Positions 1 to 64,000 of a DNA stretch of 64,000 nt are shown one piece after another (within the stretch, counting starts at the first letter, position 1; the number at the start of each line of letters is the position of its first letter). A program made the position numbers and the translations under genes. This stretch comes from Thuidium tamariscinum (lineage: Eukaryota > Streptophyta > Bryopsida > Hypnales > Thuidiaceae). The notes under the pieces were generated by a model that was given only the letters and a program-made list of their open reading frames with translations, was not told the origin of the DNA and did no database searches. Location of the stretch: NCBI GenBank assembly GCA_947034885.2, contig OX344755.2, forward strand, positions 25,675,052 to 25,739,051, given 5' to 3'.

Positions 1-2
1 AC

Positions 3-1043
3 GTGAATACCTTGGATGATAGAGAAAAAGGCAAATCACGATCGCAGTCAAGGAATGTGTACAATATAGTTTTGGATGAGCATTTCTGGGACCAGTTGAC
101 CAATGTGCGAGAAGTGACTGCCCCAGTTGTATTCGGTCTACGTGATTTGGATGCAAAGACACCGTGCATGGGGAAGGTATTGCATATTATGTAGAATCTA
201 GAAAAACATGTGTTTGGTCTACAAAGAGTGCCTTTTTGTTTGGACCTTGACCGGACAATACCACTGGAGGAGTCCTTTGTAAAACAACGAGAGATGGGGG
301 AGACAGACCTCCATTATGCAGGCGCTCTTTTGAACCCGTATCTTCTCCACGACAAAGGACTAGCCAACGATCAAAATGCAACAGAGCGATGCAAGAAGGT
401 TATAATGAAGATATGTGACCGCGAAGGTGGTGAAGGAATTTGTAGCCTTCCGCCATTGGTAACCTCCATTCGACAACATGTTGGAGCTACAGGAACAAAT
501 GTTGTTGGCCCATGCTTGGTGGGATTTTGAAGGTGCATGTGGGAAGCTAATTTCTCCCATTGCCAAGAGGATTTTGGCCCAACTAGTGTCATCATTTACT
601 GCGAACAAAATTGGAGTAGCTACTCTTATGTTCACAACAAATCTCGGAACAAATTGGCAACAACCCGGGCAGCGGACTTGGTGTATGTGTACACCAATTC
701 AAAAGTTGTGGGCGCATCGAAGAACAAGGATGAGAAGAAATGGTACAGAGACAATGTGGACTACGAGTCCTCCGATGCGGGAAGCGATGCGGAAGACATT
801 GATGATGGACCTCATCCACTTGACCAACTAGATGGAGATGACGAGGACAACGACATGGACAATTTGCATGACGAAACGTACCGTAGTCCTAATCAAACAA
901 ATGGTGGGTGGAGAGGCAATAATACAAACATCTATGACTTTCACTCCGATGAGGAGAATGATGGGTACGGTGAAGATGAACCTCATATAGCAAGATTCGT
1001 AGATGAATCTGGGTTTTTGAATAGCGAATATATTTTATCATAG
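3..1043 (+). pseudogene. hAT-superfamily transposase, C-terminal half, broken
   Basis: This is the relic of a plant hAT DNA-transposon transposase, the enzyme that cuts and pastes the transposon in the nucleus. The reading LHYAGALLNPYLLHD near 300-345 matches the segment that precedes the hAT dimerisation domain. HAWWDFEGACGKL (about 505-545) and EQNWSSYSYVHNKSRNKL (about 603-656), followed by DLVYVYTNSK, are the WW...G and ERNWS...H.K.RN.L parts of that domain. A very acidic tail rich in D, E and N follows. The reading is broken: an in-frame stop lies near 192-194, the reading changes frame near 490-510 and again near 585-600, and the acidic tail ends at a TAG at 1041-1043. The N-terminal half (BED finger and first catalytic residues) would lie left of the window. 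The family is clear from the motifs; the subgroup is not determined. Confidence 0.75.
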
Positions 1044-1914
1044 AAGGAGGACGCTTTTGTAAAGATAGCAGAGGCGGATGGGATAACACTTCCCGATAGT
1101 GGGGATGGTGGCACGGATGAAGTCATTCGTATTTGTCAATCTCCATCCACAGGAGGGGTTTAAGAAAAGGATAATGATGAAGAAAATGATGGAGGAAGGT
1201 GTTGTACGGACAATGAAGAGGTCCCGATCAATACAAATGTGCATTCCAAGAAGGCGCTCGGAAGCAAGAACAATGGTGAATCCATTACGGGTACCGACAA
1301 TCCAATTGCAGTAAAGGAAAATGGTACTGAACGTGTAGAAGAGGCCGAGAATCCAAGCTTTGGCAATACACTCAAACGTAGAAAAGAGCTCATGCAAGAT
1401 TCCCCTAAACCACCTCGGAGCGGTGCACCGTGTGCCATATTTGGAACTAGTAGCCAAATTCCGGACGGTTCAAAGAGCTTAGGGCTTGGACATCGGCTTA
1501 TTAATGTTGGCAAGGCAAAGCAGCCTTGCATCGAATTTACTGCCACTGTATTATCATCCATCGATGATGATGGAGATGTGACATTGGTACAGATGAAACA
1601 TAAACTAGCTTTGCACACCGCACTGCCACGATGCAATATGAAATCAGCAGCCTCTCCACCGCAATCATCGAGGGCTACAAACATAATCATTCATGGAGGT
1701 CCCCAAGCAGTGCAATTAGAGGTCAAAGTAGGCAATGAAGGTAATAAAAAAAGACCTATGCAGCCTTTCGCGGTTTCACCAGTGAAGAAATTGAATGCAG
1801 GTAGAACCTCCCTTCATGCATGCCTACCTGTTGCGAAGAGGAAAATGAAACTTGTCGCGTGTCTAAGTTCTAGGGACTACCAAAGCCATATTGACAGTAA
1901 AAGAGTAATACAAG
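1044..1914 (+). pseudogene. Acidic, low-complexity continuation of the hAT reading
   Basis: Reading past the stop at 1041-1043 in the same frame continues with a charged stretch (KEDAFVKIAEADG...) to a second stop near 1158. A third open stretch then runs from about 1165 into the copia LTR at 1915. It is rich in D, E, N, S and K, including KSAASPPQSSRATN and two basic clusters (KKRPMQ, KRKMKL) that could be nuclear localisation signals. No domain is recognised. The constant strand, charge and position suggest the disordered C-terminal tail of the hAT protein or of a gene fused to it. The copia insertion at 1915 cuts it off; the apparent frame after 1915 is LTR sequence. Confidence 0.4.
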
Positions 1915-1969
1915 TGTTGAAGATCATGTACATATTAGTGTAGACCATGTACATACAGCCCTAGGAGTA

Positions 1970-2225
1970 TGTTGAAGAATATGTACATATTAGTGTAGCC
2001 TATGTACATTCAACCGTAGGTGTAGCATTAGACACTAGGTTAGTCTTAGAGTCCATTAAGTATTGCTCGTAGTCAAAGGCAGCCCATGAAAGGTAGTTAT
2101 CTCACATGGTTTGTGGATAACTAGAGAAAGGCTTCTAGCTTAAGTTCAGCCCACTCATGTGGCTTGGTATCTTCCTACCATCTAAATAAAGCCTTTCATC
2201 CATCAATATCTTTGTAATCTCAATA
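1970..2225 (+). repeat. LTR, subfamily A (left LTR of element I)
   Basis: A 256-bp LTR beginning TGTTGA and ending TCAATA, directly followed by the PBS. It is preceded by a 55-bp copy of an LTR head (1915-1969), so the effective LTR is 311 bp. Subfamily A is marked by the words gcattagacactagg and catgaaaggtag. Confidence 0.85.
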
Positions 2226-2239
2226 GGTTATGGGCCCAC
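2226..2239 (+). other. Primer-binding site, half-tRNA type
   Basis: GGTTATGGGCCCAC lies immediately after the LTR end with no spacer. It is complementary to the anticodon arm of plant initiator tRNA-Met. The same word follows the LTRs ending at 5711, 29875, 31356, 31972, 35598 (slightly changed just downstream), 40255 and 41434, and it is present in reverse before the antisense LTRs, for example 12136-12149. Confidence 0.8.
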
Positions 2240-2574
2240 GCACTTGGAGTTGCGCTTGAGGGTGAAATTCAAATCATTTGGAGGAGATCTTGGATCTTGG
2301 AGGAGCAATCAGCCTTTTGTGACTTTTCACCTACAAATTATATGGTGTGAGTATATTTTTTGAAAAACACACTTTGAGTGCATTTTAAAAAATAAAAAAT
2401 AAAGTTTCGTTGCTTTCTCATTGGCTGGTCTGTAAGGTTTTGAGTACATTTTAGTGGAGAGGTTGCTTATGGTAGTAATCAGACCTAGTTAGGGCTGGTT
2501 GTATGCTCCTAGTTTGAGTTTGCTTTTAGAAGTGTGCATTGAGAGCCATTTGAGGCTGAATTGGGCACTTCGGT

Positions 2575-3090
2575 GCAGTGTTGAATGAGATTGTGCCAAT
2601 TGCACTAGAGTGAGAGTGCTTTGAGGCTGATTGTGCACTTGGGTGTATTGTTGAGAGTGATTCTGCCTATTGCACTAGAGTGAGAGTGCTTTGAGGCTGA
2701 TTGTGCACTTGGGTGCATTGTTGAGAGTGATTGTGAGCCTTCGAAGCAATCTAGTGAGAATCCATTGTGAGCCTTGGAAGCATGTTTGGGATGCTTGAGG
2801 CGTTTTCCATCCATTGAGGGCTGATTAGTGCCCTTGTGAGTGAGTGAGGCGAATTCGTGGGCTTGGTGAACATAAGAGGGCTAATTTGTGCCCTTGTGTG
2901 TGATAGAGGCGAATTAGTGGATTTTTGTGAACCCTAGAAGGCTGATTTGTGCCCTTGTGAGTGAGTGAGGTGAATTAGTGGATTTTGTGAACCCTTGAGG
3001 GCTGATTTGTGCCCTTGTGAGTGAGAGAGGTGAATTAGTGGGTATTGTGAACCCAAGAGGGCTGAATTGTGCCTTTGTGAGCCTTGTGGA
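2575..3090 (+). repeat. Leader tandem repeats of element I
   Basis: About two copies of a 70-bp unit (containing ccaattgcactagagtgaga) at about 2580-2740 are followed by about four copies of a 60-bp unit (containing gaattagtgg and agggctgattt) at about 2830-3085. They lie in the untranslated leader between PBS and gag. The same two arrays recur in the leaders of the other copies. Confidence 0.7.
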
Positions 3091-3870
3091 GCCATTGAGA
3101 GCAAAGTAGGATTCTTTGGTGGCTTGGTGATCCAACTAGGGTTGTTGGAGACCATTATTGTCCTTGAGGTGCTGATTGTGAGTAGCAGCTTTCATCTAGG
3201 GCTGATTGGAAGCCTAGAGCTCCTTGGAGTGTGGAGTACCCTCTTTGGGAGGAGGACTTGCTGAATTGAAGTAGCACTAGCTCATGATGTTCATGTGTTG
3301 GACTTGAGCTTGATTAGGATCTATATTGGTGTTGAGAGGAGGTGATGCACATGTGAGGAGTGTTTGGCCGTCCTTGGTGTTCAAAGGATCTTTGGAGGTC
3401 CTTGTGAGGGCTGATTGGTGCCATTTCAGCCCTATTGGCTGCCAAGGGAATGTTTGGTCGATCTTGGAGCTTGGAGGATCTTGGGAGGTCCTTGTGAGGG
3501 CTGAATTGTGCCATTTCAGCCCCATTGGTTGCCAAGGGAGTGTTTGGAGGCTGAATTGAGTTTGTGAACTCTTGGAGACACATTGGGTGCTACCAACAAG
3601 TGGGAGATGCTTCACCATGGCATCAAGTGGAGGAGAAGGCATGCGCATCATTGACAAGTTTGATGAGGAGAATGAGTCCCAAGAGGAGGGATCAACCCTT
3701 GCCTCAAGACATGGGAGAGGAGGCAACACCAAGGAGTTCAAGGAGACAAGGACATGCTTCAAGTGTGACAAACCAGGGCACATTGTTAGGGATTGCAAGG
3801 CCAGCCAAGCCAAAGACAAGGAGAGTGCACACCATGTTGAAGATCATGTTCATATTAGTGTAGACCATGT

Positions 3871-4126
3871 TATTGAGATTACAATGTTATGAATGGTTGA
3901 AAGGCTTTACTTAGATGGTAGGAAGATACAAAGATCCATGAGTGGGCTGATCTTATGCTAGAAGCCTTTCCCTAGTTATCCACAAATCATGTGGGATAAC
4001 TACCTTTCATGGGCTGCCTTTGACTACGAGCAATACCCAATGGATTCTAAGACTAACCTAGTGTCTAATGCTACACCTAGGGCTGTATGTACATGGTCTA
4101 TACTAATATGTACATGATCTTCAACA
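3871..4126 (-). repeat. Solo LTR, antisense, with target-site duplication
   Basis: A complete 256-bp LTR on the minus strand inserted into the head of another LTR of the same family. The 5-bp direct repeat CATGT flanks it exactly (3866-3870 and 4127-4131). This fixes the true LTR ends as TGTTGA...TCAATA and shows integration with a 5-bp duplication, followed by LTR-LTR recombination to a solo copy. Confidence 0.88.
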
Positions 4127-4150
4127 CATGTACATACAACCTTAGGAGTA

Positions 4151-4406
4151 TGTTGACTAAAATGTACATATTAGTGTATCCCATGTACATTCAGCCCTAG
4201 CTGTAGCATTAGACACTAGGTTAGTCTTAGAGTCCATTGGGTATTGCTCGTAGTCAAAGGCAGCCCACGAAAGGTAGTTATCCCACATGGTTTGTGGATA
4301 ACTAGAGAAAGGCTTCTAGCTTAAGTTCAGACCACTCATGTGGCTTGGTATCTTCCTACCATCTAAGTAAAGCCTTTCTTCCATACATTACTTTGTAATC
4401 TCAATA
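4151..4406 (+). repeat. LTR, subfamily A (right LTR body of element I)
   Basis: A 256-bp LTR, preceded by the same 55-bp duplicated head seen at 1915-1969 (here 3835-3870 plus 4132-4150, interrupted by the solo LTR). Host-type sequence starts at 4407. Confidence 0.82.
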
Positions 4407-5455
4407 ATCTCACGATCGAGTGAGCATCTTTGTACCTTCTTTTAGCCATAGATTCCGTATGGGATCTTGAGCATCAAAATCACCAAGACCTTGAGAAACA
4501 TCGTTGCTTCCAAATTCTGATGTTGAAGCTTCTTGGACATAGTGGATATCTTGTTTTAACAATTTTTTGAAGAAATAGGAGTGTTCAGCAAGCGTGATTC
4601 AGTATTGCTCAAAAAATTTGGCAGTCAATTGGCAATTTCTTGTAGCTACACTAAAATCAAGTAACAGTTCTTGCCTCTCACAAAAACACTCCCATTTTGA
4701 AGCCAAATCACTACTCAGATAGTATTTCACAAGTGCTTCATTAACAGACTCCAAGAAATGGTGCAAATTTGAATTTAACATGCCTTCTTATAGATCAAGC
4801 TAGTTGAAAATCTTGTTCTCTTCACCATATCTACACAATTGCATGCACCACAATTAGCATCAATATTAGTCCAATCACTAGTAAAACTATGCTCCCAAAA
4901 GTAAGTTTTCAATAGACTGATCAACACTAATAGAAAAAATCAACACCATTAAATGCATCAATTTAAAATATAAATACTATAAATTTCTTATAATTATGAT
5001 AATAGGGCACAACATAGGAACATAATATATACCGCTATTATTTGCAAGATGTCATAAGTCGAACAATCAAAATGAGTTGTGATTAGATTCTGTTTAGTAC
5101 AACAAACCTGAAATTCCAATTCATGATCAGAAGTGTCCTTGGCAATTTGTAGCAAACATTTCTTCATGTCATCAGCGCAAAGATGATATTCTTCAGGAGA
5201 TTTGATCTAAAGGCTTGCTATTGCCCATATTTGTCGAGATATTTCAAGGAGATCTAGTGGAAGGCACGCAATCTTGCAACCATGAACTTCCCGTCCTACA
5301 ACCAACTGAACCCCCTCTTGTCGATAGCCCTCAATTTGGTCAAGCATGGATTTGACCGTAGTCAACAATTCCGTCGGCTTGTTAACAATTTCCAAAAACA
5401 AGGTAGTTCTCTATCGTACGATGATGGTAGCAAAAGATATTGGCGTACACAAATT
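4407..5455 (-). other. Unassigned segment with exon-like minus-strand reading
   Basis: I do not recognise this segment. On the minus strand 5401-5207 reads as a plausible globular stretch (VNKPTELLTTVKSMLDQIEG... ISRQIWAIASL). After one stop it continues as IKSPEEYHLCADDMKKCLLQ and reaches a possible GT splice donor near 5108. A second open piece lies at 4781-4599. The DNA between them (about 4920-5050) is AT-rich and intron-like. This could be the remnant of a host gene or of another DNA transposon interrupted by copia insertions. There is no clear start, end or known domain. Confidence 0.25.
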
Positions 5456-5711
5456 TGTTGAAGATCATGTACATATTAGTGTAGACTATGTACATTCAGC
5501 CCTAGGAGTAGGAGTAGACTCTTAGTTAGGCTTAGAGTCCCTTGGGTATTGCTTGTAGTCAAAGGCAGCCCATGGTGTTTAGTTATCCCACATGGTTTGT
5601 GGATAACTAGGGAAAGGCTTCTCCCTTATGTTCAGCCCACTCATGGGCCATGGTATCTTCCTACCATCTAAGTAAAGCCTTTCATCCATTCATAACATTG
5701 GAATCTCAATA
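5456..5711 (+). repeat. LTR, subfamily B (left LTR of element II)
   Basis: 256 bp, TGTTGA...TCAATA. Subfamily B is marked by ggagtaggagtagactctt and catggtgttt. It joins host-like DNA on its left and the PBS on its right. Confidence 0.9.
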
Positions 5712-5725
5712 GGTTATGGGCCCAC
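5712..5725 (+). other. Primer-binding site of element II
   Basis: GGTTATGGGCCCAC pairs over 14 nt with the anticodon stem-loop side of plant initiator tRNA-Met (GTGGGCCCATAACC). It does not match the tRNA 3' end, whose complement would begin TGGTATCAGAG. Drosophila copia uses the same internal site through a tRNA fragment. Confidence 0.8.
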
Positions 5726-6679
5726 GCACTTGGAGTTGCGTTTGAGGGAGGAATTCAAAGCATTTGGAGGAGATCTTGGAGCTTGGAGGAGTAATCAGCC
5801 CTTTGTCACTTTTCACCTACAAACCATATGGTGTGAGTCATTTTGCAAATATCAACAACTTTGGAGTGCATTTTAAAAAAAAAAGGAATTTCTTTTAGGA
5901 GCTATTGTTGGCTGGTTTGTGAGGTTTTGAGTCCATTTTGGGTGAGAGTTTGCTTATGGTAGTAATAAGACCTAGTTAGGGCTGGTTGGAAGCTCCTAGT
6001 TTGAGTTTGTGCTTAGAAGTGTACATTGGGAGCCCATTGAGGCTGATTGTGCATTTGAGTGCATTGTGGATTGTGATGGTGCCAATTGCAATCTAGTGAG
6101 AGTCCTTTGGAGGCCTTGGAAGCATATTTGAGTTGCTTGAGGAGTTTGCCATGCATAGAGGGCTGATTAGAGCCCTTGTGAGTGAGTGAGGCAATTCATG
6201 GATTTCTTGATCCTTAGAGGACTGATTTCTGCCCCTTGTGAGCCATTCAGGGCCAATTAGGGTGCTTTGGTGGATTGGTGATCCGATTAGGGCTATTGGA
6301 GGCCATTGTTGTCCTTGAGGTGCTTATTGTGACTAGTAGCATCCATTTAGGGCTGATTGGAAGGCTTGAGCGCCTTGTTGTGTGGAGTACCCTATTTGTG
6401 AAGAGCATTGTGAGATTGCTTGCTGAATTGAAGGAGCACTAGCCCATGACATTCATGTGGTGAATTTGAGCTTGATTAGGGTCTGATTTGGTGTGGAGTA
6501 GAGGTGAGGCACTTGTGTGGAGTGTTTAGGTCGTTTCCTTGGATTGGGAGGAGCTTGGAAGGTCCTTGGAAGGGCTGATTGTTGCCATTTCAGCCCAATT
6601 GGCTTCCAAGTGAGTGTTTGGAGGCTGAATTCAGTTGGAGACACTTGGGGTGCTGCCAACAAGTGGGAGGTGCTTCACC

Positions 6680-7268
6680 ATGGCATCAAGTGGAGGAGAG
6701 GGCGTGCGCATCATTGACAAGTTCAATGGGGAGAACTTTGGCATGTGGAAGTTCAAGATGGAGATGATTCTTGCGGAGAAGGACTTGTGGGATGTGGTGG
6801 ATGGGAGTGAGGAGCCTCCAAGTGAGGATGCTGATCCAAAGACCAAGAAGGCATTTGAGAGGAAGGAGAAGAAGGCCTTTGCCCTCATTGCCATCAACCT
6901 TGCGGACCGGCAGATTGCACACATCCGCCATTGCAAGGGACCAGCCCATGCGTGGACCACGCTTTGCAACATCCATGAGACCAAGAGCCTCTCCAACATC
7001 CTCTTCCTTCGGCGGAAGTTCTTCACTAGCAAGATGCAAGAGGAGGACGACATGTTGGACCATGTCAACAAGATCAAGGCTCTTGCTGATGAGTTGGCTT
7101 GTTTGGAGGCGCCCGTGACGGAGGGAGATGTGGTGATGACATTGTTGGAGAGCTTGCCACCATCCTATGAGTTCCTCATCACCGCCTTGGAGACAAGGGC
7201 CACCAAGGATCTGACCTTGGAGTTTGTGACAGCCCGCTTGATGCATGAGGTGACAAAGCGCAAGGAGA
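6680..7268 (+). CDS. gag region of element II
   Basis: This region encodes the capsid part of the copia particle. The ATG at 6680 sits in accATGGca and gives MASSGGEGVRIIDKFNGENF, then GMWKFKMEMILAEKDLWDVV. This is the usual start of plant copia Gag (UBN2-type, with the W...K..M...L..K.LW pattern). The helical middle continues through LSNILFLRRKFFTSKM and LLESLPPSYEFL, typical of the family. It is preceded by a leader of almost 1 kb and followed by the zinc-knuckle and pol part. The end given here is nominal. Confidence 0.8.
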
Positions 7269-10200
7269 ATGAGCCCCAAGGGGAGGGGATCAGCCCTTGT
7301 GTCAAGGCATGGCAAGGGAGGCACCACCAAGGCGTTCAAGGAGACAAGGACATGCTTCAAGTGTGGCAAATCAGGCCACATTGCCAAGCATTGCAAGACC
7401 AGCCAAGCCAAAGACAAGGAGAGTGCACACCAAGCTTCCAAAGAGGAGGAGGAGGAGGAGGATTTCGCCTTTGCCACCCATGGAGGAGGGGAGAAGGCCA
7501 ACATGTTCACTTGGATTGTGGATTCAGGTGCTACCCAACACATGACCAGCCATCGAGATGCCTTCCACACCTATCAGCCCATTTCGGGGAAGAAGATTTA
7601 CTTGGGAGACAATGGCATGGTGGAGGCTCTTGGCAAGGGGGAGATCCATGTGGAGGTGCAAGTGAAGGGGCAGCCTAGGAGGATCACAATTGAGGAGGTG
7701 CTCCATGTGCCCAAGTTGCATGCCAACTTGCTTTCGGTAAGCAAGTTGTCTTTGGGAGGTTTGAAAGTGCAATTCAACATGGTGGGATGTGTTGTGAGGG
7801 CACCAAGTGGAGTCTTGATTGCATCAGCCCCTCGTGAGGGCAACTTGTACATCTTCCATTTCACCAAGGTGAATAGCACTTCCTTGGCTTGTGTGGCCCA
7901 AGGATCAGCTCATGAGGACCTTGTGGAGCTTTGGCATAGGAGGCTTGGACACTTGAATGTGAAGAGCATGAAGAGCCTCCAACATATTGTGAAGGGGCTG
8001 AATCTCTCTTCTTGCAAGCATGATTGGAGTTCTATGGTGTGCAAGGGGTGCATTGAGGGCAAGCAAGCAAGGCAGCCCTTCCCCAAGGATGGGCCAACAA
8101 GGGCCACCAAGCCATTGGAGCTTGTACATTCAGATGTGTGCGGGCCGATGAAGACCACATCCATTGGAGGAGCAAGGTATTTTGTGACCTTCATTGATGA
8201 TTTCTCTCGCAAGGTGTGGGTGTATATGCTGAAGTGCAAGAGTGAGGTGTTTGGGCGTTTTGAGACTTGGAAGGCCCTTGTGGAGGCCCAATCTGATTGC
8301 AAGGTGAAGGTGCTGCGGTCGGATAATGGAGGGGAGTATGTGTCCAAGGCCTTTGAGGGGTACTTGCAAGCCCATGGCATTGAGCACCATACATCAGCAC
8401 CTTACACTCCTCAACAAAACGGCGTAGCGGAGCGTGCCAATCGGACCATTGTGGAGATGGCAAGGGCCATGATTCATGGCCAAGGGCTGAAGTTTGAGCT
8501 TTGGGGGGAGGCGGTGTCCAATGCGGTGTATACAAGGAACCGGTGCCCTACTTCAGCCTTGATTGGGAAGACACCCCAAGAAGCTTGGAGTGGGATCAGA
8601 CCTCATGTGTCTCACATGCGCACCTTTGGGTGCATTGCTTATGCCTTGGTGCCTAGTGCCAAGAGGACCAAGTTGGATGCCAAGGGCATCAAGTGTCTTT
8701 TCCTTGGTTATTGTGAGGGAACCAAGGCTTATAGGCTGATGTGTGTGGAGAGCAAGAAGATCATCAAGAGTAGAGATGTGACCTTCTTGGAGGATGGAGG
8801 TGCTGATCCAAAGCTCTTGGAGATGAGCCCAAGTGGGAGTAATGGAGGACCAGCCCAAAAGGTGGGCACAACTCTAAGAGTGCACCTAGAAGATGAAGGG
8901 GATGAAGATGAAGAAGATGAGGACTTGGTGGAGCCCAAGAAGAAGGCGGCCACACCTCAAGGGAAGAGGCCATCAGCCCCTTCTCCAAGATCTTCACCAA
9001 GGGAGAAAGAGCATGATCAGCCCTTGGAAGAGCAAGATCAGCCATTGGAGGAGCAAGACCAGCCCTTGGAGGAGCAAGAGGAGCCACGTTATCCAACAAG
9101 GACCTGGAGGCCACTTGGACATTGGTGGCTGAATCACATTCTTCCCCCACAACATGAAGAACAAGCCAATGTGGCTTTCCTTGGAGATCCATCCACACTT
9201 GGAGAGGTGTTGCGTTGTGAGGATGCAAGCAAGTGGGAGTTGGCCATGCAAGAGGAGTACAAGGCCCTCATTACCAAAGGGACATGGGAGCTTGCTGCCC
9301 TTCCTTCCAAGAGATCAAGTGTGGGCTGTAAGTGGGTTTTCTCCACCAAAAGGGATGCTTTGGGTCATGTTGTGAGGTACAAGGCAAGGCTGGTTGCTAG
9401 GGGGTTTTCCCAAGTGGAGGGGGTGGATTTTAATGAGACTTTTGCTCCCGTTGCCAAGTTTAGCACCATCCGGTGTGTTGTGACTCTTGGGGCAGCCATG
9501 GACTTGGAGATGCACCAAATGGATGTGAAGACGGCTTTTCTCAACCCCAAGCTCAAGGAGGTCATCTACATGGATCAGCCCCAAGGCTTTGTGCAAGAAG
9601 GCCAAGAGCATCTCAAGTGCAAGTTGAAGAAGGCCCTTCCCGGGTTGAAGCAATCGGGGAGAGCATGGTATCAAGATATTGATGCCATGTTTGTGAGGAA
9701 GGGCTTCCTAAGAAGCCATGCTGATCACTCATTGTACACCATGCAAAGTTGTGAGTTTTTGGTGATTGTGATCTTATATGTGGATGATCTGATCCTTCTT
9801 GCAAGTAGCATGACCAAGATGCTTGAAGTGAAGGCCATGCTCAAGGAGGAGTATGAGATGACTGATCTTGGAGAGCTGAACTATTGCCTTGGAGTGGAGT
9901 TCAAGAGGGATAGGGCAGCCCGCACCATCACCATGAGCCAACGCAAGTACCTTGAAGAAATTCTCAAGCCCTTCAAGATGGAGGGGTGCAAAGCCATAGG
10001 TACACCACTTGAGACTCGTGTGAAGTTGCCCAAGCTCACGGATGCTGAATTTGGAGAGGTGAGGGCTGAAATGCAAGGTGTGCCTTACAAGGCAGCAGTG
10101 GGTTGCTTGATGTATGCCATGGTGGCCACAAGGCCTGATTTGGCCTTTCCGGTGAGTGTTGTGAGTCAACACATGTCCAAGTATGGCCCAAAGCATTGGG

Positions 10201-10832
10201 CTGCGGTGAAGAGGGTGATGAGGTACCTTCAAGGCACACTTGGGCTGGAGTTGCAACTTGGAGGTGCCCATGTGACTTTGCATGGCTATTGTGATGCGGA
10301 TTGGGCGGGTGATGAGGCGGATAGGAGATCCACCACCGGCTACGTGTTTAAGCTTGGATTGGGTGCCATTACTTGGAATTCCAAGAGGCAGCCCACCATA
10401 GCTCTTTCTACAACGGAGGCTGAATACATGGCCATGAGCCAATGCACCAAGGAGGCCATTTGGTTGCGGCAACTCTTGGCTGATGTTGGCCTTGTCCAAG
10501 AGGGGAGCACACCCATTTGGTGTGACAACCAAGGGGCCATTGCTTTGGCCAAAAATCCCACCCACCACTCTCGGACGAAGCACATTGATGTGCAACACCA
10601 TTTCATTCGTGAACGAGTGGAGGCTGAGGTGATTGAGCTCAAGTATGTGCCTACCCAAGCTATGGTTGCTGATGTGCTGACCAAGGCTCTTGGGAAGCCA
10701 CAACACCACAACTTGATTGAGAAGATGGGCCTTCGAGCCTTTGACCACTCTCAAAGTGGGAGTGTTGAATATCATGTACATATTAGTGTAGACTATGTAC
10801 ATTCAGCCCTAGGAGTAGGAGTAGACTCTTAG
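7269..10832 (+). CDS. Copia pol region (zinc knuckle, protease, integrase, RT, RNase H)
   Basis: A 1187-residue open frame. In order: zinc knuckle CFKCGKSGHIAKHC (residues 29-42); aspartic protease IVDSGATQHM (about 83-92); integrase zinc-binding part LWHRRLGHLN...CKGC (about 219-265); integrase catalytic motifs HSDVCGP (about 287), SDNGGEY (about 351) and NGVAERANRT (about 384); an acidic linker with a repeated DQPLEEQ; reverse transcriptase with YVDDLIL (about 837); RNase H with DADWAGD (about 1009), TEAEYMA (about 1051) and CDNQGAIALA (about 1085). Integrase before RT is diagnostic for Ty1/copia. Together these make, process and integrate the cDNA copy inside a virus-like particle. The last residues run into the LTR. 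The window copy most like it from mid-pol onward is the spacer copy at 42816-46466. Confidence 0.9.
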   Translation: MSPKGRGSALVSRHGKGGTTKAFKETRTCFKCGKSGHIAKHCKTSQAKDKESAHQASKEEEEEEDFAFATHGGGEKANMFTWIVDSGATQHMTSHRDAFHTYQPISGKKIYLGDNGMVEALGKGEIHVEVQVKGQPRRITIEEVLHVPKLHANLLSVSKLSLGGLKVQFNMVGCVVRAPSGVLIASAPREGNLYIFHFTKVNSTSLACVAQGSAHEDLVELWHRRLGHLNVKSMKSLQHIVKGLNLSSCKHDWSSMVCKGCIEGKQARQPFPKDGPTRATKPLELVHSDVCGPMKTTSIGGARYFVTFIDDFSRKVWVYMLKCKSEVFGRFETWKALVEAQSDCKVKVLRSDNGGEYVSKAFEGYLQAHGIEHHTSAPYTPQQNGVAERANRTIVEMARAMIHGQGLKFELWGEAVSNAVYTRNRCPTSALIGKTPQEAWSGIRPHVSHMRTFGCIAYALVPSAKRTKLDAKGIKCLFLGYCEGTKAYRLMCVESKKIIKSRDVTFLEDGGADPKLLEMSPSGSNGGPAQKVGTTLRVHLEDEGDEDEEDEDLVEPKKKAATPQGKRPSAPSPRSSPREKEHDQPLEEQDQPLEEQDQPLEEQEEPRYPTRTWRPLGHWWLNHILPPQHEEQANVAFLGDPSTLGEVLRCEDASKWELAMQEEYKALITKGTWELAALPSKRSSVGCKWVFSTKRDALGHVVRYKARLVARGFSQVEGVDFNETFAPVAKFSTIRCVVTLGAAMDLEMHQMDVKTAFLNPKLKEVIYMDQPQGFVQEGQEHLKCKLKKALPGLKQSGRAWYQDIDAMFVRKGFLRSHADHSLYTMQSCEFLVIVILYVDDLILLASSMTKMLEVKAMLKEEYEMTDLGELNYCLGVEFKRDRAARTITMSQRKYLEEILKPFKMEGCKAIGTPLETRVKLPKLTDAEFGEVRAEMQGVPYKAAVGCLMYAMVATRPDLAFPVSVVSQHMSKYGPKHWAAVKRVMRYLQGTLGLELQLGGAHVTLHGYCDADWAGDEADRRSTTGYVFKLGLGAITWNSKRQPTIALSTTEAEYMAMSQCTKEAIWLRQLLADVGLVQEGSTPIWCDNQGAIALAKNPTHHSRTKHIDVQHHFIRERVEAEVIELKYVPTQAMVADVLTKALGKPQHHNLIEKMGLRAFDHSQSGSVEYHVHISVDYVHSALGVGVDS
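10753..10762 (+). other. Polypurine tract
   Basis: AAAGTGGGAG directly abuts the right LTR and would prime plus-strand synthesis. The same word precedes the LTRs at 46397, 53110 and 60031 (and, in reverse, follows those ending at 29126 and 36047). Confidence 0.7.
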
Positions 10833-11018
10833 TTAGGCTTAGAGTCCCTTGGGTATTGCTTGTAGTCAAAGGCAGCCCATGGTGTTTGGTTATCCCACAT
10901 GGTTTGTGGATAACTAGGGAAAGGCTTCTCCCTTATGTTCAGCCCACTCTTCGGCCATGGTATCTTCCTACCATCTAAGTAAAGCCTTTCATCCATTCAT
11001 AACATTGTAATCTCAATA
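10763..11018 (+). repeat. LTR, subfamily B (right LTR of element II)
   Basis: 256 bp. It shares private differences (TGTTGAATATC start, cttcgg, cattgtaatc near the end) with the LTR at 46397-46652, so those two are sister copies. Confidence 0.9.
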
Positions 11019-12405
11019 CTTGAGACAAGGGCTGATCCCTCCCCTTGGGACTCATACTCCTCATCAAACTTGTCAATGATGCGCACGCCTTCTCCTCCAC
11101 TTGATGCCATGGTGAAGCACCGCCCACTTGTTGGCAGCACCCAATGTGTCTCCAAGAGTTGAAAAACTCAATTCAGCCTCCAAACACTCCCTTGGCAGCC
11201 AATGGGGCTAAAATGGCACCAATCAACCCTCACAAGGACCTCCAAAGATCCTTTGAACACTAAGGACGGCCAAACACTCCTCACATGTGGATCACCTCCT
11301 CTCAATCACCAATTCAGACCCTAATCAAGCTCAAGTCCACCACATGGATGTCATGAGCTAGTGCTACTTCAATTCAGCAAGCCCTCCTCCCAAAGAGGTT
11401 ACTCCACACTCCAAGGAGCTCTAGGCTTCCAATCAGCCCTAGATGGAAGCTCCTACTCACAATCAGCACCTGAAGCACAACAATGGTCTCCAACAACCCT
11501 AGTTGGATCACCAAGCCACCAAAGAATCCTACTTTGCTCTCAATGGCTCCACAAGGCTCACAAGGGCACAATTCAGCCCTCTTGGGTTCACAAAACCCAC
11601 TAATTCGCCTCTCTCACACACAAGGGCACTAATCAGCCCTCTTAAGTTTCACCAAGTCCACAAATTCGCCTCACTCACTCACAAGGGCTCTAATCAGCCC
11701 TCTATGCATGGCAAACTCCTCAAGCAACTCAAATATGCTTCCAAGGCACCCAAAGGACTCTCACTAGATTGCAATTGGCACCATCACAATCCACAATGCA
11801 CTCAAATGCACAATCAGCCTCAATGGGCTCCCAATGTACACTTCTAAGCACAAACTCAAACTAGGAGCTTCCAACTAGCCCTAACTAGGTCTGATTACTA
11901 CCATAAGCAAACTCTCACCCAAAATGTACTCAAAACCTCACAAACCAGCCAACAATAGCTCCTAAAAAAAATTCCTTTTTAAAAAAAAAATGCACTCCAA
12001 AGTTGTTGATATTTGAAAAATGACTCACACCATATGGTTTGTAGGTGAAAAGTGACAAAGGGCTGATTACTCCTCCAAGCTCCAAGATCTCCTCCAAATG
12101 CTTTGAATTCCTCCCTCAAACGCAACTCCAAGTGCGTGGGCCCATAACCTATTGAGATTCCAATGTTATGAATGGATGAAAGGCTTTACTTAGATGGTAG
12201 GAAGATGCCAAGGCCCATGAGTGGGCTGAACATAAGGGAGAAGCCTTTCCCTAGTTATCCACAAACCATGTGGGATAACCAAACACCATGGGCTGCCTTT
12301 GACTACAAGCAATACCCAAGGGACTCTAAGCCTAACTAAGAGTCTACTCCTACTCCTAGGGCTGAATGTACATAGTCTACACTAATATGTACATGATCTT
12401 CAACA
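11019..12405 (-). mobile_element. Inverted 5' fragment of a copia element (III)
   Basis: Read on the minus strand: LTR-B (12405-12150), PBS, leader with repeats, and a gag piece, ending exactly at the terminal base of the element II right LTR. It is broken and lacks everything downstream. Head-on contact between an LTR end and an inverted internal piece of the same family is a pattern repeated elsewhere in the window. Confidence 0.8.
12150..12405 (-). repeat. LTR, subfamily B, antisense
   Basis: 256 bp, left LTR of fragment III. The right side (from 12406) is AT-rich host DNA beginning gcggggatag. Confidence 0.88.
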
Positions 12406-13868
12406 GCGGGGATAGAACATCTGAACAATAGTTTTCTCATTCACTTTCTTTTAATGACCTTTCACGTTGAGTTGTAAATCATCTCCAATTGAGTTTTTAG
12501 TCAAACTACTATTTGTTTCATGTAGTTGAGAAGTAATTAGAAAAAACGGATTGTAGAATTTGCCATTTTAGTGTACTTTGAAAAAATGATTGAATCTGAA
12601 ATTTATCCTTGAAAATAACATCTTTTGAGTTTGAGCCCAACTAATGCAATGAATGTCCTCCACTCTAGTTCCTACTCCAATTGAAATTTTGGAAAACTTT
12701 CTAGAACTAAATATTTTCTTGTAGTTTTCATTTTGGGTATATTTTTAATGTATGTTGCATCCTATGTATACAAGTCCACGGAATTGAGTTTCTACTATGA
12801 TGTTTGTCACTACAATGTACACACATGGTGAAAATTTCATATTCTTTGAGATAATTCTCTATTTGATATGTTTTTTCTTTACTTTTCTTCAAAAATTCAC
12901 ATAAAAAAACAGTTTTCCTCAAAAGAATCTAAATTTTTTATGCAGTATACAAGACATGTACTTTAATCTCTAGAAAAAAAATTCAAACATATTTGGTTTG
13001 ACAATGTTAATAAAGTGAGTGGTTGGCAAGGAAGCTTTCAACCAGTGGTGAAAGGTCTGTCCTTTTAGGATTAAAGAAACACCACCACTGTGAATGTCAA
13101 ATCAAGCAATAATATTTTGCAATCTATACATGAAAGAAAGAATTAAGAAAAGAACCACCACTTGGGATGTCACATCAAGCAATAATATCATGCAATGTAT
13201 ATGGTGGACATTTAAAAAATTTCCTCTACATCTTCTCTAACCACTACAATACAAGATTTTTCATTTACATGTGTCCAAAATTGTTTGAACATGCAAAATT
13301 TTCTACTTGTACGACATATGATAGTTCAAGAATGTTGATGGTGAAAAATGAGACTTCCATTTAGAATTTAATGAAATTATTACCATATGCTCTTGAAGTT
13401 CAAGATCCTACAACAACCTCCTAATAAAATGTTAAATTTCCATTTCATTTTTGGATGCAGCTAAACATGTATAGACTGGTACAATCTGGCCCAACCACAA
13501 GCAAATCTCTAAACTCCATAGCCTAGCCTCTATATGTTGGCCCCATCACTTCAATGAAAGCAAATTAGCCTCCATCCAAAAGCTACTACACTTTATACAC
13601 TAGCTGTCTGCCTGTTGTATAATCTGTTAATGGATTGTCCAGCAAATTTCTTAAAAACAATTTCTTTGAAAATATAATTTTTTAAATTGGTTTAGGTTAT
13701 ATGTACATAAATTGCTTATAAGTCCTCTGTATCTAAGATAAGTGGATTTTTTTTGGACATTGGAAAACCATGATTTGTGGAAGATAGTATTGTGTTTATC
13801 AACTAACATCCAAACAATGAATCTTCTCTTTTAGTCACTAGGGAGATTCATAACAAATTGCTTTACTT
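12406..13868. other. AT-rich DNA, no gene seen
   Basis: There is only short chance reading on both strands and no recognised repeat or RNA gene. It starts abruptly after the antisense LTR. Confidence 0.5.
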
Positions 13869-15247
13869 ATGGTCCGTGCAAATCTGGACTCAGCTACTTT
13901 CATTGTTAAGAGACAATTGTATAATAGTGAGCACAAACACAAAGAGGCCCTTTTTATTTATTTATAAGAAATCCATTTAAAGCTTGGTAAATTGGATGAT
14001 GGGTCTCTCAAGAAGTAAAATGGGTGGAACTCTTTTTTCTGAGATGTGAGACTCATACATCTCATACATCCATGACATAAGCTACAAGAAGTAAGCCTTA
14101 ATGAACAAACCCAAACATTGTTATTGAGAATCTCAATGGCCCTCATCCGAAATTGTTGTCATTTTGTAATGAAGTGTGAAATTTTTTCTATTTAATTTTC
14201 AAAGATGAAACTACATGTTTCTTTTATTTCACAAAAAGTTTAGATTTTGTTTAGACGAACACTAATGTCTAAGACAATTTTTTAAGAAAAAATAAAGAAA
14301 AATCATTTCAAATAGAAAATTAATTCCACAAATCTGAAAATTCCACCATGGGTGTATATTGTAGTCATAGTCATCATGGTGCAAACTCAATTCCGGGTCC
14401 TTCTACAGTGGAAACACCCAAAACCGTCAAAATAAGGAATTCAGCATAGTTGGAGGCAGTGTTTTCTAAAAATGATATTTTTCTAGCATTAGCGAGTGGA
14501 AATCATTAATATTAAAAAAAATTAGATTTTTCGGATACAATATGTAATTTCTATAAATTTTTAAAATGTTGACTTTCTAGACTTGTGAAACCGTCCTATA
14601 GATGCCCCCAAAATTGAACACTGCAAAAATCAACATTCAACCAACTTAATTTGTCCTCCAATTGTGTTAGCAAATTAAGGTCACATATGTGGCCAACACA
14701 TTAACCCCTTAAGGACTAACACGGTGTCGGGTAGAGAGGAGCGCGCTTAGGGAACACGCGGGGTGCCTGGCTGCAAGTCGTTGAGTCAGTGACAGGTAAT
14801 GTTGAAAACTCGAATCTTCACTCTATCTTCACTTCAATCTTCACTTCAATCTTCTATAGGCTTATCCTGTGGTGGCTCTATGGGGCCAAAGGTAAGGGTG
14901 TGTAATAAGAAACAAGATTTCGGACGGGTAAAACGGGACGGCCAACACGAGTGACCGTCCGGATGATGGGCCCCTAAATTTCAAACCCACGATGACCAGG
15001 AAGCGCCTTTCATCAATGGGAACAACGAAAAGATCGACCATGTGGGCCATTAACCCCACTTCGTCGCCACAAACACAAAATGGAGCGCTTACTGGATAAC
15101 CACGGCTCGCAACAGTTTTACAACGCAGAAATTGAATTTTCAACTAGCCTCCAAAACCGGTTGGGAATAACAGAAATGAAAACGAGCCACAAGCCACAAC
15201 ACAAGGCTAGGTCCTCGGTATGTACGGCCTTCGAATCTTCAAGTCTT

Positions 15248-15346
15248 CAAAAGAACCCAAAGAACCCAAAGAACCCCAAAGAACTTCAAAGAACTTCAAA
15301 GAACTCCAAAGAACTCCAAAGAACTCCAAAGAACTCCAAAGAACAC
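15248..15346 (+). repeat. 10-bp tandem repeat (gaactccaaa)
   Basis: About nine or ten consecutive units of GAACTCCAAA with early variants gaacccaaa and gaacttcaaa, inside element A. Confidence 0.8.
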
Positions 15347-15892
15347 TAGAAAACTCTTCCTCTCAATAGCTGCGACCTTTTTTCTAGTGCTACAGATGGC
15401 TTAAGTCTCCAAATACTTAGTGTAATAGCATTTTGGAAAGATAACTTTACAAGGAAAACACCCTCCAAATCTCAATTCTATCTAAACTACTGTCCAAAAG
15501 TTATTAGAGTGCAAAGTAGAGGTTCCTCAAATCCCTTTGCAACCAACTACTGCCTCTATATTTTTCTATAACTTTTGAACTACAAATCCAAATTGCAAGT
15601 GTGATAGCAATTTAGAATCCTCAAACTAATATCCACAATCTCAGAAAGTTTCATAATAAACTAAGACTCTGTCCAAAAGTTATTAAGGAACAAAGTCTTG
15701 GGTTTCTAAACTATAAAGGCAACACTCCTTCCTATCTTCTACACTCTATAACTTCTTCAATAAGAGTTCAAATGAAGTGAATGAACTCATTATGGATAGT
15801 AAATTCTACAAACTAACTCCATAAGAAATTTCAAAGACATATGAAATACACACCCAAAGTTGTGGTCGTTTCAAGTTACGGCCTTTCTCCTT

Positions 15893-15999
15893 CCAAACTC
15901 CAATTTTCCTCTAGACCTTCAACTCCTCATAACTTTCTCCTCCAAACTCCAATTTTCCTCTAGACCTTCAACTCCTCATAACTTTCTCCTCCAAACTCC
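15893..15999 (+). repeat. 49-bp tandem repeat, two copies
   Basis: A unit containing ctctagaccttcaactcctc is repeated twice in tandem with a partial third start. It appears to be a local duplication in non-coding DNA inside element A. Confidence 0.75.
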
Positions 16000-17887
16000 A
16001 AACCAGATGGGTGATGACTTTTTGAAAAGCTACTACAATGATATACAATCCCTCCAAATCTCAAGACAAGATGAAGAATATTTCAAAAGTTATGACTCAA
16101 AGTCTAAGCCTTTGCTCTTCTCAATGGAAGGCCTCAGGTCCTCTCAACTTCAAAACTCTATAACTTTTTATTCATAAGTCTAAATTCAACTTGTGAACAC
16201 TCTTTGAGAAGCTCTAAATACAAAGAATGTCATGCCAAAATTTCATTACTCAATTCTTCATGCTCAATGAGCTACATCAACCCAAATTTGGCCAAAACTC
16301 TCCAAAACACACACACACTTCTCTCTCTCCACACACCAACTAACCAAAAAACTCCTCCTGAAAAACTCTCCAAACCCCCCTAAGAGGAGGAAGAAGATCA
16401 CTCACCAACCCTAAGTTAAGTGGGAGATGCCCAAATGGATCTCCAAACAACTATTGCCCAAAGGAAAAGAACAAGAACATAAGTTCAAGTTTACTCTCCA
16501 AAGCCAATGAAACTCAAGATCAAACTAAAAAATAAACTAATTCTAACTCATAATCTTATCTTCTAAACATATGGATAAAATTTAAGATTAAAATGAGATA
16601 TTAAACTTCAACTAAACTAAATGGAGGTAAAAACTAAAGTCAAAGAAGAATCCTAAAACTCTAAATCTCATGACTTCATAAAAACCCTCCAGCTCAACAT
16701 TTTAGTGTTGAACTTCAAACTAGAACTTGAATTTTAAAATCTAATTTGAATATAAAATACGTATACATTTTAAATAATGTATGCATTTACATCACGACAA
16801 CGGTTTCGACAATGTAGGTTTTCAATGAATTCTAGCACTCTGATATTTTTTTTCACATAGATGTGAAATTTTTTTAGAATTTTAACCTTACCAAAGTAAA
16901 GATTACTTTATCTAGTATTTATGGAATGAATTTTAGGAAATTTGGACCGTTAGATCTTTAGATTATAACAATTTTGGATTAACTTCACAGGCCTCAACTG
17001 TAAGTTTTAGAGAAAAAAACCAATAAAAAGATGAATAAATATTTTTTAACCCCCCTAAAAAATTTATTTGGAATGTAAGGAAAATTTTGTATTTTTGTAT
17101 TTGAAATTTGAAGAAAAAACAATCTCTTAAATTTGTACACATTTTCAAACATGAAGACTAGAAAATCAATTCCAAGCAAATTGGATCCTACAAAACTCTT
17201 AAAATTTTTAATATGGATAAAATTTTGAAATTTTACAATAAATGTTATTATCATATTTTTTGAAATATGATCTTAAGAAAATTTGAAATCATTTTAATTA
17301 TTTTGTGTCATTAATTACACTTGCTTGAACCTTTTATTCAAAAAATTGTTAAAAATAAGAATTTCCAAAAAAAAAAGTTCAAATTTTTTTTGTTTGTGTG
17401 TATTATAGAATAGAATTGTGTAAGAAAATATTTTTCTTCCATCTCTACTATTCTTTTCATAAAAAAACATTATACTTGCTCTCTTTTCCTACTAGACTAC
17501 ATTTTTGACGACATTTCGTAGATGAATTTTTAACTACTTCTGACATTCAAAACTAAAGAATTAGAAAATGAAAAAGTATGTAAACTTCTTTTTGTACAAG
17601 ATCTTAATTCCCAAAATATTGAGATTTGTTTCACTCTTCCAAGATTTTGCCATTGAAAACTTTGGTGAAGACACATTGTGTCTTCTTAGTCCTTGAGGGG
17701 TTAAGGGAACTCTACTAACACATTTAGGTGAATCTACTGTCCATTGCAAGGAATAGGTGCGGGAATGGGTGTTTTGCCTTCATGATTGGAATGCAATGAA
17801 CATCGAAAATACATCCAATATTCTAATTGCATTAAAATATTTTATTTAAAAAATTATTCCTAAATTGTTGTTGCTGTAGATATGTGC

Positions 17888-18867
17888 TTAACCCCTCATT
17901 GCCCAAGGGGACCAAAAGTGTCCTCACACATTTCTAGCATCCAACTTCAAAGTGTTGTAATTTTTGCATTTAATGTCCAAATTCAATCAAACTTATTAAT
18001 AAAGTTGCGCACAAAAGTTTAGTTTCTATGTTAAAATTTTGAGATCAATTCAAGTTGTATTGAATCTTTGGTAGCCAATCAAAGCTTGTAGGTTCAATTT
18101 GTGTTCACCAAACTGCATTTTAGGACTATAACTTTGGGGGCTTGTATCTTTTTCATTCAATGCTAGATTTCAATCAAATTCAATGGGTTGTGTTTTTCGG
18201 GAAGTCTAGTTATCGTTGTAAAACTTTCATGTCTATCCAAGATGTTTTGACTGTTTGGGAGTAATTTGAAGTTCAAAATCCTGCCATTTTTGGAGTTCAA
18301 AGAACTTTGGCAAAAAATAACTTCTTCTTACATGGTCCATTTATAACAATTTTTGTTGGAAAAATTGAGTATTGTAGTCTACTTTTTGTGGTTCAAATTT
18401 CGTTTCAATCCAAGAACTAATGAGTGACTCAGAAGCATTTTAGTAAAGAGAGATTCAGCCATAGATGTGATTTCTTGCTCCTTTTTTCACTGTTTTTTGA
18501 CATTTCTTAACAATTTTGCAAACACAATGAGTCTATTTAATGATATTTTTTTCCGCCAAAGTGTTTTTCTTTTACTTTTAAATCATTTTGTAGTTTAAAG
18601 TTTTTTCATTTGAGTAGGTTTAGAAATCAAATTTCACCAATAAATGTGTTTTAAGAAAATTTCAGCATCTTTTTTCAACACTAAAACATTATAATCTTTC
18701 AATTTATACGGTCAAATGACTCCAAATTTGATCTACAACATCTTTTACATGCACACTGCAAGATTGTATGGTTCAGATTTTCATACATTACTCACATTTA
18801 GACTTATAACACATGAAAAGTAGGGTTGTTTTTTGATATGGTTGGGGCTTGGGCGGTGAGGGATTAA
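17888..18867. mobile_element. TTAA-flanked piggyBac-like non-autonomous element B
   Basis: TTAA at 17888-17891 and 18864-18867 flanks inverted ends CCCCTCATTGCCCAAG (left) and TCCCTCACCGCCCAAG (right, read inward), which match at 13 of 16. It is about 1 kb with no coding capacity. Its right TTAA lies at the junction with the right arm of the foldback, so it probably inserted beside or into that arm. Its ends start CCCCT like element A but are otherwise different, suggesting a second family. Confidence 0.45.
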
Positions 18868-18949
18868 GGGCTTCTTCGTGTTTGTGCTCACTTTTATACA
18901 ATTGTCTCTTAACAATCAAAGTAGCTCAGTGCTGGTGTGTACGGACCAT

Positions 18950-19747
18950 TATCTTGATTTTTAAGTTTTGATTTTAAGTTTTTTAAGGAAATCGACTATA
19001 ATACTGAAAATTTGAATGAATTACTTTTCATTGACCTAACTAAAACAACTCATTTTAGGTGAGCAGGCACTACTTACCCTCTTCACAGTGATCGTGGTTG
19101 GCTCAACGTGAGGACATTATGTTCAAGTGATTTTCTCCAGAGAGAAGGAGAAGTATTAGGGCCTTGTTTAGTATGTCGACCCTTACATCACTGAATTCCC
19201 ACAATGCATAGGAAGTGGTCGACGTTAAGCGAAAACTGTGAGTGTGTTGATTTTAACTCAAAGTTATCAAGCGCTAGCGTCGACTCTACAGTTCAAAAGA
19301 AGTGCTGGAGAAGTCCATCTACTTGTCTTGTCAATTCTAATTGATTTTCCCAATCATAAGAATTGTGTGTTGTGATTTTCTTAAATTCAGCAAATGTTAC
19401 TTCCTTTTTTCTGACGAACAACAAATTGGTATCTTTAATATTTTTAGATCATAGAAGATCGGAGAAGATTAAAGATTAATTGCTTCATTAGAAGAAAATC
19501 TGGTGAATTCTCACGAAGTAGACATTGTGCCCCCTTGTCAATCTGGATTTCGTGAATTGCCTAATACATAAACAAATTTCTCCTCATATGTCAGCCATAG
19601 CCACATTTTATGTCCTCTACTATCGCTGCCGCTGCGCTTCCTCTGCGAGTTCATAGCACTTGCATCAAGTCCTTCCTCTCCTTCTTGTAGAAAATCTTGA
19701 AGTTCCATCGCTTCTAAATGGTAGTCGGGAGATCGTTTGTGAGGAAG
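18950..19747. other. AT-rich DNA, no gene supported
   Basis: No repeat or RNA gene is seen. A minus-strand open stretch of about 55 codons (about 19712-19548, starting MELQDFLQEGEEG) is too short and unsupported to call. Confidence 0.4.
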
Positions 19748-20259
19748 ATGACGAAGTCATCGCCGAAATGTTTGGTGAGTAGTTGCCGACCGTAGTCCGT
19801 ACCTCTCATTTTTGCAAGAACTTCAATTTATCATCGATCGTGTCCACCGAGAATTGGAATTGAAAGGATCGATAGAATGTTGTCGGAAGAACAGGTTGTA
19901 ATCCTCATATTGGAGAGGGTGAGCTCATTGTTTTCAGTTTAGAACTGTAGCACCTGTAAGTAAGTATGTGTGACCCTCGGGTTCATAATGTTGATGAATT
20001 AGTTATAGTATATCTTACTGTTGATTGTTGCTAGACTATTCCAATTGAATTCATGCGGAAATATGGGGACCACTTCAAGTCAGAAGTTAAAGTGAAGATG
20101 GTCAGGGGCACGGTAATGTTTAAAGTGAAAGTTAACGTCTACTTCATGAAGGACCAGCTACATGTTTATTTCGGCACGAGATGGAAGCAGTTCATGCGTT
20201 GGTATTCTATTTCAAAGGGAGAGCTTGGAATTTACCCTATCGCGAATGTCTATTTTTGA
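19748..20259 (+). pseudogene. B3 DNA-binding domain fragment, REM/VRN1-like
   Basis: This is a fragment of a plant B3-family transcription factor, which binds DNA in the nucleus through a seven-stranded beta-barrel. The clear exon is 20035-20259: IPIEFMRKYGDHF matches the IP..F.k..g.. strand of B3, VKVKMVRGTVMFKVKV the L....G..W.V.. strands, and VYFGTRWKQFMRWYSISKG the f..GW..F...ysl..G segment. The YSI word resembles Arabidopsis VRN1. A splice acceptor (gttgctag) precedes it at about 20034. A possible first exon is 19748-19774 (MTKSSPKCL) followed by GTGAGT; joining it in phase is inference. After ISKGELGIY the domain ends early at a TGA near 20257, lacking the last strand, and no second B3 or downstream exon was found. 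It is therefore probably a decayed gene, though a short B3 gene cannot be excluded. Confidence 0.6.
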
Positions 20260-23200
20260 AGTCTCTTGAATAAGAAACGCCGCATTCGAGGAAGCGCGCA
20301 CCTCCAACCAACAGGTGCATGCTAATCGTTAATCTTCACGTTTGCGTGGTATGTAATTGGACGAAGCATACAAAATGCAGGACTTGCTGACAAAGCCATG
20401 GTTCCGGTAAAGCACATTGGGGTCCAAGCGCAAATGGAGGTGGATGGGTGTTATACGCTAAAACCTTTTTCAGGAAAAAAACGATAACAGGCTACTGCGA
20501 TGTTCATGAATTCCTGTACAATAAGAAATACTCATCGGCTATTAATCAATTGTAGTGTGTTCGAGGTATTATACATATTTGAATTTACGTTTCTCAGAGT
20601 TCGTCAATGGTTTACTTTTTTTTTAAACCCACCAGAAATAGGACACAACAGACAATATGGCGTTTTGAGAACAAAGACACTAAATTTTGGAGTTCAAATT
20701 GAGGTCTATTTTTGTTACTAATGTGCACATTCACCACTCTTCTCGAGCTCAAAAATTACCTTGCAATTACGGCCGTCAATGTTTGATTCCATGAGTTCTG
20801 CAAACAGTGTAAACAATGTTAGCCACTTGTCGCCAAATTTAGGTTTTCCAGACATGAACCCTGAATATAATGAGTTTTAATGCCTTTATACCGTATTGGA
20901 GGGTCCTGAAGACATCCCTTCTATTTTGTGATTTTGTCTCAACAATTGCCGAAGACAATAGTGAACATCTTAAATTTGTGAAGGTATTGTAGAGAGACGT
21001 TGTGCATTTGCTAGTTTGATTCATCGGGATTTAGTGTTTTTTCTTTGAGAAGTTTACAGATCAGCTCGCTGACAGTTGACGGACGAGGATACTGGGGTTT
21101 TGGTTTGGGTATTTTTTCACAATCGAGAGAGACACGAAGACGCTTTCAAGCAATTTTAAGCATCCCTTCATTTAAAAGTAAAGTTTACAAGTAAACTTGT
21201 TAGGGAGAAAACAACCTAGAAGAAGTTAATTATATCAACATATTTTGCTTGTAATTGAATTAGAAGGAATTTTGGAATTTCCCTTTTAAAATTTATCGAA
21301 AACTAATAGTGATTTACTTCAGAGTTAGTCTTTCATTCTATCAGTTACATCCCTTATTGATCCTCGATTAACCTCTCTAAAACTTAGTCACCTCTTTTGG
21401 AACTCTCATATTAACTCTACTTTGGAAGCCATTGTGCACAATGAATGGTATTCATTGTTGACTGTTTTTCTTCCATTCACCATGTCTACATTCGCTTTCC
21501 ATGTACTCTACAATTGCTATGAATCTAAATGAACAGGATGTTGACAGCTATTGCTTCTGTATAGTAGAGTGGAAGATATGCCGCACCAAGTTAAGGCATG
21601 TTACAATTTTGGAAAGATTTTAACAGTGAACTGTGACCAATGTCCAGGAATCTTGCATTATGATTTCAAAATTCAATTGTTCTCTGAGTGGATGCTTTTT
21701 TCGGCGGTGGAGCTATCATGTTGTCCAACTTACCTTGGTATAATTTAATTATAATGGAAAAAGTGGAGTATGTACTGGAGTGGTTAGATTGATTGCATTA
21801 GCGAGATGGTCTACCCACATTGGGACTGTGACGAGATATGTAATAATTAGCAGAAGCAGCATTGTTGGGGGGCTCTCCGTTTCAGAGGAAGGAAAGGGGA
21901 CCCACTTGCATTGCTGATAAATGAAATGGACTACGGAATTTCGTTTTCATTCAAAATTTCTTAGAGCTTGCTTAAATTTGAAGGAGCTGGTCGTGGAACT
22001 GACTGATTCTACCAGTTCGGAAAGAAATTACTTAAAACCGTACTGTTGAAATGACGGAGGCTACGGGGTCAATGCAATTTGGTGTGCCATATGTGAACAG
22101 TATCAATGTTCATGCACTTCCGTTTGTGCATTTGTCGTTACGGCTGTTCATTGTCATGGCTTATAACTGGAGCTGTAATTCTGCAACCGTAAATTTCATA
22201 AATCAAGATGGAATGATTCAAAGTTTTCCAATTAGATATGAATCGGAAGAACAAATCCAAAATTTAGAAATAGAAAACTAATTCATTGTATAACTAAGAA
22301 AAATTGTTGACCGCAGTGCCAATTGAGCAAAGAAAAGTATATATCATACAACAATTGTTGAACCATGTAGTGTGAAGTAGTATGAAAATTGTTGTGCTTC
22401 AATGGTACTCTAGGCACTCATGTTTTGAGAAAACTTCAAAGAATTTAAAAAATATATATTCTAGTTATTTGCTGGAAATTACTATGTTTTTAAAAATCGT
22501 AATTTGGCCCTTCAGGTTTTAAAAAGAGTTTGTTGAAATGTAATATGGATTTCAGAATCGATAGCCATGTCATTGAAAGTCTGAGAGGCATCTTGCCTCT
22601 TAGTCTAGTTTAAACTCCCTTGGTGTTGGCGAGGTTGGGTTTTCGTTTTGAGTATTGTGATGTTGAAATGGAAAAAAAAGGGGCTACATTTCTAATTTTG
22701 AAAATGCGTAAAGAAAAAATGCCAAGATGTTGGTCTTTGCTTTTCAGAAAATTTTCCTTTCTCGATGAACCTCCTCCATGTCTAAGATTAAAATAAAAAG
22801 TTAATTTAGGATTTCCACAAATAGCGACGCATAGTATCGAGTAAACTTAGTTTGCATTCACACTTGCCAGAGTGCCTCAATTTTTACTATGTTGTTGTGA
22901 AAACAAATGAAACGGAATTTAATTGCAAACGATGGAGGATCCACTGGAGGAACTAATGTAATAACTAACGCGTTGTATGGAGCCTTTGTGGACGATCCGG
23001 GTGGATTGGCTCCCTCATTCGGCCTTACCATGTTTTACTAGAGGTGCAATCAAAACAAAAAGCCTCCCTAGTTTGAGCTGTGGTCACCCATAATTTCTTC
23101 ACTCCATAGCAAATTTGGGGTGTCTGATTGCAAATATGAATTCAGAATTTGCAAAAAAAATTTGTGTGAAAAATTTAAAAATTACAGCATTTTATCTGAG

Positions 23201-25157
23201 TGGATGTGGGTGCTTTATTCCCACCCTTGGAATAAAGTGTACACAACTAGGTTCTACTATTTGGTGAACAATTTCTAGTGGGTGCCTAACCTTCGTGTAA
23301 TCCAATTACGCCTTCCAAGAAATGGATCTTTCTAATTCCTACTCTTAATTAGTCTACTCGCAAATGCTGAGTTAAATAACCTGGTACTTTAAGTGTTAGC
23401 CGCTTGGCTACCACACTTCTGACTAAGCAGTGTTAAATGATGAACAAAGGTTTATCTATTGAAATTGAATGAGTGATTTTTGATTACTTTCTATTCTTTC
23501 AGGGTCTAACTCTTTTACTAAGCTTCTTTCTTTGGTTTTTTATGATTTTATCAAGTTCAAAGTGGTCTTGGATTTTTTTCATTCTAAGATATCTTCTGCA
23601 TAATTCTATTCCTAATTTGTTCTTTGATTGCTTTTTGGTTTAACTAATGTTTGTTTTAACTAATCTTGACTATTTTGGCTAAATACCAGAATAAGTGAAT
23701 TGAGTTTAATCCAAAAGGAATAATTTTATCATTCCGAAAGTAAAACCTCAACTTTTGACTTTGAGATAAATGTGAATTTTCTATGGTAAATTTTGACCGT
23801 TAACCGATTCATCAAATTTTACCTAGTTAAATCATTTTTTATATAAGTGTCAATATTTGTTTTGACTTACTTTTACTTTCCTTAATTCTAATCCCAATTC
23901 AATATTCACTTTTTTGATCCTTGGGTAAAATGAATTATAAGTAGATTTTGACCATTATCCGGTTCTCCAAAATCTACCTATTGCTTGTTTTAACCTTGGA
24001 AGTACTTTTGGGTTTTAACTTTCTACTTCTACTTCTAATCAAATGTCTAAATTCCTAAAGCTTGATTTCCTTGTCAATTCTACTTTTGGTTTAATTTGGG
24101 AATATTGTGGGTTTTGATTATCTTTTAAGTGCTTGTTCAAATCTTATAACAAAGCTAATAAAAAAATTTATAACTTCAAAATATGTGTCTTTAGGATAAA
24201 TTTTATATACATCAAGAATCAATGTCTTGAAATTTTACAATATTTACAACAATGTCCAAAACCTTACTTGCCAATTTGTACTTGATGTGTTTTGTAATTG
24301 CCAACAGGATCCTCCAAAAAATAGCTTAAATAAAAACTATTTTGAAAATGCATATTCAAACACTCTTTGATGGTTGTATTTGAAGTGCAATTTCATCAAA
24401 CAATCTTCTAAGCGTTAATGAACATTTAAAAATAATTTAACCTTATGAATCCAAACTAAATGTGTTATAAATCAAATAAGAAAAGAAAATATAACAATAT
24501 CACTTATGGATTGAAAGATTATTATGTTTGAGTAAGATGCTATCAAGAAGTTGATATATTCTTGAAAGTCCCTTGAAGTCTTTCAATTCCCTTTATACAT
24601 GTCAAGTGTAAAATTGTAGTGATGAAAAAAATGAAGGTTCAAGGATATAACATGTATAATGACAAACAATTTACAACTTCTCAAAATCTACTTACAACTT
24701 TTTTTAAATAAAAATTCTAGTGCAATTTCCCTTCCAAGATCTAGTATATTGACGCTCAACTGCAAGAGTCCCTAATATTAGAAATTAAGATTTGCAATGA
24801 ACATCCTTGCATATAATCTTTTTAGAGAAAGCAATTTTTTTTTCATATTTATTTTGAACCTTAAGATAAAATTTTAAGAATATTCATCTAAAAATATAGA
24901 AAAGGTACTTAGATAAAATATTATTCAACTTCAAAAGTTTAAACAATACAAAAATGTGGTACTTTAGGTTAAATGAAATGTGCAACTTAAATCAAATTAA
25001 AAAAGGTGTCATATTGTTGCCAATATATATAGTATATGAGCATGTGAGCCTTGAGTAAATATATAACTAAATATACTACAACCATTGAAGGTGCTTATAA
25101 CTTAAACACCTAAATAATAGATATATAATATAATTATACTGTAATTATAGAAGGATT
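20260..25157. other. AT-rich DNA, no gene seen
   Basis: About 4.9 kb of low-GC DNA with only short chance frames (for example 22051-22281, 76 codons, no known motif). One diverged dispersed repeat starts near 23005. No tRNA, rRNA or LTR was recognised. Confidence 0.5.
23005..23155 (+). repeat. Diverged dispersed repeat, copy 1
   Basis: Shares the order of words tggctccct, gtgcaa, aagcctcct, ttca, ggggt/ctgattgcaa and tttgcaaa with 26268-26415 (and hence with its mirror near 62.75-62.89 kb). Heavily diverged; family unknown. Confidence 0.35.
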
Positions 25158-28100
25158 CTTTAATACAAACATCTATATCATAGGTATATACTGTATAGTC
25201 TTCTAAGCTCATGGGCTCATACTCTTGGGCTCACATAATAGCAATCCTCATATTGTTGGTTGAGAAGTTGAATGACTAAAAAAATAGGATATGCTAAAAT
25301 AATGTAGACTTTGAAATTGTTTTCTATTATAAAAATACATCTTGCATCCTTCAATTATTAGTCCCAACACTTATTGCAAATATATCAAGGTGGAGATGTT
25401 TATAAAATTTTCATGGAATTTCTACTTGAAAATAAATAATTTTTTGAGAGCTCAAAGAATTCCAACTTCTATTACATGAAACTATTAGTTCTAACTAATG
25501 AATTTTTTTTAACACTTAGAAGTATCTTACAACCCAAAAATTGCTAAAGGACTAGGATCATCCAACTCTTAGTATATTCTCGACTACTTGTTTTACAAAA
25601 TCTAAAGAAAAATTGAGGTGAATGCTTTCTGTATAGTCTTTAACTTCATGATCTTGAAATTAGTGCACAGACATTCAATATACAATCATTTCAACTTCAT
25701 ATCTTTTAGACATTGTATAGTAGTGGCATTCTTAAATTGAATCCAATTTTCAACTTTCCAATATATTTTATGTGATTAAGAAGTGAGAGTTCCATAACAC
25801 TTAGTAATGGTTGGTAGACAAATTATGTTAAAATAGATGATACAAAATTAAAGTAGACTATCAAATTTGCTTTGAATGTCTCCTACTTACATAAAATGTT
25901 TCATGATTGTAAAATAAGAAAATTTTGAGTGAATGATTTTGAATGTTTTTCATATACTTCAAACATGCATCTAGTTTATAGTTTCAAGTTTCTATTACTC
26001 CGAACTTTGAAAATCCCCCTGAAAAAATCTCAATTTCTAATATTTTTATAATATATATATTTATGGATTTCCATTCATCTATGGGGCAAAAATAACAACT
26101 AATTGTAGTGGCAAGAGTACGATGCACTCCTAGTTATATTTGGCCTTTGACTTGGTATACAATATACATCCACGGGGGGGGGGAGGAGGGTGTGGATACA
26201 AACATTTATTAGCCTTGCACTAGCAAAGCTATAAATTTTCAAATCATTGTGATTGGGGTTGGAGTGAAATGGCTCCCTTGCTCAATCATTCCAAGGGTGC
26301 AAATTAAAAAAATAAGCCTCCTATATTGTGCTTCATTAATTTACCTTCAACACCCCACCTAGTGAGTGTGGGGCTTCTAATTGCAAGTGTCAACTTAAAA
26401 GTTGCAAATATCATCATGCATGAAAAAAAAATTCACCGTTTGCCTCAGGGGCCGAGAAAGGGGGCTACTTCACCACCGGCCGGGATTGCTTGCTGTAAAC
26501 TCCTTTGCCATTTATTCTGGTAAGGAGCAGGCCCTATGCCCTTGTGAATGACTGAGTCGGCGGGGTTATGTAGCAACTGATTTGGAGTCATTTACTCATT
26601 TTGTGACTATAGCATCTCTTTAAGGAAAGCGCATTTGTGCCTTGCATGTGCACGATGTGCGACCTATGCCCTGAAATAGATTGTGCAGAAAGTCCGAATG
26701 AGGATACTTTTTGAATAATAGATGTGTGCCTTCTTCCACGAATTGACGGCTGCATTTACTAGTTCTTTTCCGATGTAGGTGGAGGAATTTTGTCTTCAAA
26801 CGAAAGACAGAAGTTGCAATTCATTGAGGTTGGCGAAATTAGAGAGTGATGACGTCGAAGGACTATGCGAAGTTTTTTTTGCGGTTGTTTTTAGGGTTTG
26901 TCTTCATGTCATTGCCTCCGGTGCTGGTTGCCTAATGAGTCCAATGAGTCTTGTAGAGAGGTGCGTCGCAAAGTAGTGAGCAGCACTGAGCATCGTGGAC
27001 CTTTGAGTAGTGTTGAATTGTAGAGTACTGCCCACACGATTGTGTTTAATTTCAATACTTTGTATAGCGAGATGAAATTGTAATCAGATATTGTTTTTTG
27101 GAGGAGTAACAATGAATAGGCTTAGAAGCGCTATGGACCTCAGTAATGAATAAGTTGTGAAGAACACACAGCTTGTTTCCAACTTATTCGCAAGTCACTT
27201 CTTTGCGAGTGGTTTTGATTTTGATGAAATTGCAATTCTGTAGCATTTGTGAAAAAATGTGTGAGTCTCAAAGCACTTCGTTGTGGTAAATTTCAAATGG
27301 TAGTTACAGTAACTCTTCGGCAAGGTACTTGGCGTGTACCTGGTGGAATGAATCGCTGTTGTCTTCAAATGTTTCTGCTTCATGGAGAATTGAATTTGGA
27401 TTAGAGCACTTTGGAGTCTTGAAGGGTAAAGAACAGGAGTAAGACACTTTGACTTTAGTTGGTTTCCAATACGTTCCTCATCTGGGCATGCGACCACCTT
27501 AAGTGAATCTTTTGCAGATGAGTGACGAAGAGTCGATTTGCTTTTGTTTTTGTTGTTATTGTAGATATCAGTGAACTTGTTTTCGTTGACATTGATAACT
27601 TTTGGTAGGGCAGACTGCCAATGTGAACCACATAGACGTCCAATTTCGATGGTATAACAAAACCATTTATTTTTGTTCATCATGTTTGATCAATTTGAAC
27701 ATGGGAATCTTTATTTGAAGGAATGCATGATAGATATGATATATTTTGTGGCTTACGTAAGTTTAGGAACACATTCGCTACGTGAATGATGAACATTGTT
27801 GTATTTAAATTATGTATAGTGCATCGGTCATTATTTCAATTAAAACTTGTGCATTCCTCATTGTTTCTCGTAAATAGGAATGGATGTCAGTGATTTAATG
27901 TTCTTCTAAGGGCGGTTAATTTTATGGTTTGATTTTTTGATTTCAATTGTAATTACATTTCTATAGCGCAGGTGCTACAAAGCAAAGGTTCTATCGATGA
28001 GAGTACTGAAGCATGTGTTTAGGATGATAGGAATTGATTCTCTTGGCTGCAGCTCAATACTTAATGACGAAGTTGAAGGAGGTAACTGATATTTTCTTAC

Positions 28101-28870
28101 AGCTTCAGTTGTATTCATTGAGTGGTTGCTCCAACAAAAATGGTCGGAGGTCTTGGTGTTTTTATCTAAAAGATTGATGGCTCTTCAAATTCTTATTGAA
28201 AATGGTTTGCAGTATTTCAAGCTTTAGACATCTTTACTTCTTTTTTTTCTGGCATGGAAGGTCAAGTGAGAACTCCACTTAATACTTCTCTCTGATGACT
28301 AGATGTTCTCATATTATTGGCCATCCATTTGGAATATGATTGGTTGGTGGCATGATAGTGATGTAGCTCATCGTTCTAATAAGACTTACACATTTCAATT
28401 AGATTTTTAGAAGTTCTTGTGTTTAGATATGTAAAGTCTCTTGTAACATGAGGTTTAGGTTGATTATTCGAGCACAACTTTAGAGCACTAGAAACCGTGA
28501 AGCTGCTGCTATTGATTTCAGTGAGAGCTCAAGTGCATGGAGCATTCGGTATTGTTTCTATCTGGCGATCTCTAGGCCCATGACTTAAATTCAATTTTGA
28601 GCACTTGGGGTTGATAGATGGCGTTTAGGGCATGCCTATCTTGTTGGCCAGTCCTTGCATTTAAGATATCCAAGCCTTCGATTTTCAGACTAGATACCTT
28701 GAAGAATTTTGTCTAAATGCAAGGTTTTTTTAATTTCCTTTATCGGACACTCAATGCCATAGTAGGAAATACCTGATGCAAAATTTGCATCAAATTTGGA
28801 ATCTAAACAAGACCTCCTCAAGTAGTGCATTGACAAAGTGCACTTCCTTAATTAGTTGTGTGCAGGAAAC
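25158..28870. other. Host DNA of the left arm, no gene recognised
   Basis: AT-rich DNA with a less AT-rich patch near 26.4-27.1 kb. The longest frame (minus strand, 27195-27683, 162 codons, lysine- and serine-rich) has no recognisable domain. Its exact copy in the other arm says nothing about selection because the whole arm is duplicated. A G10 run lies at 26174-26183. Second copy of the dispersed repeat at 26268-26415. Confidence 0.45.
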
Positions 28871-29126
28871 TATTGATATTACAAAGGTATTGTTGGATGA
28901 AAGGCTTTACTTAGATGGTAGGAAGATACAAAGACCCATGAGTGGGCTGATCTTATGCTACAAGCCTTTCCCTAGTTATCCACAAACCATGTGGGATAAC
29001 TACCTTTCATGGGCTGCCTTTGACTACGAGCAATACCCAATGGACTCTAAGACTAACCTAGTGTCTAATGCTACTCCTAGGGCTGTATGTACATGGTCTA
29101 CACTAATATGTACATGATCTTCAACA
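28871..29126 (-). repeat. LTR, subfamily A, antisense
   Basis: 256 bp; outermost copia boundary of the left arm. Its mirror is 60031-60286. Confidence 0.88.
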
Positions 29127-29619
29127 CTCCCACTTTGAGAGTGGTCAAAGGTGCAATGAATTATCATTGCAATCAAGTTTGGGTTGGTGGCTTACTAAGT
29201 ACGCCATAAAACTATCTCAACACTCTCTTGACCGCTGCCCAACACTTTGGGCCATACTTAGACATGGATTCACATACAACACTCACCGATAATGCCAAAT
29301 CAGCCCTTGTGGCTTCCATGGCATGCTTCAAAGAACTCACCACTGCCTTATAGGGCACACCTTGCATTTCAGCCCTTGCCTCCTCCAACTCGTCATCTAT
29401 GAGCTTGGGCAACTCCTCATGAGTGTTAAGTGGTGTACCTAGGGCTTTGCACTCCGTTTGCATAGCCAACTCCCACTTGCTTGCATCTTCACAACCCAAC
29501 ACTTCTCCAAGTGTGGTTGCATCTCCAAAGCAAGCTACGTTGGCTTCTTCTTCACGTTGTGGGGGAAGAATGTGATTCAACCACCAATCTCCTAGAGGCT
29601 TACGAGTCCTTGTTGGATA
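28871..29619 (-). mobile_element. Copia 3' fragment, antisense
   Basis: Minus-strand LTR-A (28871-29126), polypurine tract and the end of a pol region (a 122-codon frame, 29212-29580, with C-terminal RT-like words MSKYGPKCWAAVKRV). Broken. The left flank gaaac is host DNA; the right side ends exactly at the first base of the next LTR. Confidence 0.8.
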
Positions 29620-29875
29620 TGTTGAAGATCATGTACATATTAGTGTAGACTATGTACATTCAGCCCTAGGAGTAGGAGTAGACTCTTAGTTAGGCTTAGA
29701 GTCCCTTGGGTATTGCTTGTAGTCAAAGGCAGCCCATGGTGTTTGGTTATCCCACATGGTTTGTGGATAACTAGGGAAAGGCTTCTCCCTTATGTTCAGC
29801 CCACTCATGGGCCTTGGCATCTTCCTACCATCTAAGTAAAGCCTTTCATCCATTCATAACATTGGAATCTCAATA
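29620..29875 (+). repeat. LTR, subfamily B
   Basis: 256 bp. Joined on its left at its exact first base to inverted pol sequence, and on its right to the PBS. Confidence 0.88.
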
Positions 29876-31002
29876 GGTTATGGGCCCACGCACTTGGAGT
29901 TGCGTTTGAGGGAGGAATTCAAAGCATTTGGAGGAGATCTTGGAGCTTGGAGGAGTAATTAGCCCTTTGTCACTTTTCACCTACAAACCATATGGTGTGA
30001 GTCATTTTGCAAATATCAACAACTTTGGAGTGCATTTTAAAAAAAAAAGGAATTTCTTTTAGGAGCTATTGTTGGCTGGTTTGTGAGGTTTTGAGTCCAT
30101 TTTGGGTGAGAGTTTGCTTATGGTAGTAATAAGACCTAGTTAGGGCTGGTTGGAAGCTCCTAGTTTGAGTTTGTGCTTAGAAGTGTACATTGGGAGCCCA
30201 TTGAGGCTGATTGTGCATTTGAGTGCATTGTGGATTGTGATGGTGCCAATTGCAATCTAGTGAGAGTCCTTTGGAGGCCTTGGAAGCATATTTGAGTTGC
30301 TTGAGGAGTTTGCCATGCATAGAGGGCTGATTAGAGCCCTTGTGAGTGAGTGAGGCAATTCATGGATTTCTTGATCCTTAGAGGACTGATTTCTGCCCCT
30401 TGTGAGCCATTCAGGGCCAATTAGGGTGCTTTGGTGGATTGGTGATCCAATTAGGGCTATTGGAGGCCATTGTTGTCCTTGAGGTGCTTATTGTGAGTAG
30501 TAGCATCCATTTAGGGCTGATTGGAAGGCTTGAGCGCCTTGTTGTGTGGAGTACCCTATTTGTGAGAAGCATTGTGAGATTGCTTGCTGAATTGAAGGAG
30601 CACTAGCCCATGACATTCATGTGGTGAATTTGAGCTTGATTAGGGTCTGATTTGGTGTGGAGTAGAGGTGAGGCACTTGTGTGGAGTGTTTAGGTCGTTT
30701 CCTTGGATTGGGAGGAGCTTGGAAGGTCCTTGGAAGGGCTGATTGTTGCCATTTCAGCCCAATTGGCTTCCAAGTGAGTGTTTGGAGGCTGAATTTAGTT
30801 GGAGACACTTGGGGTGCTGCCAACAAGTGGGACGTGCTTCACCATGGCATCAAGTGGAGGAGAGGGCGTGCGCATCATTGACAAGTTCAATGGGGAGAAC
30901 TTTGGCATGTGGAAGTTCAAGATGGAGATGATTCTTGCGGAGAAGGACTTGTGGGATGTGGTGGATGGGAGTGAGGAGCCTCCAAGTGAGGATGCTGATC
31001 CA
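29620..31002 (+). mobile_element. Copia 5' fragment (LTR-B, leader, gag start)
   Basis: LTR-B 29620-29875, PBS, leader and the start of gag (ATG at 30844, MASSGGEGVRIIDKFNGENF). Very close to the 5' part of element II. It stops exactly where the next LTR begins. Broken. Confidence 0.85.
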
Positions 31003-31716
31003 TGTTGAAGATCATGTACATATTAGTGTAGATCATGTACATACAACCCTAGGAGTAGCATTAGACACTAGGTTAGTCTTAGAGTCCATTGGGTATTGCT
31101 TGTTGAAGATCATGTACATATTAGTGTAGACCATGTACATACAGCCCTAGGAGTAGCATTAGACACTAGGTTAGTCTTAGAGTCCATTGGGTATTGCTCG
31201 TAGTCAAAGGCAGCCCATGAAAGGTAGTTATCCCACATGGTTTGTGGATAACTAGGGAAAGGCTTCTAGTATAAGATCAGCCCACTCATGGGTCTTTGGA
31301 TCTTCCTACCATCTAAGTAAAGCCTTTCATCCATTCATACCTTTGTTTCTTCAAAAGGTTATGGGCCCACGCACTTGGAGTTGCGCTTGAGGGTGAAATT
31401 CAAATCATTTGGAAGAGATCTTGGAGCTTGGAGGAGCAATCAGCCTTTTGTGTCTTTTCACCTACAAACCATATGGTGTGAGTATTCTTTGGAAAAACAC
31501 ATTTTGAGTGCATTTTTTTTTTAAAAAGGGAAGAGGAAAGTTTTGTTGCTTTCTCATTGGCTGGTTTGTGAGGTTTTGAGTACATTTTGGTGGAGAGGTT
31601 GCTTATGGTAGTAATCAGACCTAGTTAGGGCTGGTTGCATGCTCCTAGTTTGAGTTTGCTTTTAGAAGTGTGCATTGAGAGCCATTTGAGGCTGAATTGT
31701 GCACTTGGGTGCATTG
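31003..31716 (+). mobile_element. Copia LTR head, full LTR-A and partial leader
   Basis: A 98-bp LTR head (31003-31100) is followed by a complete LTR-A (31101-31356), PBS (31357-31370) and part of a leader, ending at the next LTR. Broken. Confidence 0.8.
31101..31356 (+). repeat. LTR, subfamily A
   Basis: 256 bp, ending in a variant TTCAAAA before the PBS. Preceded by a 98-bp partial head of the same LTR. Confidence 0.8.
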
Positions 31717-31972
31717 TGTTGAAGATCATGTACATATTAGTGTAGACCATGTACATGCAGCCCTAGGAGTAGCATTAGACACTAGGATAGTGTTAGAGTC
31801 CATTGGGTATTGCTCGTAGTCAAAGGCAGCCCATGAAAGGTAGTTATCCCACATGGTTTGTGGATAACTAGGGAAAGGCTTCTAGTATAAGATCAGCCCA
31901 CTCATGGGTCTTTGGATCTTCCTACCATCTAAGTAAAGCCTTTCATCCATTCATACCTTTGTTTTCTCAATA
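31717..31972 (+). repeat. LTR, subfamily A
   Basis: 256 bp, ending TTTTCTCAATA, followed by the PBS. Its left neighbour is leader sequence cut at gggtgcattg. Confidence 0.85.
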
Positions 31973-32326
31973 GGTTATGGGCCCACGCACTTGGAGTTGC
32001 GCTTGAGGGTGAAATTCAAATCATTTGGAGGAGATCTTGGAGCTTGGAGGAGCAATCAGCCTTTTGTGTCTTTTCAACTACAAACCATATGGTGTGAGTA
32101 TTCTTTGGAAAAACACACTTTGAGTGCATTTTTTTTAAAAAAGGAAGAAGAAAGTTTTGTTGCTTTCTCATTGGCTGGTTTGTGAGGTTTTGAGTACATT
32201 TTGGAGGAGAGGTTGCTTATGGTAGTAATCAAACCTAGTTAGGGCTGGTTGCATGCTCCTAGTTTGAGTTTGCTTTTAGAAGTGTGCATTGAGAGCCATT
32301 TGAGGCTGAATTGTGCACTTGGGTGC

Positions 32327-33092
32327 ATTGATGAGTGAGATTGTGCCAATTGCACTTTAGTGAGAGTGCTTTGAGGCTGATTGTGCACTTGGGTGCATTG
32401 TTGAGTGAGATTGTGCCAATTGCACTAGAGTGAGAGTGCTTTGAGGCTGATTGTGCACTTGGGTGCATTGTTGAGAGTGATTGTGAGCCTTGGAAGCATG
32501 TTTGGGATGCTTGGGGCGATTGCCATCCATTGAGGGCTGATTAGTGCCCTTATGAGTGAGTGAGGCGAATTTGTGGACTTGGTGAACTTAAGAGGGCTGA
32601 TTAGTGCCCTTGTGAGTGAGTGAGGCTAATAGGAGGATTTTGTGAACCTTAGAGGGCTGATTTGTGCCCCTGTGTGTGAGAGGCGAATTAGTGGATTTTG
32701 TGAACCTTCGAGGGCTGATTTGTGCCTTTGTGTGTGAGAGAGGTGAATTAGTGGATTTTGTGAACCCAAGAGGGCTGATTTGTGCCCTTGTGTGTGAGAG
32801 AGGCGAACTAGTGGATTTTGCAAATCGAAGAGGGCTGAATAGTGCCCTTGTGAGTGAGTGAGGCGAATTAGTGGATTTTTGTGAACCCTTGAGGGCTGAT
32901 TTGAGCCCTTGTGTGTGAGTGAGGTGAATTAGTGGAATTTGTGAACCCTAGAGGGCTGATTTGTGCCCTTGTGTGTGAGAGAGGCGAATTAGTGGATTTT
33001 GCAAATCCTAGAGGGCTGATTTGAGCCCTTTTGTGTGAGAGAGGTGAATTAGTGGGTTTTGTGAACCCAAGAGGGCTGAATTGTGCCCTTGT
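32327..33092 (+). repeat. Leader tandem arrays (70-bp and 60-bp units)
   Basis: About two 70-bp units (32327-32487) are followed by about nine 60-bp units (about 32537-33092). Each 60-bp unit carries GGGCTGATT, and the period keeps frames open on both strands. Mirror about 56065-56830. Confidence 0.8.
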
Positions 33093-35342
33093 GAGCCTTG
33101 TGGAGCCATTGAGAGCAAAGTAGGATTCTTTGGTGGCTTGGTGATCCAACTAGGGTTATTGGAGACCATTGTCTGGAGTACCCTCTTTGTGAGGAGGGCT
33201 TGCTGAATTGAAGTAGCACTAGCTCATGACATCCATGTGTTGGACTTGAGTTTGATTAGGGTCTGAATTGGTGTTGAGAGGAGGTGATGCACATGTGAGG
33301 AGTGTTTGGCCGTCCTTAGTGTTCAAAGGATCTTTGGAGTTCCTTGTGAGGGCTGATTGGTGTCATTTCAGCCCTATTGGTTGCCAAGGGAATGTTTGGT
33401 CGTTCTTGGAGCTTAGAGGATCTTGGGAGGTCCTTGTGAGGGCTGAATTGTTCCATTTCAGCGCCATTGGCTGCCAATGGAGTGTTTGGAGGCTGAATTG
33501 AGTTTTTCAACTCTTGGAGACACATTGGGTGCTGCCAACAAGTGGGAGGTGCTTCACCATGGCATCAAGTGGAGGAGAAGGCGTGCGCATCATTGACAAG
33601 TATGATGAGGAGAATGAGTCCCAAGGGGAGGGATCAGCCCTTGTCTCAAGACATGGGAGAGGAGGCAACACCAAGGCATTCAAGGAGACAAGGACGTGCT
33701 TCAAGTGTGGCAAACCAGGCCACATTGCTAGGGATTGCAAGGGCAGCCAAGCCAAAGACAAGCAAAGTGCACACCAAGCCTCCAAAGAGGAGGAGGAGGA
33801 GATCGCCTTTGCCACCCATGGGGGAGGGGAGAAGGCCAACATGTTCACTTGGATTGTGGACTCGGGGGCCACCCAACATATGACCAGCCATCGGGATGCC
33901 TTCCACACCTATCAGCCCATTTCGGGGAAGAAGATTTATTTGGGAGACAATGGCATGGTGGAGGCCCTTGGCAAGGGGGAGATCCTTGTGGAGGTGCAAG
34001 TGAAGGGGCTGACTAAGAGGATCCAGATCCAAGAGGCCCTCCATGTACCCAAGTTGCATGCCAACTTGCTTTCGGTGAGTCGATTGTCTTTGGGAGGTTT
34101 GAAGGTTCATTTCAACAAGGTGGGGTGTGTTGTGAGGGCACCCAGTGGAGTTTTGATAGCATCAGCCCCTCGTGAGGGCCACTTGTACCCACTCCACTTC
34201 ACCAAGGTGAATGGTACTTCCTTCGCTTGTGTTGCCCAAGGATCAGCCCAAGGATCAGCTCATGGAGACCTTGTGGAGCTTTGGCATAGGAGGCTTGGGC
34301 ACTTGAATGTGAAGAGCATGAGGAGTCTCCAACACATTGTGAAGGGGCTGAACCTCTCTTCTTGCAAGCATGATTGGAGTTCTAGGGTGTGCAAGGGGTG
34401 CATTGAGGGCAAGCAAGCAAGGCAGCCCTTCCCCAAGGATGGGGCAACCCGAGCCACCAAGCCATTGGAGCTTGTGCATTCAGATGTGTGTGGGCCGATG
34501 AAGACCACAACCATAGGAGGAGCAAGGTATTTTGTGACCTTCATTGATGATTTCTCTCGCAAGGTGTGGGTGTATATGCTGAAGTGCAAGAGTGAGGTGT
34601 TTGGGCGTTTTGAGACTTGGAAGGCCCTTGTGGAGGCCCAATCTGATTGCAAGGTGAAGGTGCTGCGGTCGGATAATGGAGGGGAGTATGTGTCCAAGGC
34701 CTTTGAGGAGTACTTGAAGGCCCATGGCATTGAGCACCACACATCAGCACCTTACACTCCTCAACAAAACGGCGTAGCGGAGCGTGCCAATCGGACCATT
34801 GTGGAGATGGCAAGGTCTATGATTCATGGGCAAGGGCTGAAGTATGAGCTTTGGGGGGAGGCGGTGTCTACAGCGGTTTATACAAGGAACCGGTGCCCCA
34901 CCCAAGCCTTGACAAGCATGACACCCCAAGAAGCATGACACCCCAAGAAGCTTGGAGTGGAATTAGGCCTCATGTGTCTCACATGCGGATTTTTGGGTGC
35001 ATGGCCTATGCATTGGTCCCAAGTGCCAAGAGGACCAAGTTGGATGCCAAGGGCATGAAGTGCCTTTTCCTTGGTTATTGTGAGGGAACCAAGGCTTATA
35101 GGCTGATGTGTATGGAGAGCAATAAAATCATCAAGAGTAGAGATGTGACCTTCTTGGAGGATGGAGGTGCTGATCCCAAGCTCTTGGAGATGAGCCCAAG
35201 TGGGAGAAATGGAGGACCAGCCCATGTGGTGGGCACAACTCCAAGAGTGCACATGGAAGATGATGGAGATGAAGATGAAGAAGATGAAGAGTGGGTGGAG
35301 CCCAAGAAGAAGGTGGCCACACCCCAAGGGAAGAGGCCATCA

Positions 35343-35598
35343 TGTTGAAGATCATGTACATATTAGTGTAGACCATGTACATACAGCCCTAGGAGTAGCA
35401 TTAGACACTAGGTTAGTCTTAGAGTCCATTGGGTATTGCTCGTAGTCAAAGGCAGCCCATGAAAGGTAGTTATCCCACATGGTTTGTGGATAACTAGGGA
35501 AAGGCTTTTAGCATAAGATCAGGCCACTCATGGGTCTTTGTATCTTTCTACCATCTAAGTGAAGCCTTTCATCCATGAATACCTTTGTAATCTCAATA
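35343..35598 (+). repeat. LTR, subfamily A
   Basis: 256 bp between pol-side sequence (left) and PBS (right). Confidence 0.85.
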
Positions 35599-35791
35599 GG
35601 TTATGGGCCCACACACTTGGAGTTGCGCTTGAGGGTGAAATTCAAATCATTTGGAGGAGATCTTGGAGCTTGGAAGAGCAATCAGCCTTTTGTGACTTTT
35701 CACCTACAAACCATATGGTGTGAGTATATTTTTCGAAAAACAAACTTTGAGTGCATTTTTTAGAAAAGGAAGAGGAAAGTTTTGTTGCTTT
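35343..35791 (+). mobile_element. Copia LTR-A plus leader start
   Basis: LTR-A 35343-35598 followed by PBS and about 190 bp of leader, cut by an antisense LTR at 35792. Being followed by a PBS, this LTR acts as a left LTR even though it also closes the preceding unit, as in tandem elements sharing an LTR. Confidence 0.8.
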
Positions 35792-36047
35792 TATTGAGAT
35801 TACAAAGGTATTGATGGATGAAAGGCTTTACTTAGATGGTAGGAAGATACAAAGACCCATGAGTGGGCTGATCTTATGCTACAAGCCTTTCCCTAGTTAT
35901 CCACAAACCATGTGGGATAACTACCTTTCATGGGCTGCCTTTGACTACGAGCAATACCCAATGGACTCTAAGACTAACCTAGTGTCTAATGCTACACCTA
36001 GGGCTGTTTGTACATGGTCTACACTAATATGTACATGATCTTCAACA
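35792..36047 (-). repeat. LTR, subfamily A, antisense
   Basis: 256 bp. Its 3' end (TATTGA side) abuts sense leader; its 5' end abuts the polypurine tract of the antisense unit. Confidence 0.87.
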
Positions 36048-39000
36048 CTCCCACTTTGAGAGTGGTCAAAGGTGCAATGAATTATCATTGCAATCAAGTT
36101 TGGGTTCGTGGCATACCAAGTACGCCATAAAACTATCTCAACACTCTCTTGACCGCTGCCCAACACTTTGGGCCATACTTAGACATGGATTCACATACAA
36201 CACTCACCGATAATGCCAAATCAGCCCTTGTGGCTTCCATGACATGCTTCAAAGAACTCACCGCTGCCTTATAAGGCACACCTTGCATTTCAGCCCTTGC
36301 CTCCTCCAATTCGTCATCTATGAGCTTGGGCAACTCCTCATGAGTGTTAAGTGGTGTACCTTGGGCTTTGCACTCCGTTTGCATAGCCAACTCCCACTTG
36401 CTTGCATCTTCACAACCCAACACTTCTCCAAGTGTGGTTGCATCTTCAAAGCAAGCTAGGTTGGCTTCTTCTTCACGTTGTGGGGGAAGAATGTGATTCA
36501 GCCACCAATCTCCTAGAGGCCTACGAGTCCTTGTTGGATAACGTGGCTCCTCTTGCTCCTCCAAGGGCTGATCATGCTCTTGCTCCCTTGGTGAAGTGCT
36601 TGGAGAAGGAGCAGTTGATCTCTTCACTTGGGGAGTAGTCACCTTCTTCTTGGGCTCCACCAAGTCCTCATCTTCCCCTCCTTGCTCTTCATCTTCATCA
36701 TCTTCCATGTGCACTCTTGGAGTTGTGCCCACCACATGGGCTAGTCCTCCATTACTCCCACTTGGGCTCATCTCCAAGAGCTTGGGATCAGCACCTCCAT
36801 CCTCCAAGAAGGTCACATCTCTACTCTTGATGATGGCCTTGCTCTCCACACACATCAGCCTATAAGCCTTGGTTCCCTCACAATAACCAAGGAAAAGGCA
36901 CTTGATGCCTTTGGCATCCAACTTGGTCCTCTTGGCACTTGGGACCAATGCATAGGCCATGCACCCAAAAATCCGCATGTGAGACACATGAGGCCTAATC
37001 CCACTCCAAGCTTCTTGGGGTGTCATGCTTGTCAAGGCTTGGGTGGGGCATCGGTTCCTTGTATACACCGCTGTAGACACTGCCTCCCCCCAAAGCTCAT
37101 ACTTCAGCCCTTGGCCATGAATCATAGACCTTGCCATCTCCACAATGGTGCGATTCGCACGCTCCGCTACACCGTTTTGTTGAGGAGTGTAAGGTGCTGA
37201 TGTGTGGTGCTCAATGCCATGGGCCTTCAAGTACTCCTCAAAGGCCTTGGACACATACTCCCCTCCATTATCCGACCGCAGCACCTTCACCTTGCAATCA
37301 GATTGGGCTTCCACAAGGGCCTTCCAAGTCTCAAAACGCCCAAACACCTCACTCTTGCACTTCAGCATATACACCCACACCTTGCGAGAGAAATCATCAA
37401 TGAAGGTCACAAAATACCTTGCTCCTCCAATGGATGTGGTCTTCATCGGCCCGCACACATCTGAATGTACAAGCTCCAATGGCTTGGTGGCCCTTGTTGG
37501 CCCATCCTTGGGGAAGGGCTGCCTTGCTTGCTTGCCCTCAATGCACCCCTTGCACACCATAGAACTCCAATCATGCTTGCAAGAAGAGAGGTTCAGCCCC
37601 TTCACAATGTGTTGGAGGCTCCTCATGCTCTTCACATTCAAGTGTCCAAGCCTCCTATGCCAAAGCTCCACAAGGTCTCCATGAGCTGATCCTTGGGCTG
37701 ATTCTTGGCCAACACAAGCCGAAGAAGTACCATTCACCTTGGTGAAGTGGAGGCGGTACAAGTGGCCCTCACGAGGGGCTGATGCAATCAAAACTCCACT
37801 TGGTGCCCTCACAACACACCCCACCTTGTTGAAATGAACCTTCAAACCTCCCAAAGACAATCTACTCACCGAAAGCAAGTTCGCATGCAACTTGGGTACA
37901 TGGAGGGCCTCTTGGATCTGGATCCTCTTGGTCAGCCCCTTCACTTGCACCTCCACAAGGATCTCCCCCTTGCCAAGGGCCTCCACCATGCCATTGTCTC
38001 CCAAATAAATCTTCTTCCCCGAAATGGGCTGATAGGTGTGGAAGGCATCCCGATGGCTGGTCATATGTTGGGTGGCCCGCGAGTCCACAATCCAAGTGAA
38101 CATGTTGGCCTTCTCCCCTCCTCCATGGGTGGCAAAGGCAATCTCCTCCTCCTCTTTGGAGGCTTGGTGTGCACTTTGCTTGTCTTTGGCTTGGCTGCCC
38201 TTGCAATCCCTAGCAATGTGGCCTGGTTTGCCACACTTGAAGCACGTCCTTGTCTCCTTGAACGCCTTGGTGTTGCCTCCTCTCCCATGTCTTGAGACAA
38301 GGGCTGATCCCTCCCCTTGGGACTCATTCTCCTTGTGCTTGGTCACCTCTTGCATCAATTGGGCCGTCACAAACTCCATGGTCAGCTCCTTCATTGGTGA
38401 AGCACCTCCCACTTGTTGGCAACACCCAATGTGTCTCCAAGAGTTGAAAAACTCAATTCAGCCTCCAAACACTCCCTTGGCAGCCAATGGGGCTGAAATG
38501 GCACAATTCAGCCCTCACAAGGACCTCCCAAGATCCTCCAAGCTCCAAGAACGACCAAACATTCCCTTGGCAGCGAATAGGGTTGAAATGGCACCAATCA
38601 GCCCTCACAAGGACCTCCCAAGATCTTTTGAACACCAAGGACGGCCAAACACTCCTCACATGTGCATCACCTCCTCTCAACACCAATTCAGACCCTAATC
38701 AAGCTCAAGTCCAACACATGGTCATCATGAGCTAGTGCTACTTCAATTCAGCAAGCCCTCCTCACAAAGAGGGTACTCCACACTCCAAGGAGCTCTAGGC
38801 TTCCAATCAGCCCTAGATGGAAGCTCCTACTCACAATCAGCACGTCAAGGACAACAATGGTCTCCAACAACCCTAGTTGGATCACCAAGCCACCAAAGAA
38901 TCCTACTTTGCTCTCAATGGCTCCACAAGGCTCACAAGGGCACAATTCAGCCCTCTTGGGTTCACAAAACTCACTAATTCACCTCTCTCACTCACAAGAC
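35792..39000 (-). mobile_element. Shortened copia element, antisense, 759-codon frame
   Basis: Minus strand: LTR-A (35792-36047), polypurine tract, then an open 759-codon frame at 38412-36133 with zinc knuckle CFKCGKPGHIARDC, protease, integrase (SDNGGEY, NGVAERANRT) and a short RT-side C terminus. The leader then runs to about 39000, where it meets a sense leader head-on. The polymerase part is largely not present, so this is a non-autonomous type even though the frame is long and open. The left end is joined to sense leader at the exact LTR end. The exact mirror copy at 50157-53365 encodes the identical 759 residues. Confidence 0.85.
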
Positions 39001-39999
39001 TGCATTATTGAGTGAGATTGTGCCAATTGCACTAGAGTGAGAGTGCTTTGAGGCTGATTGTGCACTTGGGTGCATTGTTGAGTGAGATTGTGCCACTTGC
39101 ACTAGAGTGAGAGTGCTTTGAGGCTGATTGTGCACTTGGGTGCATTGTTAAGTGAGATTGTGCCAATTGCACTAGAGTGAGAGTGCTTTGAGGCTGATTG
39201 TGCACTTGGGTGTATTGTTGAGAGTGATTGTGAGCCTTGGAAGCATGTTTGGGATGCTTGGGGCGATTGCCATCCATTGAGGGCTGATTAGTGCCCTTAT
39301 GAGTGAGTGAGGCGAATTTGTGGACTTGGTGAACTTAAGAGGGCTGATTAGTGCCCTTTTGAGTGAGTGAGGCTAATTGGAGGATTTTGTGAACTTTAGA
39401 GGGCTGATTTGTGCCCTTGTGTGTGAGAGAGGTGAATTAGTGGGTTTTGTAAACCCAAGAGGGCTGAATTGTGCCCTTGTGAGCCTTGTGGAGCCATTGA
39501 GAGCAAAGTAGGATTCTTTGGTGGCTTGGTGATCCAACTAGGGTTGTTGGAGACCATTGTTGCCCTTGACGTGCTGATTGTGAGTAGGAGCTTCCATCTA
39601 GGGCTTATTGGAAGCCTAGAGCTCCTTGGAGTGTGGAGTACCCTCTTTGTGAGGAGGGCTTGCTGAATTGAAGTAGCACTAGCTAATGACGTCCATGTGT
39701 TGGACTTGAGCTTGATTAGGGTCTGAATTGGGGTTGAGAGGAGGTGATGCACATGTGAGGAGTGTTTGGCCGTCCTTGGTGTTCAAAAGGATCTTTGGGG
39801 GTCCTTGTGAGGGCGGATTGGTGCCATTTTAACCCTATTGGCTGCCAAGGGAATGTTTGGTCGTTTTTGGAGCTTGGAGGATCTTGGGAGGTCCTTGTGA
39901 GGGCTGAATTGTGCCCTTTCAGTCCCATTGGTTGCCAAGGGAGTGTTTGGAGGCTGAATTGAGTTTGTGAACTCTTGGAGACACATTGGGTGCTGCCAA
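39001..39999 (+). mobile_element. Copia leader fragment with three 70-bp units
   Basis: Sense leader only: three 70-bp units (39001-39230), a few 60-bp units, then the gag-proximal leader, stopping at the LTR at 40000. With 38410-38990 it forms a local inverted repeat of about 580 bp. The mirror copy (49228-50156) has only two 70-bp units. Confidence 0.75.
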
Positions 40000-40255
40000 T
40001 GTTGAAGATCATGTACATATTAGTGTAGACTATGTACATTCAGCCCTAGGAGTAGGAGTAGACTCTTAGTTAGGCTTAGAGTCCCTTGGGTATTGCTTGT
40101 AGTCAAAGGCAGCCCATGGTGTTTGGTTATCCCACATGGTTTGTGGATAACTAGGGAAAGGCTTCTCCCTTATGTTCAGCCCACTCTTGGGCCATGGTAT
40201 CTTCCTACCATCTAAGTAAAGCCTTTCATCCATTCATAACATTGGAATCTCAATA
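40000..40255 (+). repeat. LTR, subfamily B
   Basis: 256 bp. Shows clearly the two ATGTACAT octamers 21 bp apart (40011-40018 and 40032-40039) present at the head of both LTR subfamilies. Confidence 0.88.
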
Positions 40256-41178
40256 GGTTATGGGCCCACGCACTTGGAGTTGCGTTTGAGGGAGGAATTC
40301 AAAGCATTTGGAGGAGATCTTGGAGCTTGGAGGAGTAATCAGCCCTTTGTCACTTTTCACCTACAAACCATATGGTGTGAGTCATTTTGCAAATATCAAC
40401 AACTTTGGAGTGCATTTTTTTTTAAAAAAGGAATTTTTTTTAGGAGCTATTGTTGGCTGGTTTGTGAGGTTTTGAGTCCATTTTGGGTGAGAGTTTGCTT
40501 ATGGTAGTAATAAGACCTAGTTAGGGCTGGTTGGAAGCTCCTAGTTTGAGTTTGTGCTTAGAAGTGTACATTGGGAGCCCATTGAGGCTGATTGTGCATT
40601 TGAGTGCATTGTGGATTGTGATGGTGCCAATTGCAATCTAGTGAGAGTCCTTTGGAGGCCTTGGAAGCATATTTGAGTTGCTTGAGGTGTTTGCCATGCA
40701 AAGAGGGCTGATTAGAGCCCTTGTGAGTGAGTGAGGCAATTCATGGATTTCTTGATCCTTAGAGGACTGATTTCTGCCTCTTGTGAGTCATTGAGGGCCA
40801 AGTAGGGTGCTTTGGTGGATTGGTGATCCAATTAGGGCTATTGGAGGCCATTGTTGTCCTTGAGGTGCTTATTGTGAGTAGTAGCATCCATTTAGGGCTG
40901 ATTGGAAGGCTTGAGCGCCTTGTTGTGTGGAGTACCCTATTTGAGCTTGATTAGGGTCTGATTTGGTGTGGAGTAGAGGTGAGGCATTTGTGTGGAGTGT
41001 TTTGGTCGATTCCTTGGATTGGGAGGAGCTTGGAAGGTCCTTGTGACGGCTGATTGGTGCCATTTCAGCCCAATTGGCTTCCAAGTGAGTGTTTGGAGGC
41101 TGAATTCAGTTGGAGACACTTGGGGTGCTGCCAACAAGTGGGAGGTGCTTCATCATGTCATCAAGTGGAGGAGAGGGC
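40000..41178 (+). mobile_element. Copia 5' fragment (LTR-B, leader)
   Basis: LTR-B 40000-40255, PBS 40256-40269, leader and the first bases of gag, ending exactly at the next LTR. Broken. Confidence 0.82.
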
Positions 41179-41434
41179 TGTTGAAGATCATGTACATATT
41201 AGTATAGACCATGTACATACAACCGTAGGTGTAGCATTAGACACTAGGTTAGTCTTAGAGTCCATTGGGTATTGCTCGTAGTCAAAGGCAGCCCATGAAA
41301 GGTAGTTATCCCACATGGTTTGTGGATAACTAAGGAAAGGCTTCTAGCATAAGATCAGCCCACTCATGGGTCTTTGTATCTTCCTACCATCTAAGTAAAG
41401 CCTTTCATCCATCAATACCTTTGTAATCTCAATA
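41179..41434 (+). repeat. LTR, subfamily A
   Basis: 256 bp. Left neighbour is gag-start sequence cut at gaggagagggc; right neighbour is the PBS. Confidence 0.87.
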
Positions 41435-41580
41435 GGTTATGGGCCCACGCACTTGGAGTTGTGCTTGAGGGTGAAATTCAAATCATTTGGAGGAGATCTT
41501 GGAGCTTAGAGGAGCAATCAGCCTTTTGTGTCTTTTTCACCTACAAACCATATGGTGTGAGTATTCTTTGAAAGAACACA

Positions 41581-42306
41581 CTTTGAGGCTGATTGTGCAC
41601 TTGGGTGCATTGTTGAGTGAGATTGTGCCAATTGCACTAGAGTGAGAGTGCTTTGAGGCTGATTGTGCACTTGGGTGCATTGTTGAGAGTGATTGTGAGC
41701 CTTGGAAGCATGTTTGGGATGCTTGGGGCGATTGCCATCCATTGAGGGCTGATTAGTGCCCTTATGAGTGAGTGAGGCGAATTTGTGGACTTGGTGAACT
41801 TAAGAGGGCTGATTAGTGCCCTTGTGAGTGAGTGAGGCTAATAGGAGGATTTTGTGAACCTTAGAGGGCTGATTTGTGCCCCTGTGTGTGAGAGGCGAAT
41901 TAGTGGATTTTGTGAACCTTCGAGGGCTGATTTGTGCCTTTGTGTGTGAGAGAGGTGAATTAGTGGATTTTGTGAACCCAAGAGGGCTGATTTGTGCCCT
42001 TGTGTGTGAGAGAGGCGAACTAGTGGATTTAACAAATCCAAGAGGGCTGAATAGTGCCCTTGTGAGTGAGTGAGGCGAATTAGTGGATTTTTGTGACCCT
42101 TGAGGGCTGATTTGAGCCCTTGTGTGTGAGTGAGGTGAATTAGTGGAATTTGTGAACCCTAGAGGGCTGATTTGTGCCCATGTGTGTGAGAGAGGCGAAT
42201 TAGTGGATTTTGCAAATCCTAGAGGGCTGATTTGAGCCCTTTTGTGTGAGAGAGGTGAATTAGTGGGTTTTGTGAACCCAAGAGGGCTGAATTGTGCCCT
42301 TGTGAG
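41581..42306 (+). repeat. Leader tandem arrays of the recombinant element
   Basis: About two 70-bp units (41581-41700) followed by about nine 60-bp units (41755-42306). On the minus strand the 60-bp array is open for 186 codons (42360-41800) as a 20-residue repeat with RAQISPLGFTKSTNSPLSHT as the typical unit. Confidence 0.8.
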
Positions 42307-42815
42307 CCTTGTGGAGCCATTGAGAGCAAAGTAGGATTCTTTGGTGGCTTGGTGATCCAACTAGGGTTGTTGGAGACCATTGTTGTCCTTGACGTGCTGA
42401 TTGTGAGTAGGAGCTTCCATCTAGGGCTGATTGGAAGCCTAGAGCTCCTTGGAGTGTGGAGTACCCTCTTTGTGAGGAGGGCTTGCTGAATTGAAGTAGC
42501 ACTAGTCCATGTGTTGGACTTGAGCTTGATTAGGGTCTGAATTGGTGTTGAGAGGAGGTGATGCACATGTGAGGAGTGTTTGGCCGTCCTTGGTGTTCAA
42601 AAGATCTTGGGAGGTCCTTGTGAGGGCTGATTGGTGCCATTTCAGCCCTATTGGTTGCCAAGGGAATGTTTGGTCGTTCTTGGAGCTTGGAGGATCTTGG
42701 GAGGTCCTTGTGAGGGCTGAATTGTGCCATTTCAGCCCCATTGGCTGCCAAGGGAGTGTTTGGAGGCTGAATTGAGTTTGTGAACTCTTGAAGACACATT
42801 GGGTGTTGCCAACAA

Positions 42816-45800
42816 GTGGGAGGTGCTTCACCAATGAAGGAGCTGACCATGGAGTTTGTGACGGCCCAATTGATGCAAGAGGTGACCAAGCACAAGGAGA
42901 ATGAGTCCCAAGGGGAGGGATCAGCCCTTGTCTCAAGACATGGGAGAGGAGGCAACACCAAGGCGTTCAAGGAGACAAGGACGTGCTTCAAGTGTGGCAA
43001 ACCAGGCCACATTGCTAGGGATTGCAAGGGCAGCCAAGCCAAAGACAAGCAAAGTGCACACCAAGCCTCCAAAGAGGAGGAGGAGATTGCCTTTGCCACC
43101 CATGGAGGAGGGGAGAAGGCCAACATGTTTACTTGGATTGTGGACTCGGGAGCCACCCAACATATGACCAGCCATCGGGATGCCTTCCACACCTATCAGC
43201 CCATTTCGGGGAAGAAGATTTATTTAGGAGACAATGGCATGGTGGAGGCCGTTGGCAAGGGGGAGATCCTTGTGGAGGTGCAAGTGAAGGGGCTGACCAA
43301 GAGGATCCAGATCCAAGAGGCCCTCCATGTACCCAAGTTGCATGCCAACTTGCTTTCGGTGAGTAGATTGTCTTTGGGAGGTTTGAAGGTACATTTCAAC
43401 ATGGTGGGGTGTGTTGTGAGGGCACCAAGTGGAGTTTTGATAGCATCAGCCCCTCGTGAGGGCCACTTGTACCGCCTCCACTTCACCAAGGTGAATGGTA
43501 CTTCCTCGGCTTGTGTTGGCCAAGAATCAACCCAAGGATCAGCTCATGGAGACCTTGTGGAGCTTTGGCATAGGAGGCTTGGGCACTTGAATGTGAAGAG
43601 CATGAGGAGCCTCCAACACATTGTGAAGGGGCTGAACCTCTCTTCTTGCATGCATGATTGGAGTTCTATGGTGTGCAAGGGGTGCATTGAGGGCAAGCAA
43701 GCAAGGCAGCCCTTCCCCAAGGATGGAGGAACCCGAGCCACCAAGCCATTGGAGCTTGTACATTCAGATGTGTGCGGGCCAATGAAGACCACATCCATTG
43801 GAGGAGCAAGGTATTTTGTGACCTTCATTGATGATTTCTCTCGCAAGGTGTGGGTGTATATGCTGAAGTGCAAGAGTGAGGTGTTTGGGCGTTTTGAGAC
43901 TTGGAAGGCCCTTGTGGAGGCCCAATCTGATTGCAAGGTGAAGGTGCTGCGGTCGGATAATGGAGGGGAGTATGTGTCCAAGGCCTTTGAGGAGTACTTG
44001 AAGGCCCATGGCATTGAGCACCACACATCAGCACCTTACACTCCTCAACAAAACGGCGTAGCGGAGCGTGCCAATCGGACCATTGTGGAGATGGCAAGGT
44101 CTATGATTCATGGCCAAGGGCTGAAGTATGAGCTTTGGGGGGAGGCGGTGTCCAATGCGGTGTATACAAGGAACCGGTGCCCTACTTCAGCCTTGATTGG
44201 GAAGACACCCCAAGAAGCTTGGAGTGGGATCAGACCTCATGTGTCTCACATGCGCACCTTTGGGTGCATTGCTTATGCCTTGGTGCCTAGTGCCAAGAGG
44301 ACCAAGTTGGATGCCAAGGGCATCAAGTGTCTTTTCCTTGGTTATTGTGAGGGAACCAAGGCTTATAGGCTGATGTGTGTGGAGAGCAAGAAGATCATCA
44401 AGAGTAGAGATGTGACCTTCTTGGAGGATGGAGGTGCTGATCCAAAGCTCTTGGAGATGAGCCCAAGTGGGAGTAATGGAGGACCAGCCCAAAAGGTGGG
44501 CACAACTCTAAGAGTGCACCTAGAAGATGAAGGGGATGAAGATGAAGAAGATGAGGACTTGGTGGAGCCCAAGAAGAAGGCGGCCACACCTCAAGGGAAG
44601 AGGCCATCAGCCCCTTCTCCAAGATCTTCACCAAGGGAGAAAGAGCATGATCAGCCCTTGGAAGAGCAAGATCAGCCATTGGAGGAGCAAGACCAGCCCT
44701 GGGAGGAGCAAGAGGAGCCACGTTATCCAACAAGGACCCGGAGGCCACTTGGAGATTGGTGGCTGAATCACATTCTTCCCCCACAACATGAAGAACAAGC
44801 CAATGTGGCTTTCCTTGGAGATCCATCCACACTTGGAGAGGTGTTGCGTTGTGAGGATGCAAGCAAGTGGGAGTTGGCCATGCAAGAGGAGTACAAGGCC
44901 CTCATTACCAAAGGGACATGGGAGCTTGCTGCCCTTCCTTCCAAGAGATCAAGTGTGGGCTGTAAGTGGGTTTTCTCCACCAAAAGGGATGCTTTGGGTC
45001 ATGTTGTGAGGTACAAGGCAAGGCTGGTTGCTAGGGGGTTTTCCCAAGTGGAGGGGGTGGATTTTAATGAGACTTTTGCTCCCGTTGCCAAGTTTAGCAC
45101 CATCCGGTGTGTTGTGACTCTTGGGGCAGCCATGGACTTGGAGATGCACCAAATGGATGTGAAGACGGCTTTTCTCAACCCCAAGCTCAAGGAGGTCATC
45201 TACATGGATCAGCCCCAAGGCTTTGTGCAAGAAGGCCAAGAGCATCTCAAGTGCAAGTTGAAGAAGGCCCTTCCCGGGTTGAAGCAATCGGGGAGAGCAT
45301 GGTATCAAGATATTGATGCCATGTTTGTGAGGAAGGGCTTCCTAAGAAGCCATGCTGATCACTCATTGTACACCATGCAAAGTTGTGAGTTTTTGGTGAT
45401 TGTGATCTTATATGTGGATGATCTGATCCTTCTTGCAAGTAGCATGACCAAGATGCTTGAAGTGAAGGCCATGCTCAAGGAGGAGTATGAGATGACTGAT
45501 CTTGGAGAGCTGAACTATTGCCTTGGAGTGGAGTTCAAGAGGGATAGGGCAGCCCGCACCATCACCATGAGCCAACGCAAGTACCTTGAAGAAATTCTCA
45601 AGCCCTTCAAGATGGAGGGGTGCAAAGCCATAGGTACACCACTTGAGACTCGTGTGAAGTTGCCCAAGCTCACGGATGCTGAATTTGGAGAGGTGAGGGC
45701 TGAAATGCAAGGTGTGCCTTACAAGGCAGCAGTGGGTTGCTTGATGTATGCCATGGTGGCCACAAGGCCTGATTTGGCCTTTCCGGTGAGTGTTGTGAGT

Positions 45801-46466
45801 CAACACATGTCCAAGTATGGCCCAAAGCATTGGGCTGCGGTGAAGAGGGTGATGAGGTACCTTCAAGGCACACTTGGGCTGGAGTTGCAACTTGGAGGTG
45901 CCCATGTGACTTTGCATGGCTATTGTGATGCAGATTGGGCGGGTGATGAGGCGGATAGGAGATCCACCACCGGCTACGTGTTTAAGCTTGGATTGGGTGC
46001 CATTACTTGGAATTCCAAGAGGCAGCCCACCATAGCTCTTTCTACAACGGAGGCTGAATACATGGCCATGAGCCAATGCACCAAGGAGGCCATTTGGTTG
46101 CGGCAACTCTTGGCTGATGTTGGCCTTGTCCAAGAGGGGAGCACACCCATTTGGTGTGACAACCAAGGGGCCATTGCTTTGGCCAAAAATCCCACCCACC
46201 ACTCTCGGACGAAGCACATTGATGTGCAACACCATTTCATTCGTGAACGAGTGGAGGCTGAGGTGATTGAGCTCAAGTATGTGCCTACCCAAGCTATGGT
46301 TGCTGATGTGCTGACCAAGGCTCTTGGGAAGCCACAACACCACAACTTGATTGAGAAGATGGGCCTTCGAGCCTTTGACCACTCTCAAAGTGGGAGTGTT
46401 GAATATCATGTATATATTAGTGTAGACTATGTACATTCAGCCCTAGGAGTAGGAGTAGACTCTTAG
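42816..46466 (+). CDS. Copia pol region of the recombinant element
   Basis: An open frame of 1216 residues, the longest in the window: zinc knuckle CFKCGKPGHIARDC, protease IVDSGATQHM, integrase (LWHRRLGHLN, HSDVCGP, SDNGGEY, NGVAERANRT), acidic DQPLEEQ linker, RT with YVDDLIL, RNase H with DADWAGD and TEAEYMA. The N-terminal part reads as subfamily A (GQGLKYELWGEAVS) and the part from NAVYTRNRCPTSALIGK on as subfamily B. The ATG at 42834 is the first plausible start, since the frame opens upstream with a non-ATG codon. It could supply polymerase and integrase to the shortened copies nearby, if expressed; that is inference. Confidence 0.88.
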   Translation: MGGASPMKELTMEFVTAQLMQEVTKHKENESQGEGSALVSRHGRGGNTKAFKETRTCFKCGKPGHIARDCKGSQAKDKQSAHQASKEEEEIAFATHGGGEKANMFTWIVDSGATQHMTSHRDAFHTYQPISGKKIYLGDNGMVEAVGKGEILVEVQVKGLTKRIQIQEALHVPKLHANLLSVSRLSLGGLKVHFNMVGCVVRAPSGVLIASAPREGHLYRLHFTKVNGTSSACVGQESTQGSAHGDLVELWHRRLGHLNVKSMRSLQHIVKGLNLSSCMHDWSSMVCKGCIEGKQARQPFPKDGGTRATKPLELVHSDVCGPMKTTSIGGARYFVTFIDDFSRKVWVYMLKCKSEVFGRFETWKALVEAQSDCKVKVLRSDNGGEYVSKAFEEYLKAHGIEHHTSAPYTPQQNGVAERANRTIVEMARSMIHGQGLKYELWGEAVSNAVYTRNRCPTSALIGKTPQEAWSGIRPHVSHMRTFGCIAYALVPSAKRTKLDAKGIKCLFLGYCEGTKAYRLMCVESKKIIKSRDVTFLEDGGADPKLLEMSPSGSNGGPAQKVGTTLRVHLEDEGDEDEEDEDLVEPKKKAATPQGKRPSAPSPRSSPREKEHDQPLEEQDQPLEEQDQPWEEQEEPRYPTRTRRPLGDWWLNHILPPQHEEQANVAFLGDPSTLGEVLRCEDASKWELAMQEEYKALITKGTWELAALPSKRSSVGCKWVFSTKRDALGHVVRYKARLVARGFSQVEGVDFNETFAPVAKFSTIRCVVTLGAAMDLEMHQMDVKTAFLNPKLKEVIYMDQPQGFVQEGQEHLKCKLKKALPGLKQSGRAWYQDIDAMFVRKGFLRSHADHSLYTMQSCEFLVIVILYVDDLILLASSMTKMLEVKAMLKEEYEMTDLGELNYCLGVEFKRDRAARTITMSQRKYLEEILKPFKMEGCKAIGTPLETRVKLPKLTDAEFGEVRAEMQGVPYKAAVGCLMYAMVATRPDLAFPVSVVSQHMSKYGPKHWAAVKRVMRYLQGTLGLELQLGGAHVTLHGYCDADWAGDEADRRSTTGYVFKLGLGAITWNSKRQPTIALSTTEAEYMAMSQCTKEAIWLRQLLADVGLVQEGSTPIWCDNQGAIALAKNPTHHSRTKHIDVQHHFIRERVEAEVIELKYVPTQAMVADVLTKALGKPQHHNLIEKMGLRAFDHSQSGSVEYHVYISVDYVHSALGVGVDS

Positions 46467-46652
46467 TTAGGCTTAGAGTCCCTTGGGTATTGCTTGTAGT
46501 CAAAGGCAGCCCATGGTGTTTGGTTATCCCACATGGTTTGTGGATAACTAGGGAAAGGCTTCTTCCTTATGTTCAGCCCACTCTTCGGCCATGGTATCTT
46601 CCTACCATCTAAGTAAAGCCTTTCATCCATTCATAACATTGTAATCTCAATA
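46397..46652 (+). repeat. LTR, subfamily B (right LTR of the recombinant element)
   Basis: 256 bp. Shares the private TGTTGAATATC start and cttcgg word with the LTR at 10763-11018. Confidence 0.9.
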
Positions 46653-46707
46653 CTTCCTACCATCTAAGTAAAGCCTTTCAACCATCAATACCTTTGTAAT
46701 CTCAATA
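46653..46707 (+). repeat. LTR-A tail, 55 bp
   Basis: The last 55 bp of an LTR-A, from cttcctaccatc to TCAATA. Its terminal base is the junction to the inverted leader of the right arm. Confidence 0.8.
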
Positions 46708-48048
46708 ACTCCAACACATGGACATCATGAGCTAGTGCTACTTCAATTCAGCAAGCCCTCCTCACAAAGAGGGTACTCCAGACAATGGTCTCCAATAACC
46801 CTAGTTGGATCACCAAGCCACCAAAGAATCCTACTTTGCTCTCAATGGCTCCACAAGGCTCACAAGGGCACAATTCAGCCCTCTTGGGTTCACAAAACCC
46901 ACTAATTCACCTCTCTCACACAAAAGGGCTCAAATCAGCCCTCTAGGATTTTCAAAATCTACTAATTCGCCTCTCTCACACACAAGGGCACAAATCAGCC
47001 CTCTAGGGTTCACAAATTCCACTAATTCACCTCACTCACACACAAGGGCTCAAATCAGCCCTCAAGGGTTCACAAAAATCCACTAATTCGCCTCACTCAC
47101 TCACAAGGGCACTAATCAGCCCTCTTAAGTTTCACCAAGTCCACAAATTCGCCTCACTCACTCACAAGGGCACTATTCAGCCCTCTTGGATTTGTTAAAT
47201 CCACTAGTTCGCCTCTCTCACACACAAGGGCACAAATCAGCCCTCTTGGGTTCACAAAATCCACTAATTCACCTCTCTCACACACAAAGGCACAAATCAG
47301 CCCTCGAAGGTTCACAAAATCCACTAATTCGCCTCTCACACACAGGGGCACAAATCAGCCCTCTAAGGTTCACAAAATCCTCCTATTAGCCTCACTCACT
47401 CACAAGGGCACTAATCAGCCCTCTTAAGTTCACCAAGTCCACAAATTCGCCTCACTCACTCATAAGGGCACTAATCAGCCCTCAATGGATGGCAATCGCC
47501 CCAAGCATCCCAAACATGCTTCCAAGGCTCACAATCACTCTCAACAATGCACCCAAGTGCACAATCAGCCTCAAAGCACTCTCACTCTAGTGCAATTGGC
47601 ACAATCTCACTCAACAATGCACCCAAGTGCACAATCAGCCTCAAAGTGTGTTCTTTCAAAGAATACTCACACCATATGGTTTGTAGGTGAAAAAGACACA
47701 AAAGGCTGATTGCTCCTCTAAGCTCCAAGATCTCCTCCAAATGATTTGAATTTCACCCTCAAGCACAACTCCAAGTGCGTGGGCCCATAACCTATTGAGA
47801 TTACAAAGGTATTGATGGATGAAAGGCTTTACTTAGATGGTAGGAAGATACAAAGACCCATGAGTGGGCTGATCTTATGCTAGAAGCCTTTCCTTAGTTA
47901 TCCACAAACCATGTGGGATAACTACCTTTCATGGGCTGCCTTTGACTACGAGCAATACCCAATGGACTCTAAGACTAACCTAGTGTCTAATGCTACACCT
48001 ACGGTTGTATGTACATGGTCTATACTAATATGTACATGATCTTCAACA
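46708..48048 (-). mobile_element. Copia 5' fragment, antisense (leader and LTR-A)
   Basis: Mirror of 41179 to about 42520: antisense leader with arrays (46860-47646) and LTR-A (47793-48048). The innermost 400 bp or so resembles the leader near 33 kb more than its positional partner near 42.3 kb, suggesting gene conversion. Confidence 0.8.
47793..48048 (-). repeat. LTR, subfamily A, antisense
   Basis: Mirror of 41179-41434; 256 bp. Confidence 0.87.
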
Positions 48049-49227
48049 GCCCTCTCCTCCACTTGATGACATGATGAAGCACCTCCCACTTGTTGGCAGC
48101 ACCCCAAGTGTCTCCAACTGAATTCAGCCTCCAAACACTCACTTGGAAGCCAATTGGGCTGAAATGGCACCAATCAGCCGTCACAAGGACCTTCCAAGCT
48201 CCTCCCAATCCAAGGAATCGACCAAAACACTCCACACAAATGCCTCACCTCTACTCCACACCAAATCAGACCCTAATCAAGCTCAAATAGGGTACTCCAC
48301 ACAACAAGGCGCTCAAGCCTTCCAATCAGCCCTAAATGGATGCTACTACTCACAATAAGCACCTCAAGGACAACAATGGCCTCCAATAGCCCTAATTGGA
48401 TCACCAATCCACCAAAGCACCCTACTTGGCCCTCAATGACTCACAAGAGGCAGAAATCAGTCCTCTAAGGATCAAGAAATCCATGAATTGCCTCACTCAC
48501 TCACAAGGGCTCTAATCAGCCCTCTTTGCATGGCAAACACCTCAAGCAACTCAAATATGCTTCCAAGGCCTCCAAAGGACTCTCACTAGATTGCAATTGG
48601 CACCATCACAATCCACAATGCACTCAAATGCACAATCAGCCTCAATGGGCTCCCAATGTACACTTCTAAGCACAAACTCAAACTAGGAGCTTCCAACCAG
48701 CCCTAACTAGGTCTTATTACTACCATAAGCAAACTCTCACCCAAAATGGACTCAAAACCTCACAAACCAGCCAACAATAGCTCCTAAAAAAAATTCCTTT
48801 TTTAAAAAAAAATGCACTCCAAAGTTGTTGATATTTGCAAAATGACTCACACCATATGGTTTGTAGGTGAAAAGTGACAAAGGGCTGATTACTCCTCCAA
48901 GCTCCAAGATCTCCTCCAAATGCTTTGAATTCCTCCCTCAAACGCAACTCCAAGTGCGTGGGCCCATAACCTATTGAGATTCCAATGTTATGAATGGATG
49001 AAAGGCTTTACTTAGATGGTAGGAAGATACCATGGCCCAAGAGTGGGCTGAACATAAGGGAGAAGCCTTTCCCTAGTTATCCACAAACCATGTGGGATAA
49101 CCAAACACCATGGGCTGCCTTTGACTACAAGCAATACCCAAGGGACTCTAAGCCTAACTAAGAGTCTACTCCTACTCCTAGGGCTGAATGTACATAGTCT
49201 ACACTAATATGTACATGATCTTCAACA
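48049..49227 (-). mobile_element. Copia 5' fragment, antisense (LTR-B, leader)
   Basis: Mirror of 40000-41178; LTR-B at 48972-49227. Broken. Confidence 0.82.
48972..49227 (-). repeat. LTR, subfamily B, antisense
   Basis: Mirror of 40000-40255; 256 bp. Confidence 0.87.
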
Positions 49228-50156
49228 TTGGCAGCACCCAATGTGTCTCCAAGAGTTCACAAACTCAATTCAGCCTCCAAACACTCCCTTGGCAACCAAT
49301 GGGACTGAAAGGGCACAATTCAGCCCTCACAAGGACCTCCCAAGATCCTCCAAGCTCCAAAAACGACCAAACATTCCCTTGGCAGCCAATAGGGTTAAAA
49401 TGGCACCAATCCGCCCTCACAAGGACCCCCAAAGATCCTTTTGAACACCAAGGACGGCCAAACACTCCTCACATGTGCATCACCTCCTCTCAACCCCAAT
49501 TCAGACCCTAATCAAGCTCAAGTCCAACACATGGACGTCATTAGCTAGTGCTACTTCAATTCAGCAAGCCCTCCTCACAAAGAGGGTACTCCACACTCCA
49601 AGGAGCTCTAGGCTTCCAATAAGCCCTAGATGGAAGCTCCTACTCACAATCAGCACGTCAAGGGCAACAATGGTCTCCAACAACCCTAGTTGGATCACCA
49701 AGCCACCAAAGAATCCTACTTTGCTCTCAATGGCTCCACAAGGCTCACAAGGGCACAATTCAGCCCTCTTGGGTTTACAAAACCCACTAATTCACCTCTC
49801 TCACACACAAGGGCACAAATCAGCCCTCTAAAGTTCACAAAATCCTCCAATTAGCCTCACTCACTCAAAAGGGCACTAATCAGCCCTCTTAAGTTCACCA
49901 AGTCCACAAATTCGCCTCACTCACTCATAAGGGCACTAATCAGCCCTCAATGGATGGCAATCGCCCCAAGCATCCCAAACATGCTTCCAAGGCTCACAAT
50001 CACTCTCAACAATGCACCCAAGTGCACAATCAGCCTCAAAGCACTCTCACTCTAGTGCAATTGGCACAATCTCACTTAACAATGCACCCAAGTGCACAAT
50101 CAGCCTCAAAGCACTCTCACTCTAGTGCAATTGGCACAATCTCACTCAATAATGCA
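49228..50156 (-). mobile_element. Copia leader fragment, antisense, two 70-bp units
   Basis: Mirror of 39001-39999 but 70 bp shorter: two 70-bp units instead of three (about 50010-50156). Confidence 0.75.
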
Positions 50157-53100
50157 GTCTTGTGAGTGAGAGAGGTGAATTAGTGAGTTTTGTGAACCCA
50201 AGAGGGCTGAATTGTGCCCTTGTGAGCCTTGTGGAGCCATTGAGAGCAAAGTAGGATTCTTTGGTGGCTTGGTGATCCAACTAGGGTTGTTGGAGACCAT
50301 TGTTGTCCTTGACGTGCTGATTGTGAGTAGGAGCTTCCATCTAGGGCTGATTGGAAGCCTAGAGCTCCTTGGAGTGTGGAGTACCCTCTTTGTGAGGAGG
50401 GCTTGCTGAATTGAAGTAGCACTAGCTCATGATGACCATGTGTTGGACTTGAGCTTGATTAGGGTCTGAATTGGTGTTGAGAGGAGGTGATGCACATGTG
50501 AGGAGTGTTTGGCCGTCCTTGGTGTTCAAAAGATCTTGGGAGGTCCTTGTGAGGGCTGATTGGTGCCATTTCAACCCTATTCGCTGCCAAGGGAATGTTT
50601 GGTCGTTCTTGGAGCTTGGAGGATCTTGGGAGGTCCTTGTGAGGGCTGAATTGTGCCATTTCAGCCCCATTGGCTGCCAAGGGAGTGTTTGGAGGCTGAA
50701 TTGAGTTTTTCAACTCTTGGAGACACATTGGGTGTTGCCAACAAGTGGGAGGTGCTTCACCAATGAAGGAGCTGACCATGGAGTTTGTGACGGCCCAATT
50801 GATGCAAGAGGTGACCAAGCACAAGGAGAATGAGTCCCAAGGGGAGGGATCAGCCCTTGTCTCAAGACATGGGAGAGGAGGCAACACCAAGGCGTTCAAG
50901 GAGACAAGGACGTGCTTCAAGTGTGGCAAACCAGGCCACATTGCTAGGGATTGCAAGGGCAGCCAAGCCAAAGACAAGCAAAGTGCACACCAAGCCTCCA
51001 AAGAGGAGGAGGAGATTGCCTTTGCCACCCATGGAGGAGGGGAGAAGGCCAACATGTTCACTTGGATTGTGGACTCGCGGGCCACCCAACATATGACCAG
51101 CCATCGGGATGCCTTCCACACCTATCAGCCCATTTCGGGGAAGAAGATTTATTTGGGAGACAATGGCATGGTGGAGGCCCTTGGCAAGGGGGAGATCCTT
51201 GTGGAGGTGCAAGTGAAGGGGCTGACCAAGAGGATCCAGATCCAAGAGGCCCTCCATGTACCCAAGTTGCATGCGAACTTGCTTTCGGTGAGTAGATTGT
51301 CTTTGGGAGGTTTGAAGGTTCATTTCAACAAGGTGGGGTGTGTTGTGAGGGCACCAAGTGGAGTTTTGATTGCATCAGCCCCTCGTGAGGGCCACTTGTA
51401 CCGCCTCCACTTCACCAAGGTGAATGGTACTTCTTCGGCTTGTGTTGGCCAAGAATCAGCCCAAGGATCAGCTCATGGAGACCTTGTGGAGCTTTGGCAT
51501 AGGAGGCTTGGACACTTGAATGTGAAGAGCATGAGGAGCCTCCAACACATTGTGAAGGGGCTGAACCTCTCTTCTTGCAAGCATGATTGGAGTTCTATGG
51601 TGTGCAAGGGGTGCATTGAGGGCAAGCAAGCAAGGCAGCCCTTCCCCAAGGATGGGCCAACAAGGGCCACCAAGCCATTGGAGCTTGTACATTCAGATGT
51701 GTGCGGGCCGATGAAGACCACATCCATTGGAGGAGCAAGGTATTTTGTGACCTTCATTGATGATTTCTCTCGCAAGGTGTGGGTGTATATGCTGAAGTGC
51801 AAGAGTGAGGTGTTTGGGCGTTTTGAGACTTGGAAGGCCCTTGTGGAAGCCCAATCTGATTGCAAGGTGAAGGTGCTGCGGTCGGATAATGGAGGGGAGT
51901 ATGTGTCCAAGGCCTTTGAGGAGTACTTGAAGGCCCATGGCATTGAGCACCACACATCAGCACCTTACACTCCTCAACAAAACGGTGTAGCGGAGCGTGC
52001 GAATCGCACCATTGTGGAGATGGCAAGGTCTATGATTCATGGCCAAGGGCTGAAGTATGAGCTTTGGGGGGAGGCAGTGTCTACAGCGGTGTATACAAGG
52101 AACCGATGCCCCACCCAAGCCTTGACAAGCATGACACCCCAAGAAGCTTGGAGTGGGATTAGGCCTCATGTGTCTCACATGCGGATTTTTGGGTGCATGG
52201 CCTATGCATTGGTCCCAAGTGCCAAGAGGACCAAGTTGGATGCCAAAGGCATCAAGTGCCTTTTCCTTGGTTATTGTGAGGGAACCAAGGCTTATAGGCT
52301 GATGTGTGTGGAGAGCAAGGCCATCATCAAGAGTAGAGATGTGACCTTCTTGGAGGATGGAGGTGCTGATCCCAAGCTCTTGGAGATGAGCCCAAGTGGG
52401 AGTAATGGAGGACTAGCCCATGTGGTGGGCACAACTCCAAGAGTGCACATGGAAGATGATGAAGATGAAGAGCAAGGAGGGGAAGATGAGGACTTGGTGG
52501 AGCCCAAGAAGAAGGTGACTACTCCCCAAGTGAAGAGATCAACTGCTCCTTCTCCAAGCACTTCACCAAGGGAGCAAGAGCATGATCAGCCCTTGGAGGA
52601 GCAAGAGGAGCCACGTTATCCAACAAGGACTCGTAGGCCTCTAGGAGATTGGTGGCTGAATCACATTCTTCCCCCACAACGTGAAGAAGAAGCCAACCTA
52701 GCTTGCTTTGAAGATGCAACCACACTTGGAGAAGTGTTGGGTTGTGAAGATGCAAGCAAGTGGGAGTTGGCTATGCAAACGGAGTGCAAAGCCCAAGGTA
52801 CACCACTTAACACTCATGAGGAGTTGCCCAAGCTCATAGATGACGAATTGGAGGAGGCAAGGGCTGAAATGCAAGGTGTGCCTTATAAGGCAGCGGTGAG
52901 TTCTTTGAAGCATGTCATGGAAGCCACAAGGGCTGATTTGGCATTATCGGTGAGTGTTGTATGTGAATCCATGTCTAAGTATGGCCCAAAGTGTTGGGCA
53001 GCGGTCAAGAGAGTGTTGAGATAGTTTTATGGCGTACTTGGTATGCCACGAACCCAAACTTGATTGCAATGATAATTCATTGCACCTTTGACCACTCTCA

Positions 53101-53365
53101 AAGTGGGAGTGTTGAAGATCATGTACATATTAGTGTAGACCATGTACAAACAGCCCTAGGTGTAGCATTAGACACTAGGTTAGTCTTAGAGTCCATTGGG
53201 TATTGCTCGTAGTCAAAGGCAGCCCATGAAAGGTAGTTATCCCACATGGTTTGTGGATAACTAGGGAAAGGCTTGTAGCATAAGATCAGCCCACTCATGG
53301 GTCTTTGTATCTTCCTACCATCTAAGTAAAGCCTTTCATCCATCAATACCTTTGTAATCTCAATA
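50157..53365 (+). mobile_element. Shortened copia element, 759-codon frame
   Basis: Mirror of 35792-39000: leader, open frame 50745-53024 with zinc knuckle, protease and integrase, polypurine tract and LTR-A 53110-53365. The translated residues are identical to the left copy. Broken and non-autonomous. Confidence 0.85.
53110..53365 (+). repeat. LTR, subfamily A
   Basis: Mirror of 35792-36047; 256 bp, preceded by aaagtgggag. Confidence 0.87.
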
Positions 53366-53814
53366 AAAGCAACAAAACTTTCCTCTTCCTTTTCTAAAAA
53401 ATGCACTCAAAGTTTGTTTTTCGAAAAATATACTCACACCATATGGTTTGTAGGTGAAAAGTCACAAAAGGCTGATTGCTCTTCCAAGCTCCAAGATCTC
53501 CTCCAAATGATTTGAATTTCACCCTCAAGCGCAACTCCAAGTGTGTGGGCCCATAACCTATTGAGATTACAAAGGTATTCATGGATGAAAGGCTTCACTT
53601 AGATGGTAGAAAGATACAAAGACCCATGAGTGGCCTGATCTTATGCTAAAAGCCTTTCCCTAGTTATCCACAAACCATGTGGGATAACTACCTTTCATGG
53701 GCTGCCTTTGACTACGAGCAATACCCAATGGACTCTAAGACTAACCTAGTGTCTAATGCTACTCCTAGGGCTGTATGTACATGGTCTACACTAATATGTA
53801 CATGATCTTCAACA
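53366..53814 (-). mobile_element. Copia LTR-A plus leader start, antisense
   Basis: Mirror of 35343-35791; LTR-A at 53559-53814. Confidence 0.8.
53559..53814 (-). repeat. LTR, subfamily A, antisense
   Basis: Mirror of 35343-35598; 256 bp. Confidence 0.85.
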
Positions 53815-56800
53815 TGATGGCCTCTTCCCTTGGGGTGTGGCCACCTTCTTCTTGGGCTCCACCCACTCTTCATCTTCTTCATCTTCATCTCCATCATCTT
53901 CCATGTGCACTCTTGGAGTTGTGCCCACCACATGGGCTGGTCCTCCATTTCTCCCACTTGGGCTCATCTCCAAGAGCTTGGGATCAGCACCTCCATCCTC
54001 CAAGAAGGTCACATCTCTACTCTTGATGATTTTATTGCTCTCCATACACATCAGCCTATAAGCCTTGGTTCCCTCACAATAACCAAGGAAAAGGCACTTC
54101 ATGCCCTTGGCATCCAACTTGGTCCTCTTGGCACTTGGGACCAATGCATAGGCCATGCACCCAAAAATCCGCATGTGAGACACATGAGGCCTAATTCCAC
54201 TCCAAGCTTCTTGGGGTGTCATGCTTCTTGGGGTGTCATGCTTGTCAAGGCTTGGGTGGGGCACCGGTTCCTTGTATAAACCGCTGTAGACACCGCCTCC
54301 CCCCAAAGCTCATACTTCAGCCCTTGCCCATGAATCATAGACCTTGCCATCTCCACAATGGTCCGATTCGCACGCTCCGCTACGCCGTTTTGTTGAGGAG
54401 TGTAAGGTGCTGATGTGTGGTGCTCAATGCCATGGGCCTTCAAGTACTCCTCAAAGGCCTTGGACACATACTCCCCTCCATTATCCGACCGCAGCACCTT
54501 CACCTTGCAATCAGATTGGGCCTCCACAAGGGCCTTCCAAGTCTCAAAACGCCCAAACACCTCACTCTTGCACTTCAGCATATACACCCACACCTTGCGA
54601 GAGAAATCATCAATGAAGGTCACAAAATACCTTGCTCCTCCTATGGTTGTGGTCTTCATCGGCCCACACACATCTGAATGCACAAGCTCCAATGGCTTGG
54701 TGGCTCGGGTTGCCCCATCCTTGGGGAAGGGCTGCCTTGCTTGCTTGCCCTCAATGCACCCCTTGCACACCCTAGAACTCCAATCATGCTTGCAAGAAGA
54801 GAGGTTCAGCCCCTTCACAATGTGTTGGAGACTCCTCATGCTCTTCACATTCAAGTGCCCAAGCCTCCTATGCCAAAGCTCCACAAGGTCTCCATGAGCT
54901 GATCCTTGGGCTGATCCTTGGGCAACACAAGCGAAGGAAGTACCATTCACCTTGGTGAAGTGGAGTGGGTACAAGTGGCCCTCACGAGGGGCTGATGCTA
55001 TCAAAACTCCACTGGGTGCCCTCACAACACACCCCACCTTGTTGAAATGAACCTTCAAACCTCCCAAAGACAATCGACTCACCGAAAGCAAGTTGGCATG
55101 CAACTTGGGTACATGGAGGGCCTCTTGGATCTGGATCCTCTTAGTCAGCCCCTTCACTTGCACCTCCACAAGGATCTCCCCCTTGCCAAGGGCCTCCACC
55201 ATGCCATTGTCTCCCAAATAAATCTTCTTCCCCGAAATGGGCTGATAGGTGTGGAAGGCATCCCGATGGCTGGTCATATGTTGGGTGGCCCCCGAGTCCA
55301 CAATCCAAGTGAACATGTTGGCCTTCTCCCCTCCCCCATGGGTGGCAAAGGCGATCTCCTCCTCCTCCTCTTTGGAGGCTTGGTGTGCACTTTGCTTGTC
55401 TTTGGCTTGGCTGCCCTTGCAATCCCTAGCAATGTGGCCTGGTTTGCCACACTTGAAGCACGTCCTTGTCTCCTTGAATGCCTTGGTGTTGCCTCCTCTC
55501 CCATGTCTTGAGACAAGGGCTGATCCCTCCCCTTGGGACTCATTCTCCTCATCATACTTGTCAATGATGCGCACGCCTTCTCCTCCACTTGATGCCATGG
55601 TGAAGCACCTCCCACTTGTTGGCAGCACCCAATGTGTCTCCAAGAGTTGAAAAACTCAATTCAGCCTCCAAACACTCCATTGGCAGCCAATGGCGCTGAA
55701 ATGGAACAATTCAGCCCTCACAAGGACCTCCCAAGATCCTCTAAGCTCCAAGAACGACCAAACATTCCCTTGGCAACCAATAGGGCTGAAATGACACCAA
55801 TCAGCCCTCACAAGGAACTCCAAAGATCCTTTGAACACTAAGGACGGCCAAACACTCCTCACATGTGCATCACCTCCTCTCAACACCAATTCAGACCCTA
55901 ATCAAACTCAAGTCCAACACATGGATGTCATGAGCTAGTGCTACTTCAATTCAGCAAGCCCTCCTCACAAAGAGGGTACTCCAGACAATGGTCTCCAATA
56001 ACCCTAGTTGGATCACCAAGCCACCAAAGAATCCTACTTTGCTCTCAATGGCTCCACAAGGCTCACAAGGGCACAATTCAGCCCTCTTGGGTTCACAAAA
56101 CCCACTAATTCACCTCTCTCACACAAAAGGGCTCAAATCAGCCCTCTAGGATTTGCAAAATCCACTAATTCGCCTCTCTCACACACAAGGGCACAAATCA
56201 GCCCTCTAGGGTTCACAAATTCCACTAATTCACCTCACTCACACACAAGGGCTCAAATCAGCCCTCAAGGGTTCACAAAAATCCACTAATTCGCCTCACT
56301 CACTCACAAGGGCACTATTCAGCCCTCTTCGATTTGCAAAATCCACTAGTTCGCCTCTCTCACACACAAGGGCACAAATCAGCCCTCTTGGGTTCACAAA
56401 ATCCACTAATTCACCTCTCTCACACACAAAGGCACAAATCAGCCCTCGAAGGTTCACAAAATCCACTAATTCGCCTCTCACACACAGGGGCACAAATCAG
56501 CCCTCTAAGGTTCACAAAATCCTCCTATTAGCCTCACTCACTCACAAGGGCACTAATCAGCCCTCTTAAGTTCACCAAGTCCACAAATTCGCCTCACTCA
56601 CTCATAAGGGCACTAATCAGCCCTCAATGGATGGCAATCGCCCCAAGCATCCCAAACATGCTTCCAAGGCTCACAATCACTCTCAACAATGCACCCAAGT
56701 GCACAATCAGCCTCAAAGCACTCTCACTCTAGTGCAATTGGCACAATCTCACTCAACAATGCACCCAAGTGCACAATCAGCCTCAAAGCACTCTCACTAA

Positions 56801-57440
56801 AGTGCAATTGGCACAATCTCACTCATCAATGCACCCAAGTGCACAATTCAGCCTCAAATGGCTCTCAATGCACACTTCTAAAAGCAAACTCAAACTAGGA
56901 GCATGCAACCAGCCCTAACTAGGTCTGATTACTACCATAAGCAACCTCTCCTCCAAAATGTACTCAAAACCTCACAAACCAGCCAATGAGAAAGCAACAA
57001 AACTTTCTTCTTCCTTTTTTAAAAAAAATGCACTCAAAGTGTGTTTTTCCAAAGAATACTCACACCATATGGTTTGTAGTTGAAAAGACACAAAAGGCTG
57101 ATTGCTCCTCCAAGCTCCAAGATCTCCTCCAAATGATTTGAATTTCACCCTCAAGCGCAACTCCAAGTGCGTGGGCCCATAACCTATTGAGAAAACAAAG
57201 GTATGAATGGATGAAAGGCTTTACTTAGATGGTAGGAAGATCCAAAGACCCATGAGTGGGCTGATCTTATACTAGAAGCCTTTCCCTAGTTATCCACAAA
57301 CCATGTGGGATAACTACCTTTCATGGGCTGCCTTTGACTACGAGCAATACCCAATGGACTCTAACACTATCCTAGTGTCTAATGCTACTCCTAGGGCTGC
57401 ATGTACATGGTCTACACTAATATGTACATGATCTTCAACA
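53815..57440 (-). mobile_element. Shortened copia element, antisense
   Basis: Mirror of 31717-35342: LTR-A 57185-57440, leader arrays about 56065-56830, shortened gag, protease and integrase (frame 55643-54219). At least one substitution separates the arms here (seen in the antisense reading near 54362/34795). Broken. Confidence 0.82.
57185..57440 (-). repeat. LTR, subfamily A, antisense
   Basis: Mirror of 31717-31972; 256 bp. Confidence 0.85.
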
Positions 57441-58154
57441 CAATGCACCCAAGTGCACAATTCAGCCTCAAATGGCTCTCAATGCACACTTCTAAAAGCA
57501 AACTCAAACTAGGAGCATGCAACCAGCCCTAACTAGGTCTGATTACTACCATAAGCAACCTCTCCACCAAAATGTACTCAAAACCTCACAAACCAGCCAA
57601 TGAGAAAGCAACAAAACTTTCCTCTTCCCTTTTTAAAAAAAAAATGCACTCAAAATGTGTTTTTCCAAAGAATACTCACACCATATGGTTTGTAGGTGAA
57701 AAGACACAAAAGGCTGATTGCTCCTCCAAGCTCCAAGATCTCCTCCAAATGATTTGAATTTCACCCTCAAGCGCAACTCCAAGTGCGTGGGCCCATAACC
57801 TTTTGAAGAAACAAAGGTATGAATGGATGAAAGGCTTTACTTAGATGGTAGGAAGATCCAAAGACCCATGAGTGGGCTGATCTTATACTAGAAGCCTTTC
57901 CCTAGTTATCCACAAACCATGTGGGATAACTACCTTTCATGGGCTGCCTTTGACTACGAGCAATACCCAATGGACTCTAAGACTAACCTAGTGTCTAATG
58001 CTACTCCTAGGGCTGTATGTACATGGTCTACACTAATATGTACATGATCTTCAACAAGCAATACCCAATGGACTCTAAGACTAACCTAGTGTCTAATGCT
58101 ACTCCTAGGGTTGTATGTACATGATCTACACTAATATGTACATGATCTTCAACA
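57441..58154 (-). mobile_element. Copia LTR head, LTR-A and partial leader, antisense
   Basis: Mirror of 31003-31716: LTR-A 57801-58056 and the 98-bp LTR head 58057-58154. One substitution in the leader piece relative to the left arm. Confidence 0.8.
57801..58056 (-). repeat. LTR, subfamily A, antisense
   Basis: Mirror of 31101-31356; 256 bp. Confidence 0.8.
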
Positions 58155-59537
58155 TGGATCAGCATCCTCACTTGGAGGCTCCTCACTCCCATCCACCACA
58201 TCCCACAAGTCCTTCTCCGCAAGAATCATCTCCATCTTGAACTTCCACATGCCAAAGTTCTCCCCATTGAACTTGTCAATGATGCGCACGCCCTCTCCTC
58301 CACTTGATGCCATGGTGAAGCACGTCCCACTTGTTGGCAGCACCCCAAGTGTCTCCAACTAAATTCAGCCTCCAAACACTCACTTGGAAGCCAATTGGGC
58401 TGAAATGGCAACAATCAGCCCTTCCAAGGACCTTCCAAGCTCCTCCCAATCCAAGGAAACGACCTAAACACTCCACACAAGTGCCTCACCTCTACTCCAC
58501 ACCAAATCAGACCCTAATCAAGCTCAAATTCACCACATGAATGTCATGGGCTAGTGCTCCTTCAATTCAGCAAGCAATCTCACAATGCTTCTCACAAATA
58601 GGGTACTCCACACAACAAGGCGCTCAAGCCTTCCAATCAGCCCTAAATGGATGCTACTACTCACAATAAGCACCTCAAGGACAACAATGGCCTCCAATAG
58701 CCCTAATTGGATCACCAATCCACCAAAGCACCCTAATTGGCCCTGAATGGCTCACAAGGGGCAGAAATCAGTCCTCTAAGGATCAAGAAATCCATGAATT
58801 GCCTCACTCACTCACAAGGGCTCTAATCAGCCCTCTATGCATGGCAAACTCCTCAAGCAACTCAAATATGCTTCCAAGGCCTCCAAAGGACTCTCACTAG
58901 ATTGCAATTGGCACCATCACAATCCACAATGCACTCAAATGCACAATCAGCCTCAATGGGCTCCCAATGTACACTTCTAAGCACAAACTCAAACTAGGAG
59001 CTTCCAACCAGCCCTAACTAGGTCTTATTACTACCATAAGCAAACTCTCACCCAAAATGGACTCAAAACCTCACAAACCAGCCAACAATAGCTCCTAAAA
59101 GAAATTCCTTTTTTTTTTAAAATGCACTCCAAAGTTGTTGATATTTGCAAAATGACTCACACCATATGGTTTGTAGGTGAAAAGTGACAAAGGGCTGATT
59201 ACTCCTCCAAGCTCCAAGATCTCCTCCAAATGCTTTGAATTCCTCCCTCAAACGCAACTCCAAGTGCGTGGGCCCATAACCTATTGAGATTCCAATGTTA
59301 TGAATGGATGAAAGGCTTTACTTAGATGGTAGGAAGATGCCAAGGCCCATGAGTGGGCTGAACATAAGGGAGAAGCCTTTCCCTAGTTATCCACAAACCA
59401 TGTGGGATAACCAAACACCATGGGCTGCCTTTGACTACAAGCAATACCCAAGGGACTCTAAGCCTAACTAAGAGTCTACTCCTACTCCTAGGGCTGAATG
59501 TACATAGTCTACACTAATATGTACATGATCTTCAACA
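58155..59537 (-). mobile_element. Copia 5' fragment, antisense (LTR-B, leader, gag start)
   Basis: Mirror of 29620-31002; LTR-B at 59282-59537. Confidence 0.85.
59282..59537 (-). repeat. LTR, subfamily B, antisense
   Basis: Mirror of 29620-29875; 256 bp. Confidence 0.87.
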
Positions 59538-60286
59538 TATCCAACAAGGACTCGTAAGCCTCTAGGAGATTGGTGGTTGAATCACATTCTTCCCCCACAA
59601 CGTGAAGAAGAAGCCAACGTAGCTTGCTTTGGAGATGCAACCACACTTGGAGAAGTGTTGGGTTGTGAAGATGCAAGCAAGTGGGAGTTGGCTATGCAAA
59701 CGGAGTGCAAAGCCCTAGGTACACCACTTAACACTCATGAGGAGTTGCCCAAGCTCATAGATGACGAGTTGGAGGAGGCAAGGGCTGAAATGCAAGGTGT
59801 GCCCTATAAGGCAGTGGTGAGTTCTTTGAAGCATGCCATGGAAGCCACAAGGGCTGATTTGGCATTATCGGTGAGTGTTGTATGTGAATCCATGTCTAAG
59901 TATGGCCCAAAGTGTTGGGCAGCGGTCAAGAGAGTGTTGAGATAGTTTTATGGCGTACTTAGTAAGCCACCAACCCAAACTTGATTGCAATGATAATTCA
60001 TTGCACCTTTGACCACTCTCAAAGTGGGAGTGTTGAAGATCATGTACATATTAGTGTAGACCATGTACATACAGCCCTAGGAGTAGCATTAGACACTAGG
60101 TTAGTCTTAGAGTCCATTGGGTATTGCTCGTAGTCAAAGGCAGCCCATGAAAGGTAGTTATCCCACATGGTTTGTGGATAACTAGGGAAAGGCTTGTAGC
60201 ATAAGATCAGCCCACTCATGGGTCTTTGTATCTTCCTACCATCTAAGTAAAGCCTTTCATCCAACAATACCTTTGTAATATCAATA
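59538..60286 (+). mobile_element. Copia 3' fragment (pol end, LTR-A)
   Basis: Mirror of 28871-29619: pol-end frame 59577-59945, polypurine tract, LTR-A 60031-60286. Host DNA follows (gtttc), the reverse complement of the left-arm flank. Confidence 0.8.
60031..60286 (+). repeat. LTR, subfamily A
   Basis: Mirror of 28871-29126; 256 bp. Outermost copia boundary of the right arm. Confidence 0.88.
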
Positions 60287-63200
60287 GTTTCCTGCACACA
60301 ACTAATTAAGGAAGTGCACTTTGTCAATGCACTACTTGAGGAGGTCTTGTTTAGATTCCAAATTTGATGCAAATTTTGCATCAGGTATTTCCTACTATGG
60401 CATTGAGTGTCCGATAAAGGAAATTAAAAAAACCTTGCATTTGGACAAAATTCTTCAAGGTATCTAGTCTGAAAATCGAAGGCTTGGATATCTTAAATGC
60501 AAGGACTGGCCAACAAGATAGGCATGCCCTAAACGCCATCTATCAACCCCAAGTGCTCAAAATTGAATTTAAGTCATGGGCCTAGAGATCGCCAGATAGA
60601 AACAATACCGAATGCTCCATGCACTTGAGCTCTCACTGAAATCAATAGCAGCAGCTTCACGGTTTCTAGTGCTCTAAAGTTGTGCTCGAATAATCAACCT
60701 AAACCTCATGTTACAAGAGACTTTACATATCTAAACACAAGAACTTCTAAAAATCTAATTGAAATGTGTAAGTCTTATTAGAACGATGAGCTACATCACT
60801 ATCATGCCACCAACCAATCATATTCCAAATGGATGGCCAATAATATGAGAACATCTAGTCATCAGAGAGAAGTATTAAGTGGAGTTCTCACTTGACCTTC
60901 CATGCCAGAAAAAAAAGAAGTAAAGATGTCTAAAGCTTGAAATACTGCAAACCATTTTCAATAAGAATTTGAAGAGCCATCAATCTTTTAGATAAAAACA
61001 CCAAGACCTCCGACCATTTTTGTTGGAGCAACCACTCAATGAATACAACTGAAGCTGTAAGAAAATATCAGTTACCTCCTTCAACTTCGTCATTAAGTAT
61101 TGAGCTGCAGCCAAGAGAATCAATTCCTATCATCCTAAACACATGCTTCAGTACTCTCATCGATAGAACCTTTGCTTTGTAGCACCTGCGCTATAGAAAT
61201 GTAATTACAATTGAAATCAAAAAATCAAACCATAAAATTAACCGCCCTTAGAAGAACATTAAATCACTGACATCCATTCCTATTTACGAGAAACAATGAG
61301 GAATGCACAAGTTTTAATTGAAATAATGACCGATGCACTATACATAATTTAAATACAACAATGTTCATCATTCACGTAGCGAATGTGTTCCTAAACTTAC
61401 GTAAGCCACAAAATATATCATATCTATCATGCATTCCTTCAAATAAAGATTCCCATGTTCAAATTGATCAAACATGATGAACAAAAATAAATGGTTTTGT
61501 TATACCATCGAAATTGGACGTCTATGTGGTTCACATTGGCAGTCTGCCCTACCAAAAGTTATCAATGTCAACGAAAACAAGTTCACTGATATCTACAATA
61601 ACAACAAAAACAAAAGCAAATCGACTCTTCGTCACTCATCTGCAAAAGATTCACTTAAGGTGGTCGCATGCCCAGATGAGGAACGTATTGGAAACCAACT
61701 AAAGTCAAAGTGTCTTACTCCTGTTCTTTACCCTTCAAGACTCCAAAGTGCTCTAATCCAAATTCAATTCTCCATGAAGCAGAAACATTTGAAGACAACA
61801 GCGATTCATTCCACCAGGTACACGCCAAGTACCTTGCCGAAGAGTTACTGTAACTACCATTTGAAATTTACCACAACGAAGTGCTTTGAGACTCACACAT
61901 TTTTTCACAAATGCTACAGAATTGCAATTTCATCAAAATCAAAACCACTCGCAAAGAAGTGACTTGCGAATAAGTTGGAAACAAGCTGTGTGTTCTTCAC
62001 AACTTATTCATTACTGAGGTCCATAGCGCTTCTAAGCCTATTCATTGTTACTCCTCCAAAAAACAATATCTGATTACAATTTCATCTCGCTATACAAAGT
62101 ATTGAAATTAAACACAATCGTGTGGGCAGTACTCTACAATTCAACACTACTCAAAGGTCCACGATGCTCAGTGCTGCTCACTACTTTGCGACGCACCTCT
62201 CTACAAGACTCATTGGACTCATTAGGCAACCAGCACCGGAGGCAATGACATGAAGACAAACCCTAAAAACAACCGCAAAAAAAACTTCACATAGTCCTTC
62301 GACGTCATCACTCTCTAATTTCGCCAACCTCAATGAATTGCAACTTCTGTCTTTCATTTGAAGACAAAATTCCTCCACCTACATCGGAAAAGAACTAGTA
62401 AATGCAGCCGTCAATTCGTGGAAGAAGGCACACATCTATTATTCAAAAAGTATCCTCATTCGGACTTTCTGCACAATCTATTTCAGGGCATAGGTCGCAC
62501 ATCGTGCACATGCAAGGCACAAATGCGCTTTCCTTAAAGAGATGCTATAGTCACAAAATGAGTAAATGACTCCAAATCAGTTGCTACATAACCCCGCCGA
62601 CTCAGTCATTCACAAGGGCATAGGGCCTGCTCCTTACCAGAATAAATGGCAAAGGAGTTTACAGCAAGCAATCCCGGCCGGTGGTGAAGTAGCCCCCTTT
62701 CTCGGCCCCTGAGGCAAACGGTGAATTTTTTTTTCATGCATGATGATATTTGCAACTTTTAAGTTGACACTTGCAATTAGAAGCCCCACACTCACTAGGT
62801 GGGGTGTTGAAGGTAAATTAATGAAGCACAATATAGGAGGCTTATTTTTTTAATTTGCACCCTTGGAATGATTGAGCAAGGGAGCCATTTCACTCCAACC
62901 CCAATCACAATGATTTGAAAATTTATAGCTTTGCTAGTGCAAGGCTAATAAATGTTTGTATCCACACCCTCCTCCCCCCCCCCCGTGGATGTATATTGTA
63001 TACCAAGTCAAAGGCCAAATATAACTAGGAGTGCATCGTACTCTTGCCACTACAATTAGTTGTTATTTTTGCCCCATAGATGAATGGAAATCCATAAATA
63101 TATATATTATAAAAATATTAGAAATTGAGATTTTTTCAGGGGGATTTTCAAAGTTCGGAGTAATAGAAACTTGAAACTATAAACTAGATGCATGTTTGAA

Positions 63201-64000
63201 GTATATGAAAAACATTCAAAATCATTCACTCAAAATTTTCTTATTTTACAATCATGAAACATTTTATGTAAGTAGGAGACATTCAAAGCAAATTTGATAG
63301 TCTACTTTAATTTTGTATCATCTATTTTAACATAATTTGTCTACCAACCATTACTAAGTGTTATGGAACTCTCACTTCTTAATCACATAAAATATATTGG
63401 AAAGTTGAAAATTGGATTCAATTTAAGAATGCCACTACTATACAATGTCTAAAAGATATGAAGTTGAAATGATTGTATATTGAATGTCTGTGCACTAATT
63501 TCAAGATCATGAAGTTAAAGACTATACAGAAAGCATTCACCTCAATTTTTCTTTAGATTTTGTAAAACAAGTAGTCGAGAATATACTAAGAGTTGGATGA
63601 TCCTAGTCCTTTAGCAATTTTTGGGTTGTAAGATACTTCTAAGTGTTAAAAAAAATTCATTAGTTAGAACTAATAGTTTCATGTAATAGAAGTTGGAATT
63701 CTTTGAGCTCTCAAAAAATTATTTATTTTCAAGTAGAAATTCCATGAAAATTTTATAAACATCTCCACCTTGATATATTTGCAATAAGTGTTGGGACTAA
63801 TAATTGAAGGATGCAAGATGTATTTTTATAATAGAAAACAATTTCAAAGTCTACATTATTTTAGCATATCCTATTTTTTTAGTCATTCAACTTCTCAACC
63901 AATAATATGAGGATTGCTATTATGTGAGCCCAAGAGTATGAGCCCATGAGCTTAGAAGACTATACAGTATATACCTATGATATAGATGTTTGTATTAAAG
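60287..64000. other. Host DNA of the right arm, no gene recognised
   Basis: Inverted copy of 25158-28870 with the C11 run at 62974-62984. A substitution is visible near 60440 (gcatttggac here, against gcatttagac in the reverse complement of the left arm). The arm continues past the window. Confidence 0.5.

What the first reader, a model, noticed from the sequence alone, without database searches (positions are those of the whole stretch)
25158..64000. A palindrome with about 17.2-kb arms and a 4.4-kb spacer
Reading 64000 backward reproduces 25158 forward. Paired features keep a constant coordinate sum (89157) across at least 12 kb, and translated frames up to 759 residues are identical between arms. 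About 3.7 kb of ordinary host DNA is included, so this is not just TE similarity. Near-identity means a very recent inverted duplication, conversion-maintained arms (as in sex-chromosome palindromes), or an assembly foldback.
Basis: seen in the sequence. Interest (0 to 1): 0.85.

Follow-up and report, generated by a model that had tools for sequence, protein, structure and literature searches.

The report
Retrotransposon-seeded palindrome in a moss-like chromosome
A long stretch of plant (probably moss) DNA is present twice, head to head, as an almost exact mirror image; its boundaries lie in copies of one jumping gene, which suggests that a broken end folded back on an inverted copy and copied its surroundings: a known kind of accident, unusually well recorded here.

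Summary
The palindrome is in the assembly and is larger than reported. The continuous arms are window 12406-42521 and 46707-76753 (about 30 kb; spacer 4.2 kb). Mirrored DNA resumes past a retrotransposon-filled gap at 4349-5455/84539-85645, so the duplicated unit spans about 38 kb. Arms differ at 12 substitutions in 29.8 kb (0.04%). The arm stretches searched are found at full length only twice in the genome. The 264 kb held contain no N.

The boundaries are not random: five of six segment boundaries lie, on at least one side, at a terminus, in an LTR or in the leader array of one Ty1/copia family. At the inner end two different copia copies meet in inverted orientation; they differ by 6 substitutions and two indels over 342 bp, and arm-level identity begins inside their tandem array. 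Best reading: a break next to one copia folded back on the inverted copy, copied about 30-38 kb outward, and was rejoined through copia DNA. Fold-back at inverted repeats is known from yeast.

Alternatives kept: an older duplication homogenised by gene conversion (differences pile up at three of six boundaries), and assembly error (no reads available). 'Sex-chromosome-like' is not shown. Ordinary in kind, unusually legible.

The parts
4349..5455 (+). outer mirrored segment ('outer1'): 1,049 bp of DNA found only twice in the genome plus 58 bp of an LTR tail; partner 85645-84539 in inverted orientation
   Evidence: 99.64% over 1,107 bp; two places in the whole genome, both candidates of the first look scored; 4 differences, all in 5248-5405; LTR tail 58/58 identical
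5456..12405 (.). copia block filling the left arm where the right side has 76754-84538: a + strand element with both LTRs (5456-11018) followed by a 5' fragment of a - strand element (12405-11019); no matching target-site duplications (aaatt, cttga, gcggg)
   Evidence: LTR map; LTR pair 5456/10763 98.0%; ORF 7269-10832 with Pfam RVT_2, rve and zf-CCHC
12406..42521 (+). left arm of the palindrome
   Evidence: pairs with 76753-46707; 12 substitutions in 12406-42179
12406..28870 (.). arm portion outside the copia nest; no gene recognised: none of the 10 open stretches of 75 aa or more reaches a Pfam cut-off
   Evidence: 16000-22000 at full length at two places in the genome
28871..41178 (.). copia nest inside the left arm: several 5'-intact, 3'-truncated + strand copies (LTR starts 29620, 31003, 31717, 35343, 40000) and - strand pieces with 3' LTRs at 28871 and 35792
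41179..42521 (+). inner end of left arm: 5' LTR (41179-41434) and leader with a 60-bp tandem array (41744-42304); 42180-42521 is the diverged zone where two different copia copies meet
42522..46706 (+). spacer: coding part (ORF 42816-46466, 1216 aa) and 3' LTR (46397-46652) of a + strand copia, followed by most of a 55-bp LTR tail (46653-46707; its last base is counted with the right arm)
46707..64000 (-). right arm as far as the window goes; it continues to 76753, then flank 76754-84538, then outer1 84539-85645

Best explanation
A chromosomal inverted duplication seeded by inverted copies of one Ty1/copia family. Inferred order: (1) a + strand copia (coding part 42816-46466, 3' LTR to 46652) came to lie beside a - strand copia (5' LTR at 48048, leader reaching 46708), leaving their leaders as inverted repeats about 4.2-4.6 kb apart. 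(2) A break on the left exposed the + strand leader; it annealed to or invaded the inverted leader array. (3) Synthesis copied the right side outward for about 30 kb, giving the left arm. (4) The end was rejoined to the left chromosome through copia DNA: a block of copia with intact LTR termini and no target-site duplications (5456-12405), then the outer1 copy, which ends in a 58-bp LTR tail that on the left is the end of a full LTR. Shown: the anatomy, identities and copy numbers. Inferred: direction (right arm is the template), order of steps, and whether the copia block was captured as cDNA during the event or came with a later deletion.
For: Arms: 12 substitutions in 29,774 bp, 11 of them transitions, spread evenly (KS p=0.68). 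Inner zone 42180-42521: 6 substitutions plus 72-bp and 9-bp indels; 6 of 18 arm differences in 342 of 30,116 bp, p=4e-8. The right-hand zone is 99.05% identical to another copia copy (33034-33244) and shares its 72-bp deletion, while the left-hand zone best matches 38932-38388 (97.1%): so two different copies. The tandem arrays differ by one unit (61 bp extra on the right). The right inner junction lies exactly at an LTR 3' terminus (46707), as in an ordinary insertion into the - strand copy. The two LTRs around the spacer coding part, 41179 and 46397, are only 85.5% identical, against 98.8% for the TSD-bearing control 107865-112075. Outer1 occurs twice in the genome. In yeast with long single-stranded DNA (a cdc13 mutant), inverted repeats kilobases apart and imperfect fold back into inverted dimers; 12 sequenced clones from 1.5-kb-spaced repeats had inverted duplications of about 24 kb (8) or 100 kb (4), the latter with breakpoints near a Ty1 or a tRNA gene (PMC10164571; abstract and passages seen).
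Against: The 85.5% LTR mismatch could predate the duplication: the nest is full of truncated copies, and the 3' LTR 46397 is 98.0% like the 5' LTR at 40000 in the same arm. The - strand 5' LTR at 83988 and the - strand 3' LTR at 28871 share a 5-bp flank (gtttc), which would suit another ancestral order; about 0.14 such matches are expected by chance (my own estimate, about 144 pairs/1024). Outer1 and the D pair carry difference clusters near LTR edges (4 of 4 in the last 208 bp; 13 of 15 in the last 752 bp) that a single clean copying event does not predict without junction-associated mutation. The D pair (-27278..-21878 / 92387..97787) is in direct, not inverted, orientation. 76754-78189 has no other copy beyond a 65-bp stretch at 77-79% and 85646-92386 no other full-length copy, so the left arm lacks them. 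The yeast parallel comes from a mutant and gives terminal, not internal, products.
Confidence: 0.55

Rival explanations
1. An older, larger duplication (true age given by the 1.7-1.9% differences at the edges) whose interior has been homogenised by arm-to-arm gene conversion, as in sex-chromosome palindromes.
For: Edge densities are alike at three boundaries: inner 6 in 342 bp (1.8%), outer1 4 in 208 bp (1.9%), D 13 in 752 bp (1.7%), against about 0.04% inside (one search counted only 5 for the inner edge). Overall, arm and outer pieces differ in divergence (12/29,774 against 19/6,450, Fisher p=9e-8).
Against: Three other boundaries show no cluster: 0 of 12 arm substitutions in 12406-18230 (p=0.07), 0 differences in 4407-5247, 1 within 1.5 kb of -27278. 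The interior baseline is the same (0.040% and 0.043%) in 30-kb inverted arms and in a 5.4-kb direct pair 120 kb apart, which conversion would hardly equalise, though the second value rests on 2 differences. The inner cluster is explained by two different copia copies.
Confidence: 0.22
2. Assembly artefact: a foldback join, or two haplotypes joined head to head.
For: No reads could be examined; near-identical inverted copia leaders are a place where a graph could be joined wrongly. A related moss genome note reports manual correction of 118 missing joins or mis-joins and contigs of a second haplotype, although from a haploid gametophyte (PMC11992514, abstract in listing and passages seen).
Against: No N in 264 kb. 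Arms are 30 kb. Flank DNA (76754-78189; 85646-92386) has no full-length second copy in the assembly (only the best 40 candidates are scored in such searches). Pairing resumes after a 7-8-kb heterology, and a further pair is in direct orientation. The two arm differences that a C2 paralogue can polarise are derived one in each arm.
Confidence: 0.15
3. Left arm is the original and the right arm the copy, inserted beside the spacer copia.
For: The left LTR at 4151-4406 is complete while the right one is truncated at position 199; the shared gtttc flanks of 83988(-) and 28871(-).
Against: It makes 46707/46708 a new junction that falls by coincidence exactly on an LTR terminus, and does not explain why the right inner zone carries another copy's 72-bp deletion.
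Confidence: 0.08

Closest known systems
Inverted-repeat fold-back inverted duplications in yeast (Alu-IR in long ssDNA, PMC10164571)
   Same: A pair of imperfect inverted repeats with a spacer of kilobases at the centre; duplicated arms of tens of kb; breakpoints near a Ty1 in part of the clones.
   Different: There the products are terminal, with deletion and translocation after dicentric breakage, in a cdc13 mutant; here the palindrome is internal and both flanks continue. No experiment here.
Capture of retrotransposon cDNA at double-strand breaks by end joining (yeast Ty1; PMC10802722, passages seen)
   Same: Copia pieces with intact LTR termini and no target-site duplication at the junctions of the 5456-12405 block.
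   Different: Capture is inferred from anatomy only; a nested or deleted ordinary insertion is possible.
Conversion-maintained sex-chromosome palindromes (primate Y; recalled)
   Same: Long inverted arms with over 99.9% identity and a short spacer.
   Different: No gene recognised in the arms; no evidence that the chromosome is a sex chromosome; conversion not demonstrated.

Membership tests
Segmental inverted duplication (palindrome) | two long arms, reverse complements at over 99% | tested here: met
Segmental inverted duplication (palindrome) | arm DNA not merely a repeat family (two copies genome-wide) | tested here: met
   window 16000-22000 at full length at two places only; arm stretch 71703-74000 likewise; outer1 exactly two. 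Searches scored the best 40 candidates and also list many shorter matches of dispersed repeats. Only these stretches were searched, not the whole arm.
Segmental inverted duplication (palindrome) | physical continuity in reads | not testable with these tools
   no reads held
Inverted-repeat fold-back duplication | inverted repeats at the centre whose own divergence exceeds that of the copied arms | tested here: met
   6 substitutions and 2 indels in 342 bp against 12 substitutions in 29.8 kb
Inverted-repeat fold-back duplication | ancestral locus without the duplication | not testable with these tools
   no related genomes offered for this window (output)
Gene-conversion-maintained palindrome | arms more alike within a species than to their orthologues | not testable with these tools
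   one genome only
Gene-conversion-maintained palindrome | divergence rising towards heterology boundaries | tested here: inconclusive
   clusters at 3 of 6 boundaries
Ty1/copia retrotransposon (the boundary element) | 256-bp LTRs TG..TA, PBS, PPT, and pol with integrase before reverse transcriptase | tested here: met
   LTRs and motifs (PBS and PPT named by position, not matched to a tRNA); rve at 309-410 before RVT_2 at 701-944 in the 1216-aa frame

The most novel reading that the evidence does not exclude
A frozen record of one multi-step repair: fold-back at inverted retrotransposon leaders, about 30 kb of synthesis, a skip, capture of retrotransposon cDNA, resolution in an LTR, and clusters of 1.7-1.9% differences beside three of the joins while the copied interiors show a uniform 0.04%. 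If so, break-associated mutagenesis beside such joins can be read from a plant germline. The rival bold reading is active arm-to-arm conversion of a palindrome on an ordinary chromosome of a haploid-dominant plant.
Probability: 0.25. Interest if true: 0.6.

Novelty: new member of a known kind. Interest (0 to 1): 0.4.

Why it matters
Large palindromes are usually discussed for animal sex chromosomes and cancer (recalled). Here the start, the path and a probable end of an inverted duplication can be read in a plant genome, with the responsible repeats named. If real, it shows how a retrotransposon nest turns into a palindrome of 64 kb (81 kb with the outer segments) and gives a testable pair of predictions (single recent event versus ongoing conversion). 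It also warns that such loci need read-level checks in moss assemblies.

Tried and rejected
Vertebrate-type telomere (TTAGGG repeats): 2 hits against 4 for the reversed control, rejected; TTTAGGG x4 gave 1165+1117 hits against 0. No tRNA and no Rfam family at gathering score in the window. Literature: (listings and starts of abstracts; passages only of PMC11992514, PMC11503002, PMC10164571, PMC10802722); none of these listings shows a moss palindrome of this kind; two searches returned 0 papers. Species: not identified; 11 chromosomes with three large ones fit Hypnales mosses such as Straminergon (table passage, PMC11992514); Climacium also has 11 with three large ones, but with one of 4.7 Mb (PMC11503002); C19 carries rbcL.

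Slips: one search was meant for the right flank but, by a coordinate error, queried 71703-74000 inside the arm; the flank was then searched. One search tested 5 of 17 differences in the inner zone; the listing has 6 of 18, recomputed. Rows dropped before the substitution counts: 1-bp indels and the tandem-unit length differences (70 and 61 bp), and the 72- and 9-bp indels of the inner zone.

Full report
What was given. The window is C7:25675052-25739051 of a 363-Mb assembly with 11 chromosome-size contigs (54.2, 47.9, 47.4, 32.5, 30.6, 29.1, 28.8, 25.7, 24.9, 24.3, 17.5 Mb) and 8 small ones. Telomere repeats are of plant type; light-harvesting genes are present, many as single open frames; C19 carries rbcL. 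Eleven chromosomes with three large ones fit pleurocarpous mosses; Straminergon stramineum has 47.5, 46.5, 45.4, then 27.6-17.5 Mb (PMC11992514, passages seen). I treat it as probably a moss; the species was not identified and no gene was compared with a moss gene.

The observation. Self-alignment confirms the palindrome. With 60 kb more on the left and 140 kb on the right the pairing runs from 12406/76753 to 42521/46707. From 12406 to 42179 there are 12 substitutions (11 transitions), two 1-bp indels, one 70-bp tandem-unit difference and, near the inner end, a 61-bp array difference and a 1-bp gap. Megablast counts 16 mismatches up to 39162; 5 of them lie in the 70-bp unit. The 264 kb contain no N.

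Copy number. Within the arm, 16000-22000 occurs at full length at two places, both here; 71703-74000 likewise. Other matches in these stretches are shorter dispersed repeats or an 87-91% paralogue on C2. These searches score only the best 40 candidates, so they show that no other near-identical full-length copy ranked there. For outer1 the first look gave 2 candidates in all.

The boundary element. One Ty1/copia family dominates: 256-bp LTR TGTTGA..TCAATA, 5' LTRs followed by ggttatgggccca, 3' LTRs preceded by ctctcaaagtgggag, and gag-pol frames with zf-CCHC, gag-pre-integrase, rve, SH3 and RVT_2 domains. The arm contains a nest of 5'-intact, 3'-truncated copies. In my hand comparison of the flanks listed, only one element with matching flanking duplications was clear (107865-112075, tcact; its LTRs are 98.8% alike).

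Inner end. The spacer is the leader end, coding part and 3' LTR of a + strand copy, plus a 55-bp LTR tail; the right arm begins at the LTR terminus, inside the leader of a - strand copy. Between 42180 and 42521 the two sides differ by 6 substitutions and 72-bp and 9-bp indels; the right side shares the 72-bp deletion with 33034-33244, the left side does not. So two distinct copia copies face each other, and arm-level identity starts in the tandem array they share. The density contrast is strong (p=4e-8).

Outer end. At 12405/12406 the left side turns into an LTR terminus, while the right side continues into DNA without another copy up to 78189, apart from about 65 bp at 77-79%. But mirrored DNA resumes: 4349-5455 pairs with 85645-84539, and 4407-5455 has exactly two places in the genome. 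Between them the left has copia pieces 5456-12405 and the right has 76754-84538, itself with a copia at 79625-83988. The outer1 segment ends in 58 bp of LTR, identical on both sides (58/58, against 51-54 for 16 other LTRs aligned there; one more, 83988, scored 11 by ungapped end comparison and is not comparable); on the left it is the end of a full LTR, on the right a truncated one.

A further pair. -27278..-21878 and 92387..97787 (5.4 kb, 'D') are 99.72% alike in direct orientation, with two full-length places in the genome. On the right it ends at an LTR terminus; its other end has no LTR. 85646-92386 between outer1 and this segment has no other full-length copy; parts of it are dispersed repeats.

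Differences. Interiors agree: 12/29,774 in the arm, 2/4,649 in D, 0/841 in outer1; the last two are small samples. Clusters sit at three of six boundaries: inner (6 in 342 bp), outer1 beside 5456 (4 in 208 bp), D beside 97788 (13 in 752 bp). Three boundaries lack them. The cluster regions were chosen after seeing the data, so the p-values are indicative. Two readings fit: one recent event (0.04%) with diverged or mutated joins, or an older duplication (1.7-1.9%) converted inside. I prefer the first because the baseline is equal in inverted and direct pairs and because the inner cluster is explained by two copia copies; I hold the second at about one in five.

Mechanism. Fold-back of a broken end on an inverted repeat followed by copying is established in yeast, also for repeats kilobases apart and imperfect when they lie in long single-stranded DNA (PMC10164571, abstract and passages). 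Capture of retrotransposon cDNA at breaks by end joining is also described there (PMC10802722, a preprint, passages). The anatomy here matches both, but order and direction are inferred. Age: 0.04% means about 2e-4 substitutions per site on each arm; I give no years because no rate was tested.

Reality of the assembly. No reads were available. Resumed pairing, TE-filled heterology, flanks without a second copy and absence of gaps argue against a foldback or haplotype join; two polarisable differences fall one on each arm. This does not replace read mapping.

Verdict. Observation right and understated; interpretation 'recent inverted duplication' favoured; conversion and artefact open. A new member of a known kind.

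Noticed in passing
G000 C1, C6, C9, C10: Six neighbouring light-harvesting gene pairs have equal or almost equal profile scores and opposite orientation (for example C6:563839(-)/633145(+), C9:17062358(-)/17064868(+)), against three direct groups (C4 6.92 Mb, C7 1.08 Mb, C4 11.9 Mb); inverted near-identical pairs may be common in this genome. Not a systematic count; sequences were not compared.
   Followed up: no
G000:C4:10979834-10983813 (L045, L046): A second, small near-perfect palindrome: inverted match of 3,057 aligned bases at 99.3% between two overlapping loci, built from a dispersed repeat also present in the arm.
   Followed up: partly
L008:4190-5604 (window coordinates 78190-79604): A repeat in the right flank has 6 of its first 8 non-self matches on the smallest chromosome C11 (best 40 candidates scored), hinting that C11 has a distinct repeat content, perhaps a sex chromosome.
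   Followed up: no
window 29620-41179: The copia nest is a series of 5'-intact, 3'-truncated copies joined head to tail without the matching 3' halves, as if only the left half of a nest had been kept.
   Followed up: partly
L005:6000-10000 (window -14000 to -10000): A young, high-copy repeat (dozens of copies at 94-99%); in three copies checked, 256 bases stand between the two matched halves (query 1990/1993) that this copy lacks.
   Followed up: no
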